This document shows, in pieces, positions 1 through 64,000 of a stretch of 64,000 bases of DNA. The notes below the pieces were generated by a model, which saw nothing but the letters and a program-made list of their open reading frames with translations, had not been told where the DNA came from and ran no database searches. The DNA is taken from contig OY727100.1 of the NCBI GenBank assembly GCA_963402885.1, forward strand, positions 3,596,001 through 3,660,000. Direction: 5' to 3'. The translations under genes and the position numbers were made by a program. The stretch's first letter is position 1; every line of letters starts with the position of its first letter. The stretch is from Antedon bifida (Eukaryota > Echinodermata > Crinoidea > Comatulida > Antedonidae).

Positions 1-99
1 AAACCCCTTCTCCCACCCCCCAGTCATACCTGCTAAGCCAAGGCAATCACATTCACACACAAGATTTAAAATGAGGTACATTTAGAGTGGAATACTTAC

Positions 100-3000
100 G
101 GAGCACCATTAACTTTAAAATCAAAGATTTTCATATTGTTTTCACATTGATTGTTGGAAGTTGATACCACAAGACTACCATTCTTGGCACCTAAATTATT
201 ACAATACATATATAAATATACACAGCTGATGAGTTCTTTCTTTCTGTCAACATTTTAAAGTACTACTACTGTAATTGCAGACGATTTCTTCTGGTATTTA
301 CCATTTACGCTATGTTCACATAACTTGGAGGTAAAGTCAAATAAAGGAATAAAACATTACTTTGAAAAATAACACAGTAGGCCTACCGTTTTTCTCTTAC
401 ACACATACAGATGTATTCATAGATTTAGAATGAAATGTCAGGAAGGGGGTAAATTTAATTTTTAGTATTACAGTTCTGTCCTTTGCATGTATTATGATAT
501 AGGATTTAAAATCAAATTTCAGGAAGGAGGTAATTTTTAATGTTTAGCATATATTACAGTTTTGTCCTTTTTGAATATAAATTCATAATGCATGTGGAAA
601 ATACAACTTGGGATTTATGTACAGAATAAGACGTTGTTGTTGATTTAATGTATAACCGCAAGGTTTTTTTTTGGGGGGGGGGGGGGGGGTTTGACCTCGG
701 CTCCTACAACACTCTAAAATTAAGGCATGTAGTTTAAACGGTATGGTTTTAAACATACTTACCAACTTCAATACCAATGGAGATATTGCTTGAAATTTGA
801 AAGTCAACATTACCATGACCATCATAATTCTCGGAGCTGAGAAAATTCAATTGAATAATGGTGGTTTAGTATAGGCATCATCTGTCTTGGCACTATACCA
901 TGGATGCTTATAACATTTTAATGTGTAATAACGGGGAGCCAGCAACCACATACAACAAAGCCACCCGGTAAAGCATTAACGTGATGTTTAATACCATCTA
1001 CTTACAATGCATGGATGAGAAAACTCCAGTCAGCATGTACATCTAGATCAATGTTAGAAATTGTAGCTGAAAATCCTGTCTTTGATGAGGCTACTGTAAC
1101 ATTTGGTACATCTGCCAATCTTATATTGTGACTATTATAAAAGCACACATACAATTTATTATTACTGCAACACTGACTATATGGGGTACAAGAAGTTTTA
1201 TTTAAATCACAATACAAAAAACCATAAAATGTTTACAGTCATAATGGTAATTCCATTAAATAAAGGATTTAATAAACTTGAATAAAAGAATAATAACTAC
1301 TGTAGTTATGACTTCAATTTTTATGTGTTTAAATTTTAAATGTAAATATGTATAATTATGTTTGTATGATGTAGTATGTTTAAGCGGATATTAGCCCTTG
1401 ATGGCATTTGCAGCAATAAAGAAATTGAATTGAATTGAATGAATCTTTGCCATTTAAAAGGTTTGTTTGAGTTTATACTACTACATTTTAAAATGTTTTT
1501 TACTTGGATTCAATTTGGAAGCAGCAGACTAACTCAATAAAAGTTTATATAGTTTACTTTAAATACAGGTGACAGTGAGTTTTAAAAAACAAGAATTGTT
1601 TGTATTCACTGAATGAGTAGAATATTTGTTGAAAGTCTGACTGTAACGTGACTCTGCATCTGTTTGGGTCACTTGTGTACAAACCAAATGTGGAGGTGCA
1701 GCAGCCACTTCGAGACATGTTTTACCAAAAAATATTACAGACTTGAACTGCCAAGATGACGGGAAAAAGGCCACGTCAAAGAGGGCGCAATATTTGCACT
1801 TGTTCCTGGCAAAAGAGGAACCATTCCTGATGGGGTTTGCGTTTATTTTTCATTGATTCAAAGGCTAAAATCACTGCTAAAATTGTGAAATAAATGTTGA
1901 CACTGGACGAGTGACCCCCTGCATTTGTTAAATAGAATCAGTCAATATTGTAACGTTGCATTCTCCACCTTCAATTCATACTATACATACGTTATGTCAT
2001 AACTCAAATCAAGCACATCCCCGATTTTTGCATCAATATATGATGCCACAGTCTCCGATATTATTTCATTTTTAAGCTCTTCTCTTAAAATTTCGGCAAC
2101 TGAAAAAATGAAGATAAGAAAGATACTAATTATTTGTACAGTAATTTGCAATATTAATTTGCATAACTTAGAATATTCAACTCCAAGTACAAAGAGGAAA
2201 GTCATGATTCAACGTTTCCATGGAAAGGATTTCTTGCACACAATTTAAATACTCAATTTTTTAAACAAAGTGGTTAGGATTCCGGCAGAATGAATGCAAT
2301 TTATTGGTCAATTGAAAATTGCTCATGCATGCACATTTTTATAACCTCATGTACACAGTTCAACACCAATTTTTCCGACTGGTTGGCTGGTTTAGTGGTG
2401 TGGTACTGCGGCTAGGGGTCTAGTGGTTTTGCTGGTCATTGTAGGTTCAATTCTCGATCAATCTTTTATATTTTTTTTTATTCAAAAAATTGTATTTTAT
2501 TAACCATCGTCTTTATCCATCATCGTCTTTACCCACCATTGCCTAGAGGGATGTTTTTTTTTTTATAGTTTTAGGTTTTAGTTCTCAGTAAAAAGTTTCT
2601 GTCGGAATCTGTTACAATGGGCAGTTGAGTTCCAGTGCCGGAATCCTAACCACGGCGTTTATTAAATTGTACAACACAATAAGGCCCCATAAAAAAAAAA
2701 TGATTACAGTAGTTTATCACCCTATCCCACCTGAAAACTGATGAAGGAAGTTTTTTTTGTTTGTCCTTCTATGCAATTTCTAAAAATAGAAATTTCACTA
2801 AGCATGCTGTTGGCCTTGCTCTCTACTCTAGGCTAGCCCTCAAACTTAGGGCTTGCCCAATGCAAACCTACAATAGGCCTAGCCTCCTTAGCTAGCCGTA
2901 TATTATGCACAATAACTAATTCAAAAACATACTAAAATATAAAAAAAGCAATAAACACTAAAATTTACAAGATTCACTGCTGAACCTTGTGGTTCTGTGC

Positions 3001-4571
3001 ATGGTGGTAGCTGTGTGCATCCATAGAGACATTATACAGTAGTTCACTATAACAATAGGGAGCTTTGGCATCAGCCTGATGCCAAAGCTCCCTATGATGA
3101 TGAGGACGGTAAACGAAGGGGACGGTAATTAACAGAGCGTGACGCAGACCATGTAGACACGGGTTTGGTGGGCATGTTGTTAAAGTTTCTACGTTAGTCT
3201 TAGATTTGTGAAGTTCAAAGGATGAACTAAAAACACCTAATTAAAACCTTACAAGAGGCGAACAAGGATTCTTTCTTTTTTTTTATGAATCTAGAAAAGT
3301 GAAAGTGAATTAAGAGCCTACAACATAGTATATAATATACATAAATTATGATGTTTTACGTTAAACCATTTAAAAAATTGAAAAACTTAGGCTTACCGCG
3401 TGCATTTGCTTCGTACTGATCGATAATTTTTTATTGTTCTCTGTCTATTAGACCAAACATTATATAGAAAAATTGTAGTCCCGATGAGAATGGAACGTAA
3501 TATACTGGGCTTATACGCATGCGCAGATTAATAATAATATTAATTGTATAAATAACCATATCCTTTTGCATGTACCGTCCCCTTTCGTCTACCGTCTCCA
3601 TGCAAAAGCTTGATAATATCTCTATGGTACAGCATCACATAGTGCATAGATGGTAGAGTTGTTCTATAGCTGTACTAGGTGATTCCCCTAATTCCATGTT
3701 GTGTTTAAACCACACATCACACACTGGTGAATATTTAAGTCTCATGGAGACTATCCCTTAAATTAAAGTAAAATGTATTGTCCCCCTGAAAAATAATTTT
3801 TTTACATTTTTTTTGTTTAATATGCCATGTTAATGTCACATAATAGTTTATTGACTTCGACCAAAAATTGGATCGAAAATTTTTTTATTTAGCTATGGTC
3901 AAATTGGCTGCCAGCCAATGGATTTTTGGTTGAATTTAACCATTTATCATGTTATTTTATAAGTGAAAACACTATTTTTTTCCGGTTTTTTTTTCCTATG
4001 GAAGTGATTAACTTTATTAAAACTACAAAATAACCTATTCAAAGTCTGATTTAATTAATCTTCATTTTTCATGTTTTTGGGAGACAATACATCTTTAACT
4101 TATTGCATAAAATAAACAAAAAAATCCTGGAATTTTCCAAAAAAAAATTATGCAGGGTGATAAACTAATACTTTTTTTTATGGGGCCTAAACAGCACAAG
4201 ATATTTTTCAGTATTTGGTTAAAAAAAACAAAAGATATGTAAAGCAACGTTACGATCGTTATAACTGACCAATCAAATGATTAACAAATAAAATGCTATG
4301 TTATTTCTGTTGGTTACGCTTCGTTGCGTTGTCATCCATCAAGGAATGTGTTTCCTCAAAAGGGCGTATTCTTGAACGCGATGTTTTTCACTTTTAAGGT
4401 TTCGAGAAAAAGGCGGGATCCCAAAAGGCGTAAACACTTACAATATTCAAATGCCTTTCCAGTCAGCTTTGTCTGTACACCACCTGGATTCGTTGAGCCT
4501 ACCATCACTCCTCCTCCTGTGAGTGTGCTTAACAGAACAACCACCCAGAACCAGTGGTTTATGCTAAACAT
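100..4571 (-). CDS. BPI/LBP-family secreted lipid/LPS-binding protein, N-terminal half (partial, 5 exons)
   Basis: Five exons read leftward: 4442-4571, 1991-2099, 1006-1119, 763-836, 100-190. Donors are all GTAAGT or GTATGT, acceptors all AG, and phases 1, 2, 2, 1 join without a stop to give about 172 residues; the gene leaves the window at its left edge. It opens with a signal peptide (MFSINHWFWVVVLLS) followed by STNPGGVQTKLTGKAFEY, matching the conserved 'NPG...GL-Y' start of BPI/LBP/CETP proteins. Next comes ILREELKNEI, then LSYDIT, then VPNVTVASSKTGFSATIS and HADWSF (the family's 'ISG-W' strand), then GNVDFQISSNISIGIEVG (family 'GSFDLSVSGLS'), then VVSTSNNQCENN and DFKVNGAP (family 'SCSC...VHFHG'). 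Family members bind lipopolysaccharide or other lipids in extracellular fluid; the ligand here is unknown. Exon matching is by eye, but five consecutive phase matches make the gene model strong. Confidence 0.85.
1310..1442 (+). mobile_element. LINE 3' tail with (GAATT)n end
   Basis: Inside intron 2 of the BPI-like gene. The stretch ends 'gcaataaagaaattgaattgaatt' in form, with pentanucleotide repeats at the terminus, the usual look of a short 5'-truncated CR1/L2-type LINE tail. No coding part remains. Confidence 0.4.
2270..2653. mobile_element. Short DNA transposon (MITE) with 18-bp perfect terminal inverted repeats
   Basis: gtggttaggattccggca at 2270-2287 is exactly reverse-complemented at 2636-2653. 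The element lies in intron 1 of the BPI-like gene and has no coding capacity. It contains a tRNA-like stretch (see the separate entry at 2385-2462). Confidence 0.75.
2385..2462 (+). repeat. tRNA-like (A box/B box) SINE-type segment
   Basis: A-box-like 'tggctggtttagtgg' is followed about 50 nt later by B-box-like 'ggttcaattctc', spaced as in a pol III promoter. No full cloverleaf was found, so this is a tRNA-derived relic rather than a tRNA gene. It is nested within the 2270-2653 MITE. Confidence 0.35.
3055..3092. repeat. Near-perfect 19-bp hairpin
   Basis: atagggagctttggcatca, three bases gcc, then the exact reverse complement. Too short and too tight-looped for a typical microRNA precursor; probably a foldback scar. 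Confidence 0.6.
3104..3598. mobile_element. MITE-like element with ~24-bp inverted ends
   Basis: Left end 'gacggtaaacgaaggggacg' (3105 on) and right end, reverse-complemented, 'gacggtagacgaaaggggac' match with one indel and one change. There is no ORF between them. Confidence 0.5.
3763..4098. mobile_element. TTAA-type MITE (copy 1, reverse relative to copy at 40.8 kb)
   Basis: Ends carry 'atgtattgtccccc' and its inverse 'gagacaatacatcttta', bordered by TTAA. The interior, including 'ggctgccagccaatgg', matches in inverse orientation the copy at 40826-41179. TTAA targets are typical of piggyBac and Kolobok families. Confidence 0.65.
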
Positions 4572-4592
4572 CCTGGCCCGGTCCGCCTAAAA

Positions 4593-4720
4593 ACCGGAAA
4601 AAAACAAAAAACACCGGAAAAAAACAAAAAACACCGGAAAAAAACAAAAAATACCGGAAAAAACAAAAAAAAATACCAAAAGAAACCGGAAAATACCAAA
4701 AAAATGACTATTTACCGGAA
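4593..4720 (+). repeat. A-rich tandem repeat with ccggaaaa core, unit about 23-25 bp
   Basis: Successive units of 'caccggaaaaaaacaaaaaa' type decay rightward, just 5' of the BPI-like start exon. The lysine-rich translation of this stretch is a by-product of the repeat. Confidence 0.6.
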
Positions 4721-4799
4721 AAAACAACAGATAGTAACAAATAAATGTGATTTTTGTGTCAAAGTCGATCGTCAAACGCCACAAGTAAACATCTTTGTA

Positions 4800-6085
4800 T
4801 AGAGGGCGCAGTCAGATTATGGTTAAAATAATAATAAATAATATAGGCGGCCATTCTTGCTGTAGTTAATCGAGGTCTAAAAAAATAACTATTTACAATA
4901 TTTTAAGAACATTTTAATATTATAATTAATTTTAATCAATATATTTTTTTTGGTAGGCACATACGCACCAAGTCACCCCTTTTGGCCAATTTATCCCATT
5001 ACACTATTTTCATAAATTATACATATATAAAAAAAAACACCGCATAATTATCTGTTTCAGAACATTTAAATTGTCCATTTATTTGACACAGAGCATTCCA
5101 ATCCAAAATACTCGTTCATGCTTATTTTTCATGATAACATTAATATTATATACTGTATAAATAAATATAAATAAATTGATATAATTATATCTATATAAAC
5201 ACAACAGACAAAGAACATTTATTTTAAACCGCCCGGTGATATACTTAAATTTAATTAATTAATTAATTTGACACGATAAGATGAGGACATCTGTGAGAAT
5301 GAAAAAAAAAAGATTCGAACCCGGAACCTTCTGCTTCATATGCAGATGTCCTAAACATTCGAGCACTGGGGCTTTCATGTTCAAACTGGATAGCGACTTT
5401 TTAACACTCTGGGCCTGGTACGGCGGAACAGCACTCCCTCAATTTATATATAATTAATTATAGGCTAATTATAATTATTAACGTTTAGACCGTACGACCG
5501 TAAGTATACGGTACTTTCTACAATAACCAACAATAAATAACAGTAACAACAAAGACCGTGCCAACGCTCAGCACTAACATTTCTACAAATTAATCAAATT
5601 CAAGAAAATCAAATAATTATGTTTAACACTACAGTAAGGCCTACAACTAATACTAGCCTTACAGATTGTATCAATATCAATGAAAACAATTGTAAAAGGT
5701 ATACAGTAAGAACGCGCCAATATTTTAGATTTTTAAATTAAAATTGTCAAATTGTATTGCTTTTTTCATATACAATGAAGTTGAAACATAATCAATAACA
5801 CTAAAAATAACTACAGTGATTAATTAATTTGTTTATATACTTGTATTGTTATTTAAATATTAAAACGTGTTCAGTATTATAATTAGTTTAGACCGTGTAG
5901 GACCACCTATAGAATATCATATCATCACATTATCGTTACATTGTATCTATAGTACATTATTACCGGCAGTACAGTTTAACTGATCTCCTATGGTATTTAA
6001 ATCCAGAAAAGAATAGTTATTTATAATATATAAAATATGGTTATATAACTAAATAAATAATTGCCTTCCTTTTTACTGTTAAATG
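4800..6085. other. AT-rich spacer, no gene recognised
   Basis: No ORF longer than chance and no splice-bounded coding stretch was found on either strand. The only recognisable item is the tRNA-like segment at 5318-5385. Confidence 0.5.
5318..5385 (-). repeat. tRNA-like relic (tRNA-derived SINE or pseudo-tRNA)
   Basis: Reading leftward: 'gccccagtgctcgaatg...', an anticodon-arm-like stem tctgc/gcaga around a 7-nt loop, then the B box 'ggttcgaatc' and a T-run. The D arm is poor and the acceptor stem does not pair, so I do not call a working tRNA. Confidence 0.4.
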
Positions 6086-6087
6086 GA

Positions 6088-6430
6088 AGAAATTCCTAAT
6101 CCTAGGGACATGAAGCAGATACGAAATATAAAGTAAGGAATATCATGGAAAAAAGAAAAGGGACATCCGGGACAAAATGACAATGCGTTGAACGACCACC
6201 AATGAACACCCGATATTTATTGCACTGAGATGGGTTATGAAAGACCTTTCTAGATTTCTTAAAGGGAAGATAAGAGAGATTTTGAGTCTGAAGTGCATCT
6301 GACCGATGATGTAATTAAATAAATTACAATTAAGATTAATAAAAACGATTATTAATTTGGAATAAAAGCAATAGCGAAAATGACAGAGAATTGAAGAGAA
6401 TTATGCACAAAATAATATAATATGTAAATG
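6088..6430 (+). pseudogene. Internally deleted, inverted copy of the Mutator-like transposase
   Basis: Blocks such as 'cctagggacatgaagcagat', 'accaccaatgaacacccgat' and 'gattttgagtctgaagtgca' repeat the coding strand of the adjacent transposase (6454-8581) but on the plus strand, with large deletions and stops. Together the two copies form an inverted pair. Confidence 0.7.
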
Positions 6431-6453
6431 GTAAGGCTGTAATCAAATACTAA

Positions 6454-8581
6454 TTACTCTTTCCGATTTTCGAACGAATCTTGCTTGATCGCGGTCGTTT
6501 TCTTTGGCCTGTTTTTTTTGCTGTTCCAGATGATTTTTTTGATTTTCAATTTTCCATCAGTGGATGATATTGAAGTTTTTGAAATGTTTGCGTTTAGTTG
6601 AACTCTCATGAACTTGGAGTATAGACGATTTCTTTCGTCATCGTGTTTCCCAGCCCATATCGCATGCGCTACCACGATTTTTTTGTGTACAATATAATAA
6701 TTCCCCTGTCCGTGTAGTGCTTGTCGAACATCAGCGTACTGCAGCTGTACCACTTTGTGCAGGATGTCAACAAGTTCCGGTAGTTTTTTTGGTTGCCAAT
6801 TAATTGCCAATTTCAATATGTGATTAATACTTTCACAATTATTGTTTGTCCATTTTTTTGGAATTACCGTTTCTTTTCGGCGCGGAGAGAAACTTTTTCT
6901 TTTATAGTGGGTAGAAGTGTATTTCTAAAATGGTTTAAGAAACCAGGGGCTAATTGGTTTAAGTAGATTTCTATATCTAGGGCTTTCGCCTCAAATTCTC
7001 TGTCATTTTCGCTATTGAGTAATTCTCCGCAAATCATATTCACTATCCTATTTCGTTGTTCTTTGCTAACCCCTTCTTTGTCCCTCAGGAATTGTATGAT
7101 GTTTTCTTTTATATGCCGTGTGCATAATATGTGATGGGACGAAGGAAAACAAAACTTTATTGCCTTTACCAGCGCTTTCTCTTGGTGGTCAGAACCAATA
7201 ATTATGTCATCGGCCAGATGCACTTCAGACTCAAAATCTTTTGCATTTAACTTCCCTTTTAGATGCACAAAGAAATCTAGAAAGGTCTCATATAACCCAT
7301 CCCAGTGCAAGAACATAGGTCCAATAAATATCGGGTGTTCATTAGTGGTTGTTCGACGCATTAACCGGTATTTGAATACAGTTAAGGTTAAAAAACAACC
7401 ACCCAGGTTGAAAGTCCGGTCTACTCCAACAATAGATTTTTCTACCGGGCCACAACAAAATCTCTTCATGTCACTTATTTGATCTTCTGTATAAAGAACT
7501 ACACTTGGTGGTTTGTCACCTACAGCGTATACTTTCTTGACAAATTCATTGTCAGTAAGCTTCGTCAAGATTGTTTGTAATTCGTCTGCTGTATTCTGTC
7601 CTGCATGATGTCCCCTTTCTTTCCTTTTCATACTATATTTTATATTTCGTATCTGTTTCATGTCTCTAGGATTAGCGTTGCTTTCATTTAACAAGAGATC
7701 AGTATAAACGTCTCTTGGGGCTTGCGTGGCAGAAAGTCTATGTTTTGCTGCCATCATTGTACTTTTTGCGGTTCTTATATATTCGGTTCCGGGTGTATTT
7801 CTGTTTCCGTGACTTCTCTTTGTTTTAGGAAATTTGCCTGGTATTCCACCAGCGCTAGATTTGTTGACTCGTCGGGAAAAGATTTATCTATCCACGTGAC
7901 TCTTTTTCGGAAAGAAGGGTCACGTTTATGAGTCATGTAACATCGGCACACTAACATTATGTTTTCAGGTTGTGGGTTCATTGGTGTCCAGGCACCTTTT
8001 ACCTTTGTACAGTACACACCATCCCGTTTAGCCACAGTCATCATAACACCATTCATCATAGCAATTATTGTCCGAGGTGTTGTAGTTTGAGATGAATGCC
8101 AAGTACCACAGTCATCGTAAAAAATACTGCGTTTACCATCTGCCCTGAGTGAAAAGTTTTCTCCATTGTCTACAACAAATGCAACGTTTTCTTTTATGCC
8201 ACAAGGAACCTCATTGACAACTTCACTAATTTGGGTGTGTACCAACATTTGTCTCACGCGACTGATTCCAAGAAATCTACCTGTCAATTTGATACCCTGT
8301 CCTTGACATGGTTGTACAACTTCTGCAGCATTTTGAAGCGACTCTGAGTCCGAGGATACCGAGGGTGGATGTGATCTGTAGAATGTATTCCTCCATTTGA
8401 AATCTTCAATCGACTCTGGGTCAGAGGATGATACCGTCCTACATGGTTCAGCATCCATTGATGTGGGAATTTCGGACCATTTTTGTTCATCCTTCCAGTA
8501 AAATTCTGGCACTGAATCTAGGTCAGACGATGAACATACATCTTCATTTTTATGTTGTTTTGCATTAGACGATGGTACACC
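6454..8581 (-). pseudogene. Mutator-like (MULE) transposase, broken by frameshifts
   Basis: Three reading frames continue one another leftward. 7775-8581 (acceptor 'ttataatag' at its start) encodes an N-terminal region ending near EIHPEPNI. 6864-7757 holds the MULE-type core with VGVDRTFNLGG (first Asp), IIGSDHQEKAL (second Asp) and HHILCTRHIKENI (Cys/His). 6454-6860 continues with WTNNNCESINHILKLA and a lysine-rich tail. Frame breaks occur near 7760 and 6865, so it is probably dead. The family assignment rests on the spaced D-D-C/H motifs and is by eye. Confidence 0.65.
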
Positions 8582-8815
8582 TATTATAATAAAAGAAATG
8601 GATTAAACAAGTTCAAAGATTTCGTCAATTGTTTGAGATTTGCTACTTTTTATTAATTAATTTAGGTAGGCGTCTAATCTTTTTTTGCAAAACATTTAAT
8701 AATCTTAATGGGTGAAAAATTGTAAACAAAATGTCGAGAAATAAGTAGCCGTCTGTTTCTGTATTTTCGTTTTGATCTATTTTTCTTTTGCCGTATTATT
8801 GTGGGTTTTTTAAAT

Positions 8816-9250
8816 TAACTGTTATAATATAGGGGGTGCAATCTGTCACGGGGATACCTAATATCCTAGACAGTCCGTAATATATTGTATCCTCTAAAAT
8901 AGATAGTTATTAACTGTTATAATAATAGGGGATGCAATCTGTCACGGGGATACCTAATATTCTAGACAGTCCGTAATGTATTGTATCCTCTAAAATAGAT
9001 AGTTATTAACTTTTATAATATAGGGGGTGCAATCTGTCACGGAGATACCTAATATTCTAGACAGTCCGTAATATTTTATCCCCTAAAATAGATAGATTAT
9101 AACTGTTAGGGGGTGCAATCTGTCACACAGGGATACCTAATATTCCAGAGAGTCCGTAATATATTGTATCCCACTATATATGCCTATTAACTGTTATATT
9201 AGGAGTATTGGGGGGGGGGGAGGGGAGGCGGGTGCAATCTGTCATGGGGT
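8816..9250 (+). repeat. Five-copy tandem repeat, unit about 95 bp
   Basis: Units start 'taactgttataatataggg' near 8816, 8911, 9006, 9099 and 9187 and contain 'gtgcaatctgtcacgg' and 'acagtccgtaatat'. The last unit is interrupted by a G-rich run. A diverged single unit appears again near 9708-9760. Confidence 0.85.
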
Positions 9251-9797
9251 GCAGGTTATACCAAGCCTACTACTAATGCTATATTCTTAAGTTGGTCTAT
9301 TTTGTATTTCTTTCCAACCTTCCAGTCCTAGCAACTTTTAAAAAGAGTTACTAAAAATCTCCACGATCGGTCACTGTTGGCCAGGCTAGCCTAGTTCACA
9401 AAAGCAGCTACAGTAGGCTCGGTTGTTTCGATTCAGAAATATCCGACATCCGCGTCAGAGGCCTAGGTTATTTTCTCGATAAACACTCATTGCATGGTAC
9501 ATTTATGGATAATGTAGGTACATGAACAGTAGTATTTTTGTATTATTACTACTGTACTAAAGACCTATAGGCTACATAAGTTGTGTGAGAGTGGTAGACA
9601 TCTAAATATAAAATGTTAAGTAGCTCACTTAACATTACGTACGAGCGAGGGGATACTAAAAATTATGGGCGGATACAGTATGCTAATTAGGTTGTGACGT
9701 CATTTGTAATTCGATAGGGGATGCATTCAGTTACGGGGGTACCTAAAATTTTAGAACAGCGTGTCTAATCGTCGCTCTTTATTGGTGTGTTTCTTCG
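9251..9797. other. Spacer without recognised gene
   Basis: Only the degenerate extra copy of the 95-bp unit (about 9708-9760) is recognisable. Confidence 0.5.
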
Positions 9798-10263
9798 CTA
9801 ATAGAGAGGTTTCGCAATCTTACGAACACAAAAATGGATACGTCACGCACACGTATTCGTTTTTCGTAAGCCAGTAAAAATCTGTTTCGCATGGCAACGA
9901 AATATTGAGGGCGCCATCCAAAATATGACTGCGGTAAATTTGAGCGAGTGTTGCTTGGTGCTTGGCTGCCTAGGCCTAGGTAACATCAAAGCGAGTGAGG
10001 ACTTTAAAAACTGCTATTTATCAAAATTGACCTGGCATTTTAATAAATTACTTTCAATAAATCTATAATTATATTATAATCATGAATCATTCCTGATTCA
10101 AATGCAAAATGTGCAAAATAGATCAAAAACTATACTCGTTTTGTAGTTACGAATATGAATACGCTTTACGAATATGAAATGGAGATCAGCTCAAAAGTTT
10201 CACAAATGTGTGACGAATCCGTTTTCGTTATCGTATTCGTAAGGTTGCGAAACCTCCCTAATA
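9798..10263. mobile_element. MITE, TIR 'ggtttcgcaa(t/c)cttacga', target duplication CTAATA
   Basis: 'gagaggtttcgcaatcttac' near the left end is matched inverted at the right end ('gtaaggttgcgaaacctcc'). CTAATA stands outside both ends (9798-9803 and 10258-10263). The interior has no ORF. Confidence 0.75.
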
Positions 10264-10917
10264 AATAAAATTGCTACACCGTGTGGCCGACTGCTGTCGC
10301 CGACAGAGCGTAGCGATTCTATGGAAACGCTAGAATTTATCGGGGATCTAGTACGCGAGCGCTAAATATCCTTTGGTACACACGCGTATACGAATCATCG
10401 CCGACAAAACTTTGCCGATTTGTCTGCGATGAATCGGGGAGACATCTGCGCGTGTAGCGATTTCAATGGAAACGGTGTAGCGATTTTATGGAAACCAGGC
10501 TTAACACAGACCGCCCATTAAAGGCCGTCCCTTAGCATCGTCCATTGTACTGTTGGGAACAAACCATTTTCTCCATGAACAAACTATACAGTCAATTAAA
10601 CGGTTGTTCATTCTATTACCAAAAATGTATTACAGTATCATAAAGGTTAAAATGATTAAACTTGATTAAATACTTAGTAGATTTAATTCAATAGATAAAG
10701 TGAAAAGCAATATTCCCTAATATTGGAATGTGTTATGTCACTTCATAACGTGGTGTAAAATATGTTTAGTAGTAATGAATTCCAGAATTTAAGACGATTT
10801 AATCATTTTAAACTCATGTTAACTGCAATACATTTGTTTGTTAATCAATTAAACAACATCATTAGTAGTTTGTTCCCTAAATACATGGACGATGTTAAAT
10901 TCGCGATGTTTCTTTTT
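10264..10917. other. Spacer without recognised gene
   Basis: Several 'gtagcgat...atggaaac' motifs (10310-10490) suggest an old mobile-element relic. I could not define its ends. Confidence 0.35.
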
Positions 10918-11005
10918 GTACGTAGGTTTGGGATCCCTCATGAAACGTCACAAAATTAACATGAATATTCATTAGTTTTATCCATAAGGTGTGACGTACG
11001 AATTG
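10918..11005. mobile_element. Truncated copy of the 57.9-kb palindromic-end MITE
   Basis: 'cctcatgaaacgtcacaaaa' through 'aaggtgtgacgtacgaattg' is the reverse complement of 57930-58003, lacking one terminus. Confidence 0.65.
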
Positions 11006-11830
11006 AGCTAATTACATATGCAAACGTTTTCTGTCGAGCCATCTTTGTAGTCGAGTGAATTAGACTATGAACTATACACTCTAAACTCTATTGTGATATG
11101 CTTCCCCTTATCGTAACCGCGGTCGCAATTTGAGAAATATTAATTTGTTGGATGCCCCCTTGTGTAAAACTAATCGTTGGAGATGCTGTACCATCCATAG
11201 CATTGATAGAATGAATGAAGCTTCTAAAACTAAAACTTTGTAGGTTTATAACATTATTAATATTGAACGAATTAATGATTATACCGCATGCCTTGGTTTA
11301 TGTCTGAATCTGGGTCTTTTGGCATTTTAAGGAATTTTAAGGGCTTTTTAATGATTTGTGTACTTGTATATATTATATTGTTGTTAGATTCTTTTGAATT
11401 TTTACTTTGTACGTTGTTTGCAGAATTATTCAGCCATTGGCTGCCTTCTGTTTGTACTATTTATGTGTTTTTTATGAATAAGTAAATAAATACCTATTAA
11501 ATACATGTCGATGTATGGGGTTCGAATTCCACGAGCAACTTTTTTAAAAACTTTATAGTGAGATAGAAATTATTTAGAGGGTTTATTAGTAATATTTAGG
11601 AAGTAGTTCGGCTATCTTTCACATAAGAGGTCCCCGACTTATGTACGAAAAAAGAAATCGCGGGCGGGCTGAATATGAAGACTTAGAATGCCAACGGATA
11701 GTTCATGCGCGCACCACATAATGATATCAATACTCTATTTGGTATAGTATGCCATACTGTATCTAAGATTATCGATTATTTCTCACAATAGACAAATATG
11801 CCAAAAGTAGGTTATATACCAAATTTTTAG
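11006..11830. other. Spacer without recognised gene
   Basis: No supported coding or RNA gene. The motif 'gtccccgacttatgtacgaa' near 11630 is another fragment of the 57.9-kb MITE end. Confidence 0.5.
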
Positions 11831-12169
11831 GGGTGTCTAGAAAACTCAGATCTAGAAAACTCAGATCTCCGATATATCTGAGTTTTCTAGATCTAAAAAA
11901 CTCAGATATCTGAGTTTTCTAGATCTAGAAAACTCAGATATCAAGATCAAGATTTGAGTTTTCTAGTTCCAGAATGGAATGATCCAAATGACCTCTACCA
12001 ACCAATCATTTGATGATCTGGGTTTTTCTATTTCCATTCTGGAACTAGAAAACTCAGATCTTGATATCTAGCTATCTGAGTGTTCTAGATAGCTAGAAAA
12101 GTCAGATATCTGAGTTTTCTAGATCTAGAAAACTCAGATATATCTGAGATCTGAGTTTTCTAGACACCC
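11831..12169. repeat. Large foldback palindrome made of agaaaactcagat/atctgagttttct units
   Basis: 'gggtgtctagaaaactcaga' at 11831 is mirrored by 'tctgagttttctagacaccc' ending at 12169. Between them short units in alternating orientation pair across a ~60-nt centre at about 11975-12030. The stretch can fold into one long stem; it looks like a foldback element. Confidence 0.9.
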
Positions 12170-13870
12170 AATTGTTAGGTACTATATTGGACAGGGGCCA
12201 AACGTTAAATGGTTAAAGCTACGTTCACACTGAGCCCGGATTTCGGTCCGGTGGCCGGAGAAAAATCCGTGCTAGTTAGGTTTTCCGAGCGCTGCACGTT
12301 TTGCACGACGGACTCCGTGGCCCAGGGTCAGCTGTATAAGGAAAAAAGCTGCGGCGGATACCATTTTAATCTCGAAATGTACTGTATGTAAATGCAATTT
12401 TGTGTCTATACTATCTTTCTTTCCTGTAATATGTGCAACGTTAGAATTGGGAATACTAGAATGAGTTGGAGCATTAGTTTTTAACCCCATATTTATTTAT
12501 TTCGTTTTTCTTTCAGAGGCTAGCCCTCTCAGTAATACAATAAAACTGCTCTTCCGAGGGGCCCTACGACTCATCAACATAATTTTAAAACAGCATGTTC
12601 TCATTGTTAATTATAACATTTTATACAATTTTTAATTATTTTTAACTACAACCACCCTATATGTGTCTGCCTTGCACTTTTCCATTTGTTCTAAGTCGGA
12701 GGAATGTTCTCTGCAAAAATATCCAATCCAGCTATCTGGCTATCATCAGCACTATGGTTTTGAGGTATGCCATGCAAAGGGTTGGTATTTTGAATTTTTT
12801 AAAATAATTTATTAAGTGCCTAAATTTAGAACACCTTCCATACGAAAGGAGGAAACAGTCTCACATCCAGTTGTGCCTATCCTTTCAATAGATGTACATG
12901 TACATGTAACACATTGAGTCTTGAATTATCTGTGACAGAAAAGTATGAATGCGTAGCAGCCAATCATAAGATCAAAGGACCGTTACAAGGCGAGCAAAGC
13001 ATCATGTTGTTATACTACCTTGGTTTTATTCCATCTCCTAATTTAAGCACAACAACTAAAAAAACGACAACTAGTTAAACTTCATTCATACTTTAATAAC
13101 AACAAACACCTGAACATAATAACATCATATGCCGTTCAGTCGGTCTTTTTCTGAAAATGTGCATCATGGTCAAAGCATTTCTATCGGTATGCATTTGGTT
13201 AAAATATTTATAAAGCAATTACGTATAATTATACTACTTACTTTATTACGTATCTAATCTTAGAAGAAAATAATAACAAGTTTATTTTGAAGTACCAACA
13301 CCAACACCATATTGTAGCTGGTAAGGCCGTTTGAACTTAAACTATTTACAAAATGTTATCATTTACTAATATTCAAAACATATTCAAATACACATAACTG
13401 AGATACAATTTCAAAATATGATAAAAACAGAAATTCCAGGTAGGCTTATACAGTATCTTATCTTAATTGGTTATTTGTTTTTTTTAATAGGCCTATATTA
13501 TATATTTATACTTGGATTACAATGTAAAATACGATGTTTAAACAAATGAAAGATGTAGTAAATAAAATGCTTTTATAATAATACATCATTCTGTAATCTT
13601 GTATGATGGACAAAGTTGCCTATTACAATACTAATGAATATATACAGTACATAAAATAATCAACTGTTTAAAGAAGTCTGCACATATATTATAAAAAGTA
13701 TAACTCTTTTATAATCATTTTTTTGGGCCATATACAACAAAACGTAAATGAATTTTGATTATATCATAAAAAAAACCAATCCATACTTTTGGTAATACGT
13801 AGCATTTACGGACTGTGTGGTAATTTGTTTCCTTCATAGACATACACATTATATCATTATTTGTATGATT
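12170..13870. other. 3' flank of the NACHT-LRR gene, no gene recognised
   Basis: No splice-bounded or long ORF. Several TTTATT hexamers (minus-strand AATAAA) lie at about 13240-13285, suitable as poly(A) signals for the leftward gene ending at 13871; this is only a candidate. Confidence 0.4.
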
Positions 13871-16800
13871 TTAATCAAAACCACTTAATTTTCGCCGCCT
13901 TATTATATTGTCTCTTAACACAATCTCGCGTTGAATGCACAAAATATCTTCCTTTCCCTCGGTGGGATGTAAGTCAATTTCAATGTGTTCTAAATCTTCA
14001 GCTTTTGCTTCCAACATATCTTTATGAATATCTTCTGATATGATCATTCTTATATAACGCAACTTTGGAAATAAATCAAATATTTTCGCTAATGTAAAAC
14101 TACTAATTGAAGATAGATCTATATTCGTTAGATCAACATATTCCCACCTAAATTCATTGTTATTAGGTCGTTGTAATATATTTTCAAGATTTTCACCTGT
14201 TAAACCATAATCCCTCCACTTTAATGTTTCTGAGCATCCGTATTCATCGTTTCTCATAACATACAATAATTTAAGTAGTGATTCGCCATCAATATTAGAA
14301 ATGTTATTATTCATTAATGATATTGAATTTTCTTTCAGTTCAATATTCATTTCTTTACATGTATTTAGCATGTCAGTAATAGTGGTACATACTAAATTGC
14401 AATTATTTATAGAAAGATGTTTTAAATTTGGAAATATTACAAAAATGTTAGCTAGTATACCGCCACTAATTGATGAGAGGTCTATATGCGTTAGAGAGAC
14501 ATTTTCCAACTTAAATGTGATGCTGTTAGGTCGTAATATATATTCAAGATGTTGAACTGTAAAACCATAAAGTCTCCATATTAACGTGTCTATGTCTAAC
14601 ATTTCATCGTCTAACGGGTATTGGGTAGTTTCCCTTATAACAGGTATTAATCTCAGTAACAAGTCACCACTAATACTAGAAAGGTTATTATTTGTAAGTA
14701 TTATTGTTTTTCTTTCCAATTCAACATTCATTTCATTACATTTATTTATCATATCAGTAATAGTGGTACCTACTATGCTGCAATTATTCATAGAAATATG
14801 GGTTAAATCTGGAAATATAACAAAAATGTTAGCTAGTATACTTCCATTAATTGATGATAAGCCTACATAATCCAAATCAATGGAACGCCATTTATTAAAC
14901 CTGTATTTCAAATGTGAGATCAGGAGATCTTGTAAGTGTTTGGCTGATAGATTATACTCGCTCCAAATTAGGCCTAAACTTTTAGGGAAACTGTAAATAT
15001 CAAAAATTGATTTTAAATTTGGTTTAGGTTTTAGTGCGGCTCCTATCAGCTTCCCGAGTGAATCTACATCAATTTCTGAAAGGTCATTTCCACTTAATCC
15101 AATATTAATTTCTTTGGACTCTAGATAATTTACAACATTTTCCTTCAACATACTATTTACATGCGTACTACTAGATATTTGTGTATTTAGCATATCAGAA
15201 ATAGTGCTACCTACTAAATTACAATCATTCATAGAAAGACGTGTTATATTTGGAAATATAATAAAAATGTTAGCTAGTGTACTTCCATTAATTGATGATA
15301 GGTCTACATTAGCCAAATAAAGACCAACGACTCCTACACATCTGTACTTCTGATGTGAAATCAGAAGAGCTTCTAAGTGCTTGGCTGATAGTTTATAATT
15401 GGTCCAAAACCCCCAGAATGTGTTTAAGTTTATCAGCTTTACAAGTAAATCCGTATCAATATCTGAAAGGTTATTTCCATTTAATCGAATGGTAATTTCT
15501 TTAGATTCTAGAAACTTTCCAACAGTTTCCTTCAACATACTATTTACATGCGTACTACTAGATATTTGTGTATTTAGCATATCAGAAATAGTGCTACCTA
15601 CTAAATTACAATCATATATATCAAGACATGTTATATTTGGAAATATAACAAAAATGTTAGCTAGTATACTTCCATTAATTGATGATAGGTCTACATTACC
15701 CAAATAAACATTATCGACTCTTAGAAATCTGTACTTCTGAGGTGAAATCAGAAGAGCTTGTAAGTGCTTGGCTGATAGATTATAATCTTTCCATTCTAAC
15801 CACCCGAATGTTTCTATGTTTATCAGCTTTACAAGTAAATCTGTATCAATATCTGAAAGGTTATTTCCACTTAATCCAATGGTAATTTCTTTAGATTCTA
15901 GATAATTTGCAACAGTTTCCTTCAACATACTATTTACATGCGTACTACTAGATATTTGTGTATTTAGCATATCAGAAATAGTGCTACCTACTAAATTACA
16001 ATCATGCATAATAAGATGTGTTATATTTGGAAATATAATAAAAATGTTAACTAGTGTACTTCCATTAATTGATGATAGGTCTACATTATTCAAATTAACA
16101 CGATCGACTCTTAGAAATCTGTACTTCTGAGGTGAAATCAGAAGAGCTTGTAAGTGCTTGGCTGGTAGCTTATAAACTTTCCATTCTAACCACCTGGATG
16201 TTTCTATGTTTATCAGCTTTACAAGTAAATCTGTATCAATATCTGAAAGGTTATTTCCACTTAATCCAATGGTAATTTCTTTAGATTCTAGATAATTTGC
16301 AACAGTTTCCTTCAACATACTATTTACATGCGTACTACTAGATATTTGTGTATTTAGCATATCAGAAATAGTGCTACCTACTAAATTACAATCATTCATT
16401 TCAAGAAGTGTTATATTTGGAAATATAATAAAAATGTTAGCTAGTGTACTTCCATTAATTGATGATAGGTCTACATTACCCAAATTAACACGATCGACTC
16501 TTAGAAATCTGTACTTCTGAGGTGAAATCAGAAGAGCTTGTAAGTGCTTGGCTGATAGCTTATAATCTTTCCATTCTAACCACCACCTGTTTGTTTTTAA
16601 GTTTATCAGCTTTACAAGTGAATCTGTATCAATATCTGAAAGGTCATTTGCTTTTAAGTCAATGGTAATTTTTTTGTACTCTAGATAGTTTACAACAGTT
16701 TTCTTCAACATACTATTTACATGCGTACTACTAGATATTTGTGTATTTAGCATATCAGAAATAGTTCTACCTACTAAATTACAATCATTTATTTCAAGAC

Positions 16801-19755
16801 GTGTTATATTTGGAAATATAATAAAAATGTTAGCTAGTGTACTTCCATTAATTGATGATAGGTCTACATTACCCAAATCAACACGATCGACTCTTAGAAA
16901 TCTGTACTTCTGAGGTGAAATCAGAAGAGCTTGTAAGTGCTTGGCTGATAGTTTATAATCGTTCCATTCTAACCACCACCTGTTTGTTTTTAAGTTTATC
17001 AGCTTTACAAGTGAATCTGTATCAATATCTAAAAGGTCATTTGCTGTTAAGTCAATGGTAATTTTTTTGTACTCTAGATAGTTTACAACAGTTTCCTTCA
17101 ACATACTATTTACATGCGTACTACTAGATATTTGTGTATTTAGCATATCAGAAATAGTGCTACCTACTAAATTACAATCATTCATTTCAAGACGTGTTAT
17201 ATTTGGAAATATAATAAAAATGTTAGCTAGTGTACTTCCATTAATTGATGATAGGTCTACATTACCCAAATCAACACGATCGACTCTTAGAAATCTGTAC
17301 TTCCGAGGTGAAATCAGAAGAGCTTGTAAGTGCTTGGCTGATAGTTTATAATCGTTCCATTCTAACCAGAATTTTTCAGAGTTTATCATTCTTACATGTA
17401 AATCTGTATCAATATCTGAAAGGTTATTTTCAATAAACTGCTTGGCTGATAGTTTAAAATCTTCCCATTCTAACCACCGCCTGTCTGTGTTTACGATTAT
17501 CAGCTTTACAAGTGAATCTGTATCAATATCTGAAAGGTTATTGTCTTGTAATTGAATGGTAATATTTTTTAACTTTAGATACTTTACTTCATGTTTTTTA
17601 AACATACTATTTATATGGGTACCATTTAATTTAGAAGATCTTAAATTAATACTTTTCAAATCTTTAGAAATATGAATTATGTGACTTAATAATGTTCCAT
17701 TTATATCTGTTAAATCATTGTTACTGAGATCAAGCGCCGTTAATTCTGAAAACACTGTACTGTTTTTACATTCGGTTATAATTTCTTTAATAAGCTTACC
17801 ATTATATACAAAACCACTGATTCTCATTCTGAGTAATTTATGGTTAGGAAAAATTTGAAAAAAACGACATAAATGTGTGCCATTCAAATAAGTAGTAAAA
17901 TAGAACTTGGACATAGTTTGATAAAAACAAAGTTCTTGTATTTGTTCACCTAAATGGAATCGTCTCCATTCGTCTGAGAGAATCTCAATAGCTATATCAC
18001 CCCATTTATTAATTAGATAAAGTAAATATAAATCACCTGTATCTTTATTACAATGTCGTTCTGTTTGTTGCAATATTATTATTGAAACGTGCGCTATTAC
18101 CCTGCAAATATCTTCAGATGATCTTTTTGATTCATCAATGAATTCCTTAACTTTCTTTATTACCAGTACTCTACTTTCATATAATTCTTTATGTAACAAT
18201 TTCAAATGCTGTATGAAGTGTAAATTGTTATTATAAAACGCTGTAAAGGAACGCGTTAAGTGTTTGACTTGTAACATTATTTCTTTCGATTTATTTATGT
18301 GCTCATCAAGTGATTCTAATACTTTTTCTTCGTGTTCTTGAGTTACATATTCGAAATATTTCGAAATTGAGTAATAATTAGAAGCATGGTCTACCAACCA
18401 GTGTTTTATGAGTTTGTCCGCGTTGGGACCTAGAAAACTAACTGTAAACACTCTAGACATATGTAGATAGTAGTTAGTTCTTATTTCTTCACTTTCGTCA
18501 ACATTTAAAATTTCAAATTGACTTTTATAAGACAAGTAAAATCCCGCTAGGGCCTCTGCCAATAACTTATGTGGATATCGGTAAGTCTCCGAAAAGGAAT
18601 CTTTATCATATGGAGGGTCTTTATAAACAAAACCTAATTTAAGAGATAAGTCAACTAAACTTTTATTTCCTGCTAGGCTTATCAAATCCAATTTATTAAA
18701 ATGAAGTAAATTTGTCTGTAGTTTTATGTAACTAATATGTCCTAATATTCGAAGTGAATTGTTAAACTCGTTGGGAAAGTCAGTAGATTCTTGTATTGCA
18801 TTAGAAACATTGTTCCTGTTAAGGTACTGATTTAAAATGCATCGAAAAATTTCTATAAAAAAGTGTTTAAAATGTTTAGGAATTATTTGTCCATGTTCCC
18901 ATATTGTACACATTTTAAGTAATAAAAAAGGGGATCGCAAGAGTTCAAATATTATTTTGTGATCGCCACCCCAAGAACTTGGATATAGCGAATTAAGTTT
19001 GAATTCATTAATCAATGAATCACCAAGAGCAGGGTTTTTAACAAATCTAAAATATTTTTGAATATATTTCTTGATGCTATTTTTAGAAAAGCCCTCTAGT
19101 TTTACATCTAAATCGCAATGATTAAGTAAGTTTTCAGCAAAACCCGGTCTTGATGTAATGATAACTGTGCTTTCCCTCAGTTCGTTGCCTTCTAATATCC
19201 TTTTTGGGCCCACAACTCCATATTCTAACTCATCTAATCCATCCAACAGAACAACTAATTCTTTGTCATGCCTGTCTATAAAGGTTTCTATAATTGTTTT
19301 ATCTTTCGGAAGACTAGTATTTTTACTAAAAATACCCATTCTATTTTCAAATTGCTCTACAATCATATCTGTAATTGTTTGACCTGCCTTGATATCTCTT
19401 GCATTTATAAGAAATAATATTTTACCGGCAAACGTAGAATCTGAATCAGTTGCCCAGTTGTAAGATATATACTGAAGTAAAGTTGTCTTACCAATTCCTC
19501 CATTTCCTGTCATACATACTTTACATGGGTCCACGGACTTGATAATGTGTAATAATTCTTTTAATGGTGTAGGACTTTTGATTTTTAAATCCAGGTATTT
19601 GTAGTTTAATATTTCTGGTTTCACTATTAGATCAGTAAACATCTGTGAAATGTTGTATTTATGTCTAAAATACATGTTCCACGTCGGCGGTTTCCTGTTT
19701 GGATCTTTAAATTTCCTTTTCTGTTCTGCTGTTAAAAAGTTTCGGATAATTTCAT
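13871..19755 (-). CDS. NACHT-LRR (NLR) receptor, giant terminal exon
   Basis: Open frame from a splice acceptor (cag at 19756-19758, phase 1) to a TAA at 13871: about 1,960 residues. The exon opens DEIIRNFLTAEQKRKF; the first in-frame Met is at 19675. Counting from that Met: Walker A GNGGIGKTTLL at ~57-67, Walker B ELVVLLDGLDELEYG at ~139-153, sensor motif VIITSRPGF at ~171-179, NACHT-associated helical region to ~600, then leucine-rich repeats to the C-terminus. NLRs are cytosolic sensors that oligomerise through NACHT and usually signal through an N-terminal death-fold domain. None is in this exon, so upstream exons must supply it; a DED exon of compatible phase lies at 53.6-54.2 kb. The exon is unusually long because six near-identical 130-residue LRR blocks are inserted (separate entry). 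No frameshift is seen, so it appears functional. Confidence 0.9.
15130..17440 (-). repeat. Six tandem 390-bp (130-residue) LRR-coding repeats
   Basis: The block 'catgcgtactactagatatt' recurs at about 15150, 15539, 15929, 16319, 16709 and 17105, so spacing is 390, 390, 390, 390 and 396 bp. Each unit encodes NDCNLVGSTISDMLNTQISS, THVNSMLKE, DIDTDSLVKLIN, LSAKHLQALLIS and NVDLSSINGSTLANIF with few changes. Two older diverged units lie toward the C-terminus (14390-15000). Reading frame is kept through all units. Confidence 0.9.
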
Positions 19756-19889
19756 CTGAAAAGAAAATGAATTGTTATCCATTATTTCCTTCACATTATC
19801 ATTAGGCCTAGTATCATTTTACAGTTGACACACTGTAACTACAACCTTTCTGTATATCTAGAGTATATAATGCTTATTGCAAAAAAAAA

Positions 19890-20100
19890 TACAATCTGTA
19901 TTTTCTTTGATTTGTCCAAAGCCTTCGATCTCAATATCTCACTCTGTAAACTATCTTATTATGATGTCAGAATCTCGTAATTAATAGTGATTAGTAAATA
20001 TTAATTGTCGTATTATTGTAAAATAACACATAGAAAAACATACATCAATATTACATTAGTACATGGAAACGATTTTTTGTTTTCAATTGATTGTTTTTCC
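19890..20100 (+). pseudogene. Non-LTR reverse transcriptase relic (motif A)
   Basis: The plus strand encodes IFFDLSKAFDLNISLCKLSY, close to the LINE RT motif A 'DLSKAFD..nh.iLL.KL', followed by degenerate sequence matching the RT relics of the NACHT units. This is the version without the 29-bp satellite. Confidence 0.65.
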
Positions 20101-20130
20101 ACATATACGTAAGTATTTACAGCGTTGAAA

Positions 20131-20535
20131 TATCGGTTCTCGTCAGATCACCGATGTTAAGCAACGTTCGTTAATCCCGGTTGCGTTCTTGGGTGTTGAA
20201 TAGGCCTATACCGGAGAGTGATGGTGTAATGGGTTCGAGCCTATCTGTGCCATACTTATTGTATCCTTAGTAGGCAAGATGCTTTACTCTGATTGTCTCG
20301 TCCTTCGGATAGGACGTAAAGTACATGTACATACAATGTACGTTAAAGAACTTGGTACACTATTCGAAAAGAATAGGGGATCGTCTCCCGGACCCGATGT
20401 GCTGATCTGGTAGGTTCTGCACTGCTGGCTACCGTGGAGGGCCTAATCCGAATTTCATCAGCATAATATTGGAATTGAAGTGTATTTAGTTTAATGTATA
20501 TTTTTAGTGAATGTCCAATATGCCTAAATGTCCTC
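20131..20535 (+). mobile_element. 5S rRNA-derived SINE (SINE3-type)
   Basis: 'cggttctcgtcagatcaccg' and 'gttaagcaacg' are nearly the internal 5S rRNA sequence, followed by a 5S-like 'ataccgg' region to about 20235. The body after that ('cttcggataggacgtaaa') is non-5S and typical of SINE bodies. A complete 5S gene is excluded because the 3' third diverges. Confidence 0.75.
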
Positions 20536-20879
20536 TGGTCAATAAGAAAAAAAAGTGAATGAGTGAAATTTATTTTCCATTGTTAATTAATCTTCCTCCT
20601 AGAAATCATAGAACAACTTAACCCGACAGCCAAGACATTCACACCATATTATAATGATGGTATTGTTGAAATTGTGAAAAGTTTAAGAAAATCGATACAC
20701 ACAATAAAGAAATTTAGCGGAACGCAATAGAATACCCAATATTTATGAGGCAGTTCAATGCTCAACGAATGGCATAACTTGAAAAGATGATGTGGGTGTT
20801 GGGCGTTTATTCAAATAAATACCATCTTAATTGGTATAATAAAATACATTGTTTAGTTTAAACATCTTCTGAAACTAAC

Positions 20880-21200
20880 TTCCAAGGCACAGTAGGCCGT
20901 TTTGGCCTAAGTGTTTTAGACGACTTGCAACATGGGCAGAAGTATCCAGGGTCTTAACGGGACACAAATAGCGCGCAGTATACAGACCTTCCAGCTTACT
21001 CAACACCTCAGCTGTCGGGGTTTCTCCGATTTTAAACAAAAGGTCTTATCATCAGTTCTCTCGATGTACTTTTATACACTATTCCCCACAATATACTTCG
21101 ACGATTTATGAACATATTTAATCTTTTCAGTACTGTATAATTTTTATTTTGCTAACTACCTTCACGCGCGGTCCGAAGAAAATGGCGTTTGAAATCTACC
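20880..21200 (-). repeat. Dispersed repeat, also at 61.1-61.4 kb in the opposite orientation
   Basis: 'aggccgttttggcc', 'gcaacatgggcaga', 'attccccacaatata' and 'cacgcgcggtccg' occur in inverse order and orientation at 61110-61440. Looks like a transposon with conserved ends; no ORF. Confidence 0.6.
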
Positions 21201-22082
21201 GATGAAATCCAAAATTTCGTCTTAAAACCCTTCATGATATCTTCCTAAGAGAGAAATATGGAACAATCGTAAAGGCCTGCTAAAATGTTGTAGAATATAC
21301 CCACCTATCGCGGCGGTACACAATATGGAACAACTAGGGTGAGTAATAGAGATATTATAGTGAACTGAGTAACCGATATGGAGTTAGTGACTAGTTTACT
21401 TATCTATAATATAATAGCACTAAGCCAAAATGTTTTCCTCTATCTCCTCCTAAACCGCAAGTCCGATACTAGCGCTTTTAATATCCCTTTATCCATTAGT
21501 CAATATTAGAACGGACAATTTGTACGAAAAATAAATGTTTTTTAGACCAATTTCTTTGCAACTGCCGAACTCGTGTTTCCCTGCTACCAAAATCGTTTTT
21601 TCCCCTTAGTTTCCAGTGTATGATCAGCGATTACAGAGGTTTCACAACATAAAGCGCTTTATAAATCCAGGATATTATAATTCAAATACTCTGCGTATTT
21701 GTTAGACTCTCACAATGACGTGCCATACATATCGATTTCTAGAACATGGTGCCCGTCCATTGGACAGCTAGTTTATTATATTAGTATTTTACTATCATTA
21801 GCATACCGTTTAATGATCACATCGTTAAAATGATTTTTAATAAATCAATGTGATTCATTGTATACATTATACTTATTGCTAGATTACATTATTTACTGGC
21901 TCCGGAGTCTAACAGTACACTCAGGTACTGTTAGAAACCGGAGCTGTACACTAAAGCAAGAGAGATTCTTTGTAAAGTATTATATTTTAAATGAATATAT
22001 AATTTCAATATATTTATATCTCATTCTATCATAACATGTGTGTATATCTATTTTGTATTCAAAGATACTTAAGAACGTACTT

Positions 22083-22860
22083 GGGTCACTTCGTGTCAAA
22101 TCAACCAATATTCTGAAAATTGGTACGGGTCACGTTACAGATTTGGCTGAAAGTTTTCAGTACCAATTAAATAGAAAAGTAAATGAGATACACTTATTTT
22201 GATGTCAGCTTTGGACTATTTTGTAAAATTTGATCCTTTGGATCACGAGGATAGTTACGATATGCTATTTTTACGCCACAACGAAATATCCCGTAGATCA
22301 CATAAAATGGCAAAACTGCCCTTTGTTGTCACACCAAATTATAGGAGATGAGTCTTCAAAACAGAATTTTGTCCAGAGGTACACCAGATATGTGTTAACA
22401 AGTGGTAATAATTTTATGTGGGTGGATGAATGTTGCCTAGGTTCATTTTCCGTCTGTAACCAACTTTAAAACCATTTCACAGTTGAAAAGAGTAAATGGT
22501 CTAATATTTCATCGAGGCAACCACAAGTGCCTCAACAATGCATACAATATAAAGCTTTTCTGATTGTTCTTAATTACCATTAGATTTTATGGTGGGAATT
22601 GACCCTAGATACCAATTTAAAGCTTTGTATCTTAATTTTAAAGTGTCAGAAATCACATTACAAACTATTCAATTACTCAAAATATGTGAATTCTGACATA
22701 GTACCCCTTCTTCATTAGGCCATATGTTTTCAAAACGACTGGAGTTAAGCGCTAAAACTTTGCATGTGTTCATTATATATTGAGGTACCCTAAAAAAAAT
22801 TCAGCCAAATCCATGGCGTGACCCGTACTACCATTGGTTGATTTGACATGGAATGACCCA
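22083..22860. mobile_element. ~780-bp DNA transposon with ~48-bp imperfect TIRs
   Basis: Left end 'gggtcacttcgtgtcaaatc aaccaat' and the reverse complement of the right end 'gggtcattccatgtcaaatc aaccaat' agree, as does an inner 'tacgggtcacg'. No transposase was recognised; the 79-codon plus-strand frame inside is not supported. Confidence 0.75.
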
Positions 22861-23710
22861 CTTTATAGTGTCTACATTATCCCAAGTAATAGGTTAAACG
22901 TTATCATGTCATTGTTTTATTTATTTACTTATTTATTTTTTAGACGTTTAATTTTACTCTAATAGGTTCTAATTAGTTCTAGCCTTCAATTAAATGAATA
23001 TTATGGAGGACTAAGCCTCATTGTGGCTTATTGTTTCCTCTACGAACAATGAGAATTTTTTAATGTTTTATAGTCATTAAATCATTGAATGCAAAAATAT
23101 AAAATATATTATTTTTTGGTAATTTAGATTGATTAGTTAATTTAATTTATTAATTGTAAAATAATTAAGTGGAGGATCAAACGTAAAGCCTTAAAAGTAG
23201 CTTTGTATGGGCTATCCTGGAAAATCTTTTATAAATGTATTTATTTTTAATGTCAGTAATTTATCACTTTGTATGTATTTTTATAATTATTTTCCAAAAT
23301 GAATTCAAATCAAATCAAAAGTAAAGATTCTGAAAAAACAATTGTTATTTAAATTTTACTTTACTAAATAAGTTCAACTTTATTTTTGAGTTGTATTCAC
23401 TTTGTTGGTGCACGAGATGAATCACCAGAATCGCTTCTCAATAATTATAGCCACAAACATTTGCAATGGTTTTGGGACATTTTCGCTTCCATTATGATGA
23501 AACGTTTATCTTTTATATGAATATTGAGTTCTCAAGCTCTCTTTCATGGCAAAAGTTTAATTTTTAATTATAAAATAGCACATAAACATTCAGTTTCTTT
23601 ATGACTATCCTGTTTCTATGTCTCATTACCTGCAACAATATTTCTTTTTTTTTTTATAGAATTCTTTCTTTTTTCATTACAATCATAAAAATTATCGTGA
23701 ATATACTTAC

Positions 23711-24628
23711 CTTCTGTCAATTGATGGTCTAAAAGTTGGTTTGAATCTGGCACTTTTTGTTCGCGTTCCCATATGGTACACGTTTTAAGTAACAACGAAG
23801 GGGATTTCAAGAGTTCAAATATTTCTTTGTGATCACCACCCAAATCTATTTCAGACTTCGAATTGAGTTTTAATTCCTCAATCAATGAATCACCAAGTGC
23901 AGTTTTGTTAACGAATCTAAAATATTTTTGAATAAATGTCTTTATATTTATTTTCGAAAACCCTTCTACTTGTACAGCTAAATCGCAATAATCAAGTAAG
24001 TCTTTTTCAAAACCTGTTTGTAATGTAATAATAACTGTGCTTTCTGTCAGTTCGCTTCCATCCAATATATTTACTAGTTCTTTGAAATCATCTTCTGACT
24101 CATCTAATCCATCTAACAGCACAATTAATTCCATGCTGTGTTTCTCCATAAACGTTTTTAAAATTGTTTCATCTTTAGGAAGACCGGTTTTTACATTAAA
24201 TGTATTCAGTTGAACTGTTTCTGCAATCGTATCTGTAATGGTATTTTCTGATTTGATGTCTCCCACGTTTATAAAAAATAATATTTTACCGGCTAACGTA
24301 GAATCTGAATCAGTTGCCCAGATGTAAGATAAATACTGAAGTAAAGTTGTCTTACCAATTCCTCCATTTCCGATCATGCATACTTTACATGAGACCATAG
24401 ACATCATTTTGCCTAATAGTTTTTCTAATGATGGGTGACTTTCAATTTGTAGATGCGAGTATTTATGCGCATTTAATATTTCTGTCGTTAGTATTGGATC
24501 AGTAAACATCTGTTGAATATTGTATTGTGAATTTTTCCGAACACTTGGGTTCAACGTTTGCCGTTTCCTGTTAGGATTTTGGAATTTCTTTTTCTGTTTG
24601 TCTGTTAAAAAGTTTCGGATAACTTCAT
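23711..24628 (-). CDS. NACHT cassette exon, copy 1
   Basis: 918-bp internal exon from acceptor 'accgtttcag' to donor ACAGAAG/GTAAGT, phase 1 at both ends, 306 residues. It has DEVIRNFLTDKQKKKF, IQQMFTDPI, Walker A GNGGIGKTTLL, Walker B ELIVLLDGLDES, and stops after LLKTCTIWERE with tail LLDHQLTEG. NACHT winged-helix and LRR parts are missing, so it is a module rather than a whole receptor. The sensor region reads VIITLQTGF where the terminal gene has VIITSRPGF. This copy has its own changes (FFINVGDIKSENT, LPKDETI). Downstream (leftward) is the terminal NACHT-LRR exon with matching phase. Confidence 0.85.
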
Positions 24629-24800
24629 CTGAAACGGTAAATAATTGTTATCCATTATTCCCCTGTATTGGCTTTATCTAGGCCTACTATCATTTTACAG
24701 TTGACATTCTGTAACTTGTTATATATCAACAATTCTAAACATGCTTATTGGAAAAAAAAAGTGTACAATCTACATTTTCTTTGATTTATCCAAAGCCTTC

Positions 24801-25175
24801 GATCTTAATATCATTTCGTAATTAATATCGATCTTAATATCATTTCGTAATTAATATCGATCTTAATATCATTTCGTAATTAATATCGATCTTAATATCA
24901 TTTCGTAAATATTATCGATCTTAATATCATTTCGTAATTAATATCGATCTTAATATCATTTCGTAATTAATATCGATCTTAATATTATTTCGTAATTAAT
25001 ATCGATCTTAATATTATTTCGTAATTAATATCGATCTTAATATCATTTCGTAATTAATATCGATCTTAATATTATTTCGTAATTAATATCGATCTTAATA
25101 TCATTTCGTAATTAATATCGATCTTAATATCATTTCGTAATTAATATCGAAATTAATATTATTTCGTAATTATTT
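24801..25175 (+). repeat. 29-bp satellite, unit-1 array
   Basis: About 13 copies of 'cttaatatcatttcgtaatt'+'aatatcgat' with few changes, lying inside the RT relic right after FFDLSKAFD. Confidence 0.9.
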
Positions 25176-25179
25176 TGTG

Positions 25180-25410
25180 ATTGACGAACAATAATTGTCG
25201 TATAAAACAACACATAGAAAAACATACATAAAATATTATATTAGTAAATTTAAACGATGTTTTTTCCATTCATTTCCTATTGTTATGTTTCAAAATATCC
25301 TTGGTCCAATACTTTTTAATATATCTATAAAAATTATCTCCCGAATCCTGCAAAATATTCATATTAGACATTACATTTGTATTTATTATGCAAATTATAT
25401 GTTTCACTAA
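25180..25410 (+). pseudogene. Decayed non-LTR RT relic in unit 1
   Basis: The encoded stretch NILGPILFNISIKIISRIL followed by IYYANYMFH resembles the LINE RT segment '(pqG)sILGPiLFnifIndi...YADD', with the catalytic YADD degraded to YANY. Motif A (FFDLSKAFD) sits before the satellite near 24780. Confidence 0.6.
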
Positions 25411-26797
25411 ACTTTTAAGATTCTTTAAGAATAATCATTAAATAGAAACGTCACACAGGTAATAATGTAGACAATATTGAATCTAAAAATGTTGGATTAT
25501 CCAAAAATGAAAAATATAATTATACGCTTGTAGAATGTGGTCAAGTACAGAAGCTCAAAGTGCGTTACATTTTTTAAAAGAATATACACAATAGTTTACA
25601 ATATTTATTACAATTATTAATACAATATCATTATTATTATTTAGTCATTTCGTTTGGTTATCTATTATATATATGCCTATTATACAGTATTACATCAAGT
25701 GTTATAGGCCTACTACTGCATGTTTAAATAAGTTATTAAATTTAATCTACACAATTTTTATTGCATTAATGTTTGCTGAGTTTCTTAAATGGTGGATTGG
25801 ACCAATCCTTAATTTACAGAGTTTTGGGCAGGAAAAGGAACCCTTTTCTTGATCTTACTGTACAACCAGGTGGCAATACAGATTTGTTTCAAACCATGTA
25901 ATATTCACAATTAACAAATAACGTTTTGGTATTCAGAAAGTCTTTTTCTTTTTCCACATCCCATGTTGTTTAAATTAATTAAAATTAATTAAAAACACTG
26001 TATGTACATTTTGGTACCTAAGTCTAATAGATTGTTGTACGTCAATTAAAATGAATATTATGGAGGACTCATTGTGTCTTTTGTTTCCTCTACGAACAAA
26101 AAGATTTTTGTTAATTTTTTAAATGTAATGTTATATAGTCATTAAATCATTGAATGCAAAAATTAAAATATATTATTTTTTGGTAATTTAGATTGATTAG
26201 TTAATTTAATTAATTAAATGTAAAATAATTAAGTGGAGGATCAAACGTAAAGCCTTAAAAGTAGCTTTGTATGAGCCATCCTGGAAAATCTTTTATAAAT
26301 TTATTTATTTTTAATGTCAGTAATTTATCATTTGTATGTATTTTTATAATGATTTTCCAAAATGAATTCAAATCAAATCAAAAGTAAAGATTCTGACAGA
26401 AACAATTGTTATTTAAATTTTACTTTACTAAATAAGTTCAACTTTATTTTTGAGTTGTATTCACTTTGTTGGTGCACGAGATGAATCACCAGAATCGCTT
26501 CTCAATAATTATAGCCACAAACATTTGCAATGATTTTGGGAGATTTTCGCTTCCATTATGATGAAACGTTTATCTTTTATATGAATATTGAGTTCTCAAG
26601 CTCTCTTTCATGGCAAAAGTTTAATTTTTAATTATAAAATAGCACATAAACATTCAGTTTCTTTATGACTATCCTGTTTCTATGTCTCATTACCTGCAAC
26701 AATATTTCTTTTTTTTTTTTATAGAATTCTTTCTTTTTTCATTACATTATTATTAATTTCAATTCGCAATCATAAAAATTATCGTGAATATACTTAC

Positions 26798-27715
26798 CTT
26801 CTGTCAATTGATGGTCTAAAAGTTGGTTTGAATCTGGCACTTTTTGTTCGCGTTCCCATATGGTACACGTTTTAAGTAACAACGAAGGGGATTTCAAGAG
26901 TTCAAATATTTCTTTGTGATCACCACCCAAATCTATTTCAGACTTCGAATTGAGTTTTAATTCCTCAATCAATGAATCACCAAGTGCAGTTTTGTTAACG
27001 AATCTAAAATATTTTTGAATAAATGTCTTTATATTTATTTTCGAAAACCCTTCTACTTGTACAGCTAAATCGCAATAATCAAGTAAGTCTTTTTCAAAAC
27101 CTGTTTGTAATGTAATAATAACTGTGCTTTCTGTCAGTTCGCTTCCATCCAATATATTTACTAGTTCTTTGAAATCATCTTCTGACTCATCTAATCCATC
27201 TAACAGCACAATTAATTCCATGCTGTGTTTCTCCATAAACGTTTTTAAAATGTTGTTATCTTTAGGAAGACCGGTTTTTACATGAAATGTATTCAGTTGA
27301 ACTGTTTCTGCAATCGTATCTGTAATGGTATTTTCTGCTTTGATGTCTCTCACGTTTAAAAAAAATAATATTTTACCGGCAAACGTAGAATCTGAATCAG
27401 TTGCCCAGATGTAAGATAAATACTGAAGTAAAGTTGTCTTACCAATTCCTCCATTTCCGATCATGCATACTTTACATGAGACCATAGACATCATTTTGCT
27501 TAATAGTTTTTCTAATGATGGGTGACTTTCAATTTGTAGATCCGAGTATTTATGCGTATTTAATATTTCTGTCGTTAATATTGGATCAGTAAACATCTGT
27601 TGAATATTGTATTGTGAATTTTTCCGAACACTTGGGTTCAATGTTTGCCGTTTCCTGTTAGGATTTTGGAATTTCTTTTTCTGTTTGTCTGTTAAAAAGT
27701 TTCGGATAACTTCAT
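26798..27715 (-). CDS. NACHT cassette exon, copy 2
   Basis: 918 bp, phase 1 to phase 1, same acceptor and donor as copy 1. Encodes 306 residues with intact Walker A and B and the altered VIITLQTGF sensor. The 21-bp intron insertion just after the donor ('attattattaatttcaattcg') is shared with copies 4 and 5, not with 1 and 3. Confidence 0.85.
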
Positions 27716-27887
27716 CTGAAACGGTAAATAATTGTTATCCATTATTCCCCTGTATTGGCTTTATCTAGGCCTACTATCATTTTACAGTTGACATTCTGTA
27801 ACTTGTTATATATCAACAATTCTAAACATGCTTATTGGAAAAAAAAAGTGTACAATCTACATTTTCTTTGATTTATCCAAAGCCTTC

Positions 27888-28497
27888 GATCCTAATATCA
27901 TTTCGTAATTAATATCGATCTTAATATCATTTCGTAATTAATATCGATCTTAATATCATTTCGTAATTAATATCGATCTTAATATCATTTCGTAAATATT
28001 ATCGATCTTAATATCATTTCGTAATTAATATCGATCTTAATATCATTTCGTAATTAATATCGATCTTAATATTATTTCGTAATTAATATCGATCTTAATA
28101 TTATTTCGTAATTTATATCGATCTTAATATCATTTCGTAATTAATATCGATCTTAATATTATTTCGTAATTAATATCGATCTTAATATCATTTCGTAATT
28201 AATATCGATCTTAATATCATTTCGTAATTAATATCGAAATTAATATTATTTCGTAATTATTTTGTGATTGACGAACAATAATTGTCGTATAAAACAACAC
28301 ATAGAAAAACATACATAAAATATTATATTAGTAAATTTAAACGATGTTTTTTCCATTCATTTCCTATTGTTATGTTTCAAAATATCCTTGGTCCAATACT
28401 TTTTAATATATCTATAAAAATTATCTCCCGAATCCTGCAAAATATTCATATTAGACATTACATTTGTATTTATTATGCAAATTATATGTTTCACTAA
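27888..28497 (+). repeat. 29-bp satellite (27888-28256) and RT relic (to 28497), unit 2
   Basis: Same order as unit 1; the RT relic encodes the same NILGPILFNIS...YANY remnant. Confidence 0.85.
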
Positions 28498-29864
28498 ACT
28501 TTTAAGATTCTTTAAGAATAATCATTAAATAGAAACGTCACATAGGTAATAATGTAGACAATATTGAATCTAAAAATGTTGGATTATCCAAAAATGAAAA
28601 ATATAATTATACGCTTGTAGAATGTGGTCAAGTACAGAAGCTCAAAGTGCGTTACATTTTTTAAAAGAATATACACAATAGTTTACAATATTTATTACAA
28701 TTATTAATACAATATCATTATTATTATTTAGTCATTTCGTTTGGTTATCTATTATATATATGCCTATTATACAGTATTACATCAAGTGTTATAGGCCTAC
28801 TACTGCATGTTTAAATAAGTTATTAAATTTAATCTACACAATTTTTATTGCATTAATGTTTGCTGAGTTTCTTAAATGGTGGATTGGACCAATCCTTAAT
28901 TTACAGAGTTTTGGGCAGGAAAAGGAACCCTTTTCTTGATCTTACTGTGATACAACCAGGTGGCAATACAGATTTGTTTCAAACCATGTAATATTCACAA
29001 TTAACAAATAACGTTTTGGTATTCAGAAAGTCTTTTTCTTTTTCCACATCCCATGTTGTTTAAATTAATTAAAATTAATTAAAAACACTGTATGTACATG
29101 TTGGTACCTAAGTCTAATAGATTGTTGTACGTCAATTAAAATGAATATTATGGAGGACTCATTGTGTCTTTTGTTTCCTCTACGAACAAAGAGATTTTTG
29201 TTAATTTTTTAAATGTAATGTTATATAGTCATTAAATCATTGAATGCAAAAATTAAAATATATTATTTTTTGGTAATTTAGATTGATTAGTTAATTTAAT
29301 TAATTAAATGTAAAATAATTAAGTGGAGGATCAAACGTAAAGCCTTAAAAGTAGCTTTGTTTGAGCCATCCTGGAAAATCTTTTATAAATTTATTTATTT
29401 TTAATGTCAGTAATTTATCACTTTGTATGTATTTTTATAATGATTTTCCAAAATGAATTCAAATCAAATCAAAAGTAAAGATTCTGACAGAAACAATTGT
29501 TATTTAAATTTTACTTTACTAAATAAGTTCAACTTTATTTTTGAGTTGTATTCACTTTGTTGGTGCACGAGATGAATCACCAGAATCGCTTCTCAATAAT
29601 TATAGCCACAAACATTTGCAATGATTTTGGGAGATTTTCGCTTCCATTATGATGAAACGTTTATCTTTTATATGAATATTGAGTTCTCAAGCTCTCTTTC
29701 ATGGCAAAAGTTTAATTTTTAATTATAAAATAGCACATAAACATTCAGTTTCTTTATGACTATCCTGTTTCTATGTCTCATTACCTGCAACAATATTTCT
29801 TTTTTTTTTATAGAATTCTTTCTTTTTTCATTACAATCATAAAAATTATCGTGAATATACTTAC

Positions 29865-30782
29865 CTTCTGTCAATTGATGGTCTAAAAGTTGGTTTGAAT
29901 CTGGCACTTTTTGTTCGCGTTCCCATATGGTACACGTTTTAAGTAACAACGAAGGGGTATTCAAGAGTTCAAATATTTCTTTGTGATCACCACCCAAATC
30001 TATTTCAGACTTCGAATTGAGTTTTAATTCCTCAATCAATGAATCACCAAGTGCAGTTTTGTTAACGAATCTAAAATATTTTTGAATAAATGTCTTTATA
30101 TTTATTTTCGAAAACCCTTCTACTTGTACAGCTAAATCGCAATAATCAAGTAAGTCTTTTTCAAAACCTGTTTGTAATGTAATAATAACTGTGCTTTCTG
30201 TCAGTTCGCTTCCATCCAATATATTTACTAGTTCTTTGAAATCATCTTCTGACTCATCTAATCCATCTAACAGCACAATTAATTCCATGCTGTGTTTCTC
30301 CATAAACGTTTTTAAAATGTTGTTATCTTTAGGAAGACCGGTTTTTACATGAAATGTATTCAGTTGAACTGTTTCTGCAATCGTATCTGTAATGGTATTT
30401 TCTGCTTTGATGTCTCTCACGTTTAAAAAAAATAATATTTTACCGGCAAACGTAGAATCTGAATCAGTTGCCCAGATGTAAGATAAATACTGAAGTAAAG
30501 TTGTCTTACCAATTCCTCCATTTCCGATCATGCATACTTTACATGAGACCATAGACATCATTTTGCCTAGTAGTTTTTCTAATGATGTGTGACTTTCAAT
30601 TTGTAGATCCGAGTATTTATGCGTATTTAATATTTCTGTCGTTAATATTGGATCAGTAAACATCTGTTGAATATTGTATTGTGAATTTTTCCGAACACTT
30701 GGGTTCAATGTTTGCCGTTTCCTGTTAGGATTTTGGAATTTCTTTTTCTGTTTGTCTGTTAAAAAGTTTCGGATAACTTCAT
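29865..30782 (-). CDS. NACHT cassette exon, copy 3
   Basis: 918 bp, phase 1-1. Differs from copies 2 and 4 at a handful of residues (e.g. ESHTSLEKLL, FELLNTPSLLL). Lacks the 21-bp intronic insertion, like copy 1. Walker motifs intact, sensor arginine absent. Confidence 0.85.
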
Positions 30783-30954
30783 CTGAAACGGTAAATAATT
30801 GTTATCCATTATTCCCCTGTATTGGCTTTATCTAGGCCTACTATCATTTTACAGTTGACATTCTGTAACTTGTTATATATCAACAATTCTAAACATGCTT
30901 ATTGGAAAAAAAAAGTGTACAATCTACATTTTCTTTGATTTATCCAAAGCCTTC

Positions 30955-31564
30955 GATCTTAATATCATTTCGTAATTAATATCGATCTTAATATCATATC
31001 GTAATTAATATCGATCTTAATATCATTTCGTAATTAATATCGATCTTAATATCATTTCGTAAATATTATCGATCTTAATATCATTTCGTAATTAATATCG
31101 ATCTTAATATCATTTCGTAATTAATATCGATCTTAATATTATTTCGTAATTAATATCGATCTTAATATTATTTCGTAATTAATATCGATCTTAATATCAT
31201 TTCGTAATTAATATCGATCTTAATATTATTTCGTAATTAATATCGATCTTAATATCATTTCGTAATTAATATCGATCTTAATATCATTTCGTAATTAATA
31301 TCGAAATTAATATTATTTCGTAATTATTTTGTGATTGACGAACAATAATTGTCGTATAAAACAACACATAGAAAAACATACATAAAATATTATATTAGTA
31401 AATTTAAACGATGTTTTTTCCATTCATTTCCTATTGTTATGTTTCAAAATATCCTTGGTCCAATACTTTTTAATATATTTATAAAAATTATCTCCCGAAT
31501 CCTGCAAAATATTTATATTAGACATTACATTTGTATTTATTATGCAAATTATATGTTTCACTAA
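30955..31564 (+). repeat. 29-bp satellite (30955-31325) and RT relic (to 31564), unit 3
   Basis: As in unit 1, about 13 satellite copies. Confidence 0.85.
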
Positions 31565-32951
31565 ACTTTTAAGATTCTTTAAGAATAATCATTAAATAGA
31601 AACGTCACATAGGTAATAATGTAGACAATATTGAATCTAAAAATGTTGGATTATCCAAAAATGAAAAATATAATTATACGCTTGTAGAATGTGGTCAAGT
31701 ACAGAAGCTCAAAGTGCGTTACATTTGTTAAAAGAATATACACAATAGTTTACAATATTTATTACAATTATTAATACAATATCATTATTATTATTTAGTC
31801 ATTTCGTTTGGTTATCTATTATATATATGCCTATTATACAGTATTACATCAAGTGTTATAGGCCTACTACTGCATGTTTAAATAAGTTATTAAATTTAAT
31901 CTACACAATTTTTATTGCATTAATGTTTGCTGAGTTTCTTAAATGGTGGATTGGACCAATCCTTAATTTACAGAGTTTTGGGCAGGAAAAGGAACCCTTT
32001 TCTTGATCTTACTGTACAACCAGGTGGCAATACAGATTTGTTTCAAACCATGTAATATTCACAATTAACAAATAACGTTTTGGTATTCAGAAAGTCTTTT
32101 TCTTTTTCCACATCCCATGTTGTTTAAATTAATTAAAATTAATTAAAAACACTGTATGTACATTTTGGTACCTAAGTCTAATAGATTGTTGTACGTCAAT
32201 TAAAATGAATACTATGGAGGACTCATTGTGTCTTTTGTTTCCTCTACGAACAAAGAGATTTTTGTTAATTTTTTTAATGTAATGTTATATAGTCATTAAA
32301 TCATTGAATGCAAAAATTAAAATATATTATTTTTTGGTAATTTAGATTGATTAGTTAATTTAATTAATTAAATGTAAAATAATTAAGTGGAGGATCAAAC
32401 GTAAAGCCTTAAAAGTAGCTTTGTATGAGCCATCCTGGAAAATCTTTTATAAATTTATTTATTTTTAATGTCAGTAATTTATCACTTTGTATGTATTTTT
32501 ATAATGATTTTCCAAAATGAATTCAAATCAAATCAAAAGTAAAGATTCTGACAGAAACAATTGTTATTTAAATTTTACTTTACTAAATAAGTTCAACTTT
32601 ATTTTTGAGTTGTATTCACTTTGTTGGTGCACGAGATGAATCACCAGAATCGCTTCTCAATAATTATAGCCACAAACATTTGCAATGATTTTGGGAGATT
32701 TTCGCTTCCATTATGATGAAACGTTTATCTTTTATATGAATATTGAGTTCTCAAGCTCTCTTTCATGGCAAAAGTTTAATTTTTAATTATAAAATAGCAC
32801 ATAAACATTCAGTTTCTTTATGACTATCCTGTTTCTATGTCTCATTACCTGCAACAATATTTCTTTTTTTTTTTATAGAATTCTTTCTTTTTTCATTACA
32901 TTATTATTAATTTCAATTCGCAATCATAAAAATTATCGTGAATATACTTAC

Positions 32952-33869
32952 CTTCTGTCAATTGATGGTCTAAAAGTTGGTTTGAATCTGGCACTTTTTG
33001 TTCGCGTTCCCATATGGTACACGTTTTAAGTAACAACGAAGGGGATTTCAAGAGTTCAAATATTTCTTTGTGATCACCACCCAAATCTATTTCAGACTTC
33101 GAATTGAGTTTTAATTCCTCAATCAATGAATCACCAAGTGCAGTTTTGTTAACGAATCTAAAATATTTTTGAATAAATGTCTTTATATTTATTTTCGAAA
33201 ACCCTTCTACTTGTACAGCTAAATCGCAATAATCAAGTAAGTCTTTTTCAAAACCTGTTTGTAATGTAATAATAACTGTGCTTTCTGTCAGTTCGCTTCC
33301 ATCCAATATATTTACTAGTTCTTTGAAATCATCTTCTGACTCATCTAATCCATCTAACAGCACAATTAATTCCATGCTGTGTTTCTCCATAAACGTTTTT
33401 AAAATGTTGTTATCTTTAGGAAGACCGGTTTTTACATGAAATGTATTCAGTTGAACTGTTTCTGCAATCGTATCTGTAATGGTATTTTCTGCTTTGATGT
33501 CTCTCACGTTTAAAAAAAATAATATTTTACCGGCAAACGTAGAATCTGAATCAGTTGCCCAGATGTAAGATAAATACTGAAGTAAAGTTGTCTTACCAAT
33601 TCCTCCATTTCCGATCATGCATACTTTACATGAGACCATAGACATCATTTTGCCTAATAGTTTTTCTAATGATGGGTGACTTTCAATTTGTAGATCCGAG
33701 TATTTATGCGTATTTAATATTTCTGTCGTTAATATTGGATCAGTAAACATCTGTTGAATATTGTATTGTGAATTTTTCCGAACACTTGGGTTCAACGTTT
33801 GCCGTTTCCTGTTAGGATTTTGGAATTTCTTTTTCTGTTTGTCTGTTAAAAAGTTTCGGATAACTTCAT
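32952..33869 (-). CDS. NACHT cassette exon, copy 4
   Basis: 918 bp, phase 1-1, almost identical in protein to copy 2 (ESHPSLEKLLGKM instead of LLSKM). Walker motifs intact; VIITLQTGF sensor. Confidence 0.85.
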
Positions 33870-34040
33870 CTGAAACGGTAAATAATTGTTATCCATTATT
33901 CCCCTGTATTGGCTTTATCTAGGCCTACTATCATTTTACAGTTGACATTCTGTAACTTGTTATATATCAACAATTCTAAACATGCTTATTGGAAAAAAAA
34001 AGTGTACAATCTACATTTTCTTTGATTTATCCAAAGCCTT

Positions 34041-34448
34041 CGATCTTAATATCATTTCGTAATTAATATCGATCTTAATATCATTTCGTAATTAATATCG
34101 ATCTTAATATCATTTCGTAATTAATATCGATCTTAATATCATTTCGTAATTAATATCGATCTTAATATCATTTCGTAATTAATATCGAAATTAATATTAT
34201 TTCGTAATTATTTTGTGATTGACGAACAATAATTGTCGTATAAAACAACACATAGAAAAACATACATAAAATATTATATTAGTAAATTTAAACGATGTTT
34301 TTTCCATTCATTTCCTATTGTTATGTTTCAAAATATCCTTGGTCCAATACTTTTTAATATATCTATAAAAATTATCTCCCGAATCCTGCAAAATATTCAT
34401 ATTAGACATTACATTTGTATTTATTATGCAAATTATATGTTTCACTAA
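34041..34448 (+). repeat. Contracted 29-bp satellite (34041-34208) and RT relic, unit 4
   Basis: Only about 6 satellite copies here against about 13 in units 1-3, showing that array length changes independently of the flanks. Confidence 0.85.
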
Positions 34449-35835
34449 ACTTTTAAGATTCTTTAAGAATAATCATTAAATAGAAACGTCACATAGGTAA
34501 TAATGTAGACAATATTGAATCTAAAAATGTTGGATTATCCAAAAATGAAAAATATAATTATACGCTTGTAGAATGTGGTCAAGTACAGAAGCTCAAAGTG
34601 CGTTACATTTTTTAAAAGAATATACACAATAGTTTACAATATTTATTACAATTATTAATACAATATCATTATTATTATTTAGTCATTTCGTTTGGTTATC
34701 TATTATATATATGCCTATTATACAGTATTACATCAAGTGCTATAGGCCTACTACTGCATGTTTAAATAAGTTATTAAATTTAATCTACACAATTTTTATT
34801 GCATTAATGTTTGCTGAGTTTCTTAAATGGTGGATTGGACCAATCCTTAATTTACAGAGTTTTGGGCAGGAAAAGGAACCCTTTTCTTGATCTTACTGTA
34901 CAACCAGGTGGCAATACAGATTTGTTTCAAACCATGTAATATTCACAATTAACAAATAACGTTTTGGTATTCAGAAAGTCTTTTTCTTTTTCCACATCCC
35001 ATGTTGTTTAAATTAATTAAAATTAATTAAAAACACTGTATGTACATTTTGGTACCTAAGTCTAATAGATTGTTGTACGTCAATTAAAATGAATATTATG
35101 GAGGACTCATTGTGTCTTTTGTTTCCTCTACGAACAAAGAGATTTTTGTTAATTTTTTAAATGTAATGTTATATAGTCATTAAATCATTGAATGCAAAAA
35201 TTAAAATATATTATTTTTCGGTAATTTAGATTGATTAGTTAATTTAATTAATTAAATGTAAAATAATTAAGTGGAGGATCAAACGTAAAGCCTTAAAAGT
35301 AGCTTTGTATGAGCCATCCTGGAAAATCTTTTATAAATTTATTTATTTTTAATGTCAGTAATTTATCACTTTGTATGTATTTTTATAATGATTTTCCAAA
35401 ATGAATTCAAATCAAATCAAAAGTAAAGATTCTGACAGAAACAATTGTTATTTAAATTTTACTTTACTAAATAAGTTCAACTTTATTTTTGAGTTGTATT
35501 CACTTTGTTGGTGCACGAGATGAATCACCAGAATCGCTTCTCAATAATTATAGCCACAAACATTTGCAATGATTTTGGGAGATTTTCGCTTCCATTATGA
35601 TGAAACGTTTATCTTTTATATGAATATTGAGTTCTCAAGCTCTCTTTCATGGCAAAAGTTTAATTTTTAATTATAAAATAGCACATAAACATTCAGTTTC
35701 TTTATGACTATCCTGTTTCTATGTCTCATTACCTGCAACAATATTTCTTTTTTTTTTTATAGAATTCTTTCTTTTTTCATTACATTATTATTAATTTCAA
35801 TTCGCAATCATAAAAATTATCGTGAATATACTTAC

Positions 35836-36726
35836 CTTCTGTCAATTGATGGTCTAAAAGTTGGTTTGAATCTGGCACTTTTTGTTCGCGTTCCCATATG
35901 GTACACGTTTTAAGTAACAACGAAGGGGATTTCAAGAGTTCAAATATTTCTTTGTGATCACCACCCAAATCTATATCAGACTTCGAATTAAGTTTAAATT
36001 CTTCAATCAGTGAATCACCAAGTGCAGTTTTTTTAACGAATCTGAAATATTTTTGAATAAATGTCTTTATAATATTCATTTCCGAAAACCCTTCTACTTG
36101 TACAGCTAAATCGCAATGATCAACTAAGTCTTTTTCAAAACCTGTTTGTAATGTAATAATAACTGTGCTTTCTGTCAGTTCGTTGCCATCCAATATATTT
36201 AAAAGGTATTTGACATCATCTTCTGACTCATCTAATCCATCTAACAGCACAATTAATTCCATGCTGTGTTTCTCCATAAACGTTTTTAAAATGTTGTTAT
36301 CTTTAGGAAGACCGGTTTTTACATGAAATGTATTCAGTTGAACTGTTTCTGCAATCGTATCTGTAATGGTATTTTCTGCTTTGATGTCTCTCACGTTTAA
36401 AAAAAATAATATTTTACCGGCAAACGTAGAATCTGAATCAGTTGCCCAGATGTAAGATAAATACTGAAGTAAAGTTGTCTTACCAATTCCTCCATTTCCG
36501 ATCATGCATACTTTACATGAGACCATAGACATCATTTTGCCTAATAGTTTTTCTAATGATGGGTGACTTTCAATTTGTAGATCCGAGTATTTATGCGTAT
36601 TTAATATTTCTGTCGTTAATATTGGATCAGTAAACATCTGTTGAATATTCAACGTTTGCCGTTTCCTGTTAGGATTTTGGAATTTCTTTTTCTGTTCGTC
36701 TGTTAAAAAGTTTCGGATAACTTCAT
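35836..36726 (-). CDS. NACHT cassette exon, copy 5 (mosaic)
   Basis: 891 bp, phase 1-1. Relative to the others it lacks 10 codons near its start (PSVRKNSQYN region) and has one extra codon (EMNIIKTF). A tract at about 35975-36215 encodes VKYLLNILDGNELTES, VDHCDLAVQ, FRFVKKTALGDS and EEFKLNSKSDID. These positions are partly closer to the terminal gene, while sequence on both sides is nearly identical to copies 2-4. Frame and splice sites are intact. Confidence 0.85.
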
Positions 36727-36896
36727 CTGAAACGGTAAATAATTGTTATCCATTATTCCCTTGTATTGGCTTTATCTAGGCCTACTATCATTTTACAGTT
36801 GACATTCTGTAACTTGTTATATATCAACAATTCTAAACATGCTTATTGGAAAAAAAAGGTGTACAATCTACATTTTCTTTGATTTATCCAAAGCCT

Positions 36897-37421
36897 ATTA
36901 ATATCGATCTTAATATTATTTCGTAATTAATATCGATCTTAATATCATTTCGTAATTAATATCGATCTTAATATTATTTCGTAATTAATATCGATCTTAA
37001 TATCATTTCGTAATTAATATCGATCTTAATATCATTTCGTAATTAATATCGATCTTAATATTATTTCGTAATTAATATCGATCTTAATATCATTTCGTAA
37101 TTAATATCGATCCTAATATTATTTCGTAATTATTATCGATCTTAATATCATTTCGGAATTAATATCGATCTTAATATCATTTCGTAATTAATATCGAACT
37201 TTCGTAATTAATATGTGATTGACAAACAATAATTGTCGTATAAAACAACACATAGAAAAACATACATAAAATATTACATTAGTAAATTTAAACGATGTTT
37301 TTCATTCATTCCTATTGTTATGTTTCAAAATATCCTTGGTCCAATACTTTTTAATATATCTATAAAAATTATCTCCCGAATCCTGCAAAATATTCATATT
37401 AGACATTACATTTGTATTTAA
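36897..37421 (+). repeat. 29-bp satellite (36897-37215) and RT relic, unit 5
   Basis: More irregular satellite units, including one joined directly to 'ccaaagcctattaatatcga'; the relic is shortened. Confidence 0.8.
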
Positions 37422-38080
37422 TATGCAAATTATATGTTTCCATAAACTTTTAAGATTCTTTAAGAATAATCATTAAATAGAAACGTCACATAGGTAGACA
37501 ATATTGAAGCTAAAAATGTTGGATTATCCAAAAATGAAAAATATAATTATACGCTTGTAGAATGTGGTACAGAAGTACAGAAGCTCAAAGTGCGTTCACT
37601 TTTTTTTAAAGAATATACACAATAGTTCACAATATTTATTACAATTATTAATACAATATCATTATTATTATTATTTAGTCATTTCGTTTGGTTATCTATT
37701 ATATATATGCCTATTATACAGTATTACATCAAGTGTTATAGGCCTACTACTGCATGTTTAAATAAGTTATTAAATTTAATCTACACAATTTTTATTGCAT
37801 TAATGTTTGCTGAGTTTCTTAAATGGTGGATTGGACCAATCCTTAATTTACAGAGTTTTGGGCAGGAAAAGGAACCATTTTCTTGATCTTACTGTACAAC
37901 CAGGTGGCAATAAAGATTTGTTTCAAACCATGTAATCAATATTCACAATAACAGATAACGGTTTGGTATTCAGAAAGTCTTTTTCCTTTTCCACATCCCA
38001 TGTTGTTTACATTTTGCAACACTACCTTATAGTCTAATGGATTGTTGCAATGAAATCTTAAGTTATGTATCGATACTTAC

Positions 38081-38224
38081 CTTCTGTTAGTGTTTTAGCG
38101 TCTAGTTCTTCGCTTTGGTCTCCTAACATATGTTTATTCTTGCCAGCTACTCTGATTTTGTATAGTTTCTCTGGTGACAGTTTTTTGATTGTGTAAATTT
38201 GAAAATCTTTGTCATTTTCATCCT
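38081..38224 (-). CDS. Fibronectin type III domain, second-half exon
   Basis: 144 bp, phase 1-1, acceptor 'ttcaatcag', donor ACAGAAG/GTAAGT. Encodes DFQIYTIKKLSPEKLYKIRV and AGKNKHMLGDQSEELDAKTL then TEG. This matches the FN3 E-F-G strand pattern 'y.i..L.P.t.Y.irV.a.N..G.g..S..l...T'. It ends in the same TEG/GTAAGT junction as the NACHT cassettes. Confidence 0.75.
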
Positions 38225-38334
38225 CTGATTGAATAATTAAAAAAAAGGAGAAATAACCAACAAATTCTGTGCAGCCCTTGGTTATCAATGTCAACCAATA
38301 GTTGTTTTATTTTACTTAATTTATGAAGACTTAC

Positions 38335-38505
38335 TGTAATTAAACATTTTAAATTCAACGACGACATCCTCTCCCATACTTTCATATTTAAAGCTGATGT
38401 TGTAGGCAATTAGGTCAAGATCACCGGTGTATTCAGGGTCTTCTATTCGTAGTGTGATGGAAGTGAGGTTTTGTTCCAACAGTGTGACTGTAGGCGCATT
38501 TGGAC
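38335..38505 (-). CDS. Fibronectin type III domain, first-half exon
   Basis: 171 bp, phase 1-1, acceptor 'aattatag', donor TTACA/GTAAGT. Encodes PNAPTVTLLEQNLTSITLRI then GDLDLIAYNISFKYES, the A-C strand pattern of FN3 ('P..v.....t.i.l.w......i..Y.v.y'), though the usual Trp is replaced. Joined to 38081-38224 it gives one ~105-residue FN3 domain. Confidence 0.72.
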
Positions 38506-39063
38506 CTATAATTCAATTAACATTTAAAATATTAATAAAATACAAAATAAATAAACTACTTATACTGTATAATAGACAAAACAATTTAAAAAAAAGTATT
38601 TTGCTTATAAAAAAGACAAAGTAAACAGTTAAATTTTACCCAAAACCTTTGACTTCCAGATATGTTTATGATAGGCCAAACAGAAATGAATAACAAAAAA
38701 TGATTCTACTAATAAAAAAAATAAACATTTAAATGTAATCAAAAACCCCTTGACCCCAGACAGTAGATGTTCTGGAGGTTTGTGTTTCACTATTTTCCTC
38801 ATATTTTTCTCCCTACCAAATTTCAGTACTTTTTACACTAGGCCTATTTATAGTTTGTCCATGATTATCATTCTGTAATTAACAGTGCAATTAAATGTCA
38901 CTCATTTGCTCATGTGCACCAGCTTCTTGATACTGTATCTAAATTTCTCCAGTGTCATTTGAATTCTGGAATATAGCATCACATGTGTTTCACGTGTATC
39001 ACCTAGTATTGATAGACCATAACCTAACCCTCAACCTAACCATAAAAAAAGATAAATCATCAC
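38506..39063 (-). other. Intron between TM and FN3 exons
   Basis: No exon or element recognised. Confidence 0.4.
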
Positions 39064-39150
39064 CTCCTATAGGCCTAGCAGCGATGAAAGTGATGACGAC
39101 AGCAGCGATGACAACAGCGATGACAGCGATGACAACAGCAACAACCAGTG
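39064..39150 (-). CDS. Candidate transmembrane-helix exon
   Basis: 87 bp between acceptor 'ttctttatag' and donor GGAG/GTGATG, phase 1-1. Encodes LVVAVVIAVIAVVIAAVVIT followed by FIAARPIG: about 25 uninterrupted hydrophobic residues then a basic residue, as in a membrane span. The donor is weaker than its neighbours and the DNA is locally repetitive (gatgacagc-like), so it could be a spurious reading of a microsatellite. The matching phase argues for a real exon. Confidence 0.5.
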
Positions 39151-40246
39151 CTATAAAGAAACATAATGTTAACATTGACAAACAAACCGTGTACTGTACT
39201 GCATTTGATGTACTGTACAGTATAACAATATTGTTGATTTAAAAAAAGATGAGACTGACTGTTATAGGAATTGATTATAAAATACAAGACACAAAACATA
39301 CGTATAAAAAAGAAATACAGAGCAAAATATATAAGTTTCTGATCTGTGGATCCTTTGGTGTCTGATTTGCTTGCTTAACAAGCCTGGGTCCTAGGTTCAA
39401 ATCATGGCTCTGTCACAGTTCTCGCGGTCAATTCAATAAAGTGCCACTACCTCGGCTCAAATTAGACTTTTGGTTTAGAATGCATGGTTTTTTTTCTTTG
39501 TATCTGTGAGTAGTATTCTTGTTGTCAGTAAAGAATATTAATTCAACTCAAATTTTAAGCAAGAAACTCAAGCAAGCCCTTTTTTATTTCAATTGATTTT
39601 AAATGTAACCCTTGATTATGTTTTTAGACAATTGTAATAATATATGAAATCCGCAATATTCAGCATGTCTGCTGTATATATATGTAGGCTTAGGTCATAA
39701 GTAAATGTTTTTAATAATTGTAAATTTTATTTATTTAGTTTTAAATATACTATGTCACTAAAAAAACACGTTTTAACAATAATCACAAATATGTACGCGT
39801 CACTTGCATGTGACAAGAAAGGATTGAGAACGTGACCTTTGTTTAAAATAATTTTAATAATACAAGAGAATATACATATTATATGCCTTATATAGATAAG
39901 TTGTACGAGCAAGCTGAAATAAAAGTGGGACGAGCCCATAAAAGACCAAAAAAAATATAATAACAACCTATTGTTTCCCCGACATCTAGGAGAGCAAGAC
40001 AGGACTTGCACTTCCTGTATAAATGTCTTACTTCTAAGTTTGATTGTAATATTGTTTCGTTGTTTTATTTTAACAAATGTATTTACTACTACTAATATTG
40101 ATTAATTGTTTAGGTATTCGATTTAAGATTTGAACTATTTAAAGCTCCATTCCTCCTGCCGCCTTTAGATCCACAATGCAATCGAATAATATTAAACATT
40201 GTTTGATCAGGTTACTAAAAACCAATCAGCTAAACTGTTTACATAC
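39151..40246 (-). other. Intron with tRNA-like SINE relic
   Basis: 39345-39480 contains a B-box-like 'ggttcaaatc' preceded by a tRNA-like arm, suggestive of a tRNA-derived SINE. Otherwise nothing recognised. Confidence 0.4.
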
Positions 40247-40315
40247 CTGTTTTTGTTATTGCTGTTCTGGGTAATTCAATGTCTACGTTTTTAACTACAT
40301 CAACTTTTTTTTCAC
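40247..40315 (-). CDS. Small linker exon A
   Basis: 69 bp, phase 1-1, acceptor 'tatatgatacag', donor ACAG/GTATGT. Encodes EKKVDVVKNVDIELPRTAIT then KT. It is a paralogue of linker exon B at 43404-43466. No domain recognised; polar and short, so probably a hinge. Confidence 0.55.
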
Positions 40316-40649
40316 CTGTATCATATAGCAAAAGTAAAGAAATATTAGGGGGCACTTCGTTCGATATGCAACGGCCGCTGACAACCAAACTACGTCATGT
40401 TAATTCATTGTGCGCATGCAAATCGAAAGCATCCTATTGTGAAAGTCATTGGTCTTTATCTTGTTAATTTTAAAAATATTCTTTTTAAAGAAATTGAATA
40501 CGATAAAGAAAAAATTTTTTTTTGATGACTAGGCCTACTATTAATGTTGTTGATTACATTATTTGTAATCAATAACAGTATTCAAATATGGTATAAAGTG
40601 TTTATTATTGTTTATTTTCTGTATATTTTTTGAGTTGGTACAGTACGTA

Positions 40650-40790
40650 CAAGACCATTTTTAGTAGCGTGCTAACGCGACTCATGTAGCTCACTATGTC
40701 GGTCGGTCGGTTGGTTGGGCGGTAAACGCTAACTCAAATTTGAGCACGCGACTGCAGCCATGTATATGGCCTTGTTCTTTGTATACTGAC
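40650..40790 (+). repeat. Dispersed repeat with (gtcg)n and 'gcacgcgact...ggccttgtt'
   Basis: The same module is at 54370-54580 (+) and inverted at 60445-60560; a partial copy lies at 43780-43865. Always 'tatgtcggtcggtcgg' then 'agcacgcgact' then 'ggccttgtt'. Mobile element of unknown class. Confidence 0.6.
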
Positions 40791-40825
40791 TTGTTGGAAT
40801 TTGTATTTTGTTATTGCACTATTGT

Positions 40826-41179
40826 TTAAAGATGTATTGTCCCCCAAAAACATGAAAAATAAAGATTAATTAAATCAGACTTTGAATAGGTTATTTTGTA
40901 GTTTTAATAAAGTGAATCACTTTCGTAGAAAAAAAACAGGAAAAAATAATGTTTTCACTTATAAAATAACATGATAAATGGTTAAATTCAACCAAAAATC
41001 CATTGGCTGGCAGCCAATTTGACCATTTTTTGCTTTAAATTCCAGTTTTTTCAGGTAAATACATTTTTTTTCGATCTAATTTTTTGTCAAGGTCAATAAC
41101 TATTATGTGACATTAAAATGGCATATTCAACAACAAAAATTGTAAAAAATTATTTTTAAGGGGGACAATACATCTTTAA
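40826..41179. mobile_element. TTAA-type MITE (copy 2) with empty site preserved at 43894
   Basis: Ends 'agatgtattgtccccc' and 'gggggacaatacatct' are bounded by TTAA on both sides. The duplicated segment at 43886-43905 has the same flanks with a single TTAA and no insert. TTAA duplication fits piggyBac- or Kolobok-type transposition. Confidence 0.9.
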
Positions 41180-41226
41180 ATGAATTTATTAAACTGATTC
41201 AAATAACAGGAATTTTAATATAACAG

Positions 41227-41374
41227 GTGCTGTAGCGTTATGGGGTTAAAATGTGGGAATCCCGACACCCAAGAATCTCTCTGTAAAATGTGTGCTCAGA
41301 GCGAAATAAACGCCGATGAGGTTTCTCTATTTATCCAAAATATGAAAAACATATCGACTGGGAATACCAAACAT
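41227..41374 (+). CDS. Cys-rich (A20-like zinc finger) exon, copy A
   Basis: 148 bp between acceptor 'taatataacag' and donor CAT/GTAAGT. Encodes CCSVMGLKCGNPDTQESLCK then MCAQSEINADEVS and NMKNISTGNTKH. 'GNPDTQESLCKMC' resembles the 'GNPxTxGlCskC' half of A20 fingers found in ubiquitin-pathway proteins such as ZFAND and TNFAIP3. The second Cys is displaced, so zinc binding is not certain. The exon is on the strand opposite the NLR exons, within what would be an NLR intron. Confidence 0.5.
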
Positions 41375-41750
41375 GTAAGTACTTCCTTCAATTAATGACC
41401 GCTGTACCACTGCCCCGGATGGGATGATCTTTTACCATTAGCTGCTCTCTTCAATTAAGGACTCTCTCTAAAGACCACGACTTGGGTGGACCTAACTAGT
41501 TAGCATTTTCCTTAAAATGTTCACTCCAATTCAAGATCACTTTAAAATAAACAGCAATTTACGGCGACGGCCGGTTGCACAGAGAGCGCGCGCGGCGATA
41601 TCATAAATATCGCAATTGTTCTAAAATCATGTAGGCCTACGTCCCGAAACAATTATAAAGATAGTACAGACCTACTACTAGAGATGCGTACATTTATCCA
41701 ATACTTTATGATAAATAACAGTTTGTTATGTTTTTTGTTATTATTACAAG

Positions 41751-41863
41751 ATGTTGAAAAGGTTATTCAGGATAAAACTTACAATACCGACAGCCATATT
41801 TATTTGCAATTGGACGGTCATAATAACTCAACCAGTACTTTCATTCAGTGGCTGATGGATTGA
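41751..41863 (+). CDS. Possible terminal exon after the Cys-rich exon, copy A
   Basis: Acceptor 'attattacaag', then a stretch whose homologue at 50971-51093 ends QLDGHNNPTSTFIQWLMD-stop. Copy A has a 1-nt deletion relative to copy B, so from phase 0 it stops in a different frame. Weak model. Confidence 0.3.
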
Positions 41864-41949
41864 TTATACAACATAGAAGCCATGGTTAGGCTTTTTAGGT
41901 CTCATTATATTTTCCTGAATGACATTTGTGGGCTTTGTAGATGTTTCTC

Positions 41950-43250
41950 AAGTATTAGGATATGGCTTTATCACCAAGGCATTTTACAATATTGCTTCTC
42001 TTTATAACTCTTCGAATAATTAATTTTATAAATAATATTTCATATTTATGAATATTAATATTTTCACTTGACATACACTTTTAAACAGTGTTTCAAAGGT
42101 TGAATTATATTTTGAGTTGTATATAAAAGATTACACTGATGTAAAAAACTTAGTTTTACATTTTTTTTAATAGCAAAATTATACAATTTTTTAACCTGGA
42201 CAAAAGTGTCCTGTCCGCGACGTTAGAAATGTCCAGTCCGTAACGACATATAAATCATATTTATTAATAAATTTGCAGTTAAATTTTTATAATTAACATT
42301 CAGGTATCTAAAATAACTATATCTGGCAGCATAATAATGCAAAACAAATTTTAAAATCTCTTTTAAATGAGGAGAAATATTACAATACGTAAACCTTCTT
42401 AAAAGTCATGTCCATTTTTGGACAGTCTTTTTTCTTTTTTTGACTGCCATATATGTATACATTTATTCTACTTTGAATCTTGTATTCTTTTTTATTTCTA
42501 AGATATATCTAGTTATATTCTCAAAAATGTCCCGTCCGTAACAAAAAATACTGTGGAATACCCCTATACCATAATATTATAATAGAATCATTGTTTTTTT
42601 GGTGTGTTAAATTTCAATAGAGATTGAGTTGAGTATGTGACGTGGGCAATAAAACAACAACTCAACTTAGTTACCGTGTGTACGAGTGATTCTTAAATTA
42701 AAACCTTTGTTAAATAAGTAAATTAAAAATATTAAATTATAAAATGATTAACATAGGCCTATTGAAACCTACAACTATTATGAGGGAAGTTTTCTTTCTT
42801 TTCTTTCTTTTATTCAATTTTTCACACTTCAAAAATAATACAAGTTATGTGAAACATTAAGGTAATCAAACTAATTTAAACAAAATATATAGAGAAACTT
42901 GTACAACAAAGAAGTGTGAAAGGAGGTCAAATAAGTATGATACTTTAAGCTTGACCCCCTAACAAGACTGCAGTTGCGGTACATGACAAAAAACAGCACA
43001 TGAAATATTGATATTTGCTGTACAAAATGCCTAGTAAAAATTAGAGAATAACAAATATCAGTAATAGTTTTAAATCATAATTATCCTAATCTCGTATCTA
43101 TTTTTTTTTAATAAAACAAAAATAAATCCGAAGAAACTTAAATATTCGATATAAAAAAGAACCGATTATCTTCGATGATGTTGATGGTTAAAATAAGAAT
43201 ATTAAAACATGATAATAATAACAACCAAATTTAATGTCATGTTTTATAAA
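41950..43250. other. Spacer between the two duplicate segments
   Basis: No gene recognised. It contains three copies of a 'tgtcc(t/a/c)gtccg' motif near 42207, 42232 and 42528. Confidence 0.4.
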
Positions 43251-43403
43251 GGATTAAACAGACAAATGTATCTACTACCATTAATGATTAATTCTTTAAG
43301 TATTCGATTAATTTGAACATCTATCTCATACCACTTTTAAATCCACAATGCAATCGATCAATATCAAAGGTTGTTTGATCAGGTTAAAAACTGGTTTACT
43401 CAC

Positions 43404-43466
43404 CTGATTTTGTTATTGCTGTTCCTGCTGTTCCTTGTAATTGAATGTTATCAACTTGTTGTTCAC
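43404..43466 (-). CDS. Small linker exon B
   Basis: 63 bp, phase 1-1, acceptor 'tatatgatacag', donor TCAG/GTGAGT. Encodes EQQVDNIQLQGTAGTAITKS. It diverges from linker A by substitutions and in-frame indels while keeping splice sites and phase, which suggests selection on the exon. Confidence 0.55.
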
Positions 43467-45016
43467 CTGTATCATATAGCAAAGTAAAGAAACATTAGGG
43501 AACTTTCGATTTGCGACGACCGCTGACGACCAAACTACGTCATATTAATTCATTGTGCTCATGTAAATTGAAAGCCTCCTATTGTGAAAGTCATTGGTCT
43601 TTATCTTGTTAATTTTGAAAATATTCTTTTCAAAGAAATTGAATACGATACAGAAAAATGTCTTTTTCGATGACTACTATTAATGTTGTTGATTAATTTT
43701 GTAATCAATAACAGTATTCAAATAATGGTATAAAGTGTTTATTATTGTTTATTTTCTGTATATTTTTTGAGTTGGTACAGTACGTACAAGACCATTTTTA
43801 GTCAAATTTGAGCACGCGACTGCAGCCATGTATATGGCCTTGTTCTTTGTATACTGACTTGTTGGAATTTGTATTTTGTTATTGCACTATTGTTTAAATG
43901 AATTTATTAAACTGATTCAAATAACAAAAAAAACCCAGGAATTTTAATATAACAGGTGCTGTAGCGTTATGGGGTTAAAATGTGGAAATCCCGACACCCA
44001 AGAATCTCTCTGTAAAATGTGTGCTCAGAGCGAAATAAACGCCGATCTGGGGTAGCACTAACATTTAATTTTGTTTAGCCATTTGGCGAAGGTCAAACAA
44101 ATTTTTTTAGTCAATTCAGTCTATGTATAGCCAAAATGGCTAAAGTCTGATTTTTTTTTTTAGCCAAATTAATTGGTCTTTAGCCAAAATAAAAAATTGA
44201 TTAAAACTAATGGTAAAAACATTTTAGGCAATTTATTGGTTATTAAAACTTGATTATACCCTCTAACAAAAATTAGTATATTTTAATACACTGTACAGGT
44301 ATTTACAGTATTTCTGAAAGTAATTGGTCAGATCATGTTTACCTTAGTTTGACATCTAACCAATTACATAAAGTAGCTACCTGAGGCAAAAGCTACTCCA
44401 CAATACAGTTATTTCAGAAAGGTTAACTGAACTATTTGTATACTGCTATATGTATCTTTTGTGAAGAATATTATTAAAGAATGAAAAACTGTATATAAAA
44501 ATTAAACCAATATTTTATTTCAGATCATAAATATTACTGTAACATGTGCACTGATTAAGTTAAGGGTGGAGAGGCTATAAACCCAGGGGAGGACTGCGCC
44601 TCCCTTTTCACCAAGAAAATAATTTTGAAATGATTGTAGGAGAATGAAATAGAATGAAACAAGATATTAGAATGACAGCATGTAATGACAATATGAATGG
44701 TAAACCGTAAGGTTAGGGCCCATGCACTATGTGCATGCGAGACGCATCACACCCAAAACTTGACAAACATTCTATAAATAATACTATAAAATATACTATA
44801 AATAGATAAACAAAACCTCTATAAATATACAGTTTAGGTTTACACAGTAAACATCTTGAATGAACACACATGCAGTAGGCCTACTCTATATGTTTAATGC
44901 TGTACATTATATGATAATACTGTAATGATTTTTAAAAACAACCATTTTCATATGAAACAAAAATTACAGTTGTTTACAGTCATCATCTGTTATCTGGGAT
45001 AATGAAAAGTTAGCAT

Positions 45017-48000
45017 TTATTCTCTCCTTTCATTCATTGAAAGCATGGCATTAAACCCTGTGCGTTTCTTGGCATTTGCCCAGACTTCGAATGCTCTCTC
45101 ATACTCAAAGTCTTCAATTTCTGGTGATTCCAAGTACAAGATCATTAGATTATGCATATGATCGACTGTCAGCATATTTCTGTATTCGGATTTGATGGCG
45201 TTGTATCCTGATATACCTCTTTCGCAACTTACAGATGTCACTGGTAATGTGAGGCCAATAGCTGCCAGTTTGCTTAGGTTTGGGTAAGCTTCTCTGTTTT
45301 CATTAATGAACTGGGACATTACTTCTGCCAGGTCACACATAGCAAACCTATCACTTGCTAAAATGAACTTGAGAAGATGCCATTCGGCTCTTGCTTCCTC
45401 TTGACAAATTATATGTGCGTATGTCGTTAGGAGTGTATTTACATGAGCCTCCTGAACATCACTGGTCATGTGCTTTAGATGTTTTGGGTACAACACCATG
45501 AACGCATCCATTATCTTCATGTCTGGAAAAGTAGATGAAAGCTGTGCAACAACTGCATCCACAAAAGCAATAGTTGCTTCTTTAAATTGCTGCCGGTGCT
45601 TTGCAGAGTCCTTCAAGTCATGTGTCTTATAGATCAGATACCCAGAACTACATACTTCGGCCGGTACGATACTTTCGATCTCTTGTGAATACGGACCTGG
45701 AGTAGTAAGTAACGATTGTATAGCTAATATAGCTGCATCAATTTGGGGTTTGATATGACCGTAAGTTACACTGTTTTTCTGCATCGACAGAGAAAGCAAG
45801 CCTAAAATGCCAATAGCATCTGCCAGAAAGTGGGTCATCCTGACAAATTTTACTGTCGCCATCTGTGTCATTACACCATGTAATAATGCTCTTCCTTCTG
45901 CATTCCTTTCAATACCTGCAGCCCCCAAAGATGATATGACACTACATATGCATCCTGTTAGTGCTTGTACGCTGTTGCTAAATGAAAGCCATCTGGTAAA
46001 AAAAACTTGTCTAATCTTCTTTGCTCTCTCCTGGTTTAGGTCTTTGCTGTTGGCAAGTATTCTTTGAAACTTAGGTGAAAATTTCAATGCTTTTGCAAAT
46101 GTGTTTAAGATTGCTATGTACTTAACAATGTATGGCACCTTGTTTGCAGCTTTCTCACTAGCAAGCTGTAATCGGTGTGCCATACAGTGTGTTGTCACCA
46201 GGTGGGGAATATCTTTCTTGAATCTACAATAACAAGTAAGATTGTTTTCTGTTATTCATTATTAAATCATTTCTAAAACAATAATTTGTCAATTGTCAAA
46301 TACGTAACCGATTTACTTGCCTTGTAGCTACTCCTTTGCGTACACCCATCATCACACTTGCGCCATCAGTGGCTAAGCCAACCATGTGGGTCTTGTCTAG
46401 ATTACCAACTGCCTCATTTGCCACTCGGTATATTTCATTGGAATCAGTTATTTGCAGTTGGCAGGCTTTGAAATATTTGGTTTTAACTTTCCCATCAATA
46501 TCCACATAACGGATATATATAATCTAGTAGTAGACAATAAATTATATCAATTACTGCAGTAATCTCTAATTTATTTATAATAATAGCATGACGGGTAATA
46601 ATAATAATGGGTATCATATAAAACTACTAATTAAATAAATTCATGTGCAGATTGTTGCTTCAGTCCATATAAAAAAAGCAGACATCCTGGCCTGGAATGG
46701 AGGTTTATGATTACTTAATTAATTAATAGGCGATTGTTAGAGGGTTATCTTTACAGAATGCAGTATAGGATTTTCTCAAAGATAATTCTTCTTTTAGTCA
46801 TTCATTCTTTATTTAATTATTTTTTATTTTATCTTGACAGACTTTTATGACAGTACTGTACTGTATTTAGATTTTGGAAAAACTATAATCGTATAAAAAC
46901 ACACACCAATATTGACAAATCACTGACATCGGTAGCTTCATCCATCTCCAGTGAATAGAATGGATAAGGGCTTCCTGCTCTTTCTGACAACAGATTTTCA
47001 GAAATCACTGTTGCAAGTGTCTCATAGATCTCATTAATGGATTTATTGTGCTGGTAATGTGGGTTCCCTTTTGATGGACGTAGTGCCTGTAAGCTTGTAA
47101 CACCCTAAGAAAATAAAATGCTTAAAATAGTAAGACTGATTTAAGAATTTTAATGAATAACTGTATATTTAATAGAGTTGATACCATTATACTTACATTG
47201 AATATTTGTAGTCTGATCAGTTTTGAGTTCTTGCTAGATGGTATAGCTTCTTGTGATTGGGTTAGCACTGTTGCCATTTGTGCTATTATGGCGGATTTTG
47301 TTGCATCATATGCTTTTGCTTTAGCATGCCTCATGTCTGATACAAGGCCAGGAATTTTCTTAGCATCTTTGTGGTCGACTCCCATCTGGTGTTTTACAAA
47401 GTCATCTTTTTTTGGATTATTTGTAAATTTTCCACTAACGTAGATGTTTTTTTTATGAGCCGCTACACAGTCTTTACATTTATATGTTTTCTCATCTTCA
47501 ATGAGCAGCCATGGAAATTCCGTCAGCCAACTACGTTTAAATGACCTACGTGGTTTGGTTGGACAGGTTGCTTGGCTTGTGTTTGCTGACTGTTGGTCTG
47601 CTTTATCTGAAGTAAGAGGAAAGACATTGGCAGGATGTCGGGATTCAGTAGGGGACATTGGAGCATCAGTGGGGGACATGTGAGCATCAGTTGAGACAAT
47701 TATAGGTGGTGACACATCTTGTTGGCAATGTGAAAAAGGAGATACCCGTTCATGATGTGAATCTGATGAAGTAGGTGGTTGGATGGTCCCTATAGTAAAG
47801 AACTTGCCGAGTTTGGATTGCTTGTTTCCTTTTCCTTTCTTGCTTACAGTGGTCGAAACATCAATGCTACTTCTTTTTAAGGTTGGCCAACACTCAGTAG
47901 ATATTACTGGAGCAACATGATTTGGTTGGTAGATTGCGCCCTGCTCAATGCTAAAATTCCCATCCCTGGTCCACAGCACAATAATATCGAGATTACGGGT

Positions 48001-48732
48001 AGAGTAAGGATTTTTACTTGTGTCATATTTTCGTTTTGACTGCGAGTCAAAATGCTGCAGTGGATGAATTACAGCATTCATAAGTGGACGATGTGTAAAA
48101 GGAAGAGATGGATAAAGGGAAATTACATCGCGTCCTAAAACGGTGCTGAGAGCCATAAGATGCAAGATTGAGCCCCAACGTTTGTCATTATAGGTTTGAG
48201 TGGCTTCATGTTCTAGACCTTTCAGCATACCAGACTCCAGTGCCACCTCCAATGAGTCCGGGCCCAAAACAGAGTGAAGAAGTGTATCTTTGTCTATACC
48301 AATGGACCTACACGCAACCTCCAAGTGATAGTGTGTAAAATATTCATGAACATTTTGTGTCAACTCTACTGCACAATCTTTCCGGAGGGAAGAAGCTAGA
48401 TTTTCGTTACCTGAAAAAAACAAACTCAGGAACTAAACTAAAATAGAACTAGAATAGAACTGTAAATAACTTTAAATGGTGTTTTAAATGTGTTTTCTAT
48501 GAAAGTACTGTAACTGTTCTAATAAAAATGATATACATATGATGGATTTTCAACAAAATTTAATCATATAAAGTTATTTCCCAGAATACATACCTGCAAT
48601 AAGAATAGAAACACTGTTGAACAAACAGTTTCCATTGCCTGTAGATTTGATTGCTTTAAACTCATGTGCACCTGATACAAAGTTTGTAATATCTGTTGGG
48701 ATAAGGTTGCTGGAAAATCTGTCCACCTCCAT
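45017..48732 (-). CDS. OTU-domain/TTF zinc finger/hAT transposase, five coding exons
   Basis: Exons leftward: ...48732-48594 (start MEVDRF), 48410-47197, 47104-46907, 46523-46321, 46224-45017. Exons 1-2 give an OTU-like cysteine protease start with catalytic-type STGNGNCLFNSVSILIAG. Then comes a TTF-type zinc finger (RSWLTEFPWL, YKCKDC, FVKHQMGVDH). The hAT RNase H core follows: SLEMDEATDVSDLSILV (first Asp), HMVGLATDGASVMMGV (second Asp), THCMAHRLQLA, FFTRWLSF. The C-terminal dimerisation domain contains LPVTSVSCERGISGYNAIKS. Exon 4 to 5 uses a GC donor (AG/GCAAGT). The last acceptor gives a 1-nt frame mismatch at about 46200, unless an AG 7 nt further in is used. It is therefore either marginally broken or spliced unusually. 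Confidence 0.8.
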
Positions 48733-48799
48733 GTTACTTGTTAAGCTGATATCAATATATTTTCTGAAAATGTATGTAACAGTTAATAATAATATCAAT

Positions 48800-50724
48800 G
48801 AATAATAATACTAAAAAATAAAAGTTTAGTTGCTTTAATAATGATTAATATAGTAGAATTAATTCTTCTATTAATGTACTTTATATTTAATTATTTAATA
48901 TTTTAATTAAGTGAATATAATTTGTATCATTTATATTAAGCCCACAGTAATTTTTCAACCATGAGGCAATCCTAAGTAAGTCAGGGCACCATAGATAAAA
49001 TTACTGCAGTGCACATGTTACAGGTTCATTTTGCCTGGCAGACAAAACAAAATCTCTCTTTTTTATCAATGTTTTAAAAAGTTTTGAAGAGTTCTGACTA
49101 CTCCTAGCCAAGCTATACTGAACTATATACCTTTAATGTTGCAGTACAATTATTTTAATTTAATATATTCATCAAATAAATACAAACGTCTTTTCTACTT
49201 ACCGTTTCCAAAGGTTCAACACCACCGCGTGCGTCTTATCTAAAGTGGTATTTAAGTCACCATGCGCAGTAGCGCGCACCTGTCATCGTGTTGGTTTAAA
49301 GTTTCATTCGATTTGATAGTGTACTGCCTGTACAGTAATACTAATATAGGCCAAGTTAAAAAAAAATGATGTTTACCTCCTGCCGTTTTTACATGCGTTC
49401 AAGCGACCGTCGTTTTCTTATTTGTTTTTTTTTTTAATGTTTATTTACTCTAAGCTATGTATGCCTAATTTTACTTACTGTATGTAAAATACGTCTTAAA
49501 AACGGCTCTGGGCTTATACATTAATAGGCCTAGGCCTACAGAATTTATACGTGCAGTGCTAGTAAAAATATCGCGGAACATCCCATTATAGTCATCGTGT
49601 GCAGGGGGGGCGACGCGTAACAGAAATTCGTTCCTTCGTAATGCCGAGTCGATCGTATGGTATTATAACCATACTGTAAAAATGTTCTTAAAAGATTAAC
49701 CATCATTGTATGAGAAAAAAAGTTGTGAAAAAAATGTTTTGATCTCCTAAAATCCATCGGAAATTTATATTTCAACGCAGTCTCCATTTTTGTATAGGGC
49801 CTAGAGAGTGGCAAGTTATTAATAAACTACACGTAAAAGCCAGTTATATTACAGGGAGATGTTTTACATCTCCCTGGTTATAATCAATGAAACGTCTGTT
49901 GTTTTTTCAATATTGCAAATATGCAACGGTTTAGATAATTAAAGAAATATATACTCTAATAATAGGGTCTATTGTTTAAAATAAAGTTTCTAAAAAATCA
50001 TTTAAATACGATAATTTGTACGAGCGATGTTAATTAAAGTAACTTGTCCTCTAAAAATAGGGTAGGTTACCGCGCTGGTTACGCTTCGCTGCACAGCATT
50101 GTTGTTATCGAAACACGAGGTGAGGCGAGTGCAGTGACTCTGCCATTTTCCCCGAATGTTGTTTTGTTCACTCCACTCGAGCACTGCACGCACGAGGAAA
50201 GTTTATTAAAAAATGTAAAACTAGGTCTAAAAAGCATAACGCATAAATATTTGATTTCAATAAACGACGTTCATCGGAGATACTGTCAATCAATGCCTAC
50301 ACGCGTTTTTTTTTTAACGTTTTTTTATCAGAAAAATAAATGACATCCCTATCGAAAAATAGCAAATCCCGATCGGATAGTCTTTATCATCCATGTGTCT
50401 TGTAACGTCTCTGACAGCAGTGTACCTCTCTGCTACCGTAAGTAGCAGTCCCATCATGGGAAATAACAAAGAGACGTCTGGTTAAACAAGACAAGTTGTC
50501 GAGAAATGGAGCTTGAGGTAAACAACATGATAACGAACAAATAAATGCTTGGAGATCGACAAATGGACGTTTTAGTTGGACTTTATGCTTTCGCCAAAAT
50601 GATTATTTGATTATCTATTTTATAATATGTCATCGCCAAAATGGCTAAAGCAGTCGTTTTATTTTTCGCCAATATGAAAACGTTTTCGCCCATGGCGACT
50701 TGGCGATCGGCCAGTGCGAGCCCA
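48800..50724. other. Non-coding 5' part of the hAT element
   Basis: No supported ORF; promoter and terminal sequences of the transposon are expected here. Subterminal 'gccaaaatggctaaagc' near 50637 mirrors 'gccaaaatggctaaagtc' near 44131. Confidence 0.5.
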
Positions 50725-51332
50725 GCCGATGAGGTTTCTCTATTTATCCAAAATATGAAAAACATATCGACTGGGAATACCAAACATGTAAGTTAACATT
50801 TTCCTTCAAATTTTATTTTGAGTCGAGTAAGACGCTCTCCTTTCTGATTAAATAGCAAAACGCTTCACTGTTGCTTTAAGACCATATTGAAACAATGATA
50901 ACAATAGTACAGTATACTACTACTTTATGATAAATAACAGTTTGTTGTGCTTTTTTGTTATTATTACAAGATGCAACAGATGTTGAAAAGAGTATTCACG
51001 ATAAGACTTTGCAATACCGACAGGAATATTTATTGGCAATTGGACGGTCATAATAACCCAACCAGTACTTTCATTCAGTGGCTGATGGATTGATTATACA
51101 ACATAGAAGCCATGGTTAGGCTTTTTAGGTCTGACTCATTATATTTTCCTGAATGACATTTGTGGACTTTGTAGATGTTCCCCAAGTATTAGGATATGGC
51201 TTTATCACCAAGGCATATAACATTATTGTTTTGAATTAATATAATACTGAAAAAGACTACAGTGTCTTGATTACAGTAATGTACTGTTATAATAAGAATA
51301 TATAGGAAACGTATCTTTTCTAAGCATCGTAT

Positions 51333-52984
51333 TTAAAGGGGGATTCTGGGTTTAAAATTGCTTTTAAATATCGTTTATTTATTAAATAAAAAATATTATA
51401 ACAATATAGACATGTCAGAATGAAGAAGTAATAACGAGAAATTAAAAAATTAAATTTAATATACATTTTAGGGTAAATTCATGGAAAGTCTGTTTTTCAG
51501 CAGCTTAGGGAAGCTCATTAATATTCATGAGATATTCACAAAATCACGTCATCAGTGGATTCCAAACTCGCGACGTCATGTACGTTGTGTTTGTCAACTA
51601 ATTTACATCTCTCTCCCCTGTCAAACCACGACCACCCGATCATTGTGAAATACATTTTTTGTAGATTTTCTAAGCTAGGCCTAAAGTGTAATAATAACAG
51701 TAGTAGCATATATTTATTTGACATTTAATGAAATACAAAATTTAGTACAGATTACTCCATGGTACAGATTATATATAGATTGTATACAGTTATACTATTT
51801 TTATACCTCGAATAGTTCAGATCGTATTATCGGCTTCAAGTACTAGGCTAGGCCTAGCCTAAATCATTTTTTGTCATGGGTGAGAGCCATTCTGACTAGG
51901 GATTCCATGCCACGATGGCTACCCTACGTTTTTAAACATTGGGGCCCATCATGGGCCTAGCTAGCCTACTACTAAACGATTGGCCCATAAATAACAAAAC
52001 TCAGTGGATCCAAACCCATCCTATCAACCAAACTCCTAAACAATCTAAACCTAAAACGTTCTACAAAATCGGCTGTAAATATTGAGGCAAAACAAGGTCC
52101 GATCGCCGTCCGCACGTATGGTGTCCCGATCGTCTAAGTAGGCCTAAAATAGGCCTAGGCCTAGTTTACTCTCCAAAAAAGCGGATACTGCATCAAGCAA
52201 GTAGACCAGGTAGTAGGAAGGAGACCTGGCCGATCCGGCCCAGTTAAAAATTGAGCTAGCTAGTGTAGTAGACCCTATGCGAATTGATACTACCAGGCCT
52301 TTTACTATAGGCTACACTTGTTAAAATTAGCAATACTTATGTATACAAATATTCCAACTCTCTCATTCGAGCTATGTTATCTATACCATTCCGGTAGGTC
52401 GAGTCGACCTTCAATCAAATACTGTACATCGTTTATGTTGTGATTATAAACGGGGTATACTCGACCCGACCAGTTTGGTATTGTATACTGTATCTGCTTA
52501 TCACGTGACGATGCCAAGCATGGGCAGAGAGAGCACGTGTATCATCGTCTCGCTCTCCTCGCTCAGCAGGAATGTATACGTTACGCTTCATTGATTTTGA
52601 AGGCTTTCCCTAAGTCAGTGCGAAAATCGGCAAACGTAAAGTGCAAACATATCTAAGTTTTCACTGTTTTGATAAATTTTCATAGAAAATTGACTTCATA
52701 AATGGGAAGACCGACTAAAATTACATCAGATAAGTATAATTTTACAAAAGTAATTGATATGGTTAATGATAACGAGTCGTCGGAAGATTGACCATTTCAC
52801 GAATTTCCTATTCTGTAACACAGTGTCATATCGCCGTAGCTGCACTTGTAATCTGGCCTCATTTCACAGCCTTCGTTCTGCTTCACTGGGCGCTTATATA
52901 AATTGAAACTTTTACCGTTCAAGAGACAAACAAATATATTTTACATTTTTTACTATTCATTTTAAACCCGGAACCCCCCTTTAA
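51333..52984. mobile_element. ~1.65-kb TTAA-bounded non-autonomous DNA transposon
   Basis: TTAA at 51333-51336 and 52981-52984 flank 'agggggattctgggtttaaa' and the inverted 'tttaaacccggaacccccct'. A tiny plus ORF (MGRPTKITSDKYNF..., ATG at 52701, 29 codons) lies near the right end; no transposase core. Confidence 0.75.
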
Positions 52985-53307
52985 ACAAGAAGTCAGTCGA
53001 TTTTTGTTGAAAAATTAATGTTTCCAATCTTCTTAGTTAATTTTTGAATCGATTGAAACATCCTCAATGTCAATCGATCCGATTTGTTCCTTATCACTGT
53101 CGGCCGTATCTATTGAATATTCAGTCGATTAATTTAAAAGCATTGGAAAGAAGATATGAGTTTTGTTTTGTCCCTATTGGTTCCCAGTGATTATTGCTAC
53201 GTTTAACTTTCTGCCTGTGAGATATTTAGCTTTTCATCGAAAAGACAAAATGAATAGTCAGTCTTGGTTTCATAGGTGGCAGTGTCGTAGATTTCGATTG
53301 TGTATAA

Positions 53308-53449
53308 CAAATTTGATTTGACAAATTTGATTTAACAAATTTGATTTAACAAATTTGATTTAACAAATTTGATTTAACAAATTTGATTTAACAAATTTGA
53401 TTTAACAAATTTGATTTAACAAATTTGATTTAACAAATTTGATTTAACA
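53308..53449 (+). repeat. 14-bp minisatellite (aacaaatttgattt)n, about 10 copies
   Basis: Nearly perfect 14-bp tandem repeats, just downstream (leftward) of the DED exon, inside its intron. Confidence 0.95.
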
Positions 53450-53639
53450 ATAGAATTACAATAATAGAGCAGGATGATAATCCTCATAGAAAAGATGATT
53501 CCAGGGTTCAACAGTCGGATTGAAAACGTTCATTGTCAAAATGACAGTCATGATCACTAATACTGCTATTAACAAGTGCTTGGTCCAGACATGTAGCAGT
53601 GGTGAAGACAAAAACAAGATAAAATGTGGAAATACTTAC

Positions 53640-54157
53640 ACAGTAATATCTTTTTTGCACTTTCATTCAACTGATCGGCAAATTTTTCCAATTTCATCGG
53701 TGTGTTTAATTCAAGTTCTTTCTCCAGATGAAATACTAAATCCCATTTGTTTTCAAATCCAAGTGAACCCAATCCGTAGTACGCAATCAAGTTGTGCAGA
53801 TCACGATCCGTGATTTCAATCATAGCTTTATAAAGGTTTTTACGATTTGAAGACAAGCTTGCCTCACACGGACCGGTATCGTCATATTGTTTACATATGT
53901 CTCGATATTTCTTTACAATGTCTTTTGCTTTGGCATTTGTTGACACGTCTGCAATTTCTGACATTATTTTAACATCATTGTATGAGATTTTGCCTTTCTC
54001 CTTAAGTTCATTAAAGAAATCCATTCCTGTGTATTGTTCATTTGCCAATACACCAACCGGTAGATGATCATGTAGAAGAAATCTTAACTCCCGTCGTTTT
54101 ACTCCTTGATAAGCGTTACTGAATTCTTGACAAAAGTCTCTAAGCCTATCAGCATTA
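53640..54157 (-). CDS. Death effector domain (DED) exon of an NLR-type adaptor/receptor
   Basis: 518-bp exon, acceptor 'atttttacag', donor TACTGT/GTAAGT, start phase 2, end phase 1. Residues include RLRDFCQEFSNAYQGVKRRE, LRFLLHDHLPVG, MDFFNELKEKGKISYNDVKI and VKKYRDICKQY. This is the six-helix DED pattern ('L..lLFLL.D.ip...l...l.lf..Le..GlLs.dnl.lL.el'). The RxDL charge motif is not conserved. After a short hinge, LYKAMIEITDRDLHNLIAYY and FADQLNESAKKI suggest a second, degenerate death-fold. DEDs assemble with caspase-8/FADD-like proteins in the cytosol. The end phase fits every downstream minus-strand cassette exon. Confidence 0.8.
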
Positions 54158-54369
54158 CTGTAAAAATAAAATATTAATCTTATCAGAATATATAGTTCGA
54201 AATTGCATTTTTACATATTACTTTTTCATACTTATAAGCAAAGTGCTTTTTTTACGATAATTATTGTATTGCAAACATTATGTATCTTGTAATGCCGCGT
54301 GAGGCTAACATGTTGTCTGAAGATGCAGCTCCGTAAAATGATAAATAAATCACTAGTGGCATTTTTAGT

Positions 54370-54580
54370 CTTTTTTTTCGCGTGGACGCGACTCAATAGT
54401 TTACTATGTCGGTCGGTCGGTCTGTTGGTCTGTCGGTCTGTCTGTTTTATCGCTTTTCTGTACTTTTTGAACTGTTTTGATGTACAGACAAGTTTTAAAG
54501 TCCATTACTTTTTGAAAGTTCATTTTTTTCTGAGAGCACGCGACTTATGGCTGTTGGCCTTGTTTGTATGTGTTTATCTA
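54370..54580 (+). repeat. Dispersed (gtcg)n repeat, second copy
   Basis: 'actatgtcggtcggtcggtc' followed by 'agcacgcgactta' and 'ggccttgttt'; same module as 40650-40790. Lies in the intron between start exon and DED exon. Confidence 0.6.
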
Positions 54581-54999
54581 GTAGAACCGATGGTTCTTAA
54601 TATACTTTGACTCGTAACATGACAGCATTTTTCTTTTTAAACCGTGGAGCGAATAAGTATTTAAGAATGTTAATTTTTTCTACAAAAATAGATTGTTATA
54701 AAACAAAATAATAAATGTTTTCTATTATAGGAAAGAATAATTTCATTCGCTACAAGCCTACAAAGGTATTCAACTTGGCTTCTCTGCCAGTAGGCCTAAA
54801 TGTGTGAACTCATAAAATCTTCTCCCCATTCCACTAATAAACTTTTATCAATAAGACCAGATGAAGAAAGTTATGAATAAAAGAAATGAGATTAACTTCG
54901 CACGATTGCTTGCATACTGAGGTATACAGTAGTTCTTCAACTTCAACAAATAATCTGTAACTATTTCTAGTTGCATGAATGTTAAGTTATTATTCTTAC

Positions 55000-55031
55000 C
55001 TTTTATGTTTCCTTTCCTCGCCACTTGCCAT
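55000..55031 (-). CDS. Start exon of the DED gene
   Basis: ATG at 55031 encodes MASGEERKHK then AG/GTAAGA, phase 2. Joined to the DED exon acceptor (1 leading base) it gives KHK-S-NADRLRDF with no frame break. Short charged N-terminus directly before a DED is usual for death-fold adaptors. Confidence 0.7.
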
Positions 55032-55100
55032 CGTCCTAAACAGTCACTGTTAAAAAAGATCATGTGGGCATATCAGAGTCACATTTCTGTAACATTGTTA

Positions 55101-55129
55101 TAATAATAATAATAATAATAATAATAATG
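55101..55129 (+). repeat. (AAT)n microsatellite
   Basis: Nine or so ataataata units; lies at the 3' end of the adjacent LINE fragment and is probably its tail. Confidence 0.9.
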
Positions 55130-55269
55130 CGCTGCTCTCACAGCATTTATTAGGTCCAATAAAACATATCATCGGAAATTCGTTTTTTGTACACTATTTA
55201 AAAAAAAGAACATAGTACACACTATACAAAATTGCACAAAAACGATATACACAGTAAAACAGAACCAAA

Positions 55270-55790
55270 TTATCTAGTAACGGTGTTGTTGAAAACTGTA
55301 ATTGACTTAGGGATAAATGATTTGGAATAACGGGTTGTTCGTACACGGTGGGATTGAAGTCGGAATAATGATGGAAGAAAATTATATTCTTTGAAGAGGG
55401 GATGAGAAGGTTGTGATAGGATACGCTTTACCATAGAGATCACAGTATTTTCATATGTAGATGTCATATCATCTAAGGTCATTGCAGTAATCCTACACGC
55501 CCTTCTGTTTATTTTATTTAATAATGCATGATCTTTTAGACTTAAGGAGTTAAACCAAATTGTAGAACAGAATGAAATGACACTAGAAATCATAGAATTA
55601 TAGTAAAGTTTAAGAATTGTGTTGTCAATATTAAATTTTAGTTGACGCATCATATAAAGTCTTTTTTTGAACCTTTTTATAAAGTCTGAGTGTGTTTTGA
55701 TTCCATTTTAACCGATCATCAATAGTGGTACTGTACCTAAATATTTGAATTCAGACACAACCCTAATGTTATCATTTCCAATTTTCAGAT
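55270..55790 (-). pseudogene. 3' end of a non-LTR retrotransposon reverse transcriptase
   Basis: Leftward: a relic of FKYLGT...DD.LKWN near 55690-55770 (frame broken), then LKLYYNSMISSVISFCSTIW, LSLKDHALLNKINRRACRIT, and TTRYSKSFIPKSITVFNNTV. This is the conserved thumb and C-terminus of CR1/jockey-type LINE RTs. It is 5'-truncated and inactive. Confidence 0.8.
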
Positions 55791-56169
55791 TTTCATGTAA
55801 TTTATTTTTTTCGAATTATCATTTCACATGTCTTTTTGGTATTTATTTGGTATTTGGTATTTATGCATAATTATGACATTGTATATGATCTATTTTTATG
55901 AATTTTAGAAGAGTTTCTGAAAATCCCAATGTGTATTATTATTGTTACAAGGTCAAAATCAACTTAGGTCTAAGCTGCAATAAAACTATTCGTATATTCG
56001 TTTGTTACTGTATAAGTAGGCCTATATTAAATTTGTGTTTTAGATTTGTCATCTGCCATTTTTCGAAATTTTCGTGTTAAATAATAGCCAATGTTCACAA
56101 ACAGTCGGCTCACGAACTAAGTGTATTCACTGTTCAACGTGCATTGATAATTCCTATTCCTATTTGGAA

Positions 56170-56275
56170 TCTAACCAGTGAGCCTATGCTAATTCTATTT
56201 GTAATCTATACAGTGAGCCTATACTAATCCTATTTGTAATCTATACAGTGAGCCTATACTAATCCTATTTCGTTG
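56170..56275 (+). repeat. Tandem repeat, unit about 40 bp, nearly three copies
   Basis: Units 'agtgagcctatactaatcct'+'atttgtaatctatac' repeat with small changes. Confidence 0.85.
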
Positions 56276-56668
56276 TATTACCCTTGTATTTCTACAGCAA
56301 CACTTGACCTGAAATTCAGCAGATCTCCTACTATTTCTTGTATACAGTCATTCTATTGTATAACTCTACAATACATACACTAATATATAAACCATTCCGT
56401 TACCTTACATACGTTGTGCTTCAATGCAATTTAATAAAACAGTTTTTGACAATAAGGCTTTCTATTGATAATAGTACAATGAAACTGTCAGCACGTACGG
56501 TAATTCTTAAAGTATCTATATTATTATATCCAAATCCTTAAATAGAGGCATTGTAAAACGTAGCTCACTATAGGGCTATTTGTGTACTTTACCATAGGCT
56601 TCCAAAATAGTGATTTTATATAAATTAGTTTCATCTGCTCCTTTGTTGTTGACATATAGAACGTTGAA

Positions 56669-56703
56669 CCATGGACCTATAATGTATAGGTCCATGGTTA
56701 AAC
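56669..56703. repeat. Hairpin 'aaccatggacctata' inverted
   Basis: aaccatggacctata, four bases, then tataggtccatggtt: perfect 15-bp stem. A related 'tccatggttgaac' follows at 56721. Confidence 0.75.
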
Positions 56704-57041
56704 CAGGGATTTATACCTCCATGGTTGAACACTATGTAGAAAGAAATCTCCCTGAAATCCCAAATTTTTTTCTAAGATCATACAGAATTTAATGAATCCA
56801 TGGCACTGTATAATCATAGTCATTTCTATTGACTATGGTATAATTGACACGATATGTGTGAATATAAAAATAACTCGTAGGATTATAGTGTAATATTTGA
56901 CGGTAGTTGACGGTCCTTTTTGAAAACATATTCTTTTTAAATGTTACCTTTATCAACCTTCAACCGTGCCACACCAGTTTTATATTATGGTTTAATGTAT
57001 AATGTAATTTTCCTTAATTTTATATATAATAATTATATTGT

Positions 57042-57123
57042 AAATAAATGAAAGACGCTAGTGAATTACCAACTGAACATTTTATTGTTCAGTTGGTAAT
57101 TTACTAGCGTCTTTCATTTATTT
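57042..57123. repeat. Long hairpin, ~38-bp stem with 6-nt loop
   Basis: 'aaatgaaagacgctagtgaa' to 'accaactgaaca' is reverse-complemented at 57086-57123 with one mismatch. It could fold as a pre-miRNA-like stem, but the loop is very small, as in a foldback MITE. Confidence 0.85.
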
Positions 57124-57834
57124 ATATTTGGCTCTACATTTTGTATCGAGCACTTTCGCTTTCATGATCTGCGTTAAATTTACCACGATTTATAATAATT
57201 AAATTATAATTTTTTCCTTTATTTTGGTTACAAGGTCAAACTTAAACTACCTAGCACCTATGTTTTAATAACGGGATTGCACGAATTGCATTTTTCGCTG
57301 ATTTCAAAATAATGTTAATCTAATCTCTGAACATTAATCCTTCATTATCATGACGTCATTGGCATTATTATCACCATCATCATTATAGTTTAAATAACTC
57401 CGTAAAAAACAATTAAAAAAATGTTTTTGTTAAATAGGCCATTTTAATGTCGCATTAGAAGTATTCACTTTTTTCATGTTTTGCTGGACAATACATCCTA
57501 ATGTTTGATTATGTATTTTTTAAGGCAAAAAAATGCCATACACATTTAGTGGTAGGCCTAATAGCTGATTGTATTTCTGACTAAAGACCCGCTAATAATC
57601 TAAATAACAAACTACAAACTAAAATTTAGTTTCATCTACATATCACCGTTCCGAAATCCCATACTACCCAAACTTGACGTGAATAGTCTGTTTTATACAA
57701 TGATATATTCATATTCCGATTCTGGCCCACTGTGAGCAGTTCCACAATGCACATCTCATAACGCCCACAATGCATCTCGCAAACTTGATGCGATTTCAAA
57801 GGTACAATATATTCATAGAATAATCATGGAGCTA

Positions 57835-57860
57835 TAATTTTATAGCTCCATGGAATAATG
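57835..57860. repeat. Hairpin 'catggagctata'
   Basis: catggagctata/tatagctccatg perfect stem. The flanking phrase 'tgattccgattctggcccac' (57850) duplicates 57714-57732. Confidence 0.7.
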
Positions 57861-57904
57861 ATTCCGATTCTGGCCCACTGTGAGCAGGTCGCGATTTCAT
57901 TTTT

Positions 57905-58015
57905 CGTACATAAGTTGTTGTTATCTCAATTCTTACGTCACACCTTACGGATTTGACTAATGAATATTCATGTTTATTTTGTGACGTTTCATGAGGGGTC
58001 CCCAACTTATGTACG
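57905..58015. mobile_element. ~110-bp MITE with palindromic ends 'cgtacataagttg'
   Basis: cgtacataagttg at the left is inverted as caacttatgtacg at the right. Copies or fragments at 10918-11005 and near 11630. Confidence 0.8.
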
Positions 58016-60045
58016 CGAGCAGGTCCACAATGCACACCGCCATTTTACTGCCCACAATGTATTTCGTGATTTTGTTAGGAGTGGTCTATACTCATAGAAA
58101 ATTGATTACAGTAATTGCAAGCAAAGAACTCTGGCAACTTTTTAATAATTGCAGACCTTAACACTTGCCTGTGATATATATTCAGTGGTCTAGAGTGGTT
58201 TAACTTAACCTCAGTTAACAATATTTTAAGCATTGTCTCGTACTAACCATTTATAAAAATCTTATCAATTTTATGAACTTTCCTGTGCCTTTTAATAGAA
58301 ACTTTAGATCAATCAGTCCTCCCTGTGCCGTATTTTTACAGAAACACTTGACTTGACATCCACAAGTTAATAATGTACTTGATCTATCTGTACTTATAAT
58401 TTCCCTGTATACAATGTAATCCACGGTTGGCCTACAGTACACTAAATGAGTATATCTGTATATATGTTCATATACGTGTACGTTGTGCTTCAATGCAATT
58501 TAATAAAACAATCTTTGACAATAAGGCTTTCTATTGATAATAGTACAAAGAAACAGTCGACACGTACGATAATTGTTAGTCTCCCCATTTGATTATATTC
58601 AAACCCCAAAGCCGTTAGATACTGTAAACATAACTGTATTTGTTAGCCTACCTAAATAGGCTTCCAAAAAATGGTGGTCTATAGAAATTTGTTTTAGTCC
58701 GCTACTTTACTGTAGTTTTTGATGTATAGAACGTTGAACCACCTATGTAGACAAAAACCTCACAGAAATATATCTCGAATAAGATATAATGTAATATTTA
58801 AAGGTTATTGATGGTCTATTTTAAAAATACTTTACATTTTGCAATTAAATCTTATGGAAAACCTGTAGTGAAATAACATTACGGTTAGGCCTATGCTGTT
58901 TTAAAGATGTATTGTACAATCCATCGTCTCTTTTTTCGGTGACGGGACGAATGTCGAACGAACATTCATGTTGATACGTATGTCTGGCTGTGCGATGTAC
59001 TATAGTTTAGGGCGGGTATACAGGGTAATAATTGTACCACGTTGTCTGATACTAACGATAAAAAATAATTCCTCCTCAAACAAACAAAACAGTACAACTG
59101 GATTCGAAGCGGGCCGCGTGGTATTTATTTACTGTGGTCTATTTAGAATAGCGAATGATGATGAAGCACATAGAACAAAATAATGAACATCTTTGCATGC
59201 AGTTCTGCTATCTTTCAGTAGGCCTAGTGTTTGTCCCCAAAACACTTCTGTTTATGTGTCATTCTTATCCGCCCTTCTGCAGTCGAGAGTTAGTTCAACA
59301 AAATGCACACCTCTGAAGTGTGTAAACAATATTGGGTTTTGGCGACGCGATTGCATTAAGACCGTGAACAATCTGTGAGTTTCACATTGTGTTTTATATT
59401 CAGATACAAAAGCCTTGGTTTATTATAAGTATTGGCGTATTTCGACTGTGACATTTAATGTAATAAAAAATTCTTCATCTCTTTATGAGTTTAAGAAATA
59501 GTTATTGAAAACTTGTTTAAAACAGAAAATCGTTCTTATTATGATTCAGGTTATAAGAAGATTAACCAAATTCACACTAGAATCCGACTTGGTTTGTCTC
59601 TATTCGTGAACGATTATACAATGTTTACCAATATATCAAAAAGGAGTAACACCAATCGATTTTACATCCTCTTTAAACCCTGCCAGAATGCTATAAAAAC
59701 ATTAAATTAAAAGGTAATAATTTGGTATGTATTTGATACAAAACTCCTCTCCGCGTACCATATTTGTGTAAATGTTTTGAAAAATTGTTCACGTGCCGTA
59801 TTTAATGCCAATAAACTAATAGTCTTACGCAGAATATAATTTTTTTTCACAAAAAAACGTAGGCGTACTAAGAATGGTTGTTTTGGTAGAAAGTTCAGGA
59901 ACAGTGAGGTTTCTGTCTCCTATTCCATTTTATACTTCTAATAGCATGCCCTATGACATCAGTAATAGTATAGAATACAATTCTTGGTTTTAGTCTTTTA
60001 CCCATCTTCCTTTCAATTTTGTTTAGAAGAAACTATTTTTATTAT
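58016..60045. other. Spacer without recognised gene
   Basis: Only short chance frames. A fragment of the TTAA MITE end ('aaagatgtattgta') is near 58903. Confidence 0.45.
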
Positions 60046-60049
60046 TTAA

Positions 60050-60430
60050 TACAACACCATTTTTTCACATTTCTTCAACATATCTTGATAAATATCAGAA
60101 GATATTTCCATCTGTAAAGTGAATTAGGAAATAAATCTTTTACAGATTTCGAATTAATTCCTTTTTTTGCTATTCGGAGACTGCGGGAATTAACAAACTC
60201 ATAGAATAATCTGGATTATGTTTTTTTTGGTAGAAAACCCCTTTAACGTGCACATTTAAACCACAATGATTAAGTAAGTCCATAGCGAAACCAGGTTGTG
60301 ACGTAATTTCTCTCAGTTCGTTACCTTCTAATAACCTGTCTGGTCCTACGACACCATATTCTAACTCATCTAATCCATCTAACACTACAATTAATTCCCT
60401 GTCGTTTTTCTCTATAAACATTTTTATAAT
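60050..60430 (-). pseudogene. Internally deleted NACHT-LRR pseudogene fragment
   Basis: 60170-60421 encodes FIEKNDRELIVVLDGLDELE and YGVVGPDRLLEGNELREITS, matching the Walker B region of the terminal NLR exon. It then diverges at VKGVFYQKKHNPDYS. At 60070-60145 the sequence resembles the C-terminal coding end of that gene (13990-14080). Walker A and the LRRs are missing. Confidence 0.75.
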
Positions 60431-60444
60431 TTTTGAAAAACTGG

Positions 60445-60560
60445 TTCTTTTACTAACAAGGCCATATAGCCTACATAGCTGCAGTCGCGTGCTCAGTGTT
60501 TACCGACGGACCATCTGACCAACCGACCGACCGACATAGTGATAACGCCCACAAATGTAA
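60445..60560 (-). repeat. Dispersed (gtcg)n repeat, inverted copy
   Basis: Reverse complement of the module at 40650-40790 and 54370-54580. Confidence 0.6.
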
Positions 60561-61109
60561 AAATAAAGAGAGACCTTTTCGCCCACAATTGTAAAAAAAA
60601 ATTTTGATCGAGTTCATCTATATATAAATTATGGTTAATTCTGACATAGGCGAGCACAATGCAAAAACTTCGGTACAAATCTCCGCCTTGGATACCTACC
60701 TTATCTATCTCAGATGTACCGCAAAACGTAGATTTGATAACATTAATGTGCAGTTCGACGCTATTTTTCCATATTTCTATCTTAGCAAGATATTATAAAG
60801 AGTTTTTTAACAACATTTATGATTTCAACAGTAGCTTTTCTACTCAATTTCAACTCTTGGCGGTCAAGTAATTTCCGGGTTTATGATAAGTTCAAGTTGC
60901 AGCAACATGGTTTCAACTATTTTCTCTCTTTTATACACAAGGGAGCAGTTAAAATAATAGATTTGACCCTAAAGGTGACTGGAAACAGGCACTTTCCATC
61001 AATCAATACAGTGTCCCTTTGGAAGACGGAAGAAAAAAACAGATACTATAGTAGGACTGGAGCTTAAGTTGGCCATTAGTCATAGCCATTTTAGTTTTTT
61101 GTTTATTTT

Positions 61110-61606
61110 AGGAACGGACCGCGCGTGTGAAAGGTACAGTAGTTAAAAAATAAAAATTATACTGCAAATTAATAAAGATCAAATTAAATATACGCCATAA
61201 AGAATCGGAATATATTGTGGGGAATAGTATTATAAAATTACATAGGGAGATTTGATGATAAGACATTAATCGAGTGAAATCCCGATAGCTGAGTTTTATT
61301 AAGTAAGCTGGCAGGAATAACTGTAGGCTATCTGTGTCCTGTTAGGACCGAGATGTCTGCCCATGTTGCAAGCCGTAATGTCTTCTTTCTTGGGCCGAAA
61401 CGGCCCACTCTGTCACGGCAGTTAGTTTCAAAAGATGTTTAAATTAAATAATGTATTAATACTTATTAGGATGATATTTATTTGAATGAACGCCTCTCCA
61501 ATAAAACACCACTTGGAATAATAATCACCCCCGCCTCCCCGCCAACCCAACTATCTAATAAACGTCCATCCCATCCACATTTATAATAACACAATTATAC
61601 TATTTG
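61110..61606 (+). repeat. Dispersed repeat; 3' half duplicated at 63175-63437
   Basis: From 'ggaccgcgcgtgtgaaagg' to 'atactatttgta'. The first part matches 20880-21200 inverted; 61349-61606 recurs almost exactly at 63175-63437. Confidence 0.85.
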
Positions 61607-62159
61607 TAGTAGAATTCATCGCACTGTTATCTACAATTTACCAAGCATTTGTTATTCTTTTTTACCACTTTTCATATCTATTAGATAAAGGATTTCATTT
61701 GATTATAAATGTTACCATATTATTAAAACTAAATAATTTAACATATATCCCTCGAATATGCCCCTCCCTCAAATGAACTCCGCCTCCCCACCTCCGCCCA
61801 ATAAGGGCCCTACCAAATAATAAAGACTATACTTTAAAATGTTATTAATCATCTAAGACACTGTGAAACAGAATAGTTTAGTTTTACGAATGTCAAGCAT
61901 TTTCAATAATGGTAACCGACAGAAAACGTAAAAGAAGAACATTATCATTCCGAGAACCATCGTCTACACTTCCTAGGGGGAGCGAGCGAAGCGAGCTCAC
62001 CCTCTAGTATACCATGATTAGGCTATATTGAGTTGTTTCAATACTTGTGTGTTCACGATACGTCTGTTAGGGTCGTCGTTTGGATCATTTCTATTTTGCT
62101 GTTCGTGCGCGCGATATTTGCATTGTTAACTTGTTGGTGTAAAGTACGTAATAGTTCAA

Positions 62160-63170
62160 GACGCGCGTGCACGATACAACAAGGATAAGGTCACAAATAC
62201 TATTACTACTTGTGGTTGTTAACTCGTTGGCTTATTGTTATGTACGTATAGTTCCAAGTCGATGTTCGATTCGATTTTTTTTCGGCGCGCACACGATACC
62301 ACAAGGTCATGGTCAAATATACCATTGCTACTTGATGTTAGATTCGATGTTTGTATTTTGTGCGCGTACACGACACTACAAGGTCTGTATATCATATACT
62401 AGTGGTGTGTGGTTGTTAAACTCGGCTTGGCTTACTATTATGTACGTATAGTTCCAAGTCGATGTTCGATGTTTTTTGCGCGCTTACATGATACTACAAG
62501 GTCAAGATTATATAGTGTTGGCGGATGTATAACGAAATAACGTCTCCAGTTTCCACCATGGTGGATATAATTAATAGGCACCACTAGCTCTTTTTTAGAT
62601 ATGTAATAAGTGAATGTTTTGAGGTTTTTTATTCATGTATGTTTTATAATTTTATGGTACGATATTTAATTTTAATAGGATGTTTCTATTTTTATAGCAA
62701 TTTTAACTAATTTTTATTTATTTGTAATACAATTCATTTCAGTCCTTGACTGTCGTTTTGTAATATATTTTTATATACCGAATAAAATAAAAAAAAAATA
62801 AAAAAATTTCTGGGAAAGATATCTCTATTTAAAACTAAGATATCTCTATTTAAAACTAAGATATCTCTATTGAATTGATATCTTGTTAATGATTAATTGA
62901 CAGTTTGGTCCGCCATAATGTATGCGCACAAAAAACATCGAATCGAACATCGACTTGGAACTATAACGTGTATAACAGTAGCCAACGAGTTAACAACCAA
63001 ACACTACATAGCAATTTAACCATGACCTTGTAGTATCGTGTGCGCGCGCAAAAAACATCGAACATGGACTATACATACATAATAGTAAGCCAACGAGTTA
63101 ACAACCAAACACCTACAAGCAACAATGATATAATATGGCCTTGACCTTGAAATATCGTGCACGCGTGCAG
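62160..63170. repeat. Inverted repeat cluster with 'gttccaagtcgatgttcgat' modules
   Basis: 'ccaagtcgatgttcgat' and 'cacaaggtcatggtc' recur several times at 62160-62520 and as reverse complements at 62925-63160. A ~400-bp centre contains 'accatggtggatataattaa' and triple 'gatatctctatttaaaacta'. Probably a foldback or compound MITE. Confidence 0.75.
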
Positions 63171-63174
63171 CAAA

Positions 63175-64000
63175 TACCGAGATGTCTGCCCATGTTGCAA
63201 GCCGTAATGTCTTCTTTCTTGGGCCGAAACGGCCCACTCTGTCACGGCAGTTAGTTTCAAAAGATGTTTAAATTAAATAATGTATTAATACTTATTAGGA
63301 TGATATTTATTTGAATAAACGCCTCTCCAATAAAACATCACTTGGAATAATAATCACCCCCGCCTCCCCGCCAACCCAACTATCTAATAAACGTCCATCC
63401 CATCCACATTTATAATAACACAATTATACTATTTGTATTTGCGCGCTTACATGATACTACAAGGTCAAGATTATATAGTGTTGGCGGATGTATAACGAAA
63501 TAACGTCTCCAGTTTCCACCATGGTGGATATAATTAATAGGCACCACTAGCTCTTTTTTAGATATGTAATAAGTGAATGTTTTGAGGTTTTTTATTCATG
63601 TATGTTTTATAATTTTATGGTACGATATTTAATTTTAATAGGATGTTTCTATTTTTATAGCAATTTTAACTAATTTTTATTTATTTGTAATACAATTCAT
63701 TTCAGTCCTTGACTGTCGTTTTGTAATATATTTTTATATACCGAATAAAATAAAAAAAAAATAAAAAAATTTCTGGGAAAGATATCTCTATTTAAAACTA
63801 AGATATCTCTATTTAAAACTAAGATATCTCTATTGAATTGATATCTTGTTAATGCGCACAAAAAACATCGAATCGAACATCGACTTGGAACTATAACGTG
63901 TATAACAGTAGCCAACGAGTTAACAACCAAACACTACATAGCAATTTAACCATGACCTTGTAGTATCGTGTGCGCGCGCAAAAAACATCGGACATGGACT
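63175..64000. repeat. Rearranged second copy of 61349-63065 with two internal deletions
   Basis: 63175-63437, 63430-63853 and 63854-64000 correspond to 61349-61606, 62470-62895 and 62925-63065 in the same order and orientation. Joints lie at about 63435 and 63853. The copy runs off the window's right edge. Confidence 0.88.

Follow-up and report, generated by a model that had tools for sequence, protein, structure and literature searches.

Proteins that combine DED and NACHT domains occur in amphioxus, sea urchin, and Nematostella, according to the accessible part of PMC2575513. For another echinoderm, Apostichopus japonicus, the accessible parts of two reports describe one NLR with the NACHT domain inside the cell and one with it outside; in the latter, AjNLR-new, the NACHT is reported as extracellular and the Ig domain as intracellular (PMC8699970, PMC13133943), which, as far as these parts go, provides a precedent for a NACHT domain beyond the membrane. 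Variation of a different type is described for tandem duplicated exons, which, in the accessible text of PMC6071210, often turn mutually exclusive. The mechanisms of exclusion given there are a too short intron and mixing of U2 and U12 sites (both in clusters of two), frameshift decay, and competing RNA structures, with a paired-stem model named as well, and decay cannot act on exons with multiple-of-three lengths or in clusters of more than three (PMC6071210, same text). Among the open-licence literature matches listed, judged by titles and the starts of abstracts, none described crinoid NLRs of the plan reported below or arrays of NACHT exons.

The window analyzed here is a stretch of 64,000 nucleotides from Antedon bifida (contig OY727100.1; C13:3596001-3660000 of the 315.6 Mb assembly covered by genome searches). 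Its minus strand carries what looks like one of two tandem crinoid genes for a membrane-anchored NLR, with a predicted order of DED, linker, hydrophobic helix, FN3 domain, NACHT, and LRR-like repeats. The exons of this gene, the tandem array lying in it, and the sister gene are as follows.

55031-55000, minus strand: tentatively proposed start exon, 32 nt, ending in phase 2, with an ATG and a donor present
54157-53640, minus strand: DED exon, 518 nt, ending in phase 1
43466-43404, minus strand: linker exon B, 63 nt, phase 1-1
40315-40247, minus strand: linker exon A, 69 nt, phase 1-1, tandem duplicate of linker B
39150-39064, minus strand: exon of the predicted transmembrane segment, 87 nt, phase 1-1
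38505-38335, minus strand: first half of FN3, 171 nt, phase 1-1
38224-38081, minus strand: second half of FN3, 144 nt, phase 1-1, ending in ...LTE
22993-38008, minus strand: tandem array, five units each about 2.9-3.1 kb long, lower end approximate
36726-35836, minus strand: array exon N1, 891 nt, NBD-HD1
33869-32952, minus strand: array exon N2, 918 nt
30782-29865, minus strand: array exon N3, 918 nt
27715-26798, minus strand: array exon N4, 918 nt
24628-23711, minus strand: array exon N5, 918 nt
19755-13871, minus strand: terminal exon with a full NACHT, then a helical region and LRR-like repeats, 5885 nt, entered in phase 1, stop at its end
C13:3706450-3674983, same strand as the window gene, outside the window: sister gene in which the exon set recurs with four array exons

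The exon borders, lengths, and phases given by an earlier sequence-only reading of the window are all present. Every exon has GT..AG borders, and all exons after the DED exon are in phase 1 at both sides. Joined in order, the exons form a single open frame of 3843 aa with the sole stop at its end. That reading also held that any subset of the exons splices in frame. By computation, 992 of the 1024 subsets of the ten middle exons do remain open; the other 32 are those in which the DED exon is joined directly to the second FN3 half, where the final T of the former and the initial AG of the latter produce a TAG. The phase-1 symmetric exons are not independent of each other: the five NACHT exons are one copied unit, and linkers A and B belong to a single duplication (81% alike across 594 columns, flanks included). 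The symmetry of the array exons at the 5' side exists by descent, since their acceptor is the acceptor of the terminal exon. Because a single FN3 domain is split between two exons, neither of them is a module in its own right.

The order of modules is matched by crinoid relatives. A search with the terminal exon yielded 198 proteins, and among the best 120 of these 198, ranks 1-22 are occupied by proteins of Antedon mediterranea and Anneissia japonica. Two A. mediterranea proteins, P0001 (1082 aa) and P0002 (1081 aa), consist of a DED, one linker, a hydrophobic helix, FN3, and one NACHT in the same order as in the window, and tblastn places both on the window exons at the borders listed above. 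Thus, the head exons and the terminal NACHT-LRR exon belong to one gene, the ancestral plan had one NACHT, and the five exons of 891 or 918 nt are extra. The view of the locus as one receptor gene rather than a row of separate genes therefore stands. The models of P0001 and P0002 stop soon after the NACHT, so that the repeat part rests on other relatives. Their start differs from the 32-nt start exon of the window, for which no counterpart was found in the sister gene; within the 8.5 kb upstream of the sister DED exon, the best ungapped match to it covers 22 of 37 bases. A single NACHT was seen in all 22 crinoid relatives scanned, three of which had contributed to the building of the NACHT model. 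The best matches of P0002 in the genome of the window are 58-59% identical. A search for the window protein or a poly-NACHT relative gave only P0001 and P0002. Another search had 0 of 7985 candidates at E 0.001; its list was probably filled by hydrophobic-helix words, and this is not a valid negative.

In the terminal exon, N1, N4, and N5, which were scanned, the NACHT domain scores 61.5-68.5 bits against a Pfam cut-off of 26.7 (E of 1.1e-16 for the terminal exon, 3.3e-17 for N1, and 2.8e-18 for N5). The DED of the window (Pfam E 3.3e-5) is below the curated cut-off, and that of P0003 is above it (37.8 vs 35.9 bits); a profile including relatives matches DED chains of caspase-8 and c-FLIP, and the window DED is 55-60% identical to those of P0001 and P0002. 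The two FN3 exons jointly match the Pfam fn3 model (PF00041) at 1.3e-4, with 22.5 bits against a cut-off of 25, and are 70-74% identical to P0001 and P0002, whose own matches to PF00041 (4.3e-4 and 7.7e-3) are also under the cut-off. As residues 215-331 of the P0002 model, the FN3 region, have pLDDT <50, the assignment of FN3 rests on these Pfam matches. Foldseek with the P0002 model returns NLRs first. The Pfam scan of the head listed FN3 and DED and no Ig model at E up to 1.

The mean hydropathy over 19 residues encoded by the transmembrane-segment exon is 2.39, and hydropathy predicts one hydrophobic helix before the NACHT in the window protein, P0001-P0003, and P0005. If this single helix spans the membrane, the DED and the NACHT would lie on its opposite sides. 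Neither flanking charges nor counts of N-glycosylation sequons in these five proteins point to a consistent side: the numbers of basic residues among the 20 before and the 20 after the helix are 5/1 in the window protein, 2/2 in P0001, 3/1 in P0002, 7/5 in P0003, and 2/2 in P0005.

The terminal exon is 72% identical to P0001 across the first 294 residues. Its repeats are about 390 bp long with a spacing of 387-393 bp. Taken alone, the repeat part is below every Pfam LRR cut-off (best, LRR_At5g56370 with 17.8 bits vs 27), and comparison with solved structures gave no LRR chain, only two chance-level matches with E of 0.2 and 0.28. It aligns at about 28-32% identity to P0004 (E 2e-129) and P0006 (E 6e-43), both of which have LRR models over the cut-off. 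We call these repeats LRR-like; they are probably LRRs by descent with a degenerate sequence.

The tandem array is well beyond chance. Its copy starts are spaced by 2.88-3.09 kb, many stretches of 250-300 nt are 98-100% identical, the first unit less so, and in each unit the intron preceding the exon contains a 29-bp minisatellite. Introns ahead of the array exons and of the terminal exon measure 1.35-3.96 kb, and those preceding array exons 2-5 diverge by 0.2-0.5%. Gaps specific to individual units (203 and 22 bp in introns, 10 codons in N1) are observed, and the edge units are distinct from the middle ones. The array exons fall into about three encoded variants (first, middle, and last): pairwise, N2, N3, and N4 are 1-4 replacement changes apart, and N1 and N5 differ from the other array exons by about 10-24.

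Each array exon begins at the normal acceptor of a NACHT exon, encodes the NBD-HD1 part only, and stops ahead of the winged-helix part. Thus, the modules that had been named NACHT do belong to this domain by Pfam but are truncated. Internal exons of about 900 nt are unusually long. In a structure comparison with the predicted fold of an array module, NLRC4 and NOD2 rank first. The S-R pair of TSR, invariant in 13 aligned relatives, is absent from all five array exons. The loss of the TSR arginine was considered as proof of a dead module and rejected, as NLRC4 also differs at this position in the alignment. Past the array donors, the frame stops after 18 codons in N1, N2, and N4, after 31 in N5, and after 48 in N3, and these read-through tails vary among the copies.

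The donors of the array exons, AAG/GTAAGT, score 12.4 bits with a simple matrix, the same as the donor of the second FN3 half; weaker donors are those of the DED exon (5.1 bits), the transmembrane-segment exon (6.2), and the first FN3 half (6.9). The donors match the U2 consensus. Array exons end in HQLTE and the second FN3 half in TLTE, and the joins of FN3 to an array exon, of one array exon to another, and of an array exon to the terminal exon all read LTE-DE[IV]IRNFL. In four paralogs, the exon before the NACHT ends in NYELTE, NHNLTE, KNKLTE, or DHMLTI, i.e., in LTE in three cases of four and in LTI in one, where the ends were placed at the matching string and C16d has an alternative donor a few bases downstream. 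The 15-mer ACAGAAGGTAAGTAT spans the donors of the second FN3 half and of all five array exons; with up to two mismatches, it has six matches in the window, nowhere else (0.22 expected). From the shared LTE ends and this 15-mer, each array exon appears to carry the usual lead-in of the family to a NACHT exon. Together with the strong donors, this end would suit end-to-end splicing of array exons.

We also considered whether the array-exon tail derives from the second FN3 half and rejected this: despite the common 15-mer, the alignments are no better than those of shuffled sequences (for the tail and the intron start, 1132 and 859 of 2000 shuffles were as good; in a repeated test of the tail, 2129 of 3000). 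When the array tails were compared with the tails of four pre-NACHT exons of paralogs, 81 of 3000 shuffles were as good for the summed score, and 91, 120, 437, and 2608 of 3000 for the exons taken singly, so that only two of the four fall below 5%. This test was devised after the sequences had been seen, and the control exon LB gave a sum of 19 vs 23. The alignment of the array-exon tails to family exons is only suggestive.

Phase-1 borders extend to other members of the family. With borders read by eye, the DED exons of the C9 and C16 paralogs end in phase 1 in seven cases of seven, and of nine paralog NACHT exons, eight carry AG where phase 1 requires it, C16f being the exception. A counterpart of the transmembrane-segment exon with similar borders is found in paralog C9-2, and weak hydrophobic matches (E 0.1-0.7) closely precede the NACHT at four places on C16, the NACHT being broken at one of these. 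FN3 exons of this type occur at four places in the genome, the fourth being C13:1559565-1560301 (52% and 49%). Phase-1 modularity thus looks like a family rule, and the varied heads of relatives, some containing FN3 and some lacking it, are consistent with modules, heads among them, having been exchanged from gene to gene during evolution.

The sister gene is 92% identical to the window gene in the DED exon, 100% in linker B, 97% in linker A, and 98% and 99% in the FN3 halves. Its transmembrane-segment exon (96%) is 90 nt long, in frame, and has the same GTGATG donor. The array of this gene contains four exons (891, 918, 918, and 918 nt), of which the first is identical to N1 (891/891), and the frame of its terminal exon stops after 1326 residues. 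The upstream flanks of the two genes drop to 85-90% identity and then to patches of 67-76%, and the downstream flanks have no match of at least 400 bp. From this divergence we regard the sister as a gene duplicate, not a second haplotype placed in tandem. In the genome search, the array is found only in this pair of genes. N4 has 34 matches, nine of them full-length at 94% or more, all in the two C13 genes; the remaining 25 cover only part of the exon, and identity does not exceed 78% in any that is longer than 200 bases. All nine array exons of the two genes are open and have GT..AG sites, and the first, middle, and last types of module are retained in both.

Rates of change between the two genes were estimated with each variable site counted once and gapped columns left out. 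The LRR part of the terminal exon has replacement and synonymous rates of 0.025 and 0.023, respectively, and the terminal NACHT of 0.0097 and 0.0166; the next region has one change of each kind. In the DED, there are 21 replacement changes per 409 sites and nine synonymous changes per 101 sites. Among the nine array exons, changes that the two genes do not share, outside the two common module types, comprise six synonymous and six replacement ones, against a neutral expectation of a 79.6% share of replacements (P = 0.021). All variable array sites together (12 synonymous, 30 replacement) show no departure from neutrality (P = 0.13), and the contrast between the array and the LRR region is not significant (P = 0.061). 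Differences of the first type are 13 replacement to six synonymous, those of the last type 11 to 0, and those among N2-N5 are near neutral in kind. The array exons evolve faster than the terminal NACHT (relative-rate chi-square of 5.9-22 in nine tests with shared data). The lineage of the array exons is separated from the terminal exon by about 0.5 synonymous changes per site and has acquired no stop or frameshift, and in neutral simulations at 0.25 per site none of 5000 sequences kept the frame, although part of this history may lie within a complete gene. Copies 2-5 are so alike that their open frames carry little weight. The evidence for a present function of the array is real but thin.

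The reading we favor is that a transcript may include a variable series of array exons, anywhere from zero to the whole set, ahead of the complete NACHT-LRR part and after FN3; to this we give slightly less than an even chance. The open frame of the joined exons, the junctions in P0001 and P0002, the nine open array exons, the strong donors, and the recurring junction residues favor it. The single NACHT of the relatives scanned, the faster evolution and lost S-R pair of the array exons, and their length of about 900 nt, large for internal exons, weigh against it. The chief competing view is that the array is a recent, functionless tandem expansion, with FN3 normally spliced to the terminal NACHT-LRR exon and the array skipped or spliced as noise. 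The single NACHT of all relatives scanned, the near identity of copies 2-5 including introns, the near-neutral kind of the differences among N2-N5, the loss of the conserved S-R pair, and the evolution faster than in the terminal NACHT are all consistent with this view. Nevertheless, we consider it rather unlikely, since the strong donor is kept in nine copies of nine, the array is retained in both genes, the recent changes are six synonymous to six replacement, and the frame has outlasted a distance at which no simulated sequence stayed open. The array exons could also serve as alternative ends: if the intron following one of them were retained, the product would be a membrane-bound decoy, a DED-TM-FN3-NBD protein cut short before the LRR part. 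The continuation of the frame past the donors for 18, 31, or 48 codons permits this, but the strength of these donors and the variability of the read-through tails make it improbable. An error of assembly, in the number of array copies or in the sister gene itself, is suggested by the many stretches of copies that are up to 100% alike. This is very improbable given the unit-specific gaps, the distinct edge units, the differences between the two genes in the number of units, in the DED, and in the length of the terminal frame, and the divergence of their flanks upstream and downstream.

The sequence-only reading favored combinatorial choice as in Dscam, with one array exon, or the terminal NACHT alone, in each transcript. 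The locus indeed contains tandem homologous exons flanked by constant exons, every exon is symmetric, three types of module are present, and duplicated exons in tandem are frequently mutually exclusive in the accessible text of PMC6071210. However, choice among N2-N4, which differ by so few replacements, would yield little diversity, and the terminal exon already provides a full NACHT. The phase symmetry and the lengths of 891 and 918 nt disable exclusion based on the frame. A short intron and U2/U12 mixing, which in the same text of PMC6071210 concern clusters of two, do not fit the introns of at least 1.35 kb and the U2-type donors of this locus. Complementarity of the docking/selector kind between three unique intron stretches and the unit intron did not rise above shuffles in a crude blastn comparison (39, 31, and 9 of 40 shuffles as good; blastn is a weak tool for this). 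Near-identical copies, multiple-of-three lengths, and, as far as blastn shows for these three stretches, the lack of pairing speak against the Dscam-type choice, which we hold to be hardly probable.

Returning to serial splicing, the following scenario can be suggested. In the intron before the NACHT-LRR exon, a chimeric exon has been amplified, to five copies in the window gene and to four in its sister. With serial splicing, a single protein would carry extra NBD-HD1 modules between FN3 and the full NACHT-LRR part. The terminal NACHT-LRR would sense and switch, and the added modules, devoid of the winged helix, LRR, and the TSR arginine, could serve as internal partners or decoys and thereby adjust the threshold of assembly. 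The DED would bring in a caspase-8-like partner. The extreme form of this scenario is a poly-NACHT receptor, in which a single membrane-anchored chain has as many as five NBD-HD1 modules in series before the complete NACHT-LRR, their number depending on splicing as well as on unequal crossing-over in the germ line, possibly with the NACHT beyond the membrane; we propose it tentatively and with some doubt. If it is true, a single chain of adjustable length would already contain part of the oligomerization that other NLRs accomplish with separate chains. In the case of serial splicing, the variable would be the repeat number of an ATPase module, not the sequence diversity of a sensor, and we know of no other NLR tuned in this way. 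Array exons number five in the window gene and four in its neighbor, and none were seen in other paralogs. This gradation makes the genes a natural series and offers a clean test of phase-symmetric immune exons.

Compared with metazoan NLRs (NLRC4, NOD2, NLRP3, and DED-NACHT NLRs), the crinoid gene likewise has a STAND-type NACHT, LRR-like repeats after it, and a death-fold N-terminus, but it adds a predicted hydrophobic helix and FN3 between the DED and the NACHT, as well as extra NBD-HD1 exons in the intron before the NACHT. With Dscam1 and other mutually exclusive clusters, as described in the accessible parts of PMC6071210 and PMC8042237, it shares tandem copies of an exon and part of its intron within one gene, whereas the crinoid copies are nearly identical, have multiple-of-three lengths, and give no docking/selector signal by blastn. 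Frame-preserving exon modules are also known from alternative splicing of the LRR exons of human NLRP3 (PMC6642158, accessible part). There the LRR exons vary; the crinoid gene instead keeps its repeats within a single exon and has multiple copies of an NBD-HD1 exon. A parallel among echinoderms is provided by AjNLRC4 and AjNLR-new, which, according to the accessible parts of their reports, combine NACHT with a beta-sandwich domain and with membrane-spanning segments, as is predicted for the crinoid proteins; they have Ig domains and two such segments, and AjNLRC4 lacks CARD and LRR. The crinoid genes differ in having a DED, FN3, one predicted helix, LRR-like repeats, and the exon array. Even with a silent array, the crinoid DED-TM-FN3-NACHT-LRR family would add to the few reports of membrane-bound echinoderm NLRs.

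Reordering of the FN3 module is seen in paralog C9-2 of locus L024 (C9:16781689-16777200, minus strand), where the two FN3 exons are reversed and the order runs from the second half through the TM exon and the first half to NACHT. A copy of the second half was not found in the stretch between the FN3 first half and NACHT of this paralog. A possible source of the module is a pair of FN3 exons on the contig that carries the window (C13 of the searched genome, G000):

G000:C13:1559565-1560301, plus strand: two FN3 exons whose dividing point matches that of the window FN3; identity 52% and 49%

No NACHT was found near this pair among the matches listed in three genome searches.

A 29-bp minisatellite (window 24770-25330 and matching places in the other units) lies in the intron preceding each array exon; the intron of the terminal exon is without the expanded repeat. 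The terminal exon itself contains a longer repeat, and in the sister gene, the second copy on C13, the frame stops inside this part of the exon:

Window 15044-17296, minus strand: six repeat copies in the terminal exon; spacing ~390 bp; 89-91% alike over 300 nt

Transposase matches and a zinc-finger match are present in and near the window gene:

Window 45017-48432, minus strand, within the DED-linker intron: hAT-type transposase frame (Dimer_Tnp_hAT, 4.4e-9) and a frame with a zinc-finger match (9.4e-6, below the cut-off)
Window 6454-8602, minus strand: MULE-type transposase match downstream of the window gene; 3e-4, below the cut-off

Further fragments were detected on C13, and the first two listed may together be what is left of a third gene:

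Window 60216-60434, minus strand: NACHT fragment; DNA identity 71-75% to the array and terminal exons
C13:3666516-3665994: DED exon outside the window; 74% identity
C13:3713221-3712730: fourth remnant

Elsewhere in the genome, contig C7 (G000) has a large predicted crinoid NLR cluster at 31.9-36.0 Mb: the genome search scored 103 NACHT matches, and by a count from its listing at least 46 of them fall within this interval.
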